Position numbers and translations under genes: made by a program. The notes below the pieces were generated by a model. That model had not been told where the DNA came from. It ran no database searches and saw only the letters and a list, made by a program, of their open reading frames with translations. Of a stretch of DNA of 61,158 bases, positions 1-61,158 are shown one piece after another. The stretch comes from an uncultured Selenomonadales bacterium. Lineage in GTDB: Bacteria; Bacillota; Negativicutes; Selenomonadales; Selenomonadaceae. Where the stretch lies: assembly GCA_946411735.1 (NCBI GenBank), contig CAMKFB010000006.1:1-61158 (forward strand). Direction: 5' to 3'. Positions within the stretch are counted from its first letter, which is position 1, and the number at the start of each line of letters is the position of its first letter.

Positions 1-450
1 GTGCTCGATGAATTGACTGAGGAAAAAGCCGTGGGCGGCGTGAAGTTGAATGCCGTCGTAGCCGGCGACCTTCGCTCGATAAGCGGCGTCGAGAAAAAGA
101 GCGACGACCTCATTTTCATCAACGGCGCCGCGCCCGTCGACAATCGCCGTTTGGAGGAAAATTTTGCAGTCGTATTCATGGACGATCGAAGTCAGCCGTC
201 GATGTTGATCGATGAAACGATCGGAATGAAATTGAGCAATGCCGTAAAGCAGGGCGTCATGCGGCGAGACGGTGGTGATGCCCGTGATGATCGCGCCGAC
301 GCCTCCCGCGGCAAGCCTTTCGTAAGTGTCGAGCAAAGACTTGGTGAGATTGCCCTCGTCGTCGGCGAGCGCCAGCCACGTCGCCGAGCGCCACAGCCGA
401 TTTTTGAGCGGCAATCGGTTGAGCGTCATCGCGTCGAAAATATTTTTCAT
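1..450 (-). CDS. NADH:flavin oxidoreductase (old yellow enzyme family), 3' end outside window
   Basis: Only the N-terminal 150 residues are present; the gene runs leftward out of the window. The minus-strand translation starts MKNIFDAMTLNRLPLKNR and contains the family's early features: a TYERLAAGGVGAIITG stretch of the first barrel strands and an HAAHGFFLSQF motif, matching the H-x-A-H-G-Y segment of FMN-dependent ene-reductases and 2,4-dienoyl-CoA reductases. The ATG at 450 is preceded by a GAAGGG ribosome-binding site. It is divergent from an HxlR-type regulator, a common arrangement for oxidoreductases induced by electrophiles (inference). The substrate cannot be told, and any C-terminal FeS or FAD domain would lie outside the window. 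The plus-strand open frame over the same bases is an antisense shadow. Confidence 0.85.
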   Translation of the reverse strand, partial: MKNIFDAMTLNRLPLKNRLWRSATWLALADDEGNLTKSLLDTYERLAAGGVGAIITGITTVSPHDALLYGIAQFHSDRFIDQHRRLTSIVHEYDCKIFLQTAIVDGRGAVDENEVVALFLDAAYRAKVAGYDGIQLHAAHGFFLSQFIEH

Positions 451-464
451 CGCCCGTCAATCCC

Positions 465-492
465 TTCAAAAATTTTGCCGCCATGATATAAT
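465..492 (+). promoter_or_regulatory. Putative sigma-70 promoter for the HxlR gene
   Basis: TTCAAA at 465-470 and a perfect TATAAT at 487-492 are separated by 16 bases and lie just upstream of the HxlR start. The -35 is weak (4 of 6). The site sits in the divergent gap with the oxidoreductase, so an HxlR operator could overlap it. Confidence 0.5.
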
Positions 493-525
493 CGAATCAA
501 AACGCTGTCGAGAAGGCAGTTTTTT

Positions 526-879
526 GTGAGCGGTGATGAGATGAGCAAGGAGACAATTTACGACAAACAGTGCCCGATCTTCTACACTATGAACATTTTC
601 AATCACAAATGGAAGATACCGATCCTGTGGCGGCTGCTCGAAAACGATTGCAAGCCGCTGAGGTATAACGAGTTGCGGCGGCGGGTGACGGGGATCACGC
701 CGATCATGTTGACGCGGTGTTTGAAGGAGCTCGAGCGCGACGAGATTGTCGAGCGCAAACAGTTCGGTTCGGTGCCGCCGCTGACGGTCGAGTATTCGCT
801 CACGCCGCGCGGAAAATCTCTGATGCCCGCACTCCAAAATTTGTATCGATGGGGCGAGGAGCAGATGTCACGCGCGTAA
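526..879 (+). CDS. HxlR-family winged-helix transcriptional regulator
   Basis: A 117-residue protein that is essentially one winged-helix DNA-binding domain. CPIFYTMNIFNHKWKIPILW near residue 15 matches the Cys-containing HxlR opening (CP..YTL.....KW...IL), followed by LRYNELRRRVTGITPIMLTRCLKELE, the recognition-helix region, and a YSLTPRGKSLMP wing. HxlR proteins act as dimeric repressors or activators, often responding through the conserved Cys to aldehydes, quinones or other electrophiles. The GTG at 526 has a GAGAAGG upstream; an in-frame ATG at 541 is equally possible. It is divergent from the flavin oxidoreductase, its likely target (inference). Confidence 0.88.
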   Translation: MSGDEMSKETIYDKQCPIFYTMNIFNHKWKIPILWRLLENDCKPLRYNELRRRVTGITPIMLTRCLKELERDEIVERKQFGSVPPLTVEYSLTPRGKSLMPALQNLYRWGEEQMSRA

Positions 880-910
880 ATGTATTTTTATCGAAAAAAA
901 GTTGAGCACC

Positions 911-937
911 TTGACGTTGCCTTTGACTTATTATAAA
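911..937 (+). promoter_or_regulatory. Putative promoter of the Na+/alanine symporter gene
   Basis: TTGACG at 911-916 and TATAAA at 932-937, 15 bases apart, lie about 35 bases before the symporter start. Spacing is short but both hexamers match 5 of 6. Confidence 0.45.
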
Positions 938-971
938 ATTTTCGCCGTTAATATTTCATCAATCGAAAGGA

Positions 972-2405
972 ATGAACGTTTTGGACTTGTCTCAACTGCT
1001 TAATGACGTCAACGATTTCGTTTGGGGTCCCGTGATGTTGGCGCTGCTCGTCGGCACCGGCATTTTCCTTACGATCCGTCTCAAATTCCTTCCGTGGATC
1101 AATTTGATTTACTCGATCAAAATGATCTTCCGCAAAAGCGATCATCAGGGCGATATCAGCCCCTTCCAATCGTTGGCGACCGCTCTTTCGGCCACCGTCG
1201 GCACCGGTAACATCGTCGGCGTCGCCACCGCCATGGTGCTCGGCGGTCCGGGCGCGCTCGTTTGGATGTGGATCAGCGCGCTTTTCGGTTTGTCGACCAA
1301 ATACGGCGAATCCGTCCTTGCCGTCAAGTATCGCGAGGCCAACTCCGTCGGAGAAATGGCGGGTGGTCCCATGTACGCCATGAAGAACGGCATCGGCGGC
1401 ATTTTCGGTCGGACGATGGCGTTCCTGTTCGCGCTCTTCGCCGTGTTCTCGTCGTTCGGCATCGGCAATATGACTCAGGCCAACTCGATCAGCTCCGCGC
1501 TCGAGACCAGCTTCGCCATTCCGACCACCACAACCGGCTTGATCCTCGTCATCTGCGCGCTGTCGATCCTGCTGCGCGGCATTCGTTCGATCGGCGCCGT
1601 CTCGAGCATCATCGTCCCGGGCATGGCGGTTTTCTATTTCATCTTTGCCGTCCTTGCGATCCTCCTCAACATTGGCAATCTCCCTGCCGGCATCGCCGAG
1701 ATTTTCCGCATGGCGTTCAGCCCCGAGGCTGCTGCCGGCGGCGTCGGCGGTACCGTTGTTGCCAGTATGATGTCGGCTATGCGTTGGGGCGTTGCGCGCG
1801 GCGTTTTCTCCAACGAGGCAGGCCTGGGCTCCGCGCCGATTGCCGCCGCTGCCGCTCGTACCGACCACGCTTCGCGCCAGGGCTATATCAATATGACCGG
1901 CACCTTTTTTGACACGATTATCATCTGCATGCTCACCGGTCTCGTCATTTCCTCCTCGGGCATGCTCGGCACCGTCGACCCCACCACCGGCAAATTATTC
2001 AGCGGCGCCCAGTTGACTATCATCGCTTTCAGCTCCGTCTTCGGCGAGTACGCCAAGTATATCGTTTCGCTGTCGCTGTCGCTTTTCGCCTTCACCACTA
2101 TCCTCGGCTGGGAATATTACGGCGAAAAATCGCTCGAGTATCTGATCAGCAACCGCCAAGTGATTTACATGTACCGCTTCTTCTTCAGCGTGATCACCTT
2201 CGTCGGCGCCACGCAAACCCTTGACGTCGTTTGGAACTTCTCCGACACGATGAACGGGCTGATGGCGATTCCGAACCTGATCTGCCTGTTGCTCCTCAAC
2301 AAAGACATTGCGCAGGAGTGCTTCCACTTCCAAGAGGTTGTGGTCGAGCGCGAAAAGAACGGCGAAATCGTCGACCTCAAGGATCATATGCACTCCGCTC
2401 ATTGA
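972..2405 (+). CDS. Sodium:alanine symporter, AGCS family
   Basis: A 477-residue polytopic membrane protein of normal family length. It carries the AGCS hallmarks: ALSATVGTGNIVGVATAM near residue 75, the GGPGALVWMW segment, and ARGVFSNEAGLGSAPIAAAA in the middle. Members use the inward Na+ gradient to import alanine or glycine. The ATG at 972 is only one base from the AAAGG sequence at 966-970, whereas a TTG at 981 (MDLSQLL) has 10-base spacing, so the true start may be 981. The MFS gene follows after five bases and may be cotranscribed. Sodium coupling fits an organism that also encodes a sodium-pumping decarboxylase in this window. Confidence 0.93.
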   Translation: MNVLDLSQLLNDVNDFVWGPVMLALLVGTGIFLTIRLKFLPWINLIYSIKMIFRKSDHQGDISPFQSLATALSATVGTGNIVGVATAMVLGGPGALVWMWISALFGLSTKYGESVLAVKYREANSVGEMAGGPMYAMKNGIGGIFGRTMAFLFALFAVFSSFGIGNMTQANSISSALETSFAIPTTTTGLILVICALSILLRGIRSIGAVSSIIVPGMAVFYFIFAVLAILLNIGNLPAGIAEIFRMAFSPEAAAGGVGGTVVASMMSAMRWGVARGVFSNEAGLGSAPIAAAAARTDHASRQGYINMTGTFFDTIIICMLTGLVISSSGMLGTVDPTTGKLFSGAQLTIIAFSSVFGEYAKYIVSLSLSLFAFTTILGWEYYGEKSLEYLISNRQVIYMYRFFFSVITFVGATQTLDVVWNFSDTMNGLMAIPNLICLLLLNKDIAQECFHFQEVVVEREKNGEIVDLKDHMHSAH

Positions 2406-2410
2406 CATTT

Positions 2411-3589
2411 ATGGCTCGACAAAAATATTTAAACGCAAAAACGATGACGGCGTTCATCACCTTCATGAATATGTACCCGCCGCTGTCGACCGACTTATAC
2501 TTGCCCGCGCTCCCCGAGATGGGGGCGTTTTTTTCGGCAAGCCCCGCGCTGGTGAGCATGACCTTGACGGTGTTCTTCTTCATGTTCGCCGTCTCGATCG
2601 TTTTCTTCGGACCGCTGTCGGATAAATTCGGGCGCAAACCGATTTTGATCTTCGGCACCTCGATCTACACTCTCGCCTCGATCACGTGCGCGCTCTCGAC
2701 CGACATATACATTCTGATCGCCGGACGCATCTTTCAAGGCATCGGCTCGGGCGCGGTGATCACCTCCTCGACCGCGCTCATAAAAGATTGCTTCCGCGGC
2801 GCGATCATGTCCAAAATCCTCGCCATCACTCAAGCGCTCGGCGTGATCGCTCCAATGGCGGCGCCGTTGCTCGGCGGCTTCCTGTTGACGTTCACCTCGT
2901 GGCGCGGCTCGTTCGTCGTACTGACCGTGCTCGGCGCGATCAATCTGATCCTCTGCTTCCTCTTTACCGAGACGCTCGACGAAAAGCGCCGATATCACGG
3001 CAGCGTCTTACACTCGATCGGATTGTTGGCGGGCGTCGCTCGACAGAAATCCTTCATGCTCCTGCTTTTGATGTTCGCCATCGCCCACGCTCCTTACATG
3101 GCTTATTTGAGCGTCTCGTCGTTCGTCTACATCGAACATTACGCGCTCAGCCCCCAACAGTACAGCTACTTCTTCGCATTCAACTCGGCGGCGTCGGTGG
3201 CGGGTCCGATGCTCTACCTTCGATTGAAAAACTTCATGGCGGAGCAATCGATGATCCGCCTGTGTTTGATCGTGCCGGCAATCAGCGGCGCGCTCGTCTT
3301 GACAGCGGGGCATTGGAGCGCAATCGGATTTTTGTTGGCGTTCCTGCCGTTCACCGTGATTGGCGCCGTCGCTCGACCGCTTTGCATGAACATCCTGCTA
3401 AATCGCGTCAAAGAAAATACCGGCACCGCCTCCTCGATGATCAACTTCGTGAACATCCTTTTCGGCAGTGTCGGTATGATGGCGGGAACGCTCCCGTGGG
3501 CAAATTTGATCGACGGGCTCGGGATCATCATTCTGATCGCGGTATCGATCGCAATGATCCTGTGGCGCGCGATCACCTTTCAATCTTGA
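2411..3589 (+). CDS. MFS transporter, Bcr/CflA drug-resistance type
   Basis: A 392-residue, 12-helix major facilitator. The start MARQKYLNAKTMTAFITFM leads directly into the first helix; STDLYLPALPEM after it is the signature of the Bcr/CflA (DHA1) subfamily, and GPLSDKFGRKPILIFG is the loop 2-3 motif A. These proteins export bicyclomycin, chloramphenicol or similar compounds, or sulfonamides, by proton antiport. The ATG at 2411 has no good ribosome-binding site and lies five bases after the symporter stop, so translation may be coupled; an ATG at 2442 is an alternative. The substrate is unknown. It converges on scpB, with no clear terminator in the 43-base gap. Confidence 0.88.
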   Translation: MARQKYLNAKTMTAFITFMNMYPPLSTDLYLPALPEMGAFFSASPALVSMTLTVFFFMFAVSIVFFGPLSDKFGRKPILIFGTSIYTLASITCALSTDIYILIAGRIFQGIGSGAVITSSTALIKDCFRGAIMSKILAITQALGVIAPMAAPLLGGFLLTFTSWRGSFVVLTVLGAINLILCFLFTETLDEKRRYHGSVLHSIGLLAGVARQKSFMLLLLMFAIAHAPYMAYLSVSSFVYIEHYALSPQQYSYFFAFNSAASVAGPMLYLRLKNFMAEQSMIRLCLIVPAISGALVLTAGHWSAIGFLLAFLPFTVIGAVARPLCMNILLNRVKENTGTASSMINFVNILFGSVGMMAGTLPWANLIDGLGIIILIAVSIAMILWRAITFQS

Positions 3590-3632
3590 ATTTGTCGACC
3601 GTCGCGTTAAGCTTCGTTTGATTGCAAGCCGC

Positions 3633-4427
3633 TCAATCCAAATCGGTCGCCTTGCCTTTGTACTGCGGCGCGCGCTTCTCCAAAAATGAGTTGATGCCTT
3701 CCTTATAATCCTCGCCGGCAAACACGCGGGCTCGATACGCATTTATGCGCTCGAAATTCTCCGCGCTGATAACCGTCGAGGCGCGACTCAAAATGCGGAA
3801 CTGACGTTTGATGGCGCTGATCGACAGCACGCTGTTTCGACGGAGCGGCGCAAGGAAATGCTCCTCCAAAACTTTGTCAAGCTCGTCGAGGTCGGCGACG
3901 CGATTGATCAAGCCCACGTTCAATGCATCCTCCGCCGTGATCGGCGTGCCGAGGAAAAACATTTCGCGCGCCTTATTCATTCCGAGCTGATTGATGAAAT
4001 GAAGGATGCCCGACGCATTGTACGGTATGCCGATTTTGGCGGGGGTGATGGCGAAGGTCGCATTGCGCGAGCTGACTATCATATCGCACGAAAGACACAG
4101 GTCGCACGCCCCGCCCCAAACCGTGCCGCTCACGCACGCAATGACCGGAATGAATGTGTCCTGCACCTTCCTCAACAGCCGCTCCATCGGAACGCCGAAC
4201 GCCAACGGATCGGTGCCGTCTTGCGGCAGCTCGTGAATGTCATGCCCCGCGCTCCACACCCCGCGCTTGGTTTGCGCCTTCAACACAATGCCCACGCACT
4301 CGTTGTCGTAGCCGTACTTCAACGCGTCAATCAATTCCGCGCACATCTGCTCGCTCAGGCAGTTGTAGTGATCGGCATTCTGCATTTCGACATAGCAGAT
4401 GCGCTCCTTAACAGTCGTTTGTACCAA
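3633..4427 (-). CDS. scpB: Methylmalonyl-CoA decarboxylase, ScpB type (enoyl-CoA hydratase superfamily)
   Basis: A 264-residue crotonase-fold protein. SAGHDIHELPQDGTDPLAFG is close to the E. coli ScpB (YgfG) segment holding the catalytic His; VSGTVWGGACDLC provides the oxyanion-hole Gly; KIGIPYNASGI holds the catalytic Tyr. ScpB decarboxylates (R)-methylmalonyl-CoA to propionyl-CoA without biotin. The start is TTG at 4427, preceded by GAAGGAAGG that overlaps the end of the decarboxylase gene upstream; the gap is 15 bases, so the two are probably cotranscribed. This would be a soluble counterpart to the Na+-coupled decarboxylase subunits at 48-50 kb, whose substrate may or may not be the same. 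Confidence 0.85.
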   Translation of the reverse strand: MVQTTVKERICYVEMQNADHYNCLSEQMCAELIDALKYGYDNECVGIVLKAQTKRGVWSAGHDIHELPQDGTDPLAFGVPMERLLRKVQDTFIPVIACVSGTVWGGACDLCLSCDMIVSSRNATFAITPAKIGIPYNASGILHFINQLGMNKAREMFFLGTPITAEDALNVGLINRVADLDELDKVLEEHFLAPLRRNSVLSISAIKRQFRILSRASTVISAENFERINAYRARVFAGEDYKEGINSFLEKRAPQYKGKATDLD

Positions 4428-4442
4428 AATGTAAGCCTTCCT

Positions 4443-5912
4443 TCAAATAAGTTGTGCGTCTATTACTTGCAGTCGCTGAATCGTCATGTCCTCGGGACCG
4501 GTGATCTGGCAGCCCTTCTTCTTTGCGTATCGAATGTAGTCGAGAATTTCTTGCGTGATGCGCTCGCCCGGCGCAAGGATCGGAATCCCGGGCGGGTAGC
4601 ACATCAAAAACTCCGCCGCCGTCTCGCCGACCGTCTGCTCGATCGGCAGAGACTTTTTGTTTGCGTAAAAAGCCTCCTTCGGATTGCAATCGACGATCGG
4701 ATCGATGTACTCCGCTTTCAACATTTTCGACGGGTCCTTTCGATAAATGCGCTTGATCTCGGCGAGCGCGGCGACAAGCCGCTCGATATCCTTCATCCGA
4801 TCGCCGACGCTGACGTAGGCAAGAATGTTGGCGATGTCGCCGAACTCGACCTGAATGTCGTACTCGTCGCGAAGAAGATCGTAGACCTCGATGCCGGCAA
4901 GTCCGATCGGGCGCGTGAATACCGACAGCTTTGTGATATCGAAATCGGCAACCGAATCGCCGTCGATCAGTTCACGCCCGTAAGCGTAATACCCGCCGAT
5001 GGCGTTGATCTCGTAGCGCGCGTACTCGACCAAATCGATCACCTTGTCGAAAATCGCTTGACCGCGGAGCGCGAGATTGCGGCGCGAAATGTCGAGGCTC
5101 GACATCAGAAGGTAGGAGCCGCTGGTCGATTGCGTGATGTTAATGATCTGATGGACGTAGCCTACGTTAATCGCCTCCGAGCAGAACAGCATCGACGATT
5201 GCGTGAGCGAGCCGCCGGATTTGTGCATCGACACCGCCGCCATATCCGCGCCCACATGCATCGCCGCCTTCGGCAATCGATCGTTGAAGTAGAGATGAGT
5301 GCCGTGAGCTTCGTCGGCGAGGAGTTTCATTCCGTTTGCGTGCGCGAGCTCGACCAGGCGTTCGATATCGGAGCAAACGCCGTAATACGTCGGATTGTTG
5401 ACGAGAATCGCCTTGGCGTCGGGATTATTCTTGACGGCGGCTTCAACGTCGGCGACTTTCATCCCGAGGGAAATGCCCAGCCGCTCATCGACGTGCGGAT
5501 TGACGTAGACGGGGCGGGCGCCGCAAAGGATCAGCGCGTTGATGGCCGAGCGGTGGACGTTGCGCGGCATAATAATTTTTTCGTCGGGCTTGACGGTCGA
5601 GAGAATCATCGCTTGGACGGCGGCGGTCGTCCCGCCGACAATGAAAAAAGCATGCGCCGCGCGGAAGGCTTCGGCGGCAAGCTGTTCGGCGTCACGAATG
5701 ACCGAGACGGGGTGGCAGAGATTGTCGAGCATCTTCATGGAGTTGACGTCGACGTCGAGGCAATCTTGACCGAGAAATTCCGCCAGCTCCCGATTGCCGC
5801 GCCCGCGCTTATGCCCCGGCACATCGAACGGCACCAGCCGCGCCGCCTTCATCCGCTCAAGCGCTTCCAAAATCGGCGCGCTCGTTTGCGACAAATATTT
5901 AAACCTTCCCAA
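4443..5912 (-). CDS. speA: PLP-dependent Orn/Lys/Arg decarboxylase (SpeA/YaaO-like)
   Basis: A 489-residue fold-type I decarboxylase resembling Bacillus SpeA along its length. The VPGHKRGRG opening, the FIVGGTTAAVQAMI cofactor-site segment, LADEAHGTHLYF and SMHKSGGSLTQSS (the Lys that forms the Schiff base with PLP) are all present, ending in the CYPPGIPILAPGE stretch. It lacks the response-regulator-like wing of the large inducible enzymes. The start chosen is TTG at 5912, six bases after GGAGGG; a TTG at 5927 is in frame but lies before that site. Arginine is the likeliest substrate (agmatine for polyamines, with speE at 44.7 kb), but lysine or ornithine cannot be excluded. Confidence 0.85.
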   Translation of the reverse strand: MGRFKYLSQTSAPILEALERMKAARLVPFDVPGHKRGRGNRELAEFLGQDCLDVDVNSMKMLDNLCHPVSVIRDAEQLAAEAFRAAHAFFIVGGTTAAVQAMILSTVKPDEKIIMPRNVHRSAINALILCGARPVYVNPHVDERLGISLGMKVADVEAAVKNNPDAKAILVNNPTYYGVCSDIERLVELAHANGMKLLADEAHGTHLYFNDRLPKAAMHVGADMAAVSMHKSGGSLTQSSMLFCSEAINVGYVHQIINITQSTSGSYLLMSSLDISRRNLALRGQAIFDKVIDLVEYARYEINAIGGYYAYGRELIDGDSVADFDITKLSVFTRPIGLAGIEVYDLLRDEYDIQVEFGDIANILAYVSVGDRMKDIERLVAALAEIKRIYRKDPSKMLKAEYIDPIVDCNPKEAFYANKKSLPIEQTVGETAAEFLMCYPPGIPILAPGERITQEILDYIRYAKKKGCQITGPEDMTIQRLQVIDAQLI

Positions 5913-5940
5913 CGCTCCGCCCTCCAAAAAATTTTTTCGA

Positions 5941-6987
5941 TCAGCTGACGGTGATCAGCTCGTAATTCGGATTGCCCATTTTGAGCTCCGCCATCGCCGA
6001 CAATTGCCTCAAACCGTGGCGCGACTCGATCCGCTCGATCAGATCATGACTGTCGGGCGCCGAATAGACCATGTCCGCGCACGCCTGGTCGATCGCAAGA
6101 ATATCCGTCGACGCGCAAATACCGATATCTTTCATCGTCGGCTCCGCCGCGCTCGTGCCCGCGCAATCGCAGTCCACGCTCATCCGCCGCATCACATTGA
6201 TGAATATGATCCGCTTGCCGAAGTGATCGCACGTCGCCTTGCCCGAATCCGCCATCAGCTCCATAAATCTGTCCTCGAGCGGCATGTCGATGCCGTTGAA
6301 CCACGAATCCCCCGCCGGCGGCATCGCCTTGAGCGTATAGCCGTGCACCTGCCGCTTGCCGGCTTGACCGCTCGCCATGCCGATCGCGATATTTTTGAGC
6401 GAACCGCCGAAGCCGCCCATCGCATGCCCCTTGAAATGCGTCAGCACCACGATCGAGTCGTAAGTCGGAAGAGTCTTGCCCATCGTCACGCTCGAAAGGT
6501 GATGCCCGCCGACCACGGGGAAATCGACGCCGCCCTCCTCGTCCATAATGTCAACGGGACAAAAAGTCCAGCCGTTTGTCTCGAGCGTCGCGCGATGCCC
6601 CTCCGTCGTGTAGCGCGCGCCGTTGTACATCGTGTTCGTCTCGATGATGTTGCTGTCGGGAATGTGCGATTGAAACGCCTGAACCATATCGCGCGGCAGG
6701 ATGTTCGGACCGTGCGGCTCGCCTGTGTGCAGCTTAATGCCGACCTTGCCGTAGATGTGCTCGTTGACCATCTCGTAGAGCTTGATCAGATGCGCGACGT
6801 CAATTTTTTTCGAGAAGTAGACCTTGGCGGTCGAGCCGCTGCTTTTCTTGACGAGCGTCGAACCGACCACCGGCGCTTGCGCGTGCACGATCGAGCCGCC
6901 CTCGGAACCGGTGAACGTCAAACCGCCGGCGGCAGCAATCGCCGTCGCGCCCGCCAATTTGAAAAAATCTCTCCGATTGATGTCCAT
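5941..6987 (-). CDS. DUF362 protein with Tat signal peptide (paralogue 1)
   Basis: A 348-residue protein starting MDINRRDFFKLAGATAIAAAG, a twin-arginine (RRDFFK) export signal followed by a hydrophobic stretch. The mature part is a DUF362 domain with KLHTGEPHGPNILPRD near the start, HFKGHAMGGFGGSLKNIAIGMAS in the centre and a CDCAGTSAAEP motif near residue 260. The function of DUF362 is not established; the Tat signal implies export folded, often with a cofactor. GGAGGG precedes the ATG at 6987. It is paralogous to the next gene upstream (about 24 bases apart), so the pair arose by duplication. The Cys-x-Cys motif is a plausible metal site (inference). Confidence 0.85.
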   Translation of the reverse strand: MDINRRDFFKLAGATAIAAAGGLTFTGSEGGSIVHAQAPVVGSTLVKKSSGSTAKVYFSKKIDVAHLIKLYEMVNEHIYGKVGIKLHTGEPHGPNILPRDMVQAFQSHIPDSNIIETNTMYNGARYTTEGHRATLETNGWTFCPVDIMDEEGGVDFPVVGGHHLSSVTMGKTLPTYDSIVVLTHFKGHAMGGFGGSLKNIAIGMASGQAGKRQVHGYTLKAMPPAGDSWFNGIDMPLEDRFMELMADSGKATCDHFGKRIIFINVMRRMSVDCDCAGTSAAEPTMKDIGICASTDILAIDQACADMVYSAPDSHDLIERIESRHGLRQLSAMAELKMGNPNYELITVS

Positions 6988-7010
6988 AATAAATCCCTCC
7001 AAAAAATTTT

Positions 7011-8012
7011 TCAAGCGACTGTGATTAACTCATATTTGCGCGAGCCCATGCCGAGTTCTTCCATTGCGCTCAACTGCCGCAACCCTTCTCTCGACTCGAT
7101 CCGCTCGACCAGATCATGACTGTCCGGCGCCGCATAAACCAGATCGACGCTTGCCTGATCCACCGCCAAGATGTCCGTCGAGGCAGTGATGCCGATATCC
7201 GCCATCGTCGGCTCCGCCGCGCTCGTGCCCGCGCAATCGCAATCCACGCTCAGCCGATTCATCACGTTGAGAAATACGATCCGATCGCCGAAGTGATCGC
7301 AAATCGCCTTGCCCGAATCCGCCATCATCTCCATCAACAGAGCCCCCGTCACCCATCGACCGTGATCGATCAGCCCGTGCACCTGCCGCTTGCCGACCGC
7401 CCCCGAGGCGCAACCAATCGCTATGTTTTTGAGCGAACCGCCGAAGCCGCCCATCGAATGACCCTTGAAATGCGTCAGCACGATCATCGAGTCGTAATTC
7501 GTCAAGTGAGAACCCATCGCCACTTCGCTCAAGTGCAGCCCGCCGTTGACCGGGAAATTCACGTCGCCGTCGGCGTCAATGATGTCGACCGGGCAAAACG
7601 TCCAGCCGTTTGTCTCGAGCACCTTGCGATGCCCCGCCACTGTCGAGCGCGGTCCTCCGAACGCCACATTCGCCTCGATGATCGTCGAGTTCGGCACGTG
7701 CGCTTGGAACGCCTTGACGATGTCTCGCGAAATGATGTTCGGACCGTGCGGCTCGCCCGTGTGCACCTTGATCGCCACCTTGCCGTCGATCGCCCCGCCG
7801 ATTTTATCGTAGAGCTTGATCAGATGATTGGCGTCGATCTTTTTCGAGAAATAAACTTTCGTCGAGGCGTCGCCGCTCACCACAGTCTTTTCGACGGTCG
7901 GCTCGACGGGAGCACTCGACGCCGTTTTGCTCTCGCCGCATCCCGTCAGAGGCAAGCCCGCCACCGTCAGCGCCGCCGCACCCGCCAGCTTGAAAAAATC
8001 TCTTCGATTCAT
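7011..8012 (-). CDS. DUF362 protein, Tat lipoprotein (paralogue 2)
   Basis: A 333-residue paralogue of the downstream gene. MNRRDFFKLAGAAALTVAG then LPLTGCGES combines a twin-arginine motif with a lipobox Cys at residue 25, so it is probably a Tat-exported lipoprotein. The DUF362 core is nearly the same: KVHTGEPHGPNIISRD, HFKGHSMGGFGGSLKNIAIGCAS and CDCAGTSAAEPT. It lacks the roughly 20-residue segment its sister has around the KRQVHG motif. A strong AAGGAGGGG ribosome-binding site precedes the ATG at 8012 and a promoter lies at 8039-8067. One member free and one lipid-anchored suggests a division of location rather than redundancy (inference). Confidence 0.85.
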   Translation of the reverse strand: MNRRDFFKLAGAAALTVAGLPLTGCGESKTASSAPVEPTVEKTVVSGDASTKVYFSKKIDANHLIKLYDKIGGAIDGKVAIKVHTGEPHGPNIISRDIVKAFQAHVPNSTIIEANVAFGGPRSTVAGHRKVLETNGWTFCPVDIIDADGDVNFPVNGGLHLSEVAMGSHLTNYDSMIVLTHFKGHSMGGFGGSLKNIAIGCASGAVGKRQVHGLIDHGRWVTGALLMEMMADSGKAICDHFGDRIVFLNVMNRLSVDCDCAGTSAAEPTMADIGITASTDILAVDQASVDLVYAAPDSHDLVERIESREGLRQLSAMEELGMGSRKYELITVA

Positions 8013-8038
8013 AACAATGCCCCTCCTTCTGCTCGAAT

Positions 8039-8067
8039 ATTATCAGCTGAAGTCGACTCCATTGCAA
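8039..8067 (-). promoter_or_regulatory. Putative promoter of the DUF362 pair
   Basis: On the minus strand TTGCAA (8062-8067) and GATAAT (8039-8044) are separated by 17 bases, 27 bases before the start of the lipoprotein gene. It directly follows the polC terminator, marking the start of a new transcription unit. Confidence 0.6.
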
Positions 8068-8068
8068 T

Positions 8069-8089
8069 AAAAAATCCGCGCGGAGCGGA
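8069..8089 (-). terminator. Probable Rho-independent terminator after polC
   Basis: Minus-strand TCCGC-TCCGC-GCGGA hairpin followed by six T. The hairpin includes a copy of the TCCGCGCGGA palindrome (8075-8084) that recurs across the window. The stem is short (5 bp), so efficiency may be modest. Confidence 0.55.
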
Positions 8090-8101
8090 AAATTTTTTGC
8101 C

Positions 8102-11100
8102 TCAAAACAGTTCGATCTGATCGCTCTCGCTCATCCCGTCGAGACAACCGTGCTCACGCAGCGCCGCGATCGCCGTCCGCGTGATCCCCGTCCGCGACTT
8201 CAAATCCTCGATCGATGAAAATTCTCCGTCCGCGCGCGCGTCCACTATCGATTGCGCCGCCGTCGGTCCCACCCCCGCCAACGACGCGATCGGCGGCAAT
8301 AAATTTTTTCCGTCCTCGAGCATCATAAATTTGTACGCGTCCGATTTGTACAGATCGATCCGTCGCACGCCGAATCCTCGACAGAACATCTCGTTCACCA
8401 ATTGCAGCACCGCCAACATGTCGGCGCCCTTCACGTCCAGCTTTTTCTCCGCCGCCGATTGCTCCAGCTCCTTTATCTGCTCGCGCACAAAATTTTTTCC
8501 TTTGATCACCACGTTCGCGTCGAATTGCTCCGCGCGGATCGAAAAATACGCCGCGTAATACGCCAACGGTCGATGCACCTTGCAATACGCTATCCGAAAC
8601 GCCATCATCACATATGCCGTCGCGTGCGCCCGCGGAAATAAATATTTGATCTTTTGACACGACTCGATATACCAATCCGGCACCGCGTGCTTTTTGAGCT
8701 CCTCGACCACATCCGGCGCGATGCCCTTGCCTTTGCGCACCGACTCCATCGTTTTGAACGACAGCAGCCGATCCACCCCGTGATGAATCAGATACATCAT
8801 GATGTCGTCGCGCGCCGAGATCGCGTCCTTCAACGTGCACGTCTTACTGCGAATCAGCTCCTGCGCGTTGCCGAGCCACACGTCCGTCCCGTGCGAAAAC
8901 CCCGAGATGCGGACGAGATCGCTGAAACATTTCGGGAGCGTGTCGTCGATCATCTGTCGAGTAAACGACGTGCGAAACTCCGGTATGCCGAACGTCCCCG
9001 TCGCGTTGCCGATCTCGTCGGGCTTGACGCCCAGCGCCTTCGTCGAGCTGAAGATCGACATCGTTTCCTTGTCGTCGAGCGGAATCGTCGTCGGGTCAAT
9101 GCCCGTTAGCTCCTCGAGCATCTTGAGCACCGTCGGATCGTCATGCCCGAGAATGTCGAGCTTGACCAGCCGCGAGCTGATCGAGTGATAGTCGAAATGC
9201 GTCGTAATCGTCGTCGCCGTTTTGTCGTCGGCGGGGTGTTGGATCGGCGTAAAGTAGTGAATGTCGAGATCGCGCGGCACGACCATGATGCCCGCGGGGT
9301 GCTGACCGCTCGTGCGTTTGACGCCTACCACGCCCTCGACCATGTGACTGATGAAGGCGCTGTGACGATTGATCCCCTTGCCCTCGTAATATTTTTTGAC
9401 CAGCCCGTAGGCGGTCTTGTCGGCCACGGTCGTGATCGAGCCCGCGCGGTAGACGTTGTGCTTGCCGAAGAGAATTTCGGTGTACTTGTGCGCGGTCGAT
9501 TGATACACGCCCGAAAAGTTGAGGTCGATATCGGGAACCTTGTCGCCGTCAAAGCCCAAAAACACCGCGAACGGAATGTCATGCCCGTCCTTGATCATCG
9601 TCGAGCCGCATTCGGGACAAATTTTGTCGGGGAGATCGTAGCCGCAGCCGACCGAGCCGTCGGTGATGAACTCCGAGTGCAAACACTTCGGGCAATGCCA
9701 ATGCGGCGGCAACGGATTGACTTCGGTGATGCCGGTCAATGTCGCCACGAGCGACGAGCCCACCGACCCGCGCGAGCCGACCAGATAGCCGTCGTCGTTG
9801 GATTTCTTGACGAGCTTTTGAGCGATCAGATACAGCACGGCGAATCCGTGATTGATGATCGGGCGCAATTCTTCTTCGATCCTTTGCTCGACGATCGACG
9901 GGAGCGGATCGCCGTAGAGCGACTTCGCTCGAGCGTAAGTCATTTGTCGAATCTCGTCGTCGGCGCCCGGGATCGACGGCGCGTACAACCCGTCGGGGAT
10001 CGGCTTTAAAAATTCAATCCGATCGGCAATCGCCCGCGGATTTGTCACGACCGCCGCATACGCCGTGTCGCTGTCGAGATAATCAAACTCCGCCAGCATC
10101 TCCTCGGTCGTCCGAAGGTAGATCGGCGGCTGCTTATCGGAATCGGTAAAGCCCTTGCCCGATTGGAGGATCGTTCGATAGATCGAGTCCTCGGGATTGA
10201 GATAATGCACGTCGCACGTCGCCACCAACGGCTTATTCAACCGCGCGGCAAGCTCCGCCACCTTTCGATTGATCGCACGGAGATCGTCATCGGTCTCGAT
10301 ATCGGGATAATCCGCCGAGCGCTTGAGAAAATCATTGTTGTGGATCGGCTGAATCTCGAGATAATCATAGAAGGCGGCGATCTCGAGCAGCTTCTCATCG
10401 GATGCGTGAGACTCGATCGCGCGGATCACTTCGCCCGCTTCGCACGCCGACCCGAGGATCAGCCCGTCGCGATAATCGGTCAGAATCCTTTTCGGAATGC
10501 GCGGCTTGTAATGCAGGTACTTCAAATTCGACAGCGACACCAGCTTATACAAATTCTCGAGCCCGATCTGATTTTCGGCGAGCAGAATGATGTGATTGGC
10601 GGAGCGCTGCTGATAGTCGTCGCCGACCAGATAGCCCTCCATTCCGTAAATGACTTTGAAGTCGATGCCCTTCTTTCGGAGCTTCTCGACGGTCTGAGCG
10701 GCTTCGGGAAATGCTTGGACGACGCCGTGATCGGTGACGGCGATCGAGTTCCAGCCCCAACGCGCGGCGGTCTCGATCAACTTTTCGACGGGCACAACCG
10801 CGTCCATCATCGACATGGTGGTATGCGCGTGGAGCTCGACGCGTTTGACTTCGGCGTTATCGACGCGCTCGACCGTCGCGAGCTCGTTGATACTGTCGAA
10901 CATCAGAACTTTTTCGTGGACATAGTCATCTTCCTTGACGGCGCCCCGCACTCTGATGCGGCGATTTTTCTTGAGACGCTCGACGATCGCGGCGGCTTTG
11001 TCTCGATCGGTTTTGAAAAGATGCTTGCAAGTGATGCCGTTGGAGCTGTCGGCGATGCCGAAAGTGACGATGGGGATGCCGCTTTTGGTGGTGGTGAGTC

Positions 11101-11638
11101 GGATGCCGTGCTGATCGTCCTTGCAGACAAAGCCGTCGACCACGATGTTCTTCGCGTCGATTTTGAGGTCGTCGATGGGGGTTGGAGTGCCGGAAATTTT
11201 TTTGCCGAAGATGATCTCGTTGACGGTCGAGGGCGGCGGGGGTGGAGGAGGAGGCGGCGGGGGCGGCGCCGGCTTTTTTTCTTCGACGATCGGAAGTGGC
11301 GGCGGCTCGACAATCGGCTCGGGCTCGACGATCGGAGCGTCGCTGTGCAACTGTCCTATCAGATCGTTCATCAACGGTCCATCCGACTCGGGCGGCTTCT
11401 CTCTCAGCACCGTCTGCACTTCCTTAGAGAAGAACTCTCTAAACCTATCGGCAACGAACTTTTTTGTGGAACCGTCCTTAAAAATGATCGGCGGCAAAAA
11501 TATTATAATCGGCTGATCATCATAATTTTTATATTCAAAGCTGCCGGCCGACCGCAATACTTTTATGACCCCCGGAGGAGGCCAGGTTCGCCCTATAAAA
11601 TGATCGATCTCCTTCTTTTCAACCTTAATAAGTTCCAT
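8102..11638 (-). CDS. polC: DNA polymerase III alpha subunit, PolC type, lacking the exonuclease insertion
   Basis: A 1178-residue replicative polymerase; Gram-positive PolC is usually about 1430. Order seen: N-terminal domain (1-110), a proline-rich linker with twelve consecutive Pro (125-136), OB fold (about 150-265), PHP domain from residue 266 (HAHTTMSMMDA, TDHG), zinc motif CPKC...CPECG, and the catalytic palm with DKVPDIDLNFSG, then the C-terminal region ending DQIELF. In standard PolC the DEDD 3'-5' exonuclease (VFDVETTG) is inserted after YGMEA.LV; here YGMEGYLVGDD runs straight into SANHIILLAENQIG, so the whole proofreading domain is missing. The ATG at 11638 follows GGAGGAGG and overlaps the upstream stop by one base. 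It is the last gene of the 18.7-8.1 kb operon. Confidence 0.97.
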   Translation of the reverse strand: MELIKVEKKEIDHFIGRTWPPPGVIKVLRSAGSFEYKNYDDQPIIIFLPPIIFKDGSTKKFVADRFREFFSKEVQTVLREKPPESDGPLMNDLIGQLHSDAPIVEPEPIVEPPPLPIVEEKKPAPPPPPPPPPPPPSTVNEIIFGKKISGTPTPIDDLKIDAKNIVVDGFVCKDDQHGIRLTTTKSGIPIVTFGIADSSNGITCKHLFKTDRDKAAAIVERLKKNRRIRVRGAVKEDDYVHEKVLMFDSINELATVERVDNAEVKRVELHAHTTMSMMDAVVPVEKLIETAARWGWNSIAVTDHGVVQAFPEAAQTVEKLRKKGIDFKVIYGMEGYLVGDDYQQRSANHIILLAENQIGLENLYKLVSLSNLKYLHYKPRIPKRILTDYRDGLILGSACEAGEVIRAIESHASDEKLLEIAAFYDYLEIQPIHNNDFLKRSADYPDIETDDDLRAINRKVAELAARLNKPLVATCDVHYLNPEDSIYRTILQSGKGFTDSDKQPPIYLRTTEEMLAEFDYLDSDTAYAAVVTNPRAIADRIEFLKPIPDGLYAPSIPGADDEIRQMTYARAKSLYGDPLPSIVEQRIEEELRPIINHGFAVLYLIAQKLVKKSNDDGYLVGSRGSVGSSLVATLTGITEVNPLPPHWHCPKCLHSEFITDGSVGCGYDLPDKICPECGSTMIKDGHDIPFAVFLGFDGDKVPDIDLNFSGVYQSTAHKYTEILFGKHNVYRAGSITTVADKTAYGLVKKYYEGKGINRHSAFISHMVEGVVGVKRTSGQHPAGIMVVPRDLDIHYFTPIQHPADDKTATTITTHFDYHSISSRLVKLDILGHDDPTVLKMLEELTGIDPTTIPLDDKETMSIFSSTKALGVKPDEIGNATGTFGIPEFRTSFTRQMIDDTLPKCFSDLVRISGFSHGTDVWLGNAQELIRSKTCTLKDAISARDDIMMYLIHHGVDRLLSFKTMESVRKGKGIAPDVVEELKKHAVPDWYIESCQKIKYLFPRAHATAYVMMAFRIAYCKVHRPLAYYAAYFSIRAEQFDANVVIKGKNFVREQIKELEQSAAEKKLDVKGADMLAVLQLVNEMFCRGFGVRRIDLYKSDAYKFMMLEDGKNLLPPIASLAGVGPTAAQSIVDARADGEFSSIEDLKSRTGITRTAIAALREHGCLDGMSESDQIELF

Positions 11639-12249
11639 CAGCCCCCCTCCTCCGCTTCGTAGAATGTTTGATACTTGAGCCGACTGTCGAGCACCCGCCG
11701 CACATAATCACGCGTCTCGCGAAACGGAATCTGCTCAACATCCTCAAATTCATGCGTCCAACCGTACAGCTCGATCCAATGCCACACATTGCCCCGCCCC
11801 GCGTTATACGCCGCCAACGCCAACACATCATTGCCGTCAAACTCCTGCTCGAGATCGGACAAATACCACACGCCGTAGCGAATGTTGAGCTCCGGCTCGT
11901 AAAGACGATTGATATCTTCGAGCGGCTCCTCGTCGAGTTGCGTCGCGATCCACTCGGCGGTCTCCGGCATCAACTGCATCAGCCCGACCGCCCCGCTGTG
12001 CGACAGCGCCGACGGCTCAAAACCGCTTTCGTTCTTCATGACGGCGATCGCAAGATACTTGTCGACGTTGTATTTTTTCGAGTAGAGCTCGACGGCGACC
12101 CGATATCGGAACGGATAAAACACGCCGCGTTGAACGAAGGGATTGCACACGACGAGATAAATCAACGTGAGCAGCGCAAAAATAAAAAGCCCGACCTTAA
12201 ACGAGCGGCGCAAATGACGGCGCGAGCGCTTTGATCGGAAGTGCTTCAA
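11638..12249 (-). CDS. Membrane-anchored lytic transglycosylase (Slt family)
   Basis: A 203-residue protein: a basic N-terminus, one membrane anchor (residues 18-35, FKVGLFIFALLTLIYLVV), then a compact goose-lysozyme-like domain. AIAVMKNESGFEPSALSHSG contains the catalytic Glu, followed by AVGLMQLMPETAEWIA and LALAAYNAGRGNV, the three standard motifs of soluble lytic murein transglycosylases. It cleaves peptidoglycan glycan strands with 1,6-anhydro product formation, acting on the outer face of the inner membrane. The start is TTG at 12249, five bases after the coaE stop; no strong ribosome-binding site is visible, so translational coupling is likely. The coaE-slt pair sits in the polA operon. 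Confidence 0.9.
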   Translation of the reverse strand: MKHFRSKRSRRHLRRSFKVGLFIFALLTLIYLVVCNPFVQRGVFYPFRYRVAVELYSKKYNVDKYLAIAVMKNESGFEPSALSHSGAVGLMQLMPETAEWIATQLDEEPLEDINRLYEPELNIRYGVWYLSDLEQEFDGNDVLALAAYNAGRGNVWHWIELYGWTHEFEDVEQIPFRETRDYVRRVLDSRLKYQTFYEAEEGG

Positions 12250-12254
12250 AAAAT

Positions 12255-12980
12255 TTATGTTTGATCACCCTCGACAGTTTCTGCGTCCTTGACGTTTTTT
12301 GCCTCAAGCTTTTTGGCTTCGCGGGCGGCAAGATACTCCGCCTCCTCCTCTTCGATGCTCGGACCTTGACGCGTCAAATGAGGAAACTTGGCGAGCATCA
12401 GACGCTGAACTTTTTTCTTGAGCTCGTATTTGTTTTTGGAGTTGTTGATGGCGACGTCGGCGCGCGAGCGCTTTTCGCGAACGTCCATTTGAGCGTTGAT
12501 GCGTGCAAACGCCTCGAGATAACTGATCCGATTGCGATACATCAGCCGTCGAAACTGCCGACTGCGCTGGAGCCACACGACCCAGACTTCGTCGGCAAGA
12601 TACTCCCAGCCCGCCTCGAAAAGCAGCGGCACGTCGAGCACGGCGATCGGAGCGCCGCGCTCTTGAACTTCGACGAGTTGTTGTCGGATGCGACTTAGGA
12701 TCATCGGATGCGTGGTCTGATCGACCCACTGCTTCTCGAGCGGATCGTTGAAGACCAGGCATGCGATCGAGCGCCGATCGAGCCTGCCGTCCGCCTGCAA
12801 AATCCCTTCGCCGAAATGCTCGACGTAAGCGTTGTAAATCGGCTGCCCGGGATTGGACATATTGTAGACAAGATGGTCGGCGCTGACGACCTCGGCGCCG
12901 TACTTGCGAATCTCGTAGGAAACGACGGTCTTGCCGCAGGCGATGCCGCCGGTCACCGCGATAATGTACAATGCCTTCAC
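12255..12980 (-). CDS. coaE: Dephospho-CoA kinase with C-terminal acidic tail
   Basis: Phosphorylates dephospho-CoA at the ribose 3'-OH, the last step of coenzyme A synthesis. The P-loop TGGIACGKT is near residue 10, DHLVYNM and the VLDVPLLFEAGW segment follow, as in the family. Residues after about 205 form an extra charged tail (EEEEAEYLAAREAKKLEAK) not needed for the fold. The GTG at 12980 overlaps the preceding stop by four bases; a TTG at 12971 has better spacing from GGAG, so the protein may begin MYIIAVTGG. It lies in an operon with polA, an old Firmicutes association, although two glycosyltransferase genes intervene where mutM is often found. Confidence 0.93.
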   Translation of the reverse strand: MKALYIIAVTGGIACGKTVVSYEIRKYGAEVVSADHLVYNMSNPGQPIYNAYVEHFGEGILQADGRLDRRSIACLVFNDPLEKQWVDQTTHPMILSRIRQQLVEVQERGAPIAVLDVPLLFEAGWEYLADEVWVVWLQRSRQFRRLMYRNRISYLEAFARINAQMDVREKRSRADVAINNSKNKYELKKKVQRLMLAKFPHLTRQGPSIEEEEAEYLAAREAKKLEAKNVKDAETVEGDQT

Positions 12981-14029
12981 TCCATTTTGTTCGATTGAGC
13001 GAGCAGCGCCTTCAATCGATCGATTTCTTGTTGTTGCGCCTCGACCTGCAGCCGCTGGACGTTGGCGTTGCCGAAAAGGTAGGCGATGAGCGGGATGTTT
13101 TCATTGGGCTTGACGTTGAAAATGCGGCGCCGAAGGATGTCGTCGACCTCATAAGGTTGAGTGCGGGTGTAAAGCCCGTGGGAGATGATGTTGATGCGGC
13201 TTTGAATGAAGTAGTCGAGCGCCATATATCGGAACTTGGGATTTTGGATAAAGAATTGCATCGAGCCCATGAAGCCGTCCATGACCTTGACGGCCTCGAT
13301 GAGATTGGTGGCGACCTCGAGCGGGTGACGCCCGCCGTGCGAGAGTGAGTCGTTGCGCAAACGATAGATGTAGACGACGTTGGGGACGCGGAGATAATTT
13401 TTGGCGCGGATGAGGCAGCAGAATAGCAGGATCAAATCCTCAAAACTGGTCATATTGGGGAATTTGATATTGTTTTTGACGAGGAAATCGCGGCGGAAGA
13501 GTTTATTGCAAGCCCACCACAAAAATTTTTTCTGAGTGAAGCGCTCGACGCGATCGCCAAGGTCGTCGGTCTCGAGCGTCGGCTCCTTGACGAAGGGCGG
13601 CATTTGAAAAGTGCGCGGCGTGATGTGATTGGAGCCGTCGGGCATCTCGTAATAACGTTCGGGGTGGACGACTTCGGCATCAAACTCTTCGGCGAGGTTG
13701 TAGAGCTCCTCGAGCGCGGTCTTGGTCAACATGTCGTCGGAATCGAAGAAGGTAATGTATTTGCCGCGCGCGGATTTGAGCGCGAGATTGCGCGGGAGTC
13801 CGGGCGTGCCGGAATTTCTTTTGGTCTTGATCAACTGGAGGCGCCCGTCGAATCGGTTCATAAAGGACTTGACGATTTCGGCGGATCGGTCGGTGGAGCA
13901 ATCGTCGACGATGATCACTTCAAAGTCTTGAAAGGTCTGGTAGAGCAAAGTTTTGAGGCAGTCTTCGATGTATCGCTGCGCGTTGAACATTGCGATGATG
14001 ATCGAGATTGCGGGGTTTTTATTTGCCAT
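12977..14029 (-). CDS. Family 2 glycosyltransferase (copy A)
   Basis: A 350-residue GT-A fold enzyme. AISIIIAMFNAQRYIEDCL opens the domain, VDDCSTDRS binds the nucleotide, and ITFFDSDDMLT carries the metal-binding D-x-D-type motif. Residues 1 to about 180 are identical to those of the adjacent copy B, while the C-terminal half differs, ending in a predicted coil (RLQVEAQQQEIDRLKALLAQ). The ATG at 14029 follows AAAGGAG placed inside the end of copy B; the genes overlap by 11 bases. Donor and acceptor are unknown: lipopolysaccharide, capsule or flagellin glycosylation (a flagellin gene lies 5 kb away) are possible. The identical halves indicate recent duplication or gene conversion. Confidence 0.9.
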   Translation of the reverse strand: MANKNPAISIIIAMFNAQRYIEDCLKTLLYQTFQDFEVIIVDDCSTDRSAEIVKSFMNRFDGRLQLIKTKRNSGTPGLPRNLALKSARGKYITFFDSDDMLTKTALEELYNLAEEFDAEVVHPERYYEMPDGSNHITPRTFQMPPFVKEPTLETDDLGDRVERFTQKKFLWWACNKLFRRDFLVKNNIKFPNMTSFEDLILLFCCLIRAKNYLRVPNVVYIYRLRNDSLSHGGRHPLEVATNLIEAVKVMDGFMGSMQFFIQNPKFRYMALDYFIQSRINIISHGLYTRTQPYEVDDILRRRIFNVKPNENIPLIAYLFGNANVQRLQVEAQQQEIDRLKALLAQSNKME

Positions 14030-14044
14030 GAATAATCTCCTTTT
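13497..14044. repeat. 548-bp direct repeat, left copy (glycosyltransferase N-terminal half)
   Basis: Matches 14509-15056 at an offset of 1012 bases. The only difference found is G at 14015 against A at 15027. It covers the first ~178 codons, the start codon and the ribosome-binding site of each glycosyltransferase gene. Confidence 0.95.
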
Positions 14045-15041
14045 GAAGTCGCTCGATTTCGAGGTTCAGGATGTTGACGAGATCGAACAAGTGGCACGTG
14101 AGCGCGACATTCTCCGCGGGCTTGACGTTGAAGATATTTCGGCGGAGATATTCGTCGATCTCGGCGGGGTCGCTGAGCGCGTAAATATTATTTGAGACGA
14201 GCTTTATTCGTTGCCGGATAAAAAAATCGAGCAACATAAAACGGTATTTTCGATTGCAGGCGAAAAAGTCTTGCGCGGAGAGAAATTTGTCGAGCGTATG
14301 AAAAACGTCGATCATATTGCGCGTGATGTCGAAGGGATGTGGCGGGTCATGCGAAATAGAGTCGTTGCGAATGCGATAGATATAGACGACGTTCGGGACG
14401 CGGACGTAAATTTTTGCGTGGACGAGCGCTTGAATGAAGAAACACATATCCTCGAACACCTCGACGCGCGGAAATTCGATTTTGTTCTTCAACAAAAAAT
14501 CACGACGAAAGAGTTTATTGCAAGCCCACCACAAAAATTTTTTCTGAGTGAAGCGCTCGACGCGATCGCCAAGGTCGTCGGTCTCGAGCGTCGGCTCCTT
14601 GACGAAGGGCGGCATTTGAAAAGTGCGCGGCGTGATGTGATTGGAGCCGTCGGGCATCTCGTAATAACGTTCGGGGTGGACGACTTCGGCATCAAACTCT
14701 TCGGCGAGGTTGTAGAGCTCCTCGAGCGCGGTCTTGGTCAACATGTCGTCGGAATCGAAGAAGGTAATGTATTTGCCGCGCGCGGATTTGAGCGCGAGAT
14801 TGCGCGGGAGTCCGGGCGTGCCGGAATTTCTTTTGGTCTTGATCAACTGGAGGCGCCCGTCGAATCGGTTCATAAAGGACTTGACGATTTCGGCGGATCG
14901 GTCGGTGGAGCAATCGTCGACGATGATCACTTCAAAGTCTTGAAAGGTCTGGTAGAGCAAAGTTTTGAGGCAGTCTTCGATGTATCGCTGCGCGTTGAAC
15001 ATTGCGATGATGATCGAGATTGCGGGATTTTTATTTGCCAT
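14019..15041 (-). CDS. Family 2 glycosyltransferase (copy B)
   Basis: A 340-residue enzyme with the same catalytic half as copy A (VDDCSTDRS, FFDSDDM) but a diverged acceptor-side half from about residue 185, where RRDFLLKNKIEFPR replaces RRDFLVKNNIKFPN. Both C-terminal halves are still recognisably homologous (VPNVVYIYR.RNDS.SH and RRNIFNVKP stretches), so the proteins are full paralogues in which one half has been homogenised. AAAGGAG precedes the ATG at 15041. It lies directly downstream of polA with a hairpin/G-tract repeat in the gap. Different acceptor halves on an identical donor half suggest the pair adds the same sugar to different acceptors or positions (inference). Confidence 0.9.
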   Translation of the reverse strand: MANKNPAISIIIAMFNAQRYIEDCLKTLLYQTFQDFEVIIVDDCSTDRSAEIVKSFMNRFDGRLQLIKTKRNSGTPGLPRNLALKSARGKYITFFDSDDMLTKTALEELYNLAEEFDAEVVHPERYYEMPDGSNHITPRTFQMPPFVKEPTLETDDLGDRVERFTQKKFLWWACNKLFRRDFLLKNKIEFPRVEVFEDMCFFIQALVHAKIYVRVPNVVYIYRIRNDSISHDPPHPFDITRNMIDVFHTLDKFLSAQDFFACNRKYRFMLLDFFIRQRIKLVSNNIYALSDPAEIDEYLRRNIFNVKPAENVALTCHLFDLVNILNLEIERLQKEIIHGK

Positions 15042-15056
15042 GAATAATCTCCTTTT
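14509..15056. repeat. 548-bp direct repeat, right copy
   Basis: Partner of 13497-14044. The match ends sharply at both borders: bases 13496/14508 and 14045/15057 differ and homology then drops to the level expected for older paralogues. Confidence 0.95.
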
Positions 15057-15063
15057 AAATCCG

Positions 15064-15093
15064 GTTCCCGATAGGGAACAAAGGGTGGGTGGG
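15064..15093 (+). repeat. Hairpin/G-quadruplex repeat, copy R1
   Basis: Stem GTTCCC (15064-15069) pairs with GGGAAC (15074-15079) over a GATA loop, followed by AAA and GGGTGGGTGGG (15083-15093). On the minus (coding) strand the element starts five bases after the polA stop codon and reads C-rich tract then hairpin. It could serve as the 3' end or processing site of the polA message, but there is no T-run. Confidence 0.7.
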
Positions 15094-15098
15094 AGAAA

Positions 15099-17426
15099 TT
15101 ATTTTGCCTCCGCCCAATTTTTTCCGACGGCGATGTCGACGTCCAAATTCACCTTGAGCGCCGCCGCCCCCTCCATCGAGCGTCGAACGATCTCTTTGAC
15201 GCGGTCGAGCTCATTTTCGACCGTCTCAATCAGAAGTTCGTCGTGCACCTGCAAGATCATTCGGCTTTTGAGCGGCGCCAGCTTTTTTTCGGTCTCAATC
15301 ATCGCGATCTTGATGATATCCGCCGCCGTCCCTTGGATGGGGGTGTTCATAGCCAACCGCTCCGCCAACGACCGACGGTTGAAGTTGCGATCATTGATCG
15401 ACGGCAGGGAGCGCCGCCGCCCGAACATCGTCGAGACATAGCCGCTGCTCCGCGCGGAGTCGATAGTCGCGTCAAGATACTCTTTGACCTTCGGATATTG
15501 AGCGAAGTACTTCTCGATATACTCCGCCGCCTCGTTGCGAGAAATACCCAGCTCCTTCGACAGCCCGTAATCGCTTTGACCGTAGATGATGCCGAAGTTG
15601 ACAGCTTTCGCCTTGCGACGGAGATCGGGCGTGACGTGCTCGAGCGGCACGCCGAATACTTCAGACGCCGTCCGCGCGTGAATGTCCTGCCCGCTGTTGA
15701 AAGCGTCGATCAGATTTTGATCGTCGGACATATGCGCCAGCAGCCGCAACTCGATCTGAGAGTAATCCGCTGACAGCAGACAATCAAAACCCGCGCCCGC
15801 CTCGAACAGCGAACGAATTTCGCGCCCCTCCGAGGTGCGGACGGGAATGTTTTGCAGGTTGGGATCGGAGCTCGACAGCCGCCCCGTCGCCGTCACAGTC
15901 TGATTGAAATGAGTGCGGACGCGATGGGTCTTCGGGTCAATGAACTGCCGAAGCCCGTCGATGTACGTCGACTGCAGTTTCGACAGCGTTCGATGGTTGA
16001 TGATCGCCTCGACGATCGGATGCTTGTCGCGCAGCTCGAACAAAACCGCCGCGTCCGTCGAAAAGCCGCTTTTGGTTTTCTTGACGGGCGGCAGTTTCAA
16101 TTGATCGAAGAGGATTTCGGCGAGCTGCCGCGTGGAGTTGATATTGAAAGTTTGACCGGCAAGTTCATAAATGTTTTGCTCGATCCGCTTGAGGCGCTCG
16201 GCGATCTCGACGGATTTTTGATCGAGCCGATCGACGTTGACAAAAATGCCGCGCTCCTCCATATCGGCGAGCACTTTGACCAGAGGAAGTTCGATCCGAT
16301 TGTAGAGATCGAGCATATCCTCCGCGCGGAGTTTTTCCAAAAGTTGAGCGCCGACCTCTTTGAGGGACGGGCGAAGCGTGACGAGCGCGCCCGGGTTGAC
16401 GAGATAACTCATCAGATCGACGTCGAAAATCTGATCGCAATCGAGCGCGACGCGGGCGTGAAGAATATTTTTGAGGTTGTAGACAAACGGAAGGTCGACG
16501 GCATAAGGCGGCAGCTTTTCTTCCTCGACGGCGTTGACGGTGCCGAAAAGGTTGTCGGAGGCGTCGAAAATCGAGTGGATTTTTTTCTTTACGGCGGCAA
16601 GCGCGAGCCGATTGCAAAACTCGTCGGCTTTGATGAGATCGGGCGCGATGACAAACTCCTCGGGCTCGAAAACGACCTCGGGAACGGCGCGCTCGATCGT
16701 TGCCAGCCGCTTTGAAAGGCGCGCACTGTCTTCACCGTCGATCAACTTTTGACGGATGCTTTTGGAGTCGACGGCATTGATGCGGTCGTAAATATTTTCG
16801 AGCGAGCCGAACTGACGGATAAGTTTCGTGGCAGTCTTGTCGCCGATGCCCTTGACGCCCGGGATGTTGTCAGACGAATCGCCGCGCAGTCCCTTATAAT
16901 CGACGAGCTTATCGGGCGCGAAGCCGTAATCGGCGGCAAATTTTTCGGCGTCGTAAGTCTGATTGGAGCCGACATTTTTCGAGAGGATGACTTTGACGGT
17001 CGGACCGATGAGCTGGAGCGCGTCGCGATCGCCGGTGACGATGAACACTTCAAAGTTCCGCGCGGAGGCTTGCTCGGCAAGGGTACCGATGATGTCGTCG
17101 GCCTCGAAACCGGCAACGCCGATTGTGTTGATGCCGACGGCTTGAGCAAACTGATCGAGCAACGGGAATTGTTGAGAAAGCTCGGCGGGCATTTGGGAAC
17201 GATTGCCTTTATACTCGTCGAAAAGCTCATTACGAAAGGTGTGCTTGCCGACGTCGAGGGCGATGGCAGCGGCGGCGGGACGGAGCTCGGCAATCAACTT
17301 GAGAGTGATGTTGGCAAAACCGAAAACGGCGCCGGTGAGAGTGCCGTCGGGCGCCGAGAGCATGGGTAGAGCGTAGAAGGCGCGATAAAAAACGCTGCTG
17401 CCGTCGATCAACAAAAATTTTTTCAT
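15099..17426 (-). CDS. polA: DNA polymerase I without a functional proofreading domain
   Basis: A 775-residue enzyme, shorter than the usual 850-930. Residues 1-285 are the 5' nuclease (LLIDGSSVFYRAFYALP; GFEADDIIGTLA; GDRDALQLI; GLRGDSSDNIPGV). About 100 residues (290-385) replace the 3'-5' exonuclease domain and show no D-x-E motif. The polymerase domain is intact: motif A DYSQIELRLLAH, motif B RRKAKAVNFGIIYG, motif C QVHDELLIE. It fills gaps and removes primers. Loss of proofreading is known in Bacillus and Thermus Pol I, but here PolC also lacks it. The ATG at 17426 overlaps the transpeptidase stop by four bases (ATGA). Confidence 0.96.
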   Translation of the reverse strand: MKKFLLIDGSSVFYRAFYALPMLSAPDGTLTGAVFGFANITLKLIAELRPAAAAIALDVGKHTFRNELFDEYKGNRSQMPAELSQQFPLLDQFAQAVGINTIGVAGFEADDIIGTLAEQASARNFEVFIVTGDRDALQLIGPTVKVILSKNVGSNQTYDAEKFAADYGFAPDKLVDYKGLRGDSSDNIPGVKGIGDKTATKLIRQFGSLENIYDRINAVDSKSIRQKLIDGEDSARLSKRLATIERAVPEVVFEPEEFVIAPDLIKADEFCNRLALAAVKKKIHSIFDASDNLFGTVNAVEEEKLPPYAVDLPFVYNLKNILHARVALDCDQIFDVDLMSYLVNPGALVTLRPSLKEVGAQLLEKLRAEDMLDLYNRIELPLVKVLADMEERGIFVNVDRLDQKSVEIAERLKRIEQNIYELAGQTFNINSTRQLAEILFDQLKLPPVKKTKSGFSTDAAVLFELRDKHPIVEAIINHRTLSKLQSTYIDGLRQFIDPKTHRVRTHFNQTVTATGRLSSSDPNLQNIPVRTSEGREIRSLFEAGAGFDCLLSADYSQIELRLLAHMSDDQNLIDAFNSGQDIHARTASEVFGVPLEHVTPDLRRKAKAVNFGIIYGQSDYGLSKELGISRNEAAEYIEKYFAQYPKVKEYLDATIDSARSSGYVSTMFGRRRSLPSINDRNFNRRSLAERLAMNTPIQGTAADIIKIAMIETEKKLAPLKSRMILQVHDELLIETVENELDRVKEIVRRSMEGAAALKVNLDVDIAVGKNWAEAK

Positions 17427-18661
17427 TCCTCACCGCCGTCCGCTTTTGATTCGACTTCCGCCTTCGGCGAGACCTCCGCCTTCGATTGAGTCTCCGCCTT
17501 CGATTGAGCCTCCGCCTTTGGCTCGATCTCCGCCTTCGGTTTGGGTTCTGTTGTCGGCTCGACCGTCGGCGCCGGTTTTACTTCTGTCGAAGATTTCTCA
17601 TCGGACTTCTTCCGCTTCTTCTTGTCCTTCGGATCAGGCTCGTCGGGGATCGGCAGCCGCTCTACCGTCTGCAGCCGATATATCCGACTCTTGCCGTTGG
17701 CGCCCTCCACATTCTGCAGCCCGCCGTCGAGACTGAACAGCACGATCGCATCGTCCGCATTCAAATACAACTGCCGCTTGCGCTCGATCCCGACCACCTC
17801 GCCGTACGACGTCCGCAATGTCGACTCGCCCGCGCGCCACTCCAGCTTCGTCTTCGACGCCATCGCTATCGGCACCGCCGGCAAATACGTGATCCCCTCG
17901 CGCACCACCGCCTTGGAGTCGAACGTTCGACCGTCCCGCTCGAAATTCTCCACGCGCCGCCCGTTGAGCTCGATCGTATACGCCTTCGCTATGTACGTCG
18001 GCTCCCCGTCCGAGTCATAAATTTTCTTCTCGATATCCGCGTCGCTCTCGAACGCCGACACGCCGTACGGCGCCAGCCACTTATTCACATACGTCGCATC
18101 AATCGGCTGCCAACCGTAGCCGTCGGGATAAATATAATACACAATCTCGTCGTCGGCGTTCTTCTCGACCACCACCCGATTGTAGGTGATCTCGACCGGC
18201 GTGCCGATATCAACCTTGTCGAACAGCCGCTCGACATCCGCCTCGCGCATCCTCACGCAGCCGTTCGACACGTAATGCCCGATGCTGTCGGGGCGATTGG
18301 TGCCGTGAATGCCGTAATTGCCCCAAATCTGCATCCATCGATAGCCGAGCGGATTGCTTTCGCCCGAGGGAATTTCGTATTCGGGATTGGACGGATCGAT
18401 CCAAGGCGGGTCGATCTCCTTCGTGTTGATTTTGTAGTAACCGACGGGCGTGGGCGTCGACGGCTTGCCGAGTCCGAGCGGGAACATCTCGATCCGAACA
18501 CTGCCGTCGTAAAGCGACAACATTCGGCTTGCCGAGTTGATCACGATTTTTCGGATCGGTTTTTCGACGGGCTGATTGTTGGTCGGCGCCGCCGAAGCAG
18601 GAGCGGTCAGTCCGAAGAAGAGTCCCGCGCTCAACACCAACGCCGCAAACTTTTTCAACAT
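17423..18661 (-). CDS. L,D-transpeptidase (YkuD family) with C-terminal Lys-Ala-Glu repeats
   Basis: A 412-residue exported protein. A signal peptide ends near APASAA (residue 25); the YkuD domain spans about 38-165 with HGTNRP and the catalytic SNGCVRM; residues 225-310 resemble a copper-amine-oxidase-N/stalk domain; and the tail (from about 335) is lysine-rich then a degenerate KAE/KAEIEP repeat. YkuD enzymes form 3-3 peptidoglycan cross-links or attach proteins to peptidoglycan. The start is ATG at 18661 with GAAGGTG upstream; the preceding TTG is one codon earlier. A near-consensus promoter lies at 18699-18728, making this the first gene of the operon that continues to polC. Confidence 0.92.
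   Translation of the reverse strand: MLKKFAALVLSAGLFFGLTAPASAAPTNNQPVEKPIRKIVINSASRMLSLYDGSVRIEMFPLGLGKPSTPTPVGYYKINTKEIDPPWIDPSNPEYEIPSGESNPLGYRWMQIWGNYGIHGTNRPDSIGHYVSNGCVRMREADVERLFDKVDIGTPVEITYNRVVVEKNADDEIVYYIYPDGYGWQPIDATYVNKWLAPYGVSAFESDADIEKKIYDSDGEPTYIAKAYTIELNGRRVENFERDGRTFDSKAVVREGITYLPAVPIAMASKTKLEWRAGESTLRTSYGEVVGIERKRQLYLNADDAIVLFSLDGGLQNVEGANGKSRIYRLQTVERLPIPDEPDPKDKKKRKKSDEKSSTEVKPAPTVEPTTEPKPKAEIEPKAEAQSKAETQSKAEVSPKAEVESKADGGEE
17457..17540. repeat. Tandem coding repeat in the L,D-transpeptidase tail
   Basis: Imperfect 18-bp units (core TCCGCCTTCGATTGAG on the plus strand) encode the (S/P)KAE(A/T/V) repeats. The units are in frame, so slippage would change tail length without a frameshift. 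Confidence 0.75.
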
Positions 18662-18698
18662 CAATGCGCACCTTCATTCTTGCAACATAATTTTGCTC

Positions 18699-18728
18699 AT
18701 TATAGCATGGCGCGAAATTTTTTATCAA
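18699..18728 (-). promoter_or_regulatory. Strong sigma-70 promoter of the ldt-polA-polC operon
   Basis: Minus strand TTGATA (18723-18728) and TATAAT (18699-18704) with an 18-base spacer, 38 bases before the transpeptidase start. All seven downstream genes overlap or are closely spaced, so this promoter probably drives the whole 10.5-kb unit. Confidence 0.75.
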
Positions 18729-18768
18729 GCAATCACGGCGGCTTAAGATTTTTTCCGTCGACGCCGAT

Positions 18769-18796
18769 AAAAAATAAAACGCCGCAGGTTGCGGCG
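18769..18796 (-). terminator. Possible minus-strand terminator
   Basis: CGCCGCA (18780-18786) pairs with TGCGGCG (18790-18796) over a 3-base loop; on the minus strand it is followed by TTTTATTTTTT. It would insulate the transpeptidase promoter from transcripts arriving from the flagellin/tRNA side. Confidence 0.55.
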
Positions 18797-18814
18797 CAGG
18801 GAGGCGAGTGACCT

Positions 18815-19081
18815 TTGTGGATTTCAAAAGTTGAGGATTTGAGCGAGCAGAAGGATTCGATTCAGCTTAACAATCCCATGAGCAATCAAAATTTCATGCG
18901 CTCGATGTCGGCGGGCGGGCGTCGATCGATCGACATGGTCGCGATGAGCGAACTGACGAGAGAGTCGGCGGCATTTGTTACGTTCAGCCGCTCGAGCATT
19001 CGGCAATCGGGAGTGATTCAATCGGCAGCGCCGACTGCTTCTCTGTCGGGCGTCGACATGAATTTATTCTCGGCAGACTAA
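18815..19081 (+). CDS. Small protein of unknown function (88 aa)
   Basis: An open frame starting TTG at 18815, ten bases after GGGAGG, and ending at a terminator. The translation (MWISKVEDLSEQKDSIQL..., ending SGVDMNLFSAD) is rich in Ser and Met, has no membrane segment, signal or cysteine, and matches no family I recognise. A proper ribosome-binding site, GC-rich third positions and a terminator directly behind the stop support it being real. It is the only plus-strand gene between 3.6 and 20.2 kb, lying between the transpeptidase promoter and the tRNA/flagellin unit. No clear promoter was found. Confidence 0.5.
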   Translation: MWISKVEDLSEQKDSIQLNNPMSNQNFMRSMSAGGRRSIDMVAMSELTRESAAFVTFSRSSIRQSGVIQSAAPTASLSGVDMNLFSAD

Positions 19082-19107
19082 AAAATCCGCTTCGCGCGGA
19101 TTCTTTT
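19081..19107. terminator. Bidirectional Rho-independent terminator
   Basis: AATCCGC (19084-19090) pairs with GCGGATT (19096-19102) over TTCGC. A T-run follows on the plus strand and an A-run precedes, so it can end both the small plus-strand gene and the flagellin/tRNA transcript on the minus strand. Confidence 0.8.
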
Positions 19108-19134
19108 ATATTATAAACGATTTAATTTCATCAT

Positions 19135-19208
19135 TGGAGCGGGCAATGGGAATCGAACCCACCTCTTCAGCTTGGGAAGCTGACGTTCTACCGATGAACT
19201 ATGCCCGC
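19135..19208 (-). tRNA. tRNA-Gly (anticodon CCC)
   Basis: A 74-nt cloverleaf with encoded CCA. The acceptor stem GCGGGCA/TGCCCGC is perfect; the anticodon stem-loop is TCAGC-TTCCCAA-GCTGA, giving anticodon CCC (reads GGG); the T-arm contains GGTTCGATTCC. The 5' end lies only five bases after the flagellin stop codon, so the tRNA is probably processed from the flagellin transcript unless a promoter is hidden inside that gene. Confidence 0.97.
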
Positions 19209-19213
19209 CTCTG

Positions 19214-20083
19214 TCAACGGAGCAGGTTTAAGATGCTTGCGCGGTTCTGATTGAACATCTGCGTTGCGAACAACGCCAACCGCTCTTGAGCCTGCTGCGA
19301 TCTGAGATTGGTAATTTCCTGAGCGATGTTGGAGTCGTCAATTGTCGAAGCAGCGTTGAGCTCATTCTCCTCCATCGTCATATACATGCTTGCCTGATAA
19401 TCCAAGCGTTGTTGTTGAGCGCCAAGCGTCGTCTCCACGTCGAGCGCCGATTGAAAATCCAAATCCTCTATCGCCGTCTCGATCGTCCCCGTCGTCCCGC
19501 GTGCCACATTCAACGCGTTGTCGACTCGATCCAGCGACGCTTGGATCGCCTCGTTGTCATTGAGATCGATGTTAACACGACCTTGATCGTCCGTCAAGCC
19601 CAAGCCCCGACTCGTAAGATCATTGATCCGAACGTTGTCGTAGCCGGTGAACCCCGCCACCGTCAAGTTGCGACTTCCCGTCAGCAGCCTCTGACCGTTG
19701 TACTGAATGTTGGCGTTCACGTCGATCTGTTGAACACGCTGCTCGATCTCACGGAACAAATTTTGACGATCGGACGCATTGTTGGTGCCGTTCGCCGCGT
19801 TGATCAGATTTTGCCGAATGCCGCTCAGCGCCTGCACCGTGTTGTTCGCCGCCCCGGACGCCGTACGCAACATTGCTCCGACATTCTGTGTGTTGCGATT
19901 CGATTGCGCAATGCTGCCGATATTATTGTATATCCGTTGCGCCATCGCGTACTGCGAAGCGCCGTTCCTCGCGTTCGGGTATCTCGACCCGGTCGCGATG
20001 CGCTGTATGGTGTTTTGCGAAGCGGTCTGCGCGCGATTGAGAGTATTCAATGCGCTGTTGACGCCGTTGATTCCAACTGCCAT
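19214..20083 (-). CDS. Short flagellin (D0/D1 domains only)
   Basis: A 289-residue flagellin. The N-terminal part (MAVGINGVNSALNTLNRAQT, RIATGSRYPNARNGASQYAM) and C-terminal part (SNIAQEITNLRSQQAQERLA, ending NLLR) are the coiled D0/D1 segments that polymerise into the filament; the hypervariable D2/D3 insert is essentially absent. No other flagellar gene is in the window. GGAGAGGGTGA precedes the ATG at 20083; upstream in-frame codons lie before this site. The promoter upstream looks like sigma-70 rather than sigma-28. The N-terminal motif departs from the usual LSSGLRIN...DDAAGLAI consensus, so a flagellin-like structural or secreted protein is an alternative. Confidence 0.88.
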   Translation of the reverse strand: MAVGINGVNSALNTLNRAQTASQNTIQRIATGSRYPNARNGASQYAMAQRIYNNIGSIAQSNRNTQNVGAMLRTASGAANNTVQALSGIRQNLINAANGTNNASDRQNLFREIEQRVQQIDVNANIQYNGQRLLTGSRNLTVAGFTGYDNVRINDLTSRGLGLTDDQGRVNIDLNDNEAIQASLDRVDNALNVARGTTGTIETAIEDLDFQSALDVETTLGAQQQRLDYQASMYMTMEENELNAASTIDDSNIAQEITNLRSQQAQERLALFATQMFNQNRASILNLLR

Positions 20084-20127
20084 GTCGATCACCCTCTCCT
20101 CAATCATCTAATCAACTTCACGATGCA

Positions 20128-20156
20128 ATTCTACAACGTTCTTTCACCATTGGCAA
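20128..20156 (-). promoter_or_regulatory. Sigma-70-type promoter of the flagellin gene
   Basis: Minus strand TTGCCA (20151-20156), 17-base spacer, TAGAAT (20128-20133), 45 bases before the flagellin start. No sigma-28 motif (TAAA...GCCGATAA) is seen in the interval. Confidence 0.65.
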
Positions 20157-20216
20157 GTGTTTCGACGAAAAAATTTTTTGCAGGGAATTTTTTTTTCGTG
20201 TCGAAACGCATTTTCT

Positions 20217-20609
20217 ATGAGAGACATAATCCTGACGTCAATCAGACGGGTGAAGAAATTTTTGATGGCAGCGACCCTGCTGTTGGTGATAAACTTGGCG
20301 GCGAACGGACGAGCAGATCTGATCGGCGCGATGATAATCGGCTACGTGCTGGCAATGTTTTACGTTGCCTCGACCGCGGCTCGATTGCACTCGATCGCCG
20401 GTCTCGATCAGGCGACCGCGAAACGACGCTGGCTCTTCGGGCTGGCGCTCCGTCTTTTGATGGTCTTCGTCGTGTTCAATATCGCCGTCCACATCTCAAC
20501 GGAAATTTTCTTCACCTCCGCCGTCAGCTTCATGATCTTCTACGCCGCGGCTCTGCTCGGATTGATCATGACGTCGTACACTCAAAAGCTGTTCGACGAC
20601 GGCGATTAA
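20217..20609 (+). CDS. atpI: ATP synthase protein I (AtpI-like)
   Basis: A 130-residue membrane protein with about four hydrophobic helices (LMAATLLLVINLAA, IGAMIIGYVLAMFYVAS, LFGLALRLLMVFVVFNIAV, FMIFYAAALLGLIM) and a C-terminal charged end. AtpI is a non-essential assembly factor, proposed to help build the c-ring. It leads the canonical atp operon. ATG at 20217 (MRDIILTSIRRVKKF) gives the usual family length; no good ribosome-binding site or promoter could be picked out in the gap shared with flagellin. Confidence 0.8.
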   Translation: MRDIILTSIRRVKKFLMAATLLLVINLAANGRADLIGAMIIGYVLAMFYVASTAARLHSIAGLDQATAKRRWLFGLALRLLMVFVVFNIAVHISTEIFFTSAVSFMIFYAAALLGLIMTSYTQKLFDDGD

Positions 20610-20642
20610 TCTCTCGAGATTGATCGGAAGGGAGGTGATTTT

Positions 20643-21314
20643 ATGCATGAAATTGGCGTGCGCGAGACCGTACGTTTTTTGGGCTTGACGTTCAACATCG
20701 AGACGCTCCACATGACTTGGATTACGATGCTGATCGTCGCCGTGATCGCCTGCCTTGCCGTCCGCAACCTGCAGGCGGTGCCGCGCGGGTGGCAGAACTT
20801 CATCGAGATGGTGGTTCTCTGGCTGCACGATCAGATCGATGCAATGATGGGCTCGAGAGGACGCTTCCTCGCCCCATTCATCGTGACATTATTTTTGTTC
20901 ATACTGACGTCGAACCTGCTGGGGTTGGTGCCGACGATGGCATCTCCGACCAACGATCTCAATACGACACTCGGGCTCGCGCTGCTGGTTATCGTGATGG
21001 TGCACGCGCTCGGACTTTATTTCAAAGGAACTCACTACATCGCGCACTTCTTTCAACCGGTGCCGGTCTTTGTGGTAATCAACGCGATTGAGGAAATCGC
21101 AAAACCGATCACGCTCGCCTTCCGTCTGTTCGGAAATATCTTGGCGGGCGAAATTTTAATCATCGTGCTGCTGAAACTCATGCCGATATGGATGCCGATC
21201 CCGTCCGTTTTGTGGTTGGCGTTCAGTATTTTTATCGGCGGAGTGCAGGCAGTTATTTTTACGATGTTATCAACGGCGTATCTCGCCAACGCAATCAAGG
21301 AATCCAACGAATAA
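20643..21314 (+). CDS. atpB: F0F1 ATP synthase subunit a
   Basis: A 223-residue stator membrane subunit forming the ion half-channels. LAFRLFGNILAGEILIIVLL in the penultimate helix holds the essential Arg that faces the c-ring carboxylate, and EEIAKPITL precedes it. GGGAGGTGA lies before the ATG at 20643. It is short for the family, as is typical of Firmicutes. Order I-B-E-F-H-A-G-D-C is canonical. Confidence 0.97.
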   Translation: MHEIGVRETVRFLGLTFNIETLHMTWITMLIVAVIACLAVRNLQAVPRGWQNFIEMVVLWLHDQIDAMMGSRGRFLAPFIVTLFLFILTSNLLGLVPTMASPTNDLNTTLGLALLVIVMVHALGLYFKGTHYIAHFFQPVPVFVVINAIEEIAKPITLAFRLFGNILAGEILIIVLLKLMPIWMPIPSVLWLAFSIFIGGVQAVIFTMLSTAYLANAIKESNE

Positions 21315-21335
21315 TTTTTTGGGAGGCAATTGATA

Positions 21336-21587
21336 ATGGAACATGCAATCATGGCAGCGGCAGCGCTCCTCGGAGCAGGCATCACTATGGGCTTGGCGGC
21401 AATCGGCGCCGGCGTCGGCGACGGACTTGTCACGAGCAAATTCATCGACGGCATCACCCGCCAGCCGGAGGCCAAGAACACTCTCTTCACCAACACGCTC
21501 ATCTCGGTCGGTCTGATCGAGGCAATGGCGATCATCGCCACGGTCGTTGCGCTCATCATGCTCTACGCCAATCCGCTGATTGGATAA
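21336..21587 (+). CDS. atpE: F0F1 ATP synthase subunit c with two carboxylates
   Basis: An 83-residue hairpin of two helices forming the rotor ring. The RQPE loop (42-45) is conserved and Glu62 in GLIEAMAII is the ion-binding carboxylate. The residue matching Gln32 of the Ilyobacter Na+ ring is Asp29 (GAGVGDGL), giving a second carboxylate, while the usual Na+-ligand Ser-Thr after the Glu is Ala-Met. Whether the ring runs on H+ or Na+ cannot be decided from sequence. The ATG at 21336 follows GGGAGGCA; the TTG two codons earlier is less likely. Confidence 0.97.
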   Translation: MEHAIMAAAALLGAGITMGLAAIGAGVGDGLVTSKFIDGITRQPEAKNTLFTNTLISVGLIEAMAIIATVVALIMLYANPLIG

Positions 21588-21623
21588 TGCGTACTGCGCA
21601 TTGCTTTTCGGAGGTGATAGACT

Positions 21624-22127
21624 TTGATAGAGATCAATGCGACGATCCTCGCGCAAATCCTCAACTTCATTATCCTCGTGCTCTTCCTCCGTGCGGTTGC
21701 TTATAAGCCCGTCTGCCGCCTGCTCGAGCAGCGCTCGCAAAAAATTCAAGGCGATCTCGATAAGGCGGAAGCCGATCGGCGCGAAGCTCAACAAACCCTT
21801 GCGCAGTACCGTCAAACGCTGCAGGAGGCAAATGTCAAGGCGCAGGAGATTATCGACAACGCCGAGAAGACCGCGCGCGACGCTCACGACGCAAAAATTC
21901 TCGAGACAAAACGCGATGTCGAGCAGATTAAAAAGACCGCGCAGGAAGAAATTCAGCGCGAACGCAATCAGGCAATGGAGCAGATGCGCAGTGAAGTCGT
22001 GGCGCTGAGTCTGCTGGCCGCCGGCAAGGTGCTCGGCAAGAATATCGACAACAAGGAAAATGATCGGCTCATCAACGACTTCATCAATCAGCTCGACAAA
22101 GAAAAGCTCGGTGATCTGTCATGCTGA
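21624..22127 (+). CDS. atpF: F0F1 ATP synthase subunit b
   Basis: A 167-residue peripheral-stalk subunit: one N-terminal membrane helix (ILAQILNFIILVLFLRAV) and a long charged coiled coil. The start is TTG at 21624 behind GGAGGTGA. It overlaps atpH by seven bases. Confidence 0.95.
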   Translation: MIEINATILAQILNFIILVLFLRAVAYKPVCRLLEQRSQKIQGDLDKAEADRREAQQTLAQYRQTLQEANVKAQEIIDNAEKTARDAHDAKILETKRDVEQIKKTAQEEIQRERNQAMEQMRSEVVALSLLAAGKVLGKNIDNKENDRLINDFINQLDKEKLGDLSC

Positions 22128-22663
22128 ACTTGCAATTGGCACTGAAATACTCGACGGCGATTTTCGAGATCGCAAAGGACGAAGGCAAGCTGGTCGAATA
22201 CGGTGAGGAGCTGGCGACGGTGCGCAACGAACTGTTCGGCGTACCGGAGGCGCGCTCGTTCTTCCAAAATCCGAACGTGATGCCCGCCGCCAAAAAGGAG
22301 CTCATCGCGAAGTGCTTCCAAGGGGAGCTGTCGCCGATCGTGTTCAATTTTCTGCTGCTGTTGGTCGACAAGCGGCGGATGGGGATATTCGAGGCGATCG
22401 AGGATGAGTACCGTCGGCTGTCGAATCGGGAGCGCGGGATATTGATCGCGGACGTGACGACGGCGCGGGCGCTGACGAAAGGTCAAGCGGCGAAACTTCA
22501 AAAGAAGCTCGAGACGATCAGCGGCAAAAAAATTCAATTCCGCACGCATCTCGATCCCGAGATCATCGGCGGCGTGATAGTCAAGATCGGCGACAAGCGG
22601 ATCGACGGCAGCGTTCGCGGGCGGCTCGAAAGTTTGCGGGCGCAGTTGATGGTCGGCGAATGA
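22121..22663 (+). CDS. atpH: F0F1 ATP synthase subunit delta
   Basis: A 180-residue stalk subunit joining b to the top of the alpha3beta3 head. LALKYSTAIFEIAKDEGKL at the start and the C-terminal IDPEIIGG-like LDPEIIGGVIVKIGDKRIDG are family signatures. The ATG at 22121 overlaps atpF, indicating translational coupling. Confidence 0.95.
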   Translation: MLNLQLALKYSTAIFEIAKDEGKLVEYGEELATVRNELFGVPEARSFFQNPNVMPAAKKELIAKCFQGELSPIVFNFLLLLVDKRRMGIFEAIEDEYRRLSNRERGILIADVTTARALTKGQAAKLQKKLETISGKKIQFRTHLDPEIIGGVIVKIGDKRIDGSVRGRLESLRAQLMVGE

Positions 22664-22684
22664 ACAGAGAGGTGAAGACCTTAC

Positions 22685-24226
22685 ATGAAGATTAATCCTG
22701 AAGAAATCACCGCGATAATCAAGAATCAGATTAAGAATTACAACGTCGACCTGAACGTCGATGATGTCGGCACGGTCATTGAGATCGGCGACGGCATTGC
22801 GCACATTCACGGGCTCGACAAGGCGATGTCGGGCGAGCTGCTCGACTTCGGCAACGATATCTACGGGCTGGTGCTCAACCTCGAGCAGGACAACGTCGGC
22901 GCGGTTATTCTCGGCGGCGACACGAAGGTTGAGGAAGGCGATACCGTCAAGCGCACCGGCAAGATCATGCAGGTGCCTGTCGGCGAAAACATGATCGGAC
23001 GCGTGGTCGACGCGCTCGGACGCCCGATCGACGGCAAGGGCGCAATCGTCACGACAGAGGCGCGCCCCGTCGAATATCCGGCGCCGGGCATTGCCGACAG
23101 AAAATCCGTCCACGAGCCGCTGCAGACCGGCTTGAAAGCGATCGACGCGCTCGTCCCGATCGGACGCGGTCAGCGCGAGCTGATCATCGGCGACCGCGGC
23201 ACGGGCAAATCGGCGATCGCGGTCGACACGATCATCAATCAGAAGGGGCAAAACTGCATTTGCATCTACGTGGCGATCGGTCAGAAGGCGTCGACGGTGG
23301 CGCGCGTCGTCAAGACGCTCGAGGATCACGGCGCCATGGAGTATACGATCGTGGTGGCGGCGACGGCTGCCGACTCCGCTCCGTTGCAGTACCTTGCGCC
23401 GTATGCGGGCGTGGCGATGGCGGAGTATTTCATGTATAAGCGCAACGAGAAGGGTCAAGGCGGTCACTGCCTGTGCATCTACGACGACTTGACGAAGCAC
23501 GCGGCGGCTTATCGCGCGATGTCCCTGCTGTTGAGACGTCCTCCCGGGCGCGAGGCTTATCCCGGCGACGTTTTCTATCTGCATTCGCGTCTGCTCGAGC
23601 GCGCGGCGAAACTCTCCGACGATCTCGGGGCGGGTTCAATCACAGCATTGCCCGTCATCGAAACGCAGGCCGGCGACGTCTCCGCCTACATCCCGACCAA
23701 CGTCATTTCGATCACCGACGGTCAGATCATGCTTGAGACCGATGCGTTTTACTCCGGCATTCGCCCCGCTATCAGTGTCGGCTTGAGCGTGTCGCGCGTC
23801 GGCGGCGCCGCTCAGATCAAGGCGATGAAACAGGTCGCCGGCACCATGCGCCTCGATCTCGCTCAGTATCGTGAGCTGGCATCGTTCGCGCAATTCGCCT
23901 CCGATCTCGACAAGGCAACGAAGGCGCAACTCGATCGCGGCGCGCGCATGGTCGAGACGCTTAAACAAGCACAGTACTCGCCGCTGCCGGTCGAGGATCA
24001 AGTCATAACGATTTTCGCCGCCGTCAGAGGCTTCCTTGTCGACATCCCGACGGAGAAGGTCGTGCAGTTCGACAACGATCTGATCAAATTCATGCACGCT
24101 CAGCATCCCGAGGTCGGCAAGAAAATCGTCGCGCAGAAGAAACTCGACGACGCGCTCGAAGCCGAAATTTCAAACGCAATCAAGCAGTTCAAGGACACGG
24201 TCGCATACAAGACGGACGCGGAGTAA
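22685..24226 (+). CDS. atpA: F0F1 ATP synthase subunit alpha
   Basis: A 513-residue non-catalytic nucleotide-binding head subunit. Walker A is [25 protein letters not shown] is the alpha/beta signature near the C-terminal third. GAGGTGAAG precedes the ATG at 22685. Length and order are normal. Confidence 0.98.
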
Positions 24227-24240
24227 GGCGGTGAATTGAC

Positions 24241-26537
<2,297 letters not shown>

Positions 26538-26555
26538 TCGGGGAGAGTGATCATA

Positions 26556-26990
26556 ATGGCGACCATTCAACTCGAGGTAGTCTCGCCGGACCGACAGATA
26601 TGCGATCGGGAGATCGGGATGCTGATCGTCCGATCGACGGGCGGCGAGCTTGGAATCCTGCCGCGCCACGCGCCGTTGGTGACGGGGCTGGTGCCGCACG
26701 TGATGAGGATCAAGTCGGGGCTCGGCGCGGGCGACGAAGAATACATGGTGATCGGCGGCGGCTTCATGGAAGTGACGCCGGAGAAGATCACAATCCTTGC
26801 GTCGGCGGCGGAGGAGCCCAAGGACATCGACGTGGCTCGAGCGCAAGCGGCGTATCAACGCGCGAAACAGCGGATCGAGACATATAAAACGGCGCCGAAG
26901 GACTCCGCGTCGATCGACATCGATCGGGCGCAACTGGCGTTGGCGCGAGCGATCTCTCGATTGAAGGCGACGAACAATCCGCTCAACTGA
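26556..26990 (+). CDS. atpC: F0F1 ATP synthase subunit epsilon
   Basis: A 144-residue subunit: N-terminal beta-sandwich (LEVVSPDRQICDREIGMLIV, GELGILPRHAPLVTGL) and C-terminal helical hairpin that can inhibit ATP hydrolysis. The ATG at 26556 follows GGGGAGAG. It is the last gene of the operon, followed by a terminator. Confidence 0.96.
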   Translation: MATIQLEVVSPDRQICDREIGMLIVRSTGGELGILPRHAPLVTGLVPHVMRIKSGLGAGDEEYMVIGGGFMEVTPEKITILASAAEEPKDIDVARAQAAYQRAKQRIETYKTAPKDSASIDIDRAQLALARAISRLKATNNPLN

Positions 26991-27002
26991 CATATTTTAA
27001 AA

Positions 27003-27030
27003 CCGTCGGCAACTGTCGGCGGCTTTTTTA
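27003..27030 (+). terminator. Terminator of the atp operon
   Basis: CCGTCGGC (27003-27010) pairs with GTCGGCGG-type sequence (27015-27022) in an 8-bp stem containing G-U pairs with an AACT loop, followed by CTTTTTTA. Confidence 0.8.
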
Positions 27031-27096
27031 TTGCAGGATTTTTTCCGATCGAAAAAGAAATGAACGGTGTTGAAATTTTTTTGGGGGGCTGATCGG

Positions 27097-28926
27097 ATGC
27101 AAAAACTGAAGCCGAGCGATTTGCCGACGCCGGTGAGCGACAGGCTTGCGAAGATTTACGGGCGCTTTTCGTTGTCCGACAAAAATGCCGGCGCCGGCAG
27201 AATTTTATACGTGCGCGAACTCAACGATCACGAGAGGGCGATCGTATACTCCAATCAGATGGTGCAGGCGCTTTACAAATTCGACGGCACGATTAATTTT
27301 CTTCGTTTCAATCGGGCGATCAGCCGCCTGATCGCCTCAAATGATGTGATGCGCACGAATTTTGTCGGGGACGGCGACGTCAATATGGCGGTCGTATTCA
27401 ACGGGCGCAACAAATTGCCCGAGATCGTCTGTCAAAATCTGCAGAAGCTCCTCGACAGTGAGATCACCACGTCCGTTCAACGATTGATGGACGCCGACAA
27501 ACGTCGCGGGTTCGATCTTCAAAAGGACAACCTGTTCCGCATGACGATCCTGCATACCGCGCCGACCGAGTACATTTTGCTCGTCACCATGTCGCAGTTG
27601 CTCAACGAAAATTTTTCTATCGAGGATTTTCTCAACGAGGTACTCGAATTGGGGCTGCCGCCCTCAGATCGAACAAAATTCTCGGAAGAAGCGGCAATCC
27701 TGTTGGCGAAGCCGCAAATCGAGTCGTCGATCCGCGATTATTGGTCGAAAATCTTGACCAACCTGCCGATCGATCAGCAGCTGCCGTATTACAAGCCGTC
27801 GGAGGAGCGCGGGCATCAATACGTTTATCGGGCGGTCGTGCCGTATGACATTGCCTCCGAAATTCGTCGGCGCGCGCAATCCAATCGGCTGATGCTGATG
27901 GCGATCCTGCAGACGGCGTGGGGGCTGATGCTGCAGGAATTTAATCACTCCAACGATGTGGCGTTCTGTTCGTTTATGCCGCCGCGCGATCGGTCGATGG
28001 CGTTCAGCACCATCCCGATCCGTTTGAGAATCGACGCCGAGATGTCAATTGCTCAACTGATCGCCGCGCAGTTTCAACAGTTGCTGGTGTCGCAACCGTA
28101 CAGCCGATTCGATTTGGCATCGCTGGAGGAATTGTCCGGATCGTCAAAGGTGTTCAATCACTTTTTGAGTTTCATCGATTTCGACGCCGACAAGAAATTT
28201 CTCGAGCAGGCGGACTCGAAAAGCGCGCTCCGATTGCTCGCTCGAAAGTACTGGAATGCGACGGACGATCGACTCGGGCTGCATTTTTATTTCAAGGATG
28301 ACGAGATGTCGGTGGTGCTCAAGTACGACGAAAGTTGGCTCACGTTCGATGAGGCGATGACGCTGACGCGGCGGTATCTGTCGACGTTGCAGAATATGAT
28401 CATGGATTGGGCGCTGGCGGTGTCGATGTTCAAAGAGCGGCTGGCGATGCGCTTCGGCTTGGAGGCGGGCGAACGCTTGATCCTCGACAATCGCTCGAAA
28501 ATCCAAGATATCATCTCGCAGATTCAAATTCTGCAGGGGCTCGACAGGGGCACGCTTCAAATGTTCCTGCCGGTTGCGCAGCTTGACACGCGTTTTGAAG
28601 GTGATAGAATATCGGAGGATGAACTGTCGAAGAATTTCATTCTCGTGACGGACGGGATGGTCAATCGCAACATCGACGCGGGCGACGGCTGGTTCAACAC
28701 GCTCGACATGGTGACGGCGGGTTTGCCGCTCAACGAGGCGGTGCTGATCGAAAATCGGCGGTGCAAGTTGGCGGCGGAGGTCGTCAGCGAAACGGCGACG
28801 CTGTTGCGCATTCCGCTCGAGGATATGAATAAAATTTTGAGGCAGGCGCCGCAGTTGTGGCGAAACATAGCGCGGCACGCGTTGAGCGAAATGGAAAATT
28901 ATCAGAGCATCTGGGTGCAGGCGTAA
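27097..28926 (+). CDS. Inactive NRPS-condensation-like domain fused to a cyclic-nucleotide-binding-like domain
   Basis: A 609-residue protein of a combination I do not recognise. Residues about 35-430 follow the fold of non-ribosomal peptide synthetase condensation domains: an RVLYVREL-type start, GFDLQKDNLFRMTIL (matching FDL...PL.R..L) and FCSFMPPRDR...FSTIPIRLRID (matching the GR.....TLPLR region). The catalytic HHxxxDG is replaced by SQLLNEN (166-172), so condensation chemistry is unlikely. The last ~125 residues resemble a Crp-type cNMP-binding barrel: ILVTDGMVNRNIDAGDGWFN, then NEAVLIENRRCKLAAEVVSETA like the phosphate-binding cassette. No adenylation or carrier domain is near. It precedes a STAS protein and two PP2C phosphatases. 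The ATG at 27097 follows GGGGGG by eight bases. Confidence 0.7.
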   Translation: MQKLKPSDLPTPVSDRLAKIYGRFSLSDKNAGAGRILYVRELNDHERAIVYSNQMVQALYKFDGTINFLRFNRAISRLIASNDVMRTNFVGDGDVNMAVVFNGRNKLPEIVCQNLQKLLDSEITTSVQRLMDADKRRGFDLQKDNLFRMTILHTAPTEYILLVTMSQLLNENFSIEDFLNEVLELGLPPSDRTKFSEEAAILLAKPQIESSIRDYWSKILTNLPIDQQLPYYKPSEERGHQYVYRAVVPYDIASEIRRRAQSNRLMLMAILQTAWGLMLQEFNHSNDVAFCSFMPPRDRSMAFSTIPIRLRIDAEMSIAQLIAAQFQQLLVSQPYSRFDLASLEELSGSSKVFNHFLSFIDFDADKKFLEQADSKSALRLLARKYWNATDDRLGLHFYFKDDEMSVVLKYDESWLTFDEAMTLTRRYLSTLQNMIMDWALAVSMFKERLAMRFGLEAGERLILDNRSKIQDIISQIQILQGLDRGTLQMFLPVAQLDTRFEGDRISEDELSKNFILVTDGMVNRNIDAGDGWFNTLDMVTAGLPLNEAVLIENRRCKLAAEVVSETATLLRIPLEDMNKILRQAPQLWRNIARHALSEMENYQSIWVQA

Positions 28927-28931
28927 TCAAT

Positions 28932-29030
28932 TTATGCGGGCGCCGTCGAAAGCGGCGGCAGTCGAATGGGGGCGGCAGCCCCCGTAAGCGTGGCGCCTGC
29001 AAGGCGCATAGGGCGGGTGGGCGGGAAAAA
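28932..29030 (+). repeat. Hairpin/G-quadruplex repeat, copy R2
   Basis: Contains a GGGGGC/GCCCCC hairpin (around 28965-28980), a stem GCGCCT (28993-28998)/AGGCGC (29002-29007) with a GCA loop, then GGGCGGGTGGGCGGG (29011-29025), a perfect four-tract G-quadruplex motif with single-base loops. The G-tract ends 14 bases before the AAGGAG of the STAS gene. A left-end GGGCGCC (28938-28944) is shared with copies R3 and R4. Confidence 0.8.
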
Positions 29031-29055
29031 AAATATAAAGGAGTGGACGATATCA

Positions 29056-29355
29056 ATGGAAATAAAAAAGGAACTGAACGGCTCGACGATGAACGTCAAA
29101 CTGATCGGGCGGCTCGACGCGGTCACCGCGCGCGATCTCGATAGGGAGATCAATAATTCCCTCGGCGGCGTCAAGGAGCTCGTCTTCGATCTCGCCGAAC
29201 TGTCTTATGTGGCCTCCGCCGGTTTGCGCGTGCTGTTCGTCGCTCAAAAGAAAATGAACAAGCAAGGCTCGATGAAACTGCGCAACGTGCGCCCCGAAGT
29301 CAAACAGATTTTCGAGGTCACGCGGTTCATCGATTTCTTCACCATCGAAAGCTAA
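29056..29355 (+). CDS. STAS-domain anti-sigma-factor antagonist (RsbV/SpoIIAA-like)
   Basis: A 99-residue single STAS domain. GRLDAVTARDLDREI, VKELVFDLAELSYVASAGLR and VRPEVKQIFEVTRF follow the family pattern; Ser in VASAGL aligns with the Ser phosphorylated in SpoIIAA and RsbV. Such proteins, when unphosphorylated, bind an anti-sigma kinase and free its partner; PP2C phosphatases reverse the phosphorylation. The two PP2C genes follow at once (TAA then ATG with no gap), which fits. No RsbW-type kinase or sigma factor is in the window. The ATG at 29056 has AAGGAG upstream, itself just after the G-quadruplex repeat. Confidence 0.9.
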   Translation: MEIKKELNGSTMNVKLIGRLDAVTARDLDREINNSLGGVKELVFDLAELSYVASAGLRVLFVAQKKMNKQGSMKLRNVRPEVKQIFEVTRFIDFFTIES

Positions 29356-31569
29356 ATGCCGGCACTGCTCAAAGACATAGTCGAAGTATTTTTCGGACGC
29401 GGCAAGGTCGACATACGTCGGCGCCTGTTGCGTCTGATTCTTTTCGGCTCGATTTTGACGTTCGCGCTGATGAGCGTGCTGTCGATGATCGGAGTGATTG
29501 CGACGTGGAGCGTTTTGAATGAGCGCGGCGCGGAGCTGAGCGAGTCCGCCGCCGAGTACATCGAGCAATTCGCCGAAAATCAGGCGCGCTTGCATATGCT
29601 TATGACAGTCGAAAGCAAAGCGCGACATATCCGCGCGGACATGCAGAGCATCGGCATCGACGTCAAATACATTGCCGCGCAGATGCACAGAATTTTATCC
29701 GAGCCGCAAAATTATCCTCCGATCGCGCTGCCCGATCCGCGCGTTCAATCAATCGATACCGGCGAGATCTACGTTTTTCGCAGTCGGGCGCTCGATCAAA
29801 ATCGCAATCCCGCCGTCGAAAACGAGATCGCGCTTGCCTCCAACATCGCCAACAGTCTCAAAGTCATAGCGAATGATTTTTACGAGGGCTATCAGGCTTC
29901 GCTGTTGATCGGCTCGAGGCATGATTACATCGTTTGCGTCGACATCGACGTCGGCGACACTCATCCCGTCGTCTTCACCGAAGAATTTATGAATGATTTT
30001 GTGCCGAGCGAGCGCCCGTGGTATCGCGCCGCGATCAATGCCGGCGACTTGACTTACACGGATTTGTACATTAGCGCCGACGGTTATCCCACGATTGATT
30101 GCGTGACGCCGTATTACGACGCCGAGGGCATTGCGGGCGTGGTGTCGATTGGTTGCAATATCGATTCGCTTTACAATGTGACCGTCGAGGAGGGCGCGCG
30201 CTCCAACGAAGTCAATTTCATAGTCGACCGCGCGGGTTATGTGCTGCTGTCTTCGCAACACAACGGCATTTTCGAGGCGGGCACCGACAGAAATCTTGCC
30301 GAGTACAAAAATTTGAGCACGCTGATCAATCGGATGAAGGCGGGCGAGAAGGGCGTCGAGCTTGTCGAGATACACGGCAAGGAATATTTTATTGCGTTTG
30401 CGCCGATCAACATCGAGGGCTGGAGCCTGGGCACAATGGTTGCGACCGAAGACGTGATCGCGCCGGCGAAAGTGGCGCGCCGCAACATCGAGCGGCAAAT
30501 GGACGACTTCAAAGACAGCATCGGCAATCTGTTTGCGGTGCTGACGATAATCGCGCTGATCCTGCTGTCGCGGCTGCTTTACGTGATGGTCAGGAGCGGC
30601 GCCGAGGTTGCCGGCAATTTCGTCAAGCCGATCCAAGAGTTGACGGACGGCGTGAGAGAGATTGCGGGCGGGAATTTCGACAAGAAGTTGCGAATCCGAA
30701 CGGGCGACGAGATTGAGCATCTTGCAGTATGTTTCAACGCGATGACTGACGAGCTTCAAAAATACATGGCGAATTTGGCGAAGGTCTCTGCGGACAAGGA
30801 GCGAATTGCGACGGAGCTCGACGTTGCGACGGAAATACAGGCGTCGATGCTGCCGCGGGATTTTGATTTCGGTCGATCGGAGTTCGAGTTGTACGCGACG
30901 ATGCACGCGGCGAAAGAAGTGGGCGGCGATTTTTACGATTTTTATCTGCTCGACGACGATCGATTGGTCGTGACGATTGCGGATGTGAGCGGCAAGGGCG
31001 TGGCGGCGGCGTTATTCATGGTGATCTCGAGGACGATCATGAAGAATTTCGCGATGACGATGACCGGCTCGAGCGATGTCGGGGCGCTGGTGGCGTGCAC
31101 AAATCAACAGCTGTGTCAAAACAACGACGCGATGATGTTCGTGACGATGTTCGTCGGCGTGCTCGACCTCAAGACGGGGCGATTTACGTACGTCAACGGC
31201 GGGCATAATCCGCCGCTGGTGTATCGCGCGTCGGAGGATCGCTTCCGATATCTCAACGGCTCCGCGCGGAACTATGCGCTCGGGCTGATGGACGCTGCGG
31301 AATATGAGCAGGAGACGATCGATTTGTCGGCGGGCGACGTGATTTATCTTTATACGGACGGCGTGACGGAGGCGCTCAACGAGTCGGAGGAGCTTTACGG
31401 CGACGATCGGCTCGAGGAGTGTTTGAATCGGACGTCGACGGGGCGGCTGAGCGTGGAGGAGATATTGGCGGCGGTTCGCAAGTCGCTCGACGAGTACGTG
31501 GGGGCGGCGGATCAGTCGGACGATATCACGATGATTGGATTGAAATATCGGGGCGGCGCGCATGATTGA
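29356..31569 (+). CDS. Membrane sensor PP2C phosphatase (Cache-HAMP-SpoIIE), copy 1
   Basis: A 737-residue receptor phosphatase. One helix at about 28-52, an extracytoplasmic sensor to about 375 that looks like a double Cache domain (ERPWYRAAINAGDLTYTDLY, a typical dCache stretch), a second helix near 384-405, HAMP (FVKPIQELTDGVREIAGGNF), a short coil and a PP2C/SpoIIE domain with metal-binding motifs GGDFYDF, ADVSGKGVAAALFM, NGGHNPPL, LYTDGVTEA and DDITMIGL. It probably dephosphorylates the neighbouring STAS protein when its ligand (often an amino or organic acid) binds. The ATG follows the STAS stop directly, with no clear ribosome-binding site, so translation should be coupled. Confidence 0.92.
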   Translation: MPALLKDIVEVFFGRGKVDIRRRLLRLILFGSILTFALMSVLSMIGVIATWSVLNERGAELSESAAEYIEQFAENQARLHMLMTVESKARHIRADMQSIGIDVKYIAAQMHRILSEPQNYPPIALPDPRVQSIDTGEIYVFRSRALDQNRNPAVENEIALASNIANSLKVIANDFYEGYQASLLIGSRHDYIVCVDIDVGDTHPVVFTEEFMNDFVPSERPWYRAAINAGDLTYTDLYISADGYPTIDCVTPYYDAEGIAGVVSIGCNIDSLYNVTVEEGARSNEVNFIVDRAGYVLLSSQHNGIFEAGTDRNLAEYKNLSTLINRMKAGEKGVELVEIHGKEYFIAFAPINIEGWSLGTMVATEDVIAPAKVARRNIERQMDDFKDSIGNLFAVLTIIALILLSRLLYVMVRSGAEVAGNFVKPIQELTDGVREIAGGNFDKKLRIRTGDEIEHLAVCFNAMTDELQKYMANLAKVSADKERIATELDVATEIQASMLPRDFDFGRSEFELYATMHAAKEVGGDFYDFYLLDDDRLVVTIADVSGKGVAAALFMVISRTIMKNFAMTMTGSSDVGALVACTNQQLCQNNDAMMFVTMFVGVLDLKTGRFTYVNGGHNPPLVYRASEDRFRYLNGSARNYALGLMDAAEYEQETIDLSAGDVIYLYTDGVTEALNESEELYGDDRLEECLNRTSTGRLSVEEILAAVRKSLDEYVGAADQSDDITMIGLKYRGGAHD

Positions 31570-33760
31570 GAAATTTGAGAGACTGATTGCGATATTCCTC
31601 GGGCAAAACCGCATCGACATACAAAGTCGCGTGTTGCGATTGGTGCTGGCCGGCAGCCTGCTGACGTTCGCGGCGATGGGGCTGCTGTCGCTGACGGGCA
31701 TCGTCACGACGTGGCGCATACTCGACTCGCGCGGTCAACAGCTCGGCGCGTCGGCAGCCGATTACACGGAAAAATTTGCGGAGCGGCAAGCGAAATACAA
31801 TCTGTCGAAGGACAATCAAGTGCGCGCGCAGCTGATCGGCAATTATCTGACGGATGTGCGGCTGGACGTGCTGATGCTGTCGCGTGAGATGACGCAAATT
31901 TTGTCGACGCCTGAGCGATATCGCCCGAGGATTTTGCCCAACGCGCTCGAAACGATCGTCCTATCGCGGACGCCGTATGTGCATTACTCGCCCGAGCTGG
32001 CTCGACGGGGCGTGACGGAGGAACTTCGGCGGGAGATCGAACTGACATCGAACATCGCCGACGTGCTTGAGACGATCATCGAATACAATCCGTGCACATT
32101 CGTCGGGTCGAAGAACGGCTACGTGCTCAAGGCGGATGTGATGCCGGCGAATACGATGATCACATCTCTGAGCAAGGAGCCCGCGCGAAGCACCTACGAC
32201 GCTCGGGAACGCGCGTGGTACAAATTGGGCGCTTCGGTCGAGGATCCGGCGTTCACCGACGTTTACATTGCGGCGATGACGGGCGAACCGTGCGTTTCGT
32301 GCGTGATGCCGTACTACGACGGCGACGGGAATTTTGCGGGCGTGGTCGGGCTCGATTGCAATACGACGAAGATTTACGAGCAGATTCGCGAGAGCGCGAT
32401 CGGCGGCGGCGGATTTTGTTTCATAATGAGCGCGAAGGGCGCGGTGATTTATTCGACGCAGCTTGACGGCGATTTTGTGACGGGCGCGAATTTGTTTGAC
32501 GAAAACGGCGGCGTCGGAGTGAAGGCGATCGGTCGGCTGATGCAAGCGGGTGTCAAGGGCGTGACGGAGATCGAGTCGCGCGGTCGGCGATATTACGTGG
32601 CGTATGCGCCGATGGAAGCGGCGGGCTGGAGTCTTGCGACGGTGCTCGACAAGAGCGAGGTGACGGAGCCGGCGATGATCGCGCGCGGCAACATCCTCGA
32701 TCGGATCGACGGCTTCAAAAATAATTTCGGGCGACTGTTTTTATTCCTGTTGGGGGTTGCGTTGGTGCTGATGCTCGGCGTGATGTACGGGCTGTTTCGC
32801 GTGAGCGTCAAGCTGTCAAATCGATTCGTCAAGCCGATCCAAGAGTTATCGGACGGCGTGCGCGACATAGCGAGCGGCGATTTCGACAAGAAACTCGACG
32901 TCAAGACGGGCGATGAGCTGGAGCATCTGGCGACGTGTTTCAATGCGATGACCGAAGAGCTCAAGATGTACATGAAGAATGTGTCGAAGGTGGCGGCGGA
33001 TCGGGAGCGGATAGAGACGGAGCTCAACGTTGCGACAGACATTCAAACGTCGTTTCTGCCGCGGGATTTCGATTTTGATCGGACGGATTTCGAGTTGTAT
33101 GCGACGATGCATGCGGCGAAGGAAGTGGGCGGCGACTTCTACGATTTTTATTTGCTCGACCACAATCATCTGATGGTGACGATTGCGGACGTGAGCGGCA
33201 AAGGCGTGCCGGCGGCGCTGTTTATGATGGTGTCGAAGACGATCCTGAAAAACTTCGCGATGACGGGCGCGGGCGCGGACGATGTGGGAACATTGGTGGC
33301 GCGGGCGAATCGGCAGCTGTGCGAAGGCAATGACGCGATGATGTTCGTGACGGCCTTCGTGGCGCTGATCGATCTGAAGACGGGGCGGATGACGTACGTC
33401 AACGGCGGGCACAATCCTCCGCTGGTATACCGCGCGTCGGAGGATCGATTTGAGTATTTGACGGGCTCCGCGCGGAACTATGCGCTCGGGTTGATGGACG
33501 ATGCGGAGTTCGAGCAGGAGACGATCGATCTGTCGCGCGGCGATGTGATATACCTTTACACGGACGGCGTGACGGAGGCGCTCAACGAAGCGGAAGAACT
33601 ATTCGGCGACGATCGACTTGAGCAAGCGCTGAATCGATTGAAGGCGCGGCAGATGAGCGTGGAAGAAATATTGGCGGCAGTGCGGAGCGCGCTCGATGAA
33701 TACGTCGGCGCCGCGCAACAGTCCGACGACATCACCATGCTCGGCTTCCGATTGAAATAA
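31562..33760 (+). CDS. Membrane sensor PP2C phosphatase (Cache-HAMP-SpoIIE), copy 2
   Basis: A 732-residue paralogue with the same order: N-terminal helix, dCache-like sensor (ARERAWYKLGASVEDPAFTDVY), second helix, HAMP (FVKPIQELSDGVRDIASGDF) and PP2C (GGDFYDF, ADVSGKGVPAALFM, NGGHNPPL, LYTDGVTEA, DDITMLGF). The phosphatase halves are very similar while the sensors are much more diverged, so two signals seem to feed one output (inference). It overlaps copy 1 by eight bases. A bidirectional terminator follows. Confidence 0.92.
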   Translation: MIEKFERLIAIFLGQNRIDIQSRVLRLVLAGSLLTFAAMGLLSLTGIVTTWRILDSRGQQLGASAADYTEKFAERQAKYNLSKDNQVRAQLIGNYLTDVRLDVLMLSREMTQILSTPERYRPRILPNALETIVLSRTPYVHYSPELARRGVTEELRREIELTSNIADVLETIIEYNPCTFVGSKNGYVLKADVMPANTMITSLSKEPARSTYDARERAWYKLGASVEDPAFTDVYIAAMTGEPCVSCVMPYYDGDGNFAGVVGLDCNTTKIYEQIRESAIGGGGFCFIMSAKGAVIYSTQLDGDFVTGANLFDENGGVGVKAIGRLMQAGVKGVTEIESRGRRYYVAYAPMEAAGWSLATVLDKSEVTEPAMIARGNILDRIDGFKNNFGRLFLFLLGVALVLMLGVMYGLFRVSVKLSNRFVKPIQELSDGVRDIASGDFDKKLDVKTGDELEHLATCFNAMTEELKMYMKNVSKVAADRERIETELNVATDIQTSFLPRDFDFDRTDFELYATMHAAKEVGGDFYDFYLLDHNHLMVTIADVSGKGVPAALFMMVSKTILKNFAMTGAGADDVGTLVARANRQLCEGNDAMMFVTAFVALIDLKTGRMTYVNGGHNPPLVYRASEDRFEYLTGSARNYALGLMDDAEFEQETIDLSRGDVIYLYTDGVTEALNEAEELFGDDRLEQALNRLKARQMSVEEILAAVRSALDEYVGAAQQSDDITMLGFRLK

Positions 33761-33764
33761 AAAA

Positions 33765-33787
33765 GGGCGATCACTCGCCCGTTTTTT
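33765..33787. terminator. Bidirectional terminator
   Basis: GGGCGA (33765-33770) pairs with TCGCCC (33775-33780) over TCAC, with T6 after and an A-run before. It separates the converging phosphatase and comEA-like genes. Confidence 0.85.
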
Positions 33788-33789
33788 GA

Positions 33790-34368
33790 TCAGATTCTTA
33801 TTTTGTTTTTAAGGTTCTCGAATTTCTTTGCGCCGATGCCGCGCACGTTTTGAATTTCCTCGATCGACTTGAAGGCGCCGTTGAGCTGTCGATAATCGAT
33901 AATGCGTTGCGCCATTGCCGGACCGATCCCCGGGAGTGTGTCAAGCTCGTCCGGTCCCGCCGTGTTGATGTTGACCGCGCCGCCCGTCGAGCCGCCGCTT
34001 GATTCGACCGCGGGAGCCTCGGGCGTGATCGAGCGCGCAACCATTTTCTCCGGCACTCTAATGTGCTGACCGTCGGAGATCGTCTCGGCCATGTTGAAAC
34101 TGTCGACATCGGCGGTCGGAAGCAGCCCGCCGCTTGCGTTGACCGCATCGGCGACGCGCAGTTCGCTGCCGGTGAGCTCAACCATGCCCGGATTGTTGAC
34201 CGCGCCCGTGACGTAGACGAAAATCTTTTTCGGAATCCTCTCGACCGATTGAGGAGTGCCCTCGTCGAGCGTGATGATCTCGTCCTCGGTCGCGCCGTAA
34301 ATTGTGCCGACGATCGCGATCAACGCAATCGCCAGCACCACGAACATCTGTTTTTTGAACATCGGCAT
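33790..34368 (-). CDS. ComEA-like DNA-binding protein (SLBB + helix-hairpin-helix)
   Basis: A 192-residue protein with an N-terminal membrane helix (MFVVLAIALIAIVGTIYG), an SLBB domain (KKIFVYVTGAVNNPGMVEL, ISDGQHIRVPEK), a Ser/Gly linker and a C-terminal helix-hairpin-helix (VNINTAGPDELDTLPGIG, IQNVRGIGAKKFENLK). ComEA proteins bind incoming DNA at the cell surface during transformation. It starts at 34368 (or ATG 34362), six bases after the serA stop, and would be cotranscribed with serA. No comEC lies beside it. Its presence makes natural uptake possible, which is relevant to the over-represented palindrome. Confidence 0.88.
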   Translation of the reverse strand: MPMFKKQMFVVLAIALIAIVGTIYGATEDEIITLDEGTPQSVERIPKKIFVYVTGAVNNPGMVELTGSELRVADAVNASGGLLPTADVDSFNMAETISDGQHIRVPEKMVARSITPEAPAVESSGGSTGGAVNINTAGPDELDTLPGIGPAMAQRIIDYRQLNGAFKSIEEIQNVRGIGAKKFENLKNKIRI

Positions 34369-34374
34369 CGCCCG

Positions 34375-35961
34375 TCAAACCGCGTAGAAGTTGACGAGCT
34401 TCGCGTCGAAGATCACATCGAGCGCCTTGACCTCGTTGAGCACATCGATTGGGATGTCGTTGTCGATCGTCAGCACCATCAGGCTCGTGCCCTCTATTTC
34501 CGTCTTGCCGACTTGCATGCCCGAGATGTTAATCCCGCGCGCGCCCATCAGCGTGCCGATCATTCCGATCACGCCCGGGCGATTGATGTGCGGGCAAATG
34601 AGCAGCCGCGCGTGCGGGTCGACATCGACGCGGAAATTATTGATCTCGACAATCCTGCCCTCGGTGCCGAACAGCGTGCCCTTGACGGTGCAGGATTTGC
34701 CTTTTGAGTGAGCGGTGACGGTGATGAGGTTGGCGAAATCGACGCTGTCCTTGCGCTTGACCTCGACGATTTTGATGCCGCGCTCCTTGGCGAACATCGG
34801 CGCGTTGACGTAGTTGACTTCCTTCTCGAGCACGGGATTGAGCAGCCCCTTGACGACGGCGGTTGTCAAAAGACCGGTGTTGACGTCGGTGATGTCGCCG
34901 TTGTAGGTGACTTCGATTTTCTTGACGGCGCCGTCGGCGAGCGCTTGGATCGTGCCGCCGAGCCGTTCGGCAAGGTTGAGATAAGGCGCGATGATGCGCA
35001 TGACCTGTTGCGAGACGGGCGCCATATTGACGGCGGCAGCGACGGGCTCCCCGTTGAGCGCGGCGCGAATGCCTTCGGCGACATCGAGCGAGACGCCGAT
35101 TTGAGCCTCGACGGTCGAAGCACCGAGATGCGGCGTGAGCACGATATTTTTGAGCCCGAGCAAGGGATGATCGGGTTTGATCGGCTCCTCGACAAAAACA
35201 TCGATGGCGGCGCCGGCGACGATACCCTCTTTAATGGCGGCGGCGAGGTCGTTTTCGTTGATGATGCCGCCGCGCGCGCAGTTGATGAGGCGGACGCCGG
35301 CTTTCATCTTTTTCATTTGCTCGAGGGCGAGCATATTTTTGGTGTCGGGGGTGAGCGGCATATGAACGGTAATGAAATCGGCGGTCGAAATGAGCTCGTC
35401 GAATGTGCCGACTTTGACGCCGAGATCATTTGCGCGCTCCTCGCTGAGGTAAGGGTCGTAGCCGATGACCTTCATGCCGAAGGCGATAGCGCGCTTGGCG
35501 ACGCCGGCGCCGATCCTGCCCATGCCTATGACGCCGAGGGTTTTGCCCTTGAGCTCGACGCCGACATATTCTTTGCGGTTCCATTGCCCCTGATGGACGG
35601 TGGCATTGGCGATCGGAATCTTGCGAGCCATTGACAGCATCATTGCGAAGGTATGTTCGGTGGCGGCGATGGTGTTGCCGCCGGGCGAATTGATGACGAT
35701 AATGCCGCGGGCGGTGGCGGCGTTGAGGTCGATGTTGTCGACTCCGACTCCGGCGCGCCCGATGATTTTGAGTTTGGCGGCGCGGTCGATCACGTCGGCG
35801 GTGATCTTGGAGGCGGAGCGCACCATCAGTGCGTCGTAATTGGGAATGATCTCGAGAAGTTCTTCGTGGGAAATTTTGTCGCGGACGTCGACTTCAAACT
35901 CCGCGCGGAGCATTTCGATGCCCTTATCGGAGATGCCGTCGACGGCTAAAATTTTTTTCAT
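34375..35961 (-). CDS. serA: D-3-phosphoglycerate dehydrogenase
   Basis: A 528-residue enzyme, first step of serine synthesis. Nucleotide-binding GVIGMGRIG, catalytic Arg in INCARGGII, Glu in VFVEEP and His in LTPHLGAST are present, followed by the intervening domain and a C-terminal ACT domain (RPGVIGMIGTLMGARGINIS) that usually mediates serine feedback. The ATG at 35961 is eight bases after GGAGG; a TTG one codon upstream is less likely. serC lies 0.8 kb away in the opposite direction, with an Rpn-family gene between. Confidence 0.97.
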   Translation of the reverse strand: MKKILAVDGISDKGIEMLRAEFEVDVRDKISHEELLEIIPNYDALMVRSASKITADVIDRAAKLKIIGRAGVGVDNIDLNAATARGIIVINSPGGNTIAATEHTFAMMLSMARKIPIANATVHQGQWNRKEYVGVELKGKTLGVIGMGRIGAGVAKRAIAFGMKVIGYDPYLSEERANDLGVKVGTFDELISTADFITVHMPLTPDTKNMLALEQMKKMKAGVRLINCARGGIINENDLAAAIKEGIVAGAAIDVFVEEPIKPDHPLLGLKNIVLTPHLGASTVEAQIGVSLDVAEGIRAALNGEPVAAAVNMAPVSQQVMRIIAPYLNLAERLGGTIQALADGAVKKIEVTYNGDITDVNTGLLTTAVVKGLLNPVLEKEVNYVNAPMFAKERGIKIVEVKRKDSVDFANLITVTAHSKGKSCTVKGTLFGTEGRIVEINNFRVDVDPHARLLICPHINRPGVIGMIGTLMGARGINISGMQVGKTEIEGTSLMVLTIDNDIPIDVLNEVKALDVIFDAKLVNFYAV

Positions 35962-35972
35962 CAAACAACCTC

Positions 35973-36662
35973 CTAAATCAGCGCAAGGTACTTGGATTGT
36001 TCTGTGCTCGGAATTTTGAGCGCGGTCATAGCCTGTTGCGCTGTCAAACTCATCGTCTCCATCAGGTTGCGAATTGAACCGATCAGCGCTTCATTGCGTC
36101 CTTCTGCAAGTCCTTCCGCGCGTCCTTCTTCGCGTCCTTCTTCGCGCTCGTACGTAAGCATCGCTTTTTGAATTTCTTCGTCGGTGAACTCGTACCAATT
36201 CATATTCTCCACCTCCCACAAATGCGCCGTTAAATACTCCGTCATTATATCATGCTCAACGCAATAATGCACGGCATCTTCAATCGCTTTCTGCAACGAC
36301 ACTCCTGCCCGCCGATCACGCTCAACGCGATTTACAAAAACACAATACTGCATCAGATGTCGGCTCCGCGCAATGCGCTCCGCATTCTGTCCTTCGTTGA
36401 TGTTGAAAATCAGCAGGCGCGTCGGCATGTTGTCATTCAATGTACTCTGATGTTCGAGCAGAACAATGAATTGCCCTCGAAAAATGCAGGAGATGTCGTT
36501 TTTAAAACTGCTAAGGAACGCGCCCTCGAGAGTATTGATCTCGATCTCGTTCGGATCGGTGGAGTCGGTGCCGAGCAGCGCGTTTAGCAAAGTCAACAGT
36601 CGAGTCTTGTCTTCGCTGAAATAATGACGGAAAATCGAGTCGCGATATTTTTGATTGGACAT
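35973..36662 (-). CDS. Rpn-family recombination-promoting nuclease/transposase-like protein, internally deleted
   Basis: A 229-residue member of the PD-(D/E)XK Rpn/transposase-31-like family. The N-terminus (MSNQKYRDSIFRHYF, FKNDISCIFRGQFIVLLEHQ) and C-terminus (INEGQNAERIARSRHLMQY, YLTAHLWEVEN, then the Glu/Gly/Arg-rich EEGREEGRAEGLAEGRNEA) are typical, but NMPTRLLIF joins directly to the INEGQNAE block. From memory of full-length relatives, about 70-80 residues including part of the nuclease core are missing in frame. It is probably a dead or altered derivative. GGAGGCG precedes the ATG at 36662. These genes multiply in rumen and gut Firmicutes and often lie between unrelated genes, as here between serA and serC. 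Confidence 0.8.
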   Translation of the reverse strand: MSNQKYRDSIFRHYFSEDKTRLLTLLNALLGTDSTDPNEIEINTLEGAFLSSFKNDISCIFRGQFIVLLEHQSTLNDNMPTRLLIFNINEGQNAERIARSRHLMQYCVFVNRVERDRRAGVSLQKAIEDAVHYCVEHDIMTEYLTAHLWEVENMNWYEFTDEEIQKAMLTYEREEGREEGRAEGLAEGRNEALIGSIRNLMETMSLTAQQAMTALKIPSTEQSKYLALI

Positions 36663-36734
36663 TAAATCGCCTCCTTCAATTAAAACTTCCAAAAAATATT
36701 TCTTCAACGGTCGAACAGAAAAATCCTTTTCGCC

Positions 36735-36763
36735 TTGAAAAATGAGTCACTGCCCGTTAAAAT
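36735..36763 (+). promoter_or_regulatory. Sigma-70 promoter of serC
   Basis: TTGAAA (36735-36740), 17-base spacer, TAAAAT (36758-36763), 26 bases before the serC start. Confidence 0.65.
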
Positions 36764-36788
36764 GTTTTCGACAAGGGAGGTCATTTGA

Positions 36789-37877
36789 TTGAAAGAATTT
36801 CGAGTGTACAATTTCAATCCGGGACCGGCGACGCTGCCGCTCGAGGTTTTGCAAGAGGCGCAAGCGGAGCTGTTGAATTTCGACGGGACGGGCATGTCGA
36901 TCATGGAAATTAGCCATCGCTCGGAGCCGTACGAGCGGGTGCACAATCAAACGAAGGCGGACATTTTATCGCTGATGGGACTCGGCGACGATTACGAGGT
37001 GCTGTTCATTCAGGGAGGCGCGTCGTTGCAATTCGCGATGATCCCGATGAATTTCGCGACGGTCGAGCGCAAGGGCGCGTACGTCTTGAGCGGGACGTTT
37101 TCATCGAATGCGTATAAAGAGGCGGCGACGCTCGGAGTGGGCTCGATTGCGGCGTCGAGCAAGGAAGGCGGCTTTCGGCATGTGCCGACGCAAGAGGAGC
37201 TGTCGATCGATCCGAGTGCGGCGTATTTGCACGTCTGCTATAACAACACGATCTACGGGACGGAGTTTCATTACATTCCCGATGTGAGCGTGCCGTTGAT
37301 TGCGGATATGTCGAGCGACATGCTGAGTCGACCGATTGATTTCAAGCGATTTGATTTCATCTACGCGGGCGTGCAAAAGAATTTGGGACCGGCGGGCGTA
37401 GTAATCGTAGTGGCGAAAAAATCTATGATCGAATCGAGTCGCGCGGATTTACCGACGATGCTTCGCTACGACACATTTTACAAAAAGAACTCGTTATACA
37501 ACACGCCGCCGGCGTGGAGTATCTATATGGTCGGCAAGGTGGTGCGCTGGATCAAGGATCAAGGCGGGCTGAGCGCGATGGCGGATCGGAACGCACGCAA
37601 GGCGAAATTATTGTATAATGCGATCGATCAATCGGAAGGGTTTTATCGCGGGCATGCGGAGCCGGCGAGTCGATCGCTGATGAATGTGACCTTCCGTCTT
37701 CCGACGGAGGAATTGGAGAAGAAATTTGCGGCGGAGGCGGCAGAGCAAAATCTGATCGGCGTCAAAGGACATCGTTCAGTCGGAGGAATGCGCGCCTCGA
37801 TCTATAATGCAATGCCGATCGAAGGAGCGGCGGCGCTCGCCGACTTCATGGATCACTTCCGAAAAAGTAACAGATAA
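36789..37877 (+). CDS. serC: Phosphoserine aminotransferase
   Basis: A 362-residue fold-type I PLP enzyme converting 3-phosphohydroxypyruvate to phosphoserine, the step after SerA. YNFNPGPATLPLEVLQEA is the diagnostic opening; YAGVQKNLGPAG holds the PLP Lys; GHRSVGGMRASIYNAMP closes the protein. The start is TTG at 36789, eight bases after AAGGGAGG. serB is not in the window. A terminator follows. Confidence 0.97.
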   Translation: MKEFRVYNFNPGPATLPLEVLQEAQAELLNFDGTGMSIMEISHRSEPYERVHNQTKADILSLMGLGDDYEVLFIQGGASLQFAMIPMNFATVERKGAYVLSGTFSSNAYKEAATLGVGSIAASSKEGGFRHVPTQEELSIDPSAAYLHVCYNNTIYGTEFHYIPDVSVPLIADMSSDMLSRPIDFKRFDFIYAGVQKNLGPAGVVIVVAKKSMIESSRADLPTMLRYDTFYKKNSLYNTPPAWSIYMVGKVVRWIKDQGGLSAMADRNARKAKLLYNAIDQSEGFYRGHAEPASRSLMNVTFRLPTEELEKKFAAEAAEQNLIGVKGHRSVGGMRASIYNAMPIEGAAALADFMDHFRKSNR

Positions 37878-37895
37878 AAGATGACAAAAAAAAAT

Positions 37896-37919
37896 GGGGG
37901 TCGATGGAAACCCCCTTTT
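37896..37919 (+). terminator. Terminator of serC
   Basis: GGGGGT (37896-37901) pairs with ACCCCC (37910-37915) over an 8-base loop and is followed by TTTTA. Confidence 0.8.
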
Positions 37920-38126
37920 ATATTTGAAAAGAAAAATCTTGACTCGATGATGCAGAAATAATCCGCTACAAACTGCCTCCAGTGTTGCGTGGATCCTATC
38001 AGACATGCTTCCAGCCCCCACTTCGTATACAGGAATTTCTTCGAGAAAATTTTTTTGACGGTACCCGGCTCGAGCTTCTTGCGTATGTATTGATAGGGAA
38101 TGAGATATTCTTCAAGTCAACAATTG
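37920..38126. other. Intergenic stretch with no supported gene
   Basis: This AT-richer stretch separates serC from korC. It has a 69-codon plus-strand open frame (37982-38191) without a ribosome-binding site or recognisable product, overlapping the korC terminator. I see no tRNA, promoter of good quality or member of the G-quadruplex family here. Confidence 0.5.
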
Positions 38127-38159
38127 AAAAAGCCGCCCGCGCCTTTAGACGTGAGCAGC
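38127..38159 (-). terminator. Probable terminator of korC
   Basis: On the minus strand GCTGCTC can pair with GGGCGGC (7 bp with G-U pairs) around a loop of about 14 bases, followed by five T. Confidence 0.5.
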
Positions 38160-38172
38160 TCTTTTTTTATGA

Positions 38173-38697
38173 TCACGCGACTGCATCATAGCCGAGCTGC
38201 AGAGCGTACATATTCTTTTCGACTGTCGAAGGCGGCACTCTCTTCGCCACCGACCGTTTGATCGTATCGAGTTGGACGATCTTCGTCAGCTTCACCAGCG
38301 CACCCAGCGCCACGATGTTCGCGAATAACGCCTTCCCGACTTTCTCAACCGCCAATTTCGTGATCGGAATCTGCACCACATTTTTGACGTCCGGCACGCT
38401 CGGCACCAAGTCGGAGTCGAGCACCAGCACTCCGTTCGGATCCATGTCCTCGAAATACTTGTCCGCTGCCTTTTGAGTCATCGCCAGCACACAGTTCGGA
38501 TGCTTGACGTGCGGGTGGAAGATTTTCCCGTCGTCGATGATGACTTCAGACTTCGATGCGCCGCCGCGTGCCTCCGGTCCGTAGGACTGAGACTGCACCG
38601 CTTGTTTCCCTTCCGATACGGCTGCCTCCGCGAGGATGATCGCTGCCGTGATGACTCCTTGTCCGCCTGATCCTGAAAGTCTCATCTGTGTTCTCAT
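38173..38697 (-). CDS. korC: 2-oxoacid:ferredoxin oxidoreductase, gamma subunit
   Basis: A 174-residue subunit: RLSGSGGQGVITAAIILAEAA at the start, SQSYGPEARGGASKSEVIID in the middle, typical of the KorC/PorG family. Together with KorA, KorB and the ferredoxin KorD it oxidises a 2-oxoacid (2-oxoglutarate most often) to the acyl-CoA, reducing ferredoxin. GGAGGAA precedes the ATG at 38697. It is separated from korB by 143 bases with a terminator and an overlapping promoter, so its expression may be partly independent. Confidence 0.92.
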   Translation of the reverse strand: MRTQMRLSGSGGQGVITAAIILAEAAVSEGKQAVQSQSYGPEARGGASKSEVIIDDGKIFHPHVKHPNCVLAMTQKAADKYFEDMDPNGVLVLDSDLVPSVPDVKNVVQIPITKLAVEKVGKALFANIVALGALVKLTKIVQLDTIKRSVAKRVPPSTVEKNMYALQLGYDAVA

Positions 38698-38774
38698 TGT
38701 CGGTTCCTCCTACAATTTCACTGCCGCTATGTCCGTTGCTTGATATGAACTATGACTGATTTCTTATAGCTCGT

Positions 38775-38802
38775 ATTATACGCAAAAAAAAATGGAAGTC
38801 AA
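38775..38802 (-). promoter_or_regulatory. Promoter of korC embedded in the korB terminator
   Basis: Minus strand TTGACT (38797-38802), 16-base spacer, TATAAT (38775-38780). The spacer contains the T9 tract of the terminator at 38784-38811, so one sequence ends a transcript and starts the next. Confidence 0.65.
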
Positions 38803-38811
38803 GCGCTTCCA
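38784..38811 (-). terminator. Terminator after korB
   Basis: Minus strand TGGAAG pairs with CTTCCA over a 7-base loop, followed by nine T. It overlaps the -35 and spacer of the korC promoter. Confidence 0.8.
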
Positions 38812-38840
38812 TCGATGTATACCTTCATGCAAAATTCTCT

Positions 38841-39665
38841 TCAGTTCGAATGCGCCCGCTCGATCACCTGCTCGTACGCCGTGTCGTAGTCGATCGCCTC
38901 CGCTTGGTAGAACAGCCCGATCGGAAATTTGCCCTCGACCTTCTTATCGTCCGGCAACTTGTCCCACGCCGACTTCATCACCGCGTTGTCGCGCATCCAC
39001 GCCATCATCTTCGCCGGCTCGCCGAGTTTATTCCTTCGACCGTACGCCGTCGGACATTGCACCAGCGCTTCTATAAACGAAAAGCCTTTGTTATCCAGTC
39101 CGTCTCGGATCATCTTGATCAAGTGCTGGACGTGAAACGCCGTCGAGCGCGCAACGTACGTCGCGCCCGCCGCCTCCGCCAATTTGCAGGCGTCGAACGG
39201 GCGATCGATCGAGCCGTAGGGAGCCGTCGTCGCTTTTTTTCCGAGCGGCGTCATCGGAGACGCTTGACCGCCCGTCATCCCGTAAATATTGTTGTTGAAC
39301 AGCACCACCGTCAAGTCGATATTCCGTCGGCAGCCGTGAATGAAATGCCCGCCGCCTATCGCCGTGCAATCGCCGTCGCCCGTGATCACCACGACGTTGA
39401 GATCGGGGCGCGCCAACTTGATCCCGGTCGCGAACGGAATCGCTCGACCGTGCGCCGTGTGAAGCGTGTCAAAATCCATATAGCCCGACGCTCGAGAACT
39501 GCAGCCGATCCCGCTGACGATTACCGTGTTGTCCTGCGTCCAACCGTCCTTGCCGTCAATCGCCTGCACGATCGCCTTCATCGCTATACCGTTGCCGCAA
39601 CCGGGGCACCATAAATGCGGCAGCCGATTCCTCCGAAAATATTTTTCGTAAGCGCGCTCAATCAT
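38841..39665 (-). CDS. korB: 2-oxoacid:ferredoxin oxidoreductase, beta subunit (TPP-binding)
   Basis: A 274-residue thiamine-diphosphate subunit. LPHLWCPGCGNGIAMKAI opens it; the TPP motif is GDGDCTAIGGGHFIHGCRRN followed by LFNNNIYGMTGGQASP. The ATG at 39665 is preceded by GGAGGTGA and overlaps the korA stop by eight bases, indicating coupled synthesis of the alpha and beta chains. Confidence 0.95.
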   Translation of the reverse strand: MIERAYEKYFRRNRLPHLWCPGCGNGIAMKAIVQAIDGKDGWTQDNTVIVSGIGCSSRASGYMDFDTLHTAHGRAIPFATGIKLARPDLNVVVITGDGDCTAIGGGHFIHGCRRNIDLTVVLFNNNIYGMTGGQASPMTPLGKKATTAPYGSIDRPFDACKLAEAAGATYVARSTAFHVQHLIKMIRDGLDNKGFSFIEALVQCPTAYGRRNKLGEPAKMMAWMRDNAVMKSAWDKLPDDKKVEGKFPIGLFYQAEAIDYDTAYEQVIERAHSN

Positions 39666-40857
39666 GGGATATCACCTCCACGTTCACCGAGCGTCCCTCC
39701 GCGCGGAATCCGCCGCTGCGCTCGACCTTCTCTATCATTCGATCGATCGCGTCTTCGATCTCCTCCGGCTCGAATATCTGCATGTTGTACTTCGCGCAAA
39801 GCTCCACGGGGCATCGACCGCACGCCGATCGTCGCACCTCGTTGACCACTTGCCCGTAGTTGAGCTCGACCACCAAAATGCCCTTCACTCGAGACGCTAA
39901 CTCATATATCGCTTTGTCGGCGAACGGCCAGATCGTGATCAGCCGCAGCATCCCGACTTTGATTCCGCGCTCGCGCGCTTCGTATATCGCTTCGTACACC
40001 GTCCGCGCCGTCCCGCCGAACGATACCACCGCATACTCCGCGTCATCCATGAATATCTCCTCGACCGCGACAATGTCATCGACCGCCCGCTCGATCTTTT
40101 GATGCAACCGTCGGATCGCATCCTCCGTCACCTTCGGACTGCCCACGGGGAAGCCCGTCTCGTCGTGGATCAAGCCCGTCACATGTATGTGATAGCCCTC
40201 GCCGAAATTCGCGATGTTCGGCACCAAATCTTCATCGGGCGTATACGGCTCATAACCCTCCGCCCGACTTTTTTTCGGTTGGCGCCGCGGATATACCTCG
40301 ACCTCGTCCGGCAGCTCCACCTTCTCGCGCAGATGCCCCACGATCTCGTCCATCAATAATATCACCGGAGTCCGATATTGCTCCGATAAATTCACGCTCC
40401 GCACCGCCAACTCGAACGCCTCTCGAACGCTCCACGGGCTCAGCGCTATGATCGGATGATCGCCGTGCGTCCCCCAACGCGCCTGCATCACATCACTCTG
40501 GCTCGGCGCCGTCGGTTGCCCCGTCGAGGGACCTACGCGCTGCACGTTGACTATCACCACGGGGATTTCCGCCGCCGCCGCGTAGCCGATCAGCTCCTGC
40601 TTGAGGCTGATGCCCGGTCCCGACGACGCCGTCAAGACTTTGCGCCCCGCCAGCGACGCCCCGAGCACCACGCCCATGCTCGCGATCTCGTCCTCCATTT
40701 GGATGAACGTGCCGCCCACCGCCGGCAACATTTTCGCCATGCCCTCGGCGATTTCCGTCGACGGCGTGATCGGGTATCCTCCGAAAAAGCGGACGCCCGC
40801 CATCAGCGCGCCTTCCGCCACCGCCTCGTTGCCTTGCATCAATCGTGCCGTGCTCAT
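39658..40857 (-). CDS. korA: 2-oxoacid:ferredoxin oxidoreductase, alpha subunit
   Basis: A 399-residue subunit beginning MSTARLMQGNEAVAEGAL, with GGYPITPSTEIAEGMA, SSGPGISLKQELIGYA and RVGPSTGQPT, the standard pyrimidine-domain motifs of KorA/VorB. The ATG at 40857 overlaps the korD stop (ATGA) and follows GGAGGCG; upstream in-frame sequence runs through korD antisense to its frame and is not used. 2-oxoglutarate is the likeliest substrate, branched-chain 2-oxoacids being the alternative. It feeds reduced ferredoxin to anaerobic metabolism. Confidence 0.94.
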   Translation of the reverse strand: MSTARLMQGNEAVAEGALMAGVRFFGGYPITPSTEIAEGMAKMLPAVGGTFIQMEDEIASMGVVLGASLAGRKVLTASSGPGISLKQELIGYAAAAEIPVVIVNVQRVGPSTGQPTAPSQSDVMQARWGTHGDHPIIALSPWSVREAFELAVRSVNLSEQYRTPVILLMDEIVGHLREKVELPDEVEVYPRRQPKKSRAEGYEPYTPDEDLVPNIANFGEGYHIHVTGLIHDETGFPVGSPKVTEDAIRRLHQKIERAVDDIVAVEEIFMDDAEYAVVSFGGTARTVYEAIYEARERGIKVGMLRLITIWPFADKAIYELASRVKGILVVELNYGQVVNEVRRSACGRCPVELCAKYNMQIFEPEEIEDAIDRMIEKVERSGGFRAEGRSVNVEVISHD

Positions 40858-41063
40858 TTCGCGCCCGCCTCCTTCACCTTCTCGACAAAGATCGCATAAT
40901 CCGGACAGCGCAACTCGCATTGCCCGCATGCGATGCATTTTTCTTGGTCGGCGACGTACACTTTTCCGAGCGGGTCGATCGCCAGCACTTGCTTCGGACA
41001 AAACGCCACACATATGCCGCAACCTTTGCAGCGCTCATTTCTAATCGTAAATTCCGCCTTCAT
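40854..41063 (-). CDS. korD: 2-oxoacid:ferredoxin oxidoreductase, ferredoxin subunit
   Basis: A 69-residue two-[4Fe-4S] ferredoxin: CKGCGICVAFCP and CIACGQCELRCP supply eight Cys ligands. The start is ATG at 41063 (MKAEFTIRNERCKGCG) behind CGGAGG. It heads the korDABC run and accepts electrons from the TPP-bound intermediate. Confidence 0.95.
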   Translation of the reverse strand: MKAEFTIRNERCKGCGICVAFCPKQVLAIDPLGKVYVADQEKCIACGQCELRCPDYAIFVEKVKEAGAK

Positions 41064-41100
41064 TGACTTAATGCCTCCGGCTCTAATAAATTGCTCATAG

Positions 41101-41129
41101 ATACTATAATTCAAAATGAATATTGTCAA
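41101..41129 (-). promoter_or_regulatory. Promoter of korDAB
   Basis: A perfect TTGACA (41124-41129, minus strand) lies upstream of either TATAGT (41103-41108, 15-base spacer) or TAGTAT (41101-41106, 17-base spacer), about 40 bases before korD. Confidence 0.65.
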
Positions 41130-41155
41130 GGCAATCGCCATGTATACCAATATCG

Positions 41156-41180
41156 AAAAGCCGCCCGACGGTCGGACGGC
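41156..41180 (-). terminator. Terminator after the trpB-linked hypothetical gene
   Basis: Minus strand GCCGTCCGA pairs with TCGGGCGGC over CCG (9 bp, one G-U), followed by TTTT. Confidence 0.75.
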
Positions 41181-41192
41181 TCAAAAATTTTT

Positions 41193-41777
41193 TTAAAGGA
41201 CGATGCCGCGATCCCACTCACGCGGCCAGACCTTTTCGGCAATGTCGACGATCGGCTCAACGAGCTCTGCAACGTTGCTTATTTTGATCACGCGCCAGCG
41301 CCCGTCGATCGTCGCCGTCTCCAACTCGAGCCGCAACACTCCGATCAGATCCGCGCGGAGCTCCACAGTCACCGACTTCCAATCCTCGGCAACGATCTCC
41401 GCCATCGTCGACTCGATCAGTTTCTTCAGATGAAACGCTCCGAACGAGATCGGATCGGCGGAAAAACTTTTCGGCAACGTCGGCTCCTCATAAAAATATT
41501 TTTGGATGACCGAGAAGATCACGCCAATGTGAATCAGCCGGTACCGCGCGTTGTAATCCCGCAACGCTTGTGCGCCGAATTGAAACAGCAGGTCGTCGGG
41601 ATATTTCTCATGGAACCGATCACAGTTGAGCGCCAACTGATCGATCGCATCGTCGTAAGCGATGTTGACGAGCGACGTCAAGTCGACACACGCCGTCAAT
41701 CGATCGTAGTCGCGCGCGTTAATCGCCGCAATGATTTCCTCGACCGCTCCGCGCGGAGTTTCATTTGAAGTCGGCAT
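41193..41777 (-). CDS. Hypothetical protein overlapping trpB (194 aa)
   Basis: A 194-residue soluble protein ([20 protein letters not shown]...). It is mixed alpha/beta, has no signal or membrane segment, and the closing part ([31 protein letters not shown]) looks like a beta-sheet of the SnoaL/NTF2 or nuclear-transport-factor kind, but I cannot assign a family. The ATG at 41777 follows GGTGAG and lies 17 bases inside the end of trpB, so translation is coupled to TrpB. It carries two TCCGCGCGGA palindromes. A terminator follows. Confidence 0.7.
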
Positions 41778-42984
41778 ATTTCTCACCGTAGCCGTAGTGC
41801 TCGATCACATAATCCAAATCCTTGTCGCCGCGCCCGCTCAAGTTGACGAGAATCGAGCCCGTGCCCATCTGCTTCGCCAACTTCATCGCGTACGCCACCG
41901 CATGGGAGCTCTCGAGCGCGGGAATGATGCCCTCGTATCTCGACAGTTTGAAGAAGGCATCGACCGCCTCCTCGTCCGAGGCAACTTCGTACTTCACTCG
42001 ACCGACATCGCGCAGGAAGGCGTGCTCGGGACCGACCGAAGGATAATCCAAGCCGCTGGCAATCGAGTACACCGGCGCGGGATTGCCCTCGGCGTCCTTG
42101 AGCATGATGCTGTCAAAGCCGTGCATCACGCCCTCCGTGCCGTAGCTCATCGATGCCGCGTGATCGCCCAAATTACTGCTCCGACCAAGCGGCTCGACGC
42201 CAACAATGTCGACGGGATCGTTGACGAACGGCAGGAAGAATCCGATCGAGTTCGACCCGCCGCCCACGCACGCCGTCACCACATCAGGCAGGAAGCCCAT
42301 CATCTCTTGGAATTGCGCGCGCGCCTCTTCGCCCACGACGAATTGAAAATCGCGAACCATCATCGGGAACGGATGCGGTCCGACCGCCGAGCCGATACAG
42401 TAGATTGTCGTCTCGTAGTTCTGCAGATAATCTTCGAAGGCGGCATCGACGGCTTCCTTGAGCGTCTTCAATCCCGTCGAAACAGGAACGACGTTGGCAC
42501 CGAGCACTTTCATGCGCGCCACGTTCGGAGCCTGCTTTGCGATGTCGACTTCGCCCATATAAATCGTGCACTCGAGCCCGAAGAAGGCGGCGGCTGTCGC
42601 AAGCGCCACGCCGTGTTGACCCGCGCCGGTTTCGGCGATGATGCGCTTCTTGCCCATGAACTGCGCCAACAGTCCCTCGCCCATGCAGTGGTTGAGTTTG
42701 TGAGCGCCGGTGTGATTCAAATCCTCGCGCTTGAGGTAAATTTGGCAGCTGCCGAGCTTGCGCGACAGAGTTTTGCAGTGATAGACGGGCGTCGGTCGAC
42801 CTTGGAACTCGCGGCGGATACGACGGAGCTCGTTAATGAAGTCCGACGAGTGGCAGATCGTCTGATAGGCGTGCGTGATCTCGCGGAAGGCGGGGATCAA
42901 TTGCTCCGGCAGGTACGCACCGCCGTATTTGCCGAACCGCCCGTCGGCATCGGGATATTGTTTGAGGTATCTGGTGAAGTCCAT
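41761..42984 (-). CDS. trpB: Tryptophan synthase beta chain
   Basis: A 407-residue PLP enzyme joining indole and serine. [30 protein letters not shown] (PLP Lys), [12 protein letters not shown] and [12 protein letters not shown] are the expected motifs. It is a TrpB1-like length, yet trpA and the rest of the pathway are absent, so it stands alone here. GGAGA precedes the ATG at 42984. The message leader contains the R3 hairpin/G-quadruplex repeat, whose G-tract ends about 18 bases before the ribosome-binding site. Confidence 0.96.
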
Positions 42985-43012
42985 AGGGTTGTCTCCTCTC
43001 GAATATTTTTTT

Positions 43013-43068
43013 CCCGCCCACCCGCCCCATGCGTCTTGCAGACGCCACGCTTTTTTTGGCGCCCGCCC
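43013..43068 (-). repeat. Hairpin/G-quadruplex repeat, copy R3
   Basis: On the minus strand: left end GGGCGCC, stem GCGTCT/AGACGC (43040-43045 and 43031-43036) with a GCA loop, then GGGGCGGGTGGGCGGG (43028-43013). Compared with R2 the stem has T-A in place of C-G at the same pair, a compensatory change, while loop and G-tract are unchanged. It lies in the leader of trpB. Confidence 0.8.
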
Positions 43069-43077
43069 ATGATTATA

Positions 43078-43731
43078 TCAGACGGCGGAGAAAAATTCCG
43101 CCTCGAGCGCCAGACAGAGCGCGTGGTAGATCGGCAAATGAAATTCTTGAATCGTATGCGCGTGATCCGCCGGAGCGTTGATCGACACGTCCGTCATCGA
43201 CGCCATCTTGCCGCCCGTCCGCCCCGTCAAGCCGATCGTTTTTATGTCGAGCGCCCGCGCCGTCTCGATCGCGTAGATCACATTCGCCGAGTTGCCCGAA
43301 GTCGAGATCGCAATCAGCACATCGCCCGCCCGCCCGAGTCCGAGCACCTGTTGAGCGAATACCAAATCCGCCGCCTTGTCGTTCGCGAACGCCGTCATCA
43401 GCGCCGTCTCACCCACCAATGACACCGCAGGGATCGCCGACTGCAAATTCTTTTTGAGATAAGCCGCGTGTTGAGGACATTCACTCTCGAGCCGCGCGGA
43501 AAATTTTTTATTGAATTCCTCGATCGAGCGCGGCAGGAGGAACCCCTTCATCAGTTCGCCCACGATGTGTTGAGCATCCGCCGCACTCCCGCCGTTGCCG
43601 CACGTCATCAGCTTGCCGCCCGCGCGGATCGAGCCGATCATCATCTCAAGCGCGTCATCGATCGAGCGCCGACAACATTCAAGCGCCGGATATCTCTCGA
43701 TCAGCTCCGTAACTCTATTTACCTTTGTCAA
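43078..43731 (-). CDS. gmhA: SIS-domain phosphoheptose isomerase (GmhA-like)
   Basis: A 217-residue SIS-fold sugar isomerase. CGNGGSAADAQHIVGELMKG, SLVGETALMTAFANDKAADL, ISTSGNSANVIYAIETAR and IQEFHLPIYHALCLALE follow sedoheptulose-7-phosphate isomerase closely. It starts heptose synthesis for lipopolysaccharide core, supporting a diderm envelope. The start is TTG at 43731 behind GGGGAGGG, overlapping the upstream gene by 17 bases. A related SIS enzyme with another sugar substrate remains possible. Confidence 0.85.
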   Translation of the reverse strand: MTKVNRVTELIERYPALECCRRSIDDALEMMIGSIRAGGKLMTCGNGGSAADAQHIVGELMKGFLLPRSIEEFNKKFSARLESECPQHAAYLKKNLQSAIPAVSLVGETALMTAFANDKAADLVFAQQVLGLGRAGDVLIAISTSGNSANVIYAIETARALDIKTIGLTGRTGGKMASMTDVSINAPADHAHTIQEFHLPIYHALCLALEAEFFSAV

Positions 43732-44053
43732 ATTCCGTTCCCTCCCCGGAAAGTTTGTAGCCCTCGGCAGGATTGTCGGGCGGGCGCCGCGCTTCCAAAT
43801 CGATTGTCGGATCGTGGTCGAAGATCATCCGTCGACCGTGCCAATGCTTGTCGAAATCATAGTGCCGCGCCGTTGACTTCGCTCCCGCTTGATACGCGAT
43901 CAAAAATATCAGCGCGCACACCATCATCAACAACACGACTTCCAATGACGCCTCGCCGCGCATCACCGTCGCCAGCCCGCGCATCGTAAACAGATACGCG
44001 ACCGCGCCGCCCATTCCTCCGAAGATAAATCCCGCCGCCGCGAGATCGATCAC
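43715..44053 (-). CDS. Small two-helix membrane protein of unknown function
   Basis: A 112-residue protein: two membrane helices (about 4-24 and 38-57) and a hydrophilic C-terminal tail (HYDFDKHWHGRRMIFDHDPT). The start is taken as GTG at 44053, eight bases after GGAGG; a longer frame from 44122 would place that site inside the gene. The TCCGCGCGGA palindrome at 44067-44076 overlaps this ribosome-binding site. It lies between another small membrane protein and gmhA, each overlapping or closely spaced, suggesting an envelope-related operon. No family recognised. Confidence 0.65.
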   Translation of the reverse strand: MIDLAAAGFIFGGMGGAVAYLFTMRGLATVMRGEASLEVVLLMMVCALIFLIAYQAGAKSTARHYDFDKHWHGRRMIFDHDPTIDLEARRPPDNPAEGYKLSGEGTEFDKGK

Positions 44054-44079
44054 CGTCGACACCTCCTCCGCGCGGAGCC

Positions 44080-44508
44080 TCAATTCAAATTTGCGCTGCT
44101 GCGGAATTTTCGCCACGCCCAACCGATGAATTTATACATCACGAAGAACATCAACGCGTTGCAAAATACGCCGAAAATCTGTCCGATGAAGCCCGCGCCG
44201 CTGCCGAAGATCGACGAGATCGCCGCGCCGATCAATGCGCCCGTCAACACGCCCTTGGCGAAATTGCCGAAGCCTCCGAAGCCGCTGAAGAACCCGCCGC
44301 TCGAGGTCGAGTTCCGATTGACCGTGCCCGTCGATTTATTACTCGGAGCCGGAGTCGACGGAGCTGCCGGTTTTTTGCTCGGCGCCGGCGCCTTTTTGAG
44401 ATTTACCTTCGCTGCCACTTCGATCCCGCGCGACGCCTCGACCGTCGCGCCCGCCGTCGCCGTCAACACCATCAGACCGATCATTATCGCCGTCAAAAAC
44501 TTTTTCAT
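44080..44508 (-). CDS. Exported glycine-rich membrane protein of unknown function
   Basis: A 142-residue protein with a signal peptide (MKKFLTAIMIGLMVLTATAG), a Pro/Ala/Ser/Lys-rich linker, then GGFFSGFGGFGNFAKGVLTG and hydrophobic segments ending in KFIGWAWRKFRSSANLN. The Gly/Phe-rich stretch before the helices resembles the N-terminal part of Tim44-like bacterial proteins, but the Tim44 domain is missing. GGAGA precedes the ATG at 44508. A 13-base poly-C/poly-G tract lies 68-80 bases upstream in the R4 repeat region. Confidence 0.7.
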   Translation of the reverse strand: MKKFLTAIMIGLMVLTATAGATVEASRGIEVAAKVNLKKAPAPSKKPAAPSTPAPSNKSTGTVNRNSTSSGGFFSGFGGFGNFAKGVLTGALIGAAISSIFGSGAGFIGQIFGVFCNALMFFVMYKFIGWAWRKFRSSANLN

Positions 44509-44523
44509 CGAAATCTCCTCCAA

Positions 44524-44711
44524 AATTTATTCTCCCGCCCGATTGGGCAGAGTTTGATGGGGCGCCGCCGCCGCTCCCCCCCCCCCCCATCGGCAGCGCC
44601 CTTTAGTCGAGGCGACAGCCACGCCCGGCGTCGACGCCGTACCCCGCTCGAGCTGCCGCCATGCGTTGTTTCAAAAGACGTAGTCTTTATGGGGTGGGCG
44701 GGCGGGATAAA
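44524..44711 (+). repeat. Composite hairpin/G-quadruplex repeat region, copy R4, with a C13 tract
   Basis: The left side has TCTCCCGCCC with a GCCC/GGGC hairpin, a degenerate inverted copy; the middle has GGGGCGCCGCCGCCGC and 13 consecutive C (44576-44588); the right side has stem AAAGAC (44674-44679)/GTCTTT (44683-44688) with a GTA loop and GGGGTGGGCGGGCGGG (44691-44706). The right end lies five bases from the speE stop. Two inverted repeat ends flanking a central segment recall a BIME-type pair of REP elements. Confidence 0.7.
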
Positions 44712-45569
44712 TCATTCGGGTTCGACCGCCGTCAGCAGAGCCTCCACATAGTTCGGCAGCGCGAACGCCCCTCGATGCAAATTCACATTATAATACCGCG
44801 TCTCGAGCCCCAGCCGCTTCCATCGAGCGAAGTCAACGCCCTCGATCGGATGATGCTCCTTCGATGCAAATCCGAACAGCCAATGCCCCGACGGATACGT
44901 CGGAATGTGCAGTTGATATACCCGACTGATCGGAAACGACGATACTATCCGCTTGTGCGCGCGCTGCATCGCTATCGCATCCTTCGTATAGAACGGATTC
45001 TCATGCTGATTGACCATGATCCCGTCCGCGCGGAGCGCCTTGAAACAGTTCCCGTAAAACTCCTTCGTGAAGAGCCCTTCGCCCGGCCCAAACGGATCGG
45101 TCGAGTCGACAATGATCAAATCATACTCGTCGACGCATCGCCGCACAAATTTCAGCCCGTCCTCAATCTTGATCGACACCCGCGGATCGTCGAGACAAGC
45201 CGCCGTCTGCGGCAAAAATTTTCGGCACGCCTCGATCACCAGCTCGTCGATCTCAACCAGATCGATCCGCTCGACCGTCGAGTACTTCAAAAGCTCCCGC
45301 GCCGAGCCCCCGTCGCCCCCGCCGATCAGCAGTATCTTTTTGATCGACGGGTTGACGCACATCGGCACGTGCGCGATCATCTCATGATATATAAACTCGT
45401 CCTTCTCCGTCAACATCATGCAGCCGTCGAGGATCAAAAAGCGCCCGAAATCCTTCGACTCGAATATGTCGATGCGCTGAAATTCGCTCGTCGCGCTGAA
45501 CAGTTGTCGGTCGACCTTGATCGAGAATTTGACGTTCGGCGTGTGCAGCTCCGAAAACCATAACTCCAT
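44712..45569 (-). CDS. speE: Spermidine synthase
   Basis: A 285-residue aminopropyltransferase. It transfers aminopropyl from decarboxylated S-adenosylmethionine to putrescine, releasing methylthioadenosine. [17 protein letters not shown] is the cofactor site; [18 protein letters not shown] holds the catalytic Asp. GGGAGGTGA precedes the ATG at 45569. It is divergent from ahcY-mtaD, whose product MtaD can act on its by-product methylthioadenosine. Promoter at 45590-45618. Confidence 0.95.
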
Positions 45570-45589
45570 CGCTCTCACCTCCCGCGTCA

Positions 45590-45618
45590 AGTATAGCACT
45601 TGCATTGTCGACGGGCAA
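45590..45618 (-). promoter_or_regulatory. Promoter of speE
   Basis: Minus strand TTGCCC (45613-45618), 17-base spacer, TATACT (45590-45595). It interlocks with the opposing ahcY promoter, so the two transcription units may compete. Confidence 0.6.
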
Positions 45619-45629
45619 ACTGTTAAAAT
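45600..45629 (+). promoter_or_regulatory. Possible promoter of ahcY-mtaD
   Basis: TTGCAT (45600-45605), 18-base spacer, TAAAAT (45624-45629) upstream of ahcY, overlapping the speE promoter on the other strand. The -35 is weak. Confidence 0.4.
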
Positions 45630-45663
45630 GCGCGTGGAAAATTTTTGGGGAGGCATCAGTCTT

Positions 45664-46902
45664 ATGGATTCGATTGTTAAGGATATCAGCCTGGCGCCGA
45701 GCGGGCGCGACAAGATTGAGTGGGTCAAAAATTTTATGCCGGTGATGTCGGCGATCGATCGCGAGTTCAGCGTCAGTAAACCCTTCGCCGATAAGAAAAT
45801 CGCCATCACGCTCCACATCGAGGCGAAGACCGCTTACATGGCGGAGGTGTTCAAGCGCGCGGGCGCGGAGATCGTCATCACCGGCTGCAATCCGCTGTCG
45901 ACGCAGGACGACGTCGCCGCCGCGCTTGCCGAAGCAGGCTTGACTGTCTACGCGATCCACGGTTGCACGCCCGAGCAGTACGATGATTTTTTGAGTCGCG
46001 CGCTGGATTTCGAGCCGGACATCATCATCGACGACGGCGGCGATCTCGTCAACATGATTCACTCGACACGCCGCGATGTGATCGAGAAAATTATCGGCGG
46101 CTCCGAGGAAACGACGACGGGCGTTAAGCGTCTGCACGCTCTTGCCAAGCGCGGTGAGCTTGCCTTCCCGATGATTGCCGCCAACGACGCCTATTGCAAA
46201 TATCTGTTCGACAATCGCTACGGCACGGGGCAATCGACGTGGGACGGGATTATGCGGACGACGAATTTGGTGGTCGCCGGCAAGACGGTGGTGATCGCCG
46301 GCTACGGTTGGTGCGGCAAGGGCGCGGCGATGCGTGCGAAGGGTCTCGGCGCGAACGTGATCGTGACGGAGGTCGATCCGATCAAGGCGATCGAGGCGGT
46401 GTTCGACGGTTTCCGCGTGATGCCGATGGACGAGGCGGCGAAAATCGGCGACGTATTCTTGACGCTGACGGGCGATAAAGACGTGATCGTCGGTCGGCAT
46501 TACCCGCTGATGAAAAACGGAGCGCTGCTCGCCAATGCGGGGCATTTCGATGTGGAAGTCAACATCCCGCAGCTGGAGGAACTGAGCGTGTCGCGCCGTC
46601 GAGTGCGCAACAACGTGGAGGAATTTTTGCAGTCGGACGGTCGCAAGATATATCTGTTGGCGGAAGGTCGCCTGGTGAATCTGGCGTCGGGCGACGGGCA
46701 TCCGGCGGAGATCATGGATTTGTCGTTTGCGGTGCAATTCTTCAGCGTGTCGTACATCCTGCACAGTCGCGACAAGCTCGAGAACAAGGTGTACGTGATC
46801 CCTGAGGAGATCGACAGGAAGATCGCGGAGCTCAAACTCGAGTCGATGGGCGTGTCGATCGACGAGCTGACGGACGAGCAGCGTGCGTATTTAAATTTTT
46901 GA
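45664..46902 (+). CDS. ahcY: Adenosylhomocysteinase
   Basis: A 412-residue S-adenosylhomocysteine hydrolase (homocysteine + adenosine), of the short type without the eukaryotic insertion. [40 protein letters not shown] and the NAD site [20 protein letters not shown] are diagnostic; [10 protein letters not shown] follows. GGGGAGG precedes the ATG at 45664. It overlaps no neighbour but mtaD starts 11 bases later, so SAH can be handled by hydrolysis (AhcY) or deamination (MtaD). Confidence 0.96.
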
Positions 46903-46913
46903 GGAGCGGCAAT

Positions 46914-48194
46914 ATGATTGACGGCAAGATTTTGATCAAAGGCGCGACGGTGCTCCGCGCGGAGGGCACGGTCGATGTGACGGATATTTTGATTGATGGC
47001 GATCGGATCGCGAAGATCGGTCGGTGTGACGAAGTCGAGGGCGCGACGGTGATCGACGGTCGGAAAAAGTTTGCGACGCCGGGGCTGGTCAATGCGCACA
47101 CTCATGCGTCGATGACATTGCTTCGGAGCTACGCGGACGACTTGGCGCTGATGGAGTGGCTCAACGACCACATCTGGCCGATCGAGGCGAAAATGCGGCG
47201 GGAGGATATATATTGGGGGGCGGCGCTGGCGGCGGTCGAGATGATCAAATCGGGCACGACGGCGTTCGCGGACATGTACGGACCGTGCATGGAGGAGGTC
47301 GCGAAGGTCGTCGACGAGAGCGGCATGCGCGGCGTGTTGTCTCGAGGGCTGATCGGGATATTCGACGGCGATGAAAAATTGGCGACGAACGTTGCGCTGT
47401 ACAAAGAATGGAACGGCGGCGCGGACGGTCGCGTGACGGTGATGTTCGGACCGCACGCGGTCTATACCTGCAATCCCGATTATCTCAAAAAAATAGCGTC
47501 GGAGGCGTCGAAGCTCGGGGCGGAAATTCATATGCACATGAATGAGACGCTCGACGAGATCAACGGCTGCCTGAAGGATTACGGCAAGCGCCCGTTCGAA
47601 GTGGTTAACGAGACGGGGCTGTTGGAGCTTGGGATGTTGGCGGCGCATTGCGTCCACCTGAGCGACGACGAGATTGAGATCATGGTCGAGAAAAAAGTGC
47701 GCGTGGCGCATAATCCGGGCTCGAACATGAAAATCTCGAGCGGGATCGCGCCGATCGAAAAGCTGATCGATCGCGGCTTGACGGTGGGCGTTGGAACGGA
47801 CGGCGCCTCGAGCAATAATAATTTGGATATGCTTGAAGAAATCAGACTGGCGACGCTGCTGAGTAAAGTGTCGACGATGAGCCCGCTGTCGATCAACGCG
47901 CTCGAGACGCTCCGCCTTGGGACGCTCAACGGCGCGAAGGCGCTCGGGCTCAAGGAAGTCGGCGAGTTGCGCGAAGGATTCAAGGCGGACATCGTGTTGT
48001 GGGATATGAGCGGCGCGGATTGGCAGCCGAATTACAATCCGATATCGCTGTTGGCGTACTCGGCGTCGTCGACGTCGGCAGATACGGTGATCGTCGACGG
48101 GAAAATTTTGATGGCGGGGCGGCAGTTGAAAACGCTCGACGAGGAAAAAATTATTTCGGAGTTCAACCGTTGTTTCAAGCGATTGACCGATTAA
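46914..48194 (+). CDS. mtaD: 5-methylthioadenosine/S-adenosylhomocysteine deaminase
   Basis: A 426-residue amidohydrolase. Metal ligands are in PGLVNAHTHASM, HMHMNETLDE, AAHCVHL and VGVGTDGASSNNNLDML, the latter typical of MtaD. It deaminates methylthioadenosine and SAH to the inosine forms; adjacency to ahcY supports this over guanine or cytosine deaminase. The ATG at 46914 follows GAGGAG. Confidence 0.92.
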   Translation: MIDGKILIKGATVLRAEGTVDVTDILIDGDRIAKIGRCDEVEGATVIDGRKKFATPGLVNAHTHASMTLLRSYADDLALMEWLNDHIWPIEAKMRREDIYWGAALAAVEMIKSGTTAFADMYGPCMEEVAKVVDESGMRGVLSRGLIGIFDGDEKLATNVALYKEWNGGADGRVTVMFGPHAVYTCNPDYLKKIASEASKLGAEIHMHMNETLDEINGCLKDYGKRPFEVVNETGLLELGMLAAHCVHLSDDEIEIMVEKKVRVAHNPGSNMKISSGIAPIEKLIDRGLTVGVGTDGASSNNNLDMLEEIRLATLLSKVSTMSPLSINALETLRLGTLNGAKALGLKEVGELREGFKADIVLWDMSGADWQPNYNPISLLAYSASSTSADTVIVDGKILMAGRQLKTLDEEKIISEFNRCFKRLTD

Positions 48195-48198
48195 GGGC

Positions 48199-48226
48199 TT
48201 GCATTTTTTTTGGATCGCGCTATGAT
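48199..48226 (+). promoter_or_regulatory. Promoter of the decarboxylase gamma/beta genes
   Basis: TTGCAT (48199-48204), 16-base spacer, TATGAT (48221-48226), 38 bases before the gamma-subunit gene. Confidence 0.6.
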
Positions 48227-48263
48227 AGATAGGATTGTCAATCTGTTAGAGGTGATATAAAAA

Positions 48264-48620
48264 ATGGATCAACCCGTAACGACCAACCCGTTCGTGATCA
48301 TGTTAATCAACATGACGGTCGTGTTTATCGTGCTCATCTCGCTGAGCTTCCTGATTCGACTGATTCACGTCGTCGATCCGACCAAGCCGAAGGAGGAAGC
48401 CAAAACCGTCGAGGCGCCGCAACCGATTGCGCCTCCGCCCGCTCCGGTCGTCGAGGAGCCGGTCGAGGAAGGCATCCCATCGGAGGTGATTGCCGTGATC
48501 TGCGCGGCGATCGGCGCCTACGGATATTCCGCCGGTCAAATCCACGCGATTCATCCGATTCACAACAACCACGCTTGGGAGCACTCGGTGACTTATCCCA
48601 ATAAGCGTTTGAGCCATTGA
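48264..48620 (+). CDS. Na+-translocating decarboxylase gamma-like subunit (OadG/MmdD)
   Basis: A 118-residue protein with one N-terminal membrane helix (FVIMLINMTVVFIVLISLSF), a Pro/Ala/Glu-rich linker (APQPIAPPPAPVVEEPVEE) and a C-terminal IPSEVIAVICAAIGAYGY stretch typical of OadG/MmdD. It holds the decarboxylase complex together at the membrane; the His-rich end (HAIHPIHNNHAWEH) could bind the zinc found in such complexes. GAGGTGAT precedes the ATG at 48264. The alpha and biotin-carrier subunits are not in the window. Confidence 0.85.
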   Translation: MDQPVTTNPFVIMLINMTVVFIVLISLSFLIRLIHVVDPTKPKEEAKTVEAPQPIAPPPAPVVEEPVEEGIPSEVIAVICAAIGAYGYSAGQIHAIHPIHNNHAWEHSVTYPNKRLSH

Positions 48621-48642
48621 ACATCGACGGGAGGCGATTTAG

Positions 48643-49773
48643 TTGGAAGTTATAAATGCATTCGCGGTATCGCTCGAGTCGGTGTGGCTCGACAGCGGAT
48701 TTTACTCGTTCACGATCGGCAACGGCATCATGATTTTGGTGGGGCTGCTGCTGCTCTATATGGCGTTCGTCAAAGAATTTGAGCCGCTGCTGCTGGGACC
48801 GATTGCGTTCGGCTGCATTCTGGCGAATTTCCCTCGGACGGGATTTTTTGACGAGATGGGCGTTATGATGGCGATCAATTACGGCATCAAGTATGAAATA
48901 TTCCCGCCGCTGATTTTCCTCGGGATCGGAGCGATGACGGACTTCAGCCCGTTGCTCGCAAATCCGTCGACGCTGTTGCTTGGAGCGGCGGCGCAAATCG
49001 GAGTATTCGTGGCGCTGCTCGGAGCGATGTTGGTGGGCTTCGATGTGCACGAGGCGGCGGCGATCGGCATAATCGGTGGGGCGGACGGACCGACGTCGAT
49101 CTATCTGTCGATGAAACTGGCGCCGCATCTTTTGGGCGCGATCGCGGTGGCGGCGTATTCGTATATGTCGCTGGTGCCGTTGATCCAACCGCCGATAATG
49201 AAGGCGCTGACGACGCTCGAGGAGCGGCAGATCGAAATGCAGGAGCTCCGTCAAGTGACGAAATTCGAGCGCGTGGTATTTCCGATCGTGGCGACGATCT
49301 TTATCAGTTTGTTGCTGCCGCCGATTGCGGCGCTGCTCGGCTGCCTGATGTTGGGGAATTTGTTCCGTGAGTCGGGCGTGACGGATCGGTTGTCGGACAC
49401 GGCGCAAAACTCTTTGATAAACATCGTGACGATCTTTCTTGCGACGGGCACGGGCTTGACGATGTCGGCGGAGAGCTTTTTGAAGGCTGACACGCTGTTG
49501 ATAATCGGGCTGGGCTTGGTGGCGTTCATGGGCGGCACGGCGGGCGGCTTGATCTTCGGCAAGCTCATGTGCAAATGGAGCGGCGGCAAAGTGAATCCGC
49601 TGATCGGCTCGGCTGGCGTGAGTGCGGTGCCGATGGCGGCGCGTGTGTCGCAGACGGTCGGAATGCAAGCGAAGCCGGGCAACTTCCTTTTGATGCATGC
49701 GATGGGACCGAACGTGGCGGGAGTTATCGGGACGGCGGTCGCGGCAGGGACGATGCTTGCGATGTTAAAATGA
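48643..49773 (+). CDS. Na+-translocating decarboxylase beta subunit
   Basis: A 376-residue polytopic protein that couples decarboxylation of carboxybiotin to Na+ export. [14 protein letters not shown] contains the essential Asp, and [16 protein letters not shown] near the C-terminus is the second conserved region with the ion-path Ser. The substrate of the complex (oxaloacetate, methylmalonyl-CoA or glutaconyl-CoA) depends on the missing alpha subunit. The start is TTG at 48643 behind GGGAGGCG. With the Na+/alanine symporter it points to a sodium cycle. Confidence 0.95.
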
Positions 49774-49777
49774 GACC

Positions 49778-50392
49778 ATGTCAAATAATTTTTCGTACCT
49801 GACGGGGAAATCGGAGTTCAAGACGTTTGCGCGGGCGTGTGTCGAGGCGGAGGATTCGCTGAAGACTTCGCCGACGGCGTGTGTTCGCAACTGTCGAGCG
49901 GCGTTGGAGAAGATCATGCGTCGGCTTTACGAGATCGACGGAGCATTTACGATCGACGACGCGCTCAACGAGAAGACGACTCAAGACGGCAAGCCGTTCG
50001 GCGAGCTGTACAAGATGATGTCGAGCGCGGCGTTCACCAATGCGGTCGGGCGAGACTTGGAAAAAAAAATACATCGCATCAGGATATTGGGCAATGATGC
50101 GATGCATGGTTCGGGCGACGGTCGGGAGATTAGTCGGCGCGCGGCGACGGAGTGTCTGTCGAATTTATTTGAGCTTGTGCAATGGACGGAGCGAAGGTAC
50201 AGTCGCAATTACACGCCGCGCCGATTTGATCCGAGTCTGTTGTCGGACGCCGGCGGCTCGTCGCGAAGAGGGTCTGCGTTCGGCAATCTCGTGTTGATCG
50301 TGGTGATGGGGGCGGCGTTGGCGATTGCGGCGGCGTCGATAATGGGGATTCCTATCTCGTGGTCGAAAATATTCTCGTTAATCTCGGGATAA
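49778..50392 (+). CDS. DUF4145-like protein with C-terminal membrane helix
   Basis: A 204-residue protein. Residues about 14-140 (FARACVEAEDSLKTSPTACV, MRRLYEI, KIHRIRILGNDAMHGSG) resemble the DUF4145/HEPN-like N-terminal module found in restriction and anti-phage proteins, with R-x-x-G-N-x-x-x-H similar to the HEPN signature. A Ser/Arg linker leads to one membrane helix (LVLIVVMGAALAIAAASIMG) at the end. It starts four bases after the decarboxylase stop with a poor ribosome-binding site, so is probably coupled. Role unknown; membrane-bound HEPN-like proteins sometimes act as toxins or stress sensors (inference). Confidence 0.65.
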   Translation: MSNNFSYLTGKSEFKTFARACVEAEDSLKTSPTACVRNCRAALEKIMRRLYEIDGAFTIDDALNEKTTQDGKPFGELYKMMSSAAFTNAVGRDLEKKIHRIRILGNDAMHGSGDGREISRRAATECLSNLFELVQWTERRYSRNYTPRRFDPSLLSDAGGSSRRGSAFGNLVLIVVMGAALAIAAASIMGIPISWSKIFSLISG

Positions 50393-50412
50393 ACAATATA
50401 ATTGGGGGATCG

Positions 50413-50450
50413 AAAAAGGACTGCCGCAATCCGAACGGAGTCCTTTTTTT
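50413..50450 (+). terminator. Terminator or leader hairpin before the hydrolase gene
   Basis: AAAAAGGACT (50413-50422) pairs with AGTCCTTTTT (50439-50448), with T7 on the right. It ends four to five bases before the AAAGGAG of the hydrolase. A TATAAT at 50397-50402 lies just upstream, so the hairpin might sit in the hydrolase leader and act as an attenuator; no good -35 accompanies it. Confidence 0.65.
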
Positions 50451-50467
50451 GAAAGGAGATGTACTTC

Positions 50468-51562
50468 ATGAAGGCGAAAAAAATATTGGCGGCGGCACTC
50501 GCGCTCGGGTTGCTGACGTTCGGCGCGATCGATCGGATCGAGGCGGCACCGACGAAAGGAGATCAAAACGTGATCAAAACGGAAAAACTCAAGCTCGAAA
50601 AGAAATGGGATAAGGTTTTCGCGCAGAGCGACAAGGTCAATCATCGCAAGGTGACGTTCGTCAATCGATTCGGCATTACGCTCGCCGCCGACGTCTACGA
50701 GCCGAAGAATGTCAGCGGTCGACTGCCGGCGATCGCCGTGTGCGGAGCGTTCGGCGCGGTCAAAGAACAGATCAGCGGGCTCTACGCTCAAATCATGGCG
50801 GAGCGCGGCTTCATCACGGTCGCCTTCGACCCGTCGTTCACCGGCGAATCGGGCGGAACTCCCCGCTACGTCGCCTCTCCCGATATCAACACCGAGGATT
50901 TCAGCGCCGCAGTCGATTGGCTGAGCGTTCAGCCCAACGTCGATCCCGAGCGGATCGGCATCATCGGCGTATGCGGTTGGGGCGGGCTGGCGCTCAATGC
51001 CGCCGCCATCGACACTCGAATCAAGGCGACGGCGGTGATGACGATGTACGATATGAGCCGCGTGATTGCCAACGGCTATTTTGATTTCGATAAGACGCGG
51101 GCGCAGCTTGCCGAGGATCGCAAAAAATCCCGCGCGGAGTATAACGCGCAGCGGACGGAGGATTTTCGCAACGGCTCATATAAGGCGGCGGGCGGCGTGC
51201 CCGATCAATTGCCCGAGGACGCGCCCTTTTTCGTCAAGGATTACTACGATTACTATAAGACCGCGCGCGGATATCATCCCAGGTCGCTCAACTCCAATGC
51301 CGGTTGGAATGTGACGTCGGCGCTGTCGTTTTTGAATACGCCGCAGTTGACGTACGCGAGCGAGATCGAGACGCCGGTGCTGATGGTGCACGGCGAGAAG
51401 GCGCATTCGAGATATTTCTCCGAGGACGCCTTCAAAGCGCTCCGCGGCGACAATAAAGAGCTGATCATCATCCCGGGCGCGACGCATACCGACCTCTACG
51501 ACCAAGTTGATATCATCCCGTTTGATAAGCTTGAGCAGTTCTTCAGCGAGAATTTGAGATGA
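50468..51562 (+). CDS. Exported alpha/beta hydrolase with Cys nucleophile (dienelactone-hydrolase-like)
   Basis: A 364-residue protein with a signal peptide (MKAKKILAAALALGLLTFGA, cleavage near IEAAP). The nucleophile elbow is GVCGWGG, a Cys instead of Ser, as in dienelactone hydrolases and a related family of uncharacterised Firmicutes hydrolases; the acid is probably in GEKAHSRYFSEDA and the His in PGATHTDLYD. The ATG at 50468 is nine bases after AAAGGAG; the ATG at 50459 is part of that site. It overlaps the aldo/keto reductase by four bases, suggesting a joint detoxification or catabolic role. Substrate unknown. Confidence 0.82.
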   Translation: MKAKKILAAALALGLLTFGAIDRIEAAPTKGDQNVIKTEKLKLEKKWDKVFAQSDKVNHRKVTFVNRFGITLAADVYEPKNVSGRLPAIAVCGAFGAVKEQISGLYAQIMAERGFITVAFDPSFTGESGGTPRYVASPDINTEDFSAAVDWLSVQPNVDPERIGIIGVCGWGGLALNAAAIDTRIKATAVMTMYDMSRVIANGYFDFDKTRAQLAEDRKKSRAEYNAQRTEDFRNGSYKAAGGVPDQLPEDAPFFVKDYYDYYKTARGYHPRSLNSNAGWNVTSALSFLNTPQLTYASEIETPVLMVHGEKAHSRYFSEDAFKALRGDNKELIIIPGATHTDLYDQVDIIPFDKLEQFFSENLR

Positions 51563-52359
51563 CGACGATAACTTTGAATAACGGCGTCGAAATGCCGCTG
51601 ATCGGCTTCGGCACTTGGAACGTCAGAGGGACTTCGGGCGAGCGCACGATCCTGACCGCGATCGAGGTCGGCTATCGGCTGATCGACTCCGCGAAAATGT
51701 ACGGCAATGAAGAAATTGTCGGCAGCGCGATTAAAAAATCCGGCGTCGATCGGAAGGAATTTTTCATCACGACAAAGCTCGACGGCTCCTACACAAGCTA
51801 TTCAAAGGCGGCGCGCGGCATTGACGAGTCGCTCCGTCGCATGCAGACCGATTATATTGATCTGATGCTGATCCACGAGCCGTATCGTCAATCGCCGGAG
51901 ATGTGGCGCGCGATGGTCGAGGCTTATCGCAATCAAAAGCTCCGCGCGATCGGCGTGTCGAATTTCGATCGCTCCTTCTACGAAAAATTCATCGCCGAGT
52001 GTGATGTGATCCCCGCCGTCAATCAATACGAGGCGCATGTATTCTATTGCCCGCTCGAGCTCAAAAAATTTTTCGAGTCGTACGGGACGATTTTTCAAGC
52101 GTGGTCGCCGCTGACGGAGGGGCGGCGCGATATCGTCAACAATCCGGCGCTCCGCTCGATCGGTCAAAAGCACAATAAGACGGCAGCGCAAGTCGCGCTC
52201 CGATATTTGACACAGCAGGGGATTCCAATCGCTCCCAAATCCGCGCGGCGCGAGCGAATGATTGAAAATCTGTCGATCGAGGACTTCACGCTCGACGACG
52301 ACGATCTGTCGGCGATCCGTCGGCTCGACGAACATCGATCTCTTTTCGGGTGGTACTAA
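51559..52359 (+). CDS. Aldo/keto reductase (AKR5-like)
   Basis: A 266-residue NADPH-dependent TIM-barrel reductase. The catalytic tetrad is visible: Asp and Tyr in LIDSAKMYGNEE, Lys in FITTKL, His in LMLIHEPY; IGVSNFD and PIAPKSARRERM contact the cofactor. It belongs near 2,5-diketo-gluconate or methylglyoxal reductases; the physiological substrate is unknown. The ATG overlaps the hydrolase stop (ATGA). Confidence 0.92.
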   Translation: MTTITLNNGVEMPLIGFGTWNVRGTSGERTILTAIEVGYRLIDSAKMYGNEEIVGSAIKKSGVDRKEFFITTKLDGSYTSYSKAARGIDESLRRMQTDYIDLMLIHEPYRQSPEMWRAMVEAYRNQKLRAIGVSNFDRSFYEKFIAECDVIPAVNQYEAHVFYCPLELKKFFESYGTIFQAWSPLTEGRRDIVNNPALRSIGQKHNKTAAQVALRYLTQQGIPIAPKSARRERMIENLSIEDFTLDDDDLSAIRRLDEHRSLFGWY

Positions 52360-52362
52360 TAA

Positions 52363-52953
52363 ATGGACATTGAACTGCCGCATTTTTATATCGGCGACTC
52401 CCTTGGCGGTCAGCAGGCTTGGTGCCGCGAATTTTGGATGCGCGAGGGTGGTTGCGCGGCGATCACCGCCTGCGACTGCTCAATTTATTTCGAGCTGTAC
52501 AAAAATCGGCGCGGCTTGTGCCCGTTCGACGTCAAAAATTTTTCGCGCGAGGATTACCTTCGCTTCGCCGAGATCATGAAACCGTACCTTCGACCGCGTT
52601 GGACGGGGATCGACCGACTCGACATCTACATTGAGGGCTTCGGAAAATTTTTGAGCGAGCGCGGCGAGTCGTCGATCGAATTGCTGCCCTTCGACGGCGA
52701 GCGGAGCTTGGAATCCGCGCGGATCGCGATCCAAAACCAATTGAATGACGGCTGGTTGATCCCGTGCTTGACGCTCCACCATCAGAGCCCGCGCTTGCGA
52801 GATTACGTTTGGCATTGGTATTTGCTCAACGGCTTCGACGGCGCGCGCGTTCGACTGGTGAGCTACGGCGTCGGGCGTTGGTTCGATCTCGACGAGTGGT
52901 GGTCGACGGGTTTCGAGCGCAAAGGAGGATTAATCCTTTTTCGGTCGAATTGA
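52363..52953 (+). CDS. Uncharacterised protein with possible cysteine-peptidase-like fold
   Basis: A 196-residue protein of a type I have seen as hypothetical in Firmicutes. GDSLGGQQAWCREFWMREGG then CAAITACDCSIYFELYKNRR, LRPRWTGIDRLDIYIEGFG and VWHWYLLNGFDGARVRLVSYG are its conserved-looking blocks. An early GGCAAITA Cys and a late W-H-W could form a C39/papain-like dyad, but this is only a pattern similarity. It starts three bases after the reductase stop and is probably in the same operon. No signal peptide. Confidence 0.7.
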   Translation: MDIELPHFYIGDSLGGQQAWCREFWMREGGCAAITACDCSIYFELYKNRRGLCPFDVKNFSREDYLRFAEIMKPYLRPRWTGIDRLDIYIEGFGKFLSERGESSIELLPFDGERSLESARIAIQNQLNDGWLIPCLTLHHQSPRLRDYVWHWYLLNGFDGARVRLVSYGVGRWFDLDEWWSTGFERKGGLILFRSN

Positions 52954-52985
52954 TCACAATCGGAAGTATTGAGGAGGAATTATTC

Positions 52986-53468
52986 ATGAGTAAAAAATTG
53001 GTGGCGTTCTTTTCGGCAAGCGGCTCGACGCGTAAGCTGTCGCAAACGATGGCGGAGGCGATCGGCGCCGACCTCTACGAGATCAAGCCGGCAGTCAAAT
53101 ACACCGGTCCCGATCTCAATTGGAACAATCAAAAGGCGCGCTCGACCGTCGAGATGCAGGATCCGACGTCGCGTCCCGAGCTTGCCGATCGAGCCGCCGA
53201 CATTGCCGGGCATGACGTGATTTACATCGGCTTCCCGATTTGGTGGTACGTGGCACCGCACATCATCAATTCTTTCCTCGAGGCGTATGACTTCGGCGGC
53301 AAGACGATTGTGCTGTTCGCGACCAGCGGCGGCTCGGGCTTCGGCAATACCTTGGCTGAGCTCAAGCCGAGCGCGCCGAATGTCGACAAATGGATCGTCG
53401 GTCAAGTTTTCAGGACGCGGACGACGGCGGACGAACTCAAACGTTGGGACGAAGGGCTCAACATCTGA
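52986..53468 (+). CDS. Flavodoxin family protein
   Basis: A 160-residue FMN protein. FFSASGSTRKLSQTMAEAIG is the phosphate-binding loop, IGFPIWWYVAPHIINSFLE packs on the flavin, and FATSGGSGFGNTL closes the site. The Trp-Trp-Tyr stretch is typical of the flavodoxin_4/YwqN-like group used as electron carriers or flavin reductases. GAGGAGGAA precedes the ATG at 52986. It follows the reductase operon closely and may share its promoter. Confidence 0.92.
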   Translation: MSKKLVAFFSASGSTRKLSQTMAEAIGADLYEIKPAVKYTGPDLNWNNQKARSTVEMQDPTSRPELADRAADIAGHDVIYIGFPIWWYVAPHIINSFLEAYDFGGKTIVLFATSGGSGFGNTLAELKPSAPNVDKWIVGQVFRTRTTADELKRWDEGLNI

Positions 53469-53499
53469 TTTTTTCTTGCAAAAGGAGTAGTGATTCAAA

Positions 53500-53838
53500 A
53501 TGATTCCGGTCTTGGTGGTAGGCGCGCTGGTTGGAGGATTCCTGGCGTATCAAAACTGGGAGGAAATGGTCAAGTGGCTGCAGGAGTTCCTGCCGAAGAT
53601 CAACGAAGCGCTCGAGGGCGTGGTAAAGTATTCGGCGAAGCTGTTCTCAAGCGTGGAGGGCGGCGTGCTGCGGCTGGTGCACAAGCTGTACTATCGCGAG
53701 AACGGCAAGTGGATCGAGAAGACGACGACGCGCGAAATCGACGAGTCGCAGGTGCCGGAGTGGGCGAAGGCTGATCTCGGCGCGGAGGAAACCGACGTGA
53801 CGGAGCGCTATCAGAAAGAACTCGAGCTGAAGGTGTAA
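53500..53838 (+). CDS. Small membrane-anchored protein of unknown function
   Basis: A 112-residue protein with an N-terminal hydrophobic helix (MIPVLVVGALVGGFLAYQN) and a charged, amphipathic remainder (WLQEFLPKINEALEGVVKYS; YYRENGKWIEKTTTREIDES). AAAGGAG precedes the ATG at 53500. It is followed 17 bases later by another unknown gene containing a similar GKWYKSAGT-type segment, so the two may be related parts of one complex. No family recognised. Confidence 0.7.
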   Translation: MIPVLVVGALVGGFLAYQNWEEMVKWLQEFLPKINEALEGVVKYSAKLFSSVEGGVLRLVHKLYYRENGKWIEKTTTREIDESQVPEWAKADLGAEETDVTERYQKELELKV

Positions 53839-53855
53839 GAAGGGGGGCAACGGCA

Positions 53856-54383
53856 ATGGCATTCGACAACGAGACGTCCGGCTTGGCGGTGAGCGCGGCG
53901 CGTGCGAGCAAAAATTTGATGAGCACGGCGCTGGAGACAGCGAAGGCGAGCAAAAATATCGTCGGGACGGCGGTGGAGGCGGCGAAGGATTTCTTCCATG
54001 AGCTGATCTATCCGAACATGACGATCGAGAAGATCGCGGAGGTGGCGGCGCCGCGCCTCGATGATGTGATCGAGCAGAACGAGGAGAAGGGGCTCAAGTA
54101 CTCGGCGGGCAAATTCAAAGTCGAGTACGCCGACGAGGAGCATTTTACGATGGCGTTCGAGATGTATTTCAAGGACGCGGAGGGCAAATGGTACAAATCG
54201 GCGGGGACGAGCGATCCGCGCGAGGCGGAGCTGCTCGATGTCGGCTCGTGGAAGACGCTGCAGGCGTTGAAGGCGGTCGAATTTCCGATCAACGCTCCGA
54301 CCAAGGAAGCCGATGTCGCAGGCGACGATACAACCGTCGCCGAGGATCAAAAAAATATTTTGATTGAAGGAAAAACACTTTGA
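53856..54383 (+). CDS. Protein of unknown function, paired with the preceding gene
   Basis: A 175-residue soluble protein. The N-terminal 50 residues are an amphipathic Ala/Ser-rich helix with an internal repeat (SAARASKNLMSTALETAKAS then KNIVGTAVEAAKDFF); the rest is mixed alpha/beta with FKVEYADEEHFTMAFEMYFK. AAGGGGGG precedes the ATG at 53856. The EGKWYKSAGTSDPREAE segment parallels NGKWIEKTTTREIDESQ of the upstream protein, suggesting shared ancestry of a small domain. Function unknown. Confidence 0.7.
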   Translation: MAFDNETSGLAVSAARASKNLMSTALETAKASKNIVGTAVEAAKDFFHELIYPNMTIEKIAEVAAPRLDDVIEQNEEKGLKYSAGKFKVEYADEEHFTMAFEMYFKDAEGKWYKSAGTSDPREAELLDVGSWKTLQALKAVEFPINAPTKEADVAGDDTTVAEDQKNILIEGKTL

Positions 54384-54418
54384 GCGTCGAAATATAGCAC
54401 TCATAAGGAGGGAAGGGC

Positions 54419-54766
54419 ATGTCGGATTGCATTTTCTGTAAGATCGCCGATCACTCGATCGGTTCGGATGTGGTTTTCGAGGATGAAACCGTGATCGCGT
54501 TCCGCGATCTCAATCCTCAGGCGCCGACGCACGTGCTCGTCATTCCGAAGGCGCATTTCGACAACCTCACCAAGCTCGGCGATGCCGATAAGGAAGTCGC
54601 CGCGCACATCTTTGTCGATGTGATACCCGCGCTCGCAAAGCAGCTCGGCATCGATCAAGCGGGCTTTCGAGTGGTGATCAACACCGGCAAGCAGGGCGGT
54701 CAGACCGTCGATCATCTGCACGTTCATCTTCTGGGCGGTCGAGACATGACGTGGCCGCCGGGCTGA
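54419..54766 (+). CDS. HIT family nucleotide hydrolase (HinT-like)
   Basis: A 115-residue histidine-triad protein. SDCIFCKIADHSIGSDVVFE at the start, PTHVLVIPKAHFDNL and the triad HLHVHLLGGRDM at the end match HinT, which hydrolyses AMP-linked phosphoramidates. GGAGGGAAGG precedes the ATG at 54419. It commonly lies next to rpsU, as here. Confidence 0.95.
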   Translation: MSDCIFCKIADHSIGSDVVFEDETVIAFRDLNPQAPTHVLVIPKAHFDNLTKLGDADKEVAAHIFVDVIPALAKQLGIDQAGFRVVINTGKQGGQTVDHLHVHLLGGRDMTWPPG

Positions 54767-54800
54767 ATCAATCGAGCACCGACAATCGATAACAACGGCG

Positions 54801-54828
54801 TTGACATTTGTCGGCGTCATGCTATAAT
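54801..54828 (+). promoter_or_regulatory. Consensus sigma-70 promoter of rpsU
   Basis: Perfect TTGACA (54801-54806) and perfect TATAAT (54823-54828) with a 16-base spacer, 35 bases before rpsU. This is the strongest promoter in the window, fitting a ribosomal-protein gene. Confidence 0.85.
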
Positions 54829-54862
54829 CACTGGCAGTTTTTAGCGGAGGGAGGGATAAGAC

Positions 54863-55042
54863 ATGGCTAACGAAGTGAAAGTCGGAAAAAATGAGTCCAT
54901 CGACAGTGCTCTCCGCCGCTTTAAGCGTACCTGTCAAAAGGCAGGCACACTCGCTGAAGTACGCAAACGCGAACATTACGAGAAACCCAGCGTCCGCCGC
55001 AAGAAAAAATCTGAGGCGGCTCGCAAACGTAAGTTCCGTTGA
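54863..55042 (+). CDS. rpsU: 30S ribosomal protein S21
   Basis: A 59-residue basic protein: [20 protein letters not shown], then a [20 protein letters not shown] block and a Lys/Arg-rich end ([13 protein letters not shown]), the classic S21 pattern. It binds the 30S platform near the anti-Shine-Dalgarno region. GGAGGGAGGG precedes the ATG at 54863. It is monocistronic between a consensus promoter and a strong terminator. Confidence 0.97.
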
Positions 55043-55066
55043 TCCGCCAACGCATGTAAAAATCAT

Positions 55067-55102
55067 GCCGCTGTCTTTCGTTGCGATTGACAGCGGCTTT
55101 TT
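55067..55102 (+). terminator. Terminator of rpsU
   Basis: GCCGCTGTC (55067-55075) pairs with GACAGCGGC (55089-55097), a 9-bp stem, followed by five T. Confidence 0.9.
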
Positions 55103-55248
55103 CGTGATTATCTGCAAAACGGCTTGATTTTTTGACAATCAATCAGTACAATCGTTATTTAGAATGTCAATTCAAATGACGATAACCATTTTTGTGAGAG
55201 TTCTCGACGGCAATAAAAATTTTATCGGAAGGGAGAACGATATGCGCA

Positions 55249-57438
55249 ATGCCAAAAAAGATTGATGATCCGTATTTGAAGATGCAAGCGCGCGAAGAAG
55301 TCGCGTCGGACTACAGCACAGGCATAGAAAATCGAACGGCGATAATATCGCTCGTCAAGATATTGCAGCATTACGGCGTAAAAAACGTGCAAAAGATTTT
55401 AAAGAAGCACGAGAAAGTTTTCGATCGCGATCTCGAGTGGCAAGAGCTGAGAGGTATCGCGAAAAAATATCGAATCAAGGGCGCGATGATCCGCCCGACG
55501 GTCGATGAGCTTAGAGAGGTCGAATATCCCGCGATCGCCAAGATGAATGACGGAGCGTTCGTCACGATCGGCTCCGCCAATGACGAGGTCGTATTGATGC
55601 TCGACCCGCGTCAAAAGAAGCCGACTGCCATGTCGGTCAAGCAGTTCGTCGAGTCGTGGTCGAACGAGATGATGACCTTCACGCCGTCGATGAGCTGGGA
55701 TTTCATAAAGAAGAAGTACAACCTCGACTTCTTCTTCATGGTTTTCAAGCGCTACAAAAAATCGCTGTTTGAAGTCCTCACCGGCACATTTTTCCTGCAG
55801 CTGATGGGGATCGGAATGCCGCTCATCACGCAGGTCATCATCGACAAAGTCATCGGCAACCAAGGCATGTCGACGCTGATGGTGCTCGGCTGGAGCATGT
55901 GCGTTTTCTTCTTAATGCAGGGGTTGCTCAATCTGATGAAGACGTACCTGCTGAACCATGTCGTCAACAAGCTCGACGCAATCCTTGGCACGAGAATGTT
56001 CCGACACTTGATAGCGCTGCCGGTTCCGTATTACGAGCGAAGGCGCGTGGGCGATACAATCTTGCGTGTTCGAGCGCTGACAATGATCCGAAGGTTCCTG
56101 ACGGACATGGGCATCAGCGTCTTTTTGGACGTGTTGTTTTCATTCGTCGGCATCGCATTTATGCTGTGGTACTCGGTGCCGCTGACGTTGATCTCGTTGC
56201 TGATTGTTCCACTCTACGTCCTTCAAAACATCTGGGTTTATCCGCTCGTCATGGCAAAGGCTTCCGCAATTTGGCAAACCCTTGCGGTGAACAACTCATT
56301 CCTGATCGAGTCGATCAATAACGTCGAGACAGTCAAAGCGCTCGCGGTCGAACCGCAGTTCAATCATAAGTGGGAAAATCTCGTCGCGCGCAACATTCGA
56401 GCGAATTTCGAGAAGACAAAGCTCACCCTCTTGCTCAACGCGTTCAACAGTTGCGTGCAGGGCTTGCTTTCGATGGCGATCCTGTGGTTTGGCGGGCATA
56501 TGGTTATGGACGGGCAATTCACGCTCGGACAATTGATCGCCTTCCAAATGATTTCACGTCAAGCGCTCACTCCATTGACGACGCTGCTGACGATGTGGCC
56601 GCGCGTTATCATGGCGGGCATGGCGCTCGAGCGTATCGGTGACATTCTCAACGCCGGCGCCGAGCCGATCGCGAAGGAACTCGGAGTGCGCGGACCGGCG
56701 CGCGTCGACGGCGCGATCACCATGACGGATGTTTCTTTCCGATATCGCATCGATCTGCCGCTGGTTTTGAAGGGGATCAATTTAGAGGTCGGTCCCGGCG
56801 AAAAGGTAGGCATTGTCGGGCGCTCGGGCTCCGGCAAGTCGACGCTCACCAACCTTGTGCAGCATCTTTACGCGCCCGAGACCGGCGATGTGGTGATCGG
56901 CGGAGTTAAGACGCGCGACGCCAACCTTGCTTGGTTGCGCGAACAGATCGGCGTCGTTCGACAGGAAAATTATCTGTTCAATGCCAGCGTTCGTGACAAT
57001 ATCGCAATCAGCAAACCGACGGCGACGATGGACGAGATTATCCGCGCGGCGCGACTTGCCGGAGCGCACGACTTCATTCTCGAGCTCAAAGAAGGTTACG
57101 ATACGAATGTCGGCGAGCGCGGCGACGCGCTTTCCGGCGGTCAACGTCAACGGATTGCGATCGCTCGAGCGCTTCTTGAAAACCCGCCGATCTTGATCTT
57201 CGACGAGGCTACTTCCGCTCTCGATTACGAATCCGAACGCATCATCCTCAATAATATGGAGGCGATCGGCGCGCGCCGCACGATGTTGATCATCGCCCAC
57301 CGCTTGAGCGCGGTTCGCAAGTGCAATAAGATAATCGTGATAGACAAGGGCGAGATCGTCGAGCAGGGCACGCACGATGAACTGTTGAAGCGCGACGGCA
57401 TGTACCGCTATCTTTACAATCAACAAGAGGGAAAGTGA
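55249..57438 (+). CDS. Type I secretion ABC transporter with inactive C39-like domain (first)
   Basis: A 729-residue HlyB/LapB-type exporter: N-terminal C39-like domain (about 15-135), six-helix membrane domain (about 160-440) and ATPase (Walker A GRSGSGKS, signature LSGGQ, Walker B ILIFDEA, H-loop IAHRLS). In the C39-like domain Thr (TAIISLVKILQHYG) aligns with the catalytic Cys and Ala (GAFVTIG) with the His, so it cannot cleave a leader; like HlyB it would dock an uncleaved C-terminal signal. The ATG at 55249 is 14 bases from GGGAG; an ATG at 55242 with ideal spacing opens only a 7-codon frame. It is first of ABC-MFP-ABC. Substrate not in window. Confidence 0.93.
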   Translation: MPKKIDDPYLKMQAREEVASDYSTGIENRTAIISLVKILQHYGVKNVQKILKKHEKVFDRDLEWQELRGIAKKYRIKGAMIRPTVDELREVEYPAIAKMNDGAFVTIGSANDEVVLMLDPRQKKPTAMSVKQFVESWSNEMMTFTPSMSWDFIKKKYNLDFFFMVFKRYKKSLFEVLTGTFFLQLMGIGMPLITQVIIDKVIGNQGMSTLMVLGWSMCVFFLMQGLLNLMKTYLLNHVVNKLDAILGTRMFRHLIALPVPYYERRRVGDTILRVRALTMIRRFLTDMGISVFLDVLFSFVGIAFMLWYSVPLTLISLLIVPLYVLQNIWVYPLVMAKASAIWQTLAVNNSFLIESINNVETVKALAVEPQFNHKWENLVARNIRANFEKTKLTLLLNAFNSCVQGLLSMAILWFGGHMVMDGQFTLGQLIAFQMISRQALTPLTTLLTMWPRVIMAGMALERIGDILNAGAEPIAKELGVRGPARVDGAITMTDVSFRYRIDLPLVLKGINLEVGPGEKVGIVGRSGSGKSTLTNLVQHLYAPETGDVVIGGVKTRDANLAWLREQIGVVRQENYLFNASVRDNIAISKPTATMDEIIRAARLAGAHDFILELKEGYDTNVGERGDALSGGQRQRIAIARALLENPPILIFDEATSALDYESERIILNNMEAIGARRTMLIIAHRLSAVRKCNKIIVIDKGEIVEQGTHDELLKRDGMYRYLYNQQEGK

Positions 57439-57458
57439 AACGCTGAGGTGATAGATCG

Positions 57459-58814
57459 ATGAGAAAGTTTTGGAACTGGCTGATCCACGGCGACGAACGC
57501 GAGAAGGAGACGGAGTTCCTGCCGGCGATATTGGAGGTCACCGAAACGCCGCCTTCGCCGACGGGTCGAATCATAATGTGGTCGGTGCTGCTGCTTTTGG
57601 TGGTGGCGCTGGCGTGGGCGATCCTCGGAAAGATCAATGAGGTGGCGATTGCCGACGGCAAAGTCATCCCGATCGGTCAGATCAAAACCGTACAGGTCAA
57701 AAACAAGGGCATCGTTTCGGAAATTCGAGTGCAAGAGGGCGATTACGTCAACGAGGGAGATGTCCTCGTTGTGCTCGACCCGACGACCACCACCGCCGAT
57801 TACGACAGTCTCAAAAAGCGCGCGGCGTATTATCGGCTCGACATTCAGCGTTTGACGGCGGAGCTTACCGGTCAACCGTTCGTGCCGGCGAAGGATCCCG
57901 ATCTCGAGGCGCATGATCTTGCGGCGGAGTTGGCGCTCTATCAGAGTCGGACGAGCGATTATCAGACGCAACGTCAGTCGCGCGTCGATATCATTGCTCA
58001 GCGCAAGGCGCGCTTGGAGGCGGCGCAGACCACTTACGAAAAATACGCCGAAGGGCTGAGGATCGCACGCGATAAAGAGGCGCGCTTAACGCAGCTGATT
58101 GCGGAAAATGCGATCTCCGAATTTCAACTGCTCGAGCAGCAGAAGGAGACGATCGATTACGAGAAGAACGCGCAGGCGGAGCTCGATTCGATCAACAGCA
58201 TACACGCGGAGATCGCCGAGGCGGAGCAAAATCTTGCCAACATCGACGCGTCATATCGGAAGGACATTATGACTTCGCTGGTCGAGGCGAAGAAGGAGTA
58301 TTATTCGATTACCGAGTCGATCAAAAAGGCCGACGAGGACTTTCGGATGGCCACGATTTACGCGCCGACCAGCGGCAAGATTTATAACCTGGCGATTCAT
58401 ACCATCGGCGGCATCGTCACCGACGCGCAGCCGTTGATGCAGATTGTGCCGGATGATGTGCGGCTCGTGTTCGAGGTCTACGCCGAGAATAAGGACATCG
58501 GCTTTATCAAGCGCGGCATGGAGGCCGAGGTCAAGGTTTCGACGTTTAACTTTCAGAAGTTCGGCATGGTCAAGGCGGAGGTCGAGGAGATCAGTGCCGA
58601 CGCCGTCGATAACCCGAGCAATCCCGAGCAGCACGGCAAATTCAAACTGCTGTTGAATCCGATCAGCAATGATATCAACGTCTACGGCGAGACCGCTAAG
58701 CTCGTGGTCGGCTACGGCGTCTCGGCGGAGATCAAAATCAAAGAAAAGCGCATCATCGACTTCTTCCTCGATCCGTTCAGGAAGTACACTCACGAAGCCT
58801 TGAGGGAGCGGTGA
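57459..58814 (+). CDS. Type I secretion membrane-fusion protein (HlyD family)
   Basis: A 451-residue adaptor: short cytoplasmic N-terminus, membrane helix (IIMWSVLLLLVVALAWAIL, 38-56), lipoyl half-motif (VKNKGIVSEIRVQEGDYVNE), a long coiled-coil hairpin (about 115-310), second lipoyl half (MATIYAPTSGKIYNLAIHTI) and beta-barrel (VEVKVSTFNFQKFG-type) region. It bridges the ABC protein to an outer-membrane TolC-like channel, implying an outer membrane. The ATG at 57459 follows AGGTGA, 20 bases after the first ABC gene. Confidence 0.94.
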   Translation: MRKFWNWLIHGDEREKETEFLPAILEVTETPPSPTGRIIMWSVLLLLVVALAWAILGKINEVAIADGKVIPIGQIKTVQVKNKGIVSEIRVQEGDYVNEGDVLVVLDPTTTTADYDSLKKRAAYYRLDIQRLTAELTGQPFVPAKDPDLEAHDLAAELALYQSRTSDYQTQRQSRVDIIAQRKARLEAAQTTYEKYAEGLRIARDKEARLTQLIAENAISEFQLLEQQKETIDYEKNAQAELDSINSIHAEIAEAEQNLANIDASYRKDIMTSLVEAKKEYYSITESIKKADEDFRMATIYAPTSGKIYNLAIHTIGGIVTDAQPLMQIVPDDVRLVFEVYAENKDIGFIKRGMEAEVKVSTFNFQKFGMVKAEVEEISADAVDNPSNPEQHGKFKLLLNPISNDINVYGETAKLVVGYGVSAEIKIKEKRIIDFFLDPFRKYTHEALRER

Positions 58815-58817
58815 TTT

Positions 58818-61142
58818 ATGGCGGACGATAAGATCAATCTCAACAAAGACAATCCCGACGGCAAGGACGACAAGTCGCTCGTCCCGCAAGGCGGCGGCTC
58901 CGACGGCAAGGGTAAAGGTCAGGCGCTTGCCAAGATCGACATTGCGAAGGTTCCCGCCGATCAAGTCAATCAGGCGAGCAAAGCCGTCTCGACCGACGTC
59001 AAAAAGCCCGAGGACGGCGGGCGCGTCAACGGCATCGACACCGGCATCGCGTGCTTGATCGCGATCGCCAAGTACTACAACATTCCGGCGGACTATCGTC
59101 AGCTTGAGCGCGCCTATGTGCTTGAGGAGGGCTCGATCGATGTTCTCACGATCGTCCGCGCGGCGCGCGATCTCAAGCTCAAGGCGCGCGCCTACTCCGA
59201 TCTCAAGGAGGAGGATTTAAAGGCGCTGGTTTATCCGGTGCTGATCCGATTGAAGGACAATCGCAGCATCGTGATCACGACGATCCGCGACGACGACATC
59301 TATATAATGGACCCGGTCTTTTCGCAACAGCCGGTGAAGGCGGATCGATATAAGCTGCTCAACGATTGGACCGGCGAAGCGGTGTTGTTCACGCGGCGCT
59401 ACGAGCTGTCGAGCAAATTCATCAAGTTCGGTTTCCGCTGGTTCATCCCCGTCATCATCAAGTATAAGACGCAACTGCAGAGCGTCCTTTTCATGTCGCT
59501 GCTGCTTCAGCTGCTCGGGCTGGCGTCGCCGTTCTTCGTTCAGAACATCATCGACAAGGTGCTCGTCCACCGCGCCGCCGACGCGCTTGACATTTTCGTC
59601 CTCGGCATGGCGACATGTATGATCTTCCAAACGTGGATGACATCATTGCGAGCCTATCTGTTCTCGAACATCGCCAGCAAAATGGACGCAACCTTATCGG
59701 CGCGGTTGTTTAAAAACATTACGGCGCTGCCGGTCTCCTACTTCCAAAAGTGGCAGGTCGGTGATGTGGTCGCGCGTACCGGTGAGCTCGAAACGCTCCG
59801 CTCTTTCCTGACGGGCTCGAGCCTGACGATCATTCTCGACATCATCTTCGCGGTCGTCTACTTCGGCGTCATGTTCTTCTACAGCCGAATGTTGTCGATG
59901 GTCGTGCTCGTGATGCTGCCGCTGTTCGTGCTCTTGAATCTGATCGTCGCGCCGATTTTCAAGCGAATGATCAACGAACAGTTCTTGATCGACAGTGAGC
60001 GGCGCTCCTTTATGATCGAGGCGATCACCGGCATTCACACCGTCAAAAGTTCGAGCGTCGAGACGAATTTCATCCGTCGCTACGAAGAAATTCTCGCGCG
60101 GTTCGTGACGGCTTCCTTCAACGTCGCCAACATCGCCAACATCGCCAATACGATCGGTACTTTCCTGCACAGCATTTTCACGCTGGCGATTCTGTGGATC
60201 GGCGCGTATTACGTGATGGAAGGCGAAATTTCCGTCGGCGAGCTGATTGCGTTCCAAATGATCGCCGGTCAGTTGATCGCGCCGGTGATGCGGCTGATCA
60301 ATCAGTGGCAGTACTTTCAACAGATTCGCGTGTCGATGGAGCGCCTGGGCGATATCATGAACGAGGAAGTCGAGCCGGCGTTCAATCCGTCGCGCACGAC
60401 TCTGCCGAGCATTCGTGGCGACATCGCGATCGAGAAATTGATATTCAGTTACACGCCCGAGGGCGGCAAGGTGCTCGACAACGTCAACATCCGAATACCG
60501 GCGGGCATGAAGGTCGGGATCGTGGGGCGCTCGGGCTCGGGCAAATCGACGCTGACGAAGTTGATACAGCGACTGTTCTTGCCGGACTCGGGGCGCATTT
60601 TGATCGACGGCGTTGACATTGCTCAAGTCGAGCCGGCGTGGTTGCGTCGACAAATCGGCGTCGTGCTGCAGGACAGCATGCTTTTCTCCGGCACGATCGA
60701 GGAAAATATACGACTTGCTTCGCCGAACGCTACGCATGAGGATGTGGTGAAGGCGGCGCGGTTGGCGGGCGCGGACGAGTTCATCGAACAGTTCCCGCAT
60801 GGATACGACACATTTGTCGGTGAGCGCGGCTCGTTGTTGAGCGGCGGTCAACGGCAGAGGATCGCGATCGCGCGCGCGCTGATCTCCGATCCGCGAATTT
60901 TGATCTTCGACGAGGCGACCTCAGCGCTCGATTATGAGTCGGAGAATATCATAATGAGCAACATCGAGCCGATCTCGAAAGGGCGGACGATGTTGATGAT
61001 CGCGCACCGACTGTCGACGGTCAGAGATTGCGACGCGATCGTCGTGATCGAGAAGGGTCGCATCATCGAAGCCGGCTCGCACGAAGAACTGTTGAAGCGC
61101 AACGGCGCCTATTATCGCTTGTATCAAGCGCAAAATGCATAA
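58818..61142 (+). CDS. Type I secretion ABC transporter with inactive C39-like domain (second)
   Basis: A 774-residue exporter with a 70-residue hydrophilic Gly/Lys/Asp-rich N-terminal extension (LNKDNPDGKDDKSLVPQGGG) before the C39-like domain. There DTGIACL replaces DCGxACL (Cys to Thr), and RSIVITT stands where the catalytic His would be. Membrane domain (about 205-480) and ATPase (GRSGSGKS, LSGGQ, ILIFDEA) are complete. It starts three bases after the fusion-protein gene. Two full ABC proteins with one adaptor could form a heterodimer or serve two substrates. The stop is directly followed by the R5 repeat at the window edge. Confidence 0.93.
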   Translation: MADDKINLNKDNPDGKDDKSLVPQGGGSDGKGKGQALAKIDIAKVPADQVNQASKAVSTDVKKPEDGGRVNGIDTGIACLIAIAKYYNIPADYRQLERAYVLEEGSIDVLTIVRAARDLKLKARAYSDLKEEDLKALVYPVLIRLKDNRSIVITTIRDDDIYIMDPVFSQQPVKADRYKLLNDWTGEAVLFTRRYELSSKFIKFGFRWFIPVIIKYKTQLQSVLFMSLLLQLLGLASPFFVQNIIDKVLVHRAADALDIFVLGMATCMIFQTWMTSLRAYLFSNIASKMDATLSARLFKNITALPVSYFQKWQVGDVVARTGELETLRSFLTGSSLTIILDIIFAVVYFGVMFFYSRMLSMVVLVMLPLFVLLNLIVAPIFKRMINEQFLIDSERRSFMIEAITGIHTVKSSSVETNFIRRYEEILARFVTASFNVANIANIANTIGTFLHSIFTLAILWIGAYYVMEGEISVGELIAFQMIAGQLIAPVMRLINQWQYFQQIRVSMERLGDIMNEEVEPAFNPSRTTLPSIRGDIAIEKLIFSYTPEGGKVLDNVNIRIPAGMKVGIVGRSGSGKSTLTKLIQRLFLPDSGRILIDGVDIAQVEPAWLRRQIGVVLQDSMLFSGTIEENIRLASPNATHEDVVKAARLAGADEFIEQFPHGYDTFVGERGSLLSGGQRQRIAIARALISDPRILIFDEATSALDYESENIIMSNIEPISKGRTMLMIAHRLSTVRDCDAIVVIEKGRIIEAGSHEELLKRNGAYYRLYQAQNA

Positions 61143-61158
61143 TTTATCCCACCCGCCC
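61143..61158 (-). repeat. Hairpin/G-quadruplex repeat, copy R5 (cut by window end)
   Basis: TTTATCCCACCCGCCC immediately follows the ABC transporter stop codon, matching the start of R1 and R4 in the same position relative to a stop. A hairpin would be expected just beyond the window. Confidence 0.6.

Follow-up and report, generated by a model that had tools for sequence, protein, structure and literature searches.

The genome of an uncultured Selenomonadales bacterium (G000) harbors a dispersed repeat family: a short element, present in about a hundred copies, in which a small hairpin is followed by the G-tract GGGYGGGYGGGYGGGA. This element has inserted at G000 sites that are empty in the congener G060. 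Its stems remain paired despite sequence change, and the polarity of its loops is tied to the G-rich strand. Whether the hairpin–GGGYGGGYGGGYGGGA unit is a non-autonomous mobile repeat that functions like REP/REPIN is, in our judgment, an even question. In such a mechanism, the G-rich strand would become single-stranded—e.g., during replication—and might then fold into a minihairpin and a parallel G-quadruplex. This folded strand, and not the letters of the stem, would be recognized, cut, and rejoined by a putative single-strand-DNA enzyme that probably acts in trans, and the resulting insertions would persist mainly in short intergenic gaps. We infer that the fold, when single-stranded, is the substrate of this enzyme. 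With considerably more doubt, the element might embody a new mobile-DNA signal: two single-strand folds, a GNA/GNNA minihairpin and a four-run quadruplex, read by shape, with the quadruplex replacing the REP tag. If true, this would define a class of transposition substrates with free stem letters, in which loop, pairing, and G-runs alone are constrained.

The window—i.e., the whole stretch of 61,158 nucleotides that was analyzed—is the entire contig C6 of G000, a 2.42-Mb draft of 135 contigs that is 93% complete. An earlier note on this DNA had named five places with a hairpin next to G-runs, and direct reading confirms its observations: the element or a piece of it is present at all five. 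The G3N1G3N1G3N1G3 pattern described there holds for the three places with four G-runs, whereas 15063-15094 and 61147-61158 bear three runs. The full copies are found at 28993-29026 (+ strand, 56.7 bits), 43012-43045 (- strand, 55.9 bits), and 44674-44707 (+ strand, 55.5 bits). The first combines a 6-bp hairpin with a GCA loop (28993-29007) and four G-runs (29011-29026), and it precedes the Shine-Dalgarno sequence and start (29056) of a STAS-domain gene. Upstream of it, a mosaic on the same strand (28936-28992, read directly) contains a second hairpin, GGGGGC GGCA GCCCCC at 28968-28983, and a GGGCGCC stretch. The second full copy, whose hairpin (43031-43045) also has a GCA loop and whose four G-runs span 43012-43027, occupies the gap between the start of a PALP-domain gene (42984) and the stop of a SIS-domain gene (43078). 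The third, with the hairpin AAAGAC GTA GTCTTT (44674-44688) and four G-runs (44692-44707), adjoins the stop of a spermidine synthase gene (44712, - strand) and closes a composite. The inverted second end of this composite at 44533-44548 (- strand, 12.5 bits) reads GCCCAATC GGGCGGGA with two G-runs, and its interior (44549-44673) holds a GGGCGCC module, a 13-C run at 44576-44588, and further repeats after it. A degenerate copy (15063-15094, + strand, 18.4 bits) sits in the gap bounded by the stop of polA (15099, - strand) and the start of the neighboring gene (15041, - strand); its hairpin GTTCCC GATA GGGAAC with the loop GATA (15064-15079) is followed by three G-runs (15083-15093). Finally, a copy cut by the contig end (61147-61158, - strand, 16.8 bits) shows three G-runs 4 nt beyond position 61142, where an ABC transporter gene has its stop, and its hairpin is hidden by the contig end.

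Two of the copies, R2 and R3, differ at exactly three positions over about 45 bases, two of which form a single stem pair and make up the C-G to T-A swap that the earlier note had pointed out; this likeness is also recovered as the repeat I1 (63 nt, 84%). The GGGCGCC that had been proposed as a common left end is present by eye at three of the five places, but it is part of a second palindromic repeat and marks no fixed end of the element. Matches to GGGNGGGTGGGNGGG with at most two mismatches number seven in the window, of which three are not copies (9759, plus 44572 and 44574 in the C-run), versus a shuffled mean of 0.68, and none of 100 shuffles yields as many. Rfam at gathering thresholds detects a single tRNA in the window and no other RNA family.

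Genome-wide, exact GGGYGGGYGGGYGGGA sites amount to 92 in G000 and 25 in G060, with none in the 64 further congeners searched, and GGGYGGGTGGGCGGGA with at most one mismatch occurs at 90 sites in G000, each of which was read. A reversed control of this near-symmetric G-tract pattern is unfair, as it reads almost alike backwards (57 vs 90 and 56 vs 92 in G000). Extending GGGYGGGYGGGYGGGA by the tail NAAA leaves 47 sites in G000, 7 in G060, and 0 in 298 other genomes of the class; for G000, the reversed control of this pattern gives 1 site. The scan suggested earlier was carried out with a covariance model built from 23 copies. It matches at least 110 loci in G000 (all scored candidates matched) and 38 in G060, so further copies are abundant in both, and, together with the evidence of insertion, the notion of a dispersed REP-like family stands. 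In other congeners, the model returns one to five weak matches in 29 of 58 genomes and never more than five. The middles of 28 such loci were read by eye: many are a lone GGGCGGGA in apparently coding sequence, and a few are G-runs between genes that lack an evident hairpin. The hairpin alone, searched as AAGGCGN{1,2}AGCCTT, matches in 11 of 60 congeners, where the reversed control shows background in many and G000 (8) and G060 (16) alone stand out. Copies at different loci are at most 88% similar among the best 45 of 335 matches, ranked by length, and hence no very recent burst is seen. One viral contig carries the G-tract pattern as well, with a preceding palindrome (CCTGGGCCCAGG) that has no GNA loop.

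The unit measures about 35-45 bp and consists of a 5-10 bp hairpin, usually with a GNA or GNNA loop, 0-4 nt, and then GGGYGGGYGGGYGGGA. A hairpin of at least 5 bp is found within 8 nt of the G-tract in 72 of 90 copies versus 19% of dinucleotide shuffles, and a strong one in 60% of the 90 copies versus 2.2%. The loops were surveyed in 133 copies from G000 and G060 with enough upstream sequence, 88 of which have a scored hairpin, 30 none at the score used, and 15 only an A/T palindrome. Read on the G-rich strand, GNA/GNNA loops are present in 71 of the 88 hairpins—copies that share ancestry and thus not 71 independent events—while 17 have other loops and none has the reverse complement TNC/TNNC. 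Shuffles of the 88 upstream stretches produce 13 GNA/GNNA and 16 TNC/TNNC loops among 443 hairpins. The loop-closing pair is pyrimidine-purine in 70 of the 71 cases, and G000 contains 33 distinct stem-loop types with such loops, counted by the last five stem bases and the loop. The same rule separates the element from its surroundings: among perfect intergenic hairpins of at least 7 bp (contigs C1-C4, the window, and G060 contigs), GNA/GNNA loops are found in 10 of 10 with a 3' G-tract versus 3 of 67 strand readings without an adjoining one, each hairpin of this control set being read on both strands. GNNA loops are stable in DNA. Loops of the GNA type form extraordinarily stable DNA minihairpins (Yoshizawa et al. 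1997, cited in PMC7432603 and PMC6479982), for which a sheared G-A pair in the loop is described (PMC6479982).

Stem variation with preserved pairing, as had been seen between R2 and R3, is borne out by the genome-wide copies. A set of 23 copies was selected for having a 6-bp hairpin with a GNA loop, which makes the pairing partly a matter of choice; in it, 52 cells are changed on both sides and the covariation score is 0.987 versus 0.324; for either measure, 0 of 500 shuffles are as high. Two of the five covariation measures—both-side-changed pairs and further pair types—are not above the shuffles (327 and 425 of 500). Only 1 of 134 paired cells in this set is a G-U pair. Of the 21 tetraloops, 19 are not GNRA and 2 are, which, together with the scarce G-U pairs, points to single-stranded DNA and not RNA. 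Another paired change can be appreciated at C11:46323 and C11:47211, upstream of two similar neighboring gene copies with flanks that are alike on both sides: here, GAAGGAC GTA GTCCTTC and GAAGGGC GACA GCCCTTC differ by a paired change plus a GNA-to-GNNA swap. Selection on the stem, as proposed earlier, is one reading of such paired changes but not the only one, since template-switching during replication also keeps stems paired.

The 16-nt G-tract 3' of the hairpin is made up of four runs with 1-nt loops, and four is the favored number of runs. A survey of run numbers over 390,711 bases of G000 (C1-C4 and the window; 7.8% intergenic DNA) shows 21 four-run, 8 three-run, and no longer intergenic sites next to 3 genic four-run sites—hence 21 of 24 four-run sites are intergenic. 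Over 710,296 bases of G060, the intergenic numbers are 21, 6, and 0, with 0 genic four-run sites. Folding of the three full window copies with RNA parameters predicts -46, -44, and -39 kcal/mol with a quadruplex term and -15, -10, and -5 kcal/mol without it; these energies indicate that the sequence is compatible with a quadruplex fold, nothing more.

Placement was assessed with gene calls from a simple codon-usage gene finder that favors starts with a Shine-Dalgarno sequence at the usual distance. In G000, 101 of 108 copies lie outside called genes and 7 inside. Of these 101, 47 point their G-tract end at a start codon and 51 at a stop codon, and 3 have no called gene on that side. The distance to the start is 16-29 nt in 29 of the 47, a figure sharpened by the Shine-Dalgarno preference of the gene finder, and the distance to the stop is 0-10 nt in 25 of the 51. 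Where both sides are known, and with 22 nt subtracted for the hairpin, the gene on the G side is the closer one in 74 of 88 copies. As empty sites are short, this nearness to genes probably stems from gap length and purifying selection, not from a signal at gene ends. The copies occur as solo units, as inverted pairs, and in mosaics, and additional modules cluster on one side: of 98 hairpin sides examined within 320 nt, 46 carry the GGGCGCC palindromic module and 27 an inverted C-tract, compared with 1 and 2, respectively, of 103 G sides.

A comparison of 721,905 bases of G060 with the G000 copies yields 19 rows with both flanks, two of which are the ends of one composite. Apart from the second end of the composite and C82, whose flanks do not bracket closely, all rows (17) were read base by base. 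The orthologous G060 interval is free of GGG-N-GGG on either strand in 15 of these 17, including C30:19145, where one GGGA directly at the junction may be what is left of a copy. At the other two sites, G060 bears its own element in the opposite direction (C7:56711) and a partial G-tract (C4:33101). Two of the 17 sites, C13:30408 and C13:39371, are located within called genes. The bracketed inserted stretches range from 67 to 436 bases, with C55:1965 as a clean 67-bp insertion in G000, and no consistent target-site duplication is seen by eye at the 17 junctions, whose boundaries vary. The direction of change was judged with third genomes at the gap between livH and livM alone, which spans 90 bp with the element in G000 versus 13 in G060. 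From 29 loci of relatives fetched for this gap, 20 are bracketed on both sides; a G-tract is absent from all 20, and 8 consist solely of TGA-CGAT-ATG, which makes this site a gain in G000.

The search for the enzyme in G000 and G060 covered the profiles PF01797 (Y1_Tnp), PF04986 (Y2_Tnp), and PF00078 (RVT_1). Multi-copy transposase genes are often lost from draft assemblies, and both carrier genomes are drafts (93% and 91% complete), so that absence of Y1_Tnp from them is not proof. The best Y1_Tnp match in G000 reaches 12.4 bits versus a cut-off of 23 and contains an internal stop, and none in G060 is above the cut-off; 3 of 23 other congeners show partial matches, of which one lies at a contig end and another scores below the cut-off. 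Around the hairpin foot as scored, up to 6 nt away, GTAG is found in 0 of 88 copies, GTGG in 4, and GGTT in 18, and the commonest base at any of the positions -8 to -1 reaches 49%, although a loosely placed tag could be blurred, as the foot is set by score. Hence, the RAYT transposase that the earlier note had suggested as the possible mover drops out as an established one, and its interpretation of the element as a whole is partly supported. For PF04986, there is no accepted match in G000 or G060, in a weak search whose control matched in one genome only and below the cut-off; IS91-like one-ended transposition was set aside on these grounds. PF00078 has no match in either genome at E 0.01, with the control matching in 3 of 14 genomes, which counts against a retron, group II intron, or DGR and against SINE-like reverse transcription, at which the constant 3' end and variable 5' side hint. 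An intrinsic terminator was likewise discarded, since G-runs and not T-runs follow the hairpins.

Several other explanations have to be weighed against a REP/REPIN-like mobile repeat. The paired changes in the stems find their best-supported rival account in template-switching between the arms—quasipalindrome correction—within an element that is otherwise mobile through sequence recognition of its G-tract. Such switching reportedly generates and preserves hairpins (PMC8794818) and homogenizes the arms of inverted repeats (PMC8604942), and it agrees with the very few G-U intermediates (1 of 134 paired cells). However, it also inverts the spacer (PMC8604942), and the loops here are never inverted (0 of 88 TNC/TNNC); hairpins of the same genomes that lack a G-tract have different loops, and the GNA/GNNA rule is left unexplained by switching alone. 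The fixed loop polarity thus argues against this being the whole story, which we regard as rather unlikely. A MITE would turn the G-rich ends into terminal inverted repeats (TCCCGCCCACCCGCCC...GGGCGGGTGGGCGGGA) that a DDE transposase binds as double-stranded DNA, with the hairpins being subterminal. The 27 of 98 copies with an inverted G-tract second end within 320 nt on the hairpin side, such as 44533-44707 in the window, fit this picture; but 71 of 98 have no second end in that range, the bracketed insertions vary in length from 67 to 436 bases, and the junctions read by eye bear no consistent target-site duplication, so we give the MITE a low probability.

The distances to start (29 of 47) and stop codons (25 of 51) could in turn be taken as signs of a cis-regulatory element, i.e., an RNA hairpin and RNA quadruplex in a 5'-UTR or 3'-UTR that acts on expression. 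The copies nevertheless show no preferred orientation relative to transcription (47 and 51), only 2 of 21 tetraloops are GNRA, most of the sites read are not common to G060, and the nearness itself is accounted for by short intergenic gaps and the Shine-Dalgarno preference of the gene finder; this explanation is very improbable. A genuine RAYT/REP family, with a transposase gene that the draft assemblies lack, would share the solo and inverted-pair organization, the intergenic location, the copy number, and the stem diversity of the element, and the partial Y1_Tnp matches in 3 of 23 other congeners (one contig-end, one below cut-off) lean the same way. As neither carrier genome has Y1_Tnp above the cut-off and the foot of the hairpin bears GTAG in 0 and GTGG in 4 of 88 copies, we consider this unlikely, too. 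For the REP/REPIN-like reading that we prefer, we accordingly put forward the likeness in function as a proposal rather than a demonstration and make no claim to RAYT membership.

REPs and the ends of IS200/IS605 are known to be recognized by their shape as single strands, and integron attC sites are DNA recognized in this fashion as well. Here, a single family has dozens of stem sequences while the loop rule and the G-runs are held, so that natural variation separates shape from sequence. It also offers a ready test of the G-quadruplex as a part of a transposition signal and is informative on how repeats remodel gaps inside operons—like the copy between livH and livM.

Among known systems, REP/REPIN/BIME with RAYT (TnpAREP; PMC3116915, PMC6006769, PMC8266576, PMC3733652) are closest: they are short, high-copy intergenic hairpins with many stem types, which also form inverted pairs and mosaics and have short loops, and for REP, the recognition of folded single-stranded DNA is strand-specific. 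The REP trait of a short high-copy intergenic palindrome is found here, and so are the REPIN/BIME traits of inverted composites (27 of 98 vs 2 of 103) and of presence or absence between genomes (15 of 17 G060 intervals). The tag and the Y1 transposase are not: in place of the GTAG/GTGG tag that accompanies short loops and strand-specific recognition in REP/REPIN (PMC6006769, PMC8266576, PMC3733652), a 16-nt four-run G-tract stands 3' of the hairpin, with GTAG in 0 and GTGG in 4 of 88 copies. Also, the loop class is mostly fixed as GNA/GNNA while the stem varies, and no Y1 transposase was found in G000 or G060. The subterminal hairpins of IS200/IS605 ends are likewise single-stranded DNA that is recognized by structure, according to PMC6006769, although G000 and G060 have no TnpA above the cut-off. 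The CGTC-tagged palindromic repeats resemble the element as REP-like palindromes for which PMC3733652 gives no dedicated transposase; they are described there as mostly head-to-head pairs with 8-9 bp stems and 4-5 nt loops, so that tag, stem, and loop sizes differ, and that description mentions no G-tract.

On the side of the G-runs, the GGGAATC and GGGGA(C/T)T quadruplex repeats of Xanthomonas and Nostoc are similar in being in many cases intergenic, near reading frames, and polar toward the gene (PMC4692102). They are, however, head-to-tail heptamers at comparatively conserved places by the account of PMC4692102, whereas the places of the G000 element differ between congeners. The polarity is opposite as well: these repeats are reported to lie mostly on the non-coding strand upstream of starts and on the coding strand downstream of stops (PMC4692102), while the G000 element has its G-runs on the coding strand before a start. 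A description of a hairpin and a four-run tract as one mobile unit was not found among the open-access papers listed. The earlier view that a quadruplex is unusual in a REP-like element can be kept in part. REP oligonucleotides of Haemophilus parasuis and Cardiobacterium hominis gave quadruplex-type circular dichroism spectra, in equilibrium with other forms (PMC7709200), and hence the link between REPs and quadruplexes is already known. In those REPs, the palindrome itself, with a central TT, is reported to make two- or four-stranded quadruplexes (PMC7709200). In the G000 element, by contrast, the separate four-run tract beside the hairpin is new relative to that report and, as predicted, could fold within one strand.

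The dispersed intergenic element, a hairpin followed on its 3' side by a four-run G-tract, is either cut by a contig end or lies no more than 75 bases from one at window position 61158 and at the ends of contigs C20, C66, and C88. Hence, the assembly is probably broken by the element, and its copy number is probably undercounted.

A further palindromic module, GGGCGCCGCCGACGC...GCGTCGGCGGCGCCC, is likewise dispersed and frequently lies on the 5' side of the element; its loop holds two GGGTGGG stretches, and it is found at window 44549–44600, at 4205–4280 of contig C1 of the same genome, and at other sites. Another sequence, CTCCGCGCGGAG, is a perfect palindrome with seven copies within the window (15448, 16320, 24853, 35899, 41747, 44066, and 46953) and is also frequent elsewhere in the genome. 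The G-tract pattern itself appears in one contig of a viral contig collection (L301, 20–39), where it is adjoined by a loopless palindrome, CCTGGGCCCAGG.

Some adjacent genes of the window share similar stretches. Two 300-base stretches, 13458–13757 and 14470–14769, are 96% alike, and the gene with the second of these carries a glycosyltransferase family 2 domain. The adjacent genes at 29356–31569 and 31562–33760 share stretches about 81–87% alike; the former, preceded by a STAS gene, bears SpoIIE, Cache, and HAMP domains.

In G060, a congener carrying the same element, the hairpin AAGGC GTCA GCCTT is repeated within C37:35–328 at a spacing of multiples of 35 bp, and hairpins of the form TGAAGGC ANNA GCCTTCA that bear no G-tract are numerous. 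One class of element copies, in the window's genome at C14:23445, C33:9526, and other sites, has GAAAAAATTTTTTC on either side of the G-tract, an arrangement reminiscent of a target duplication or of a doubled arm.
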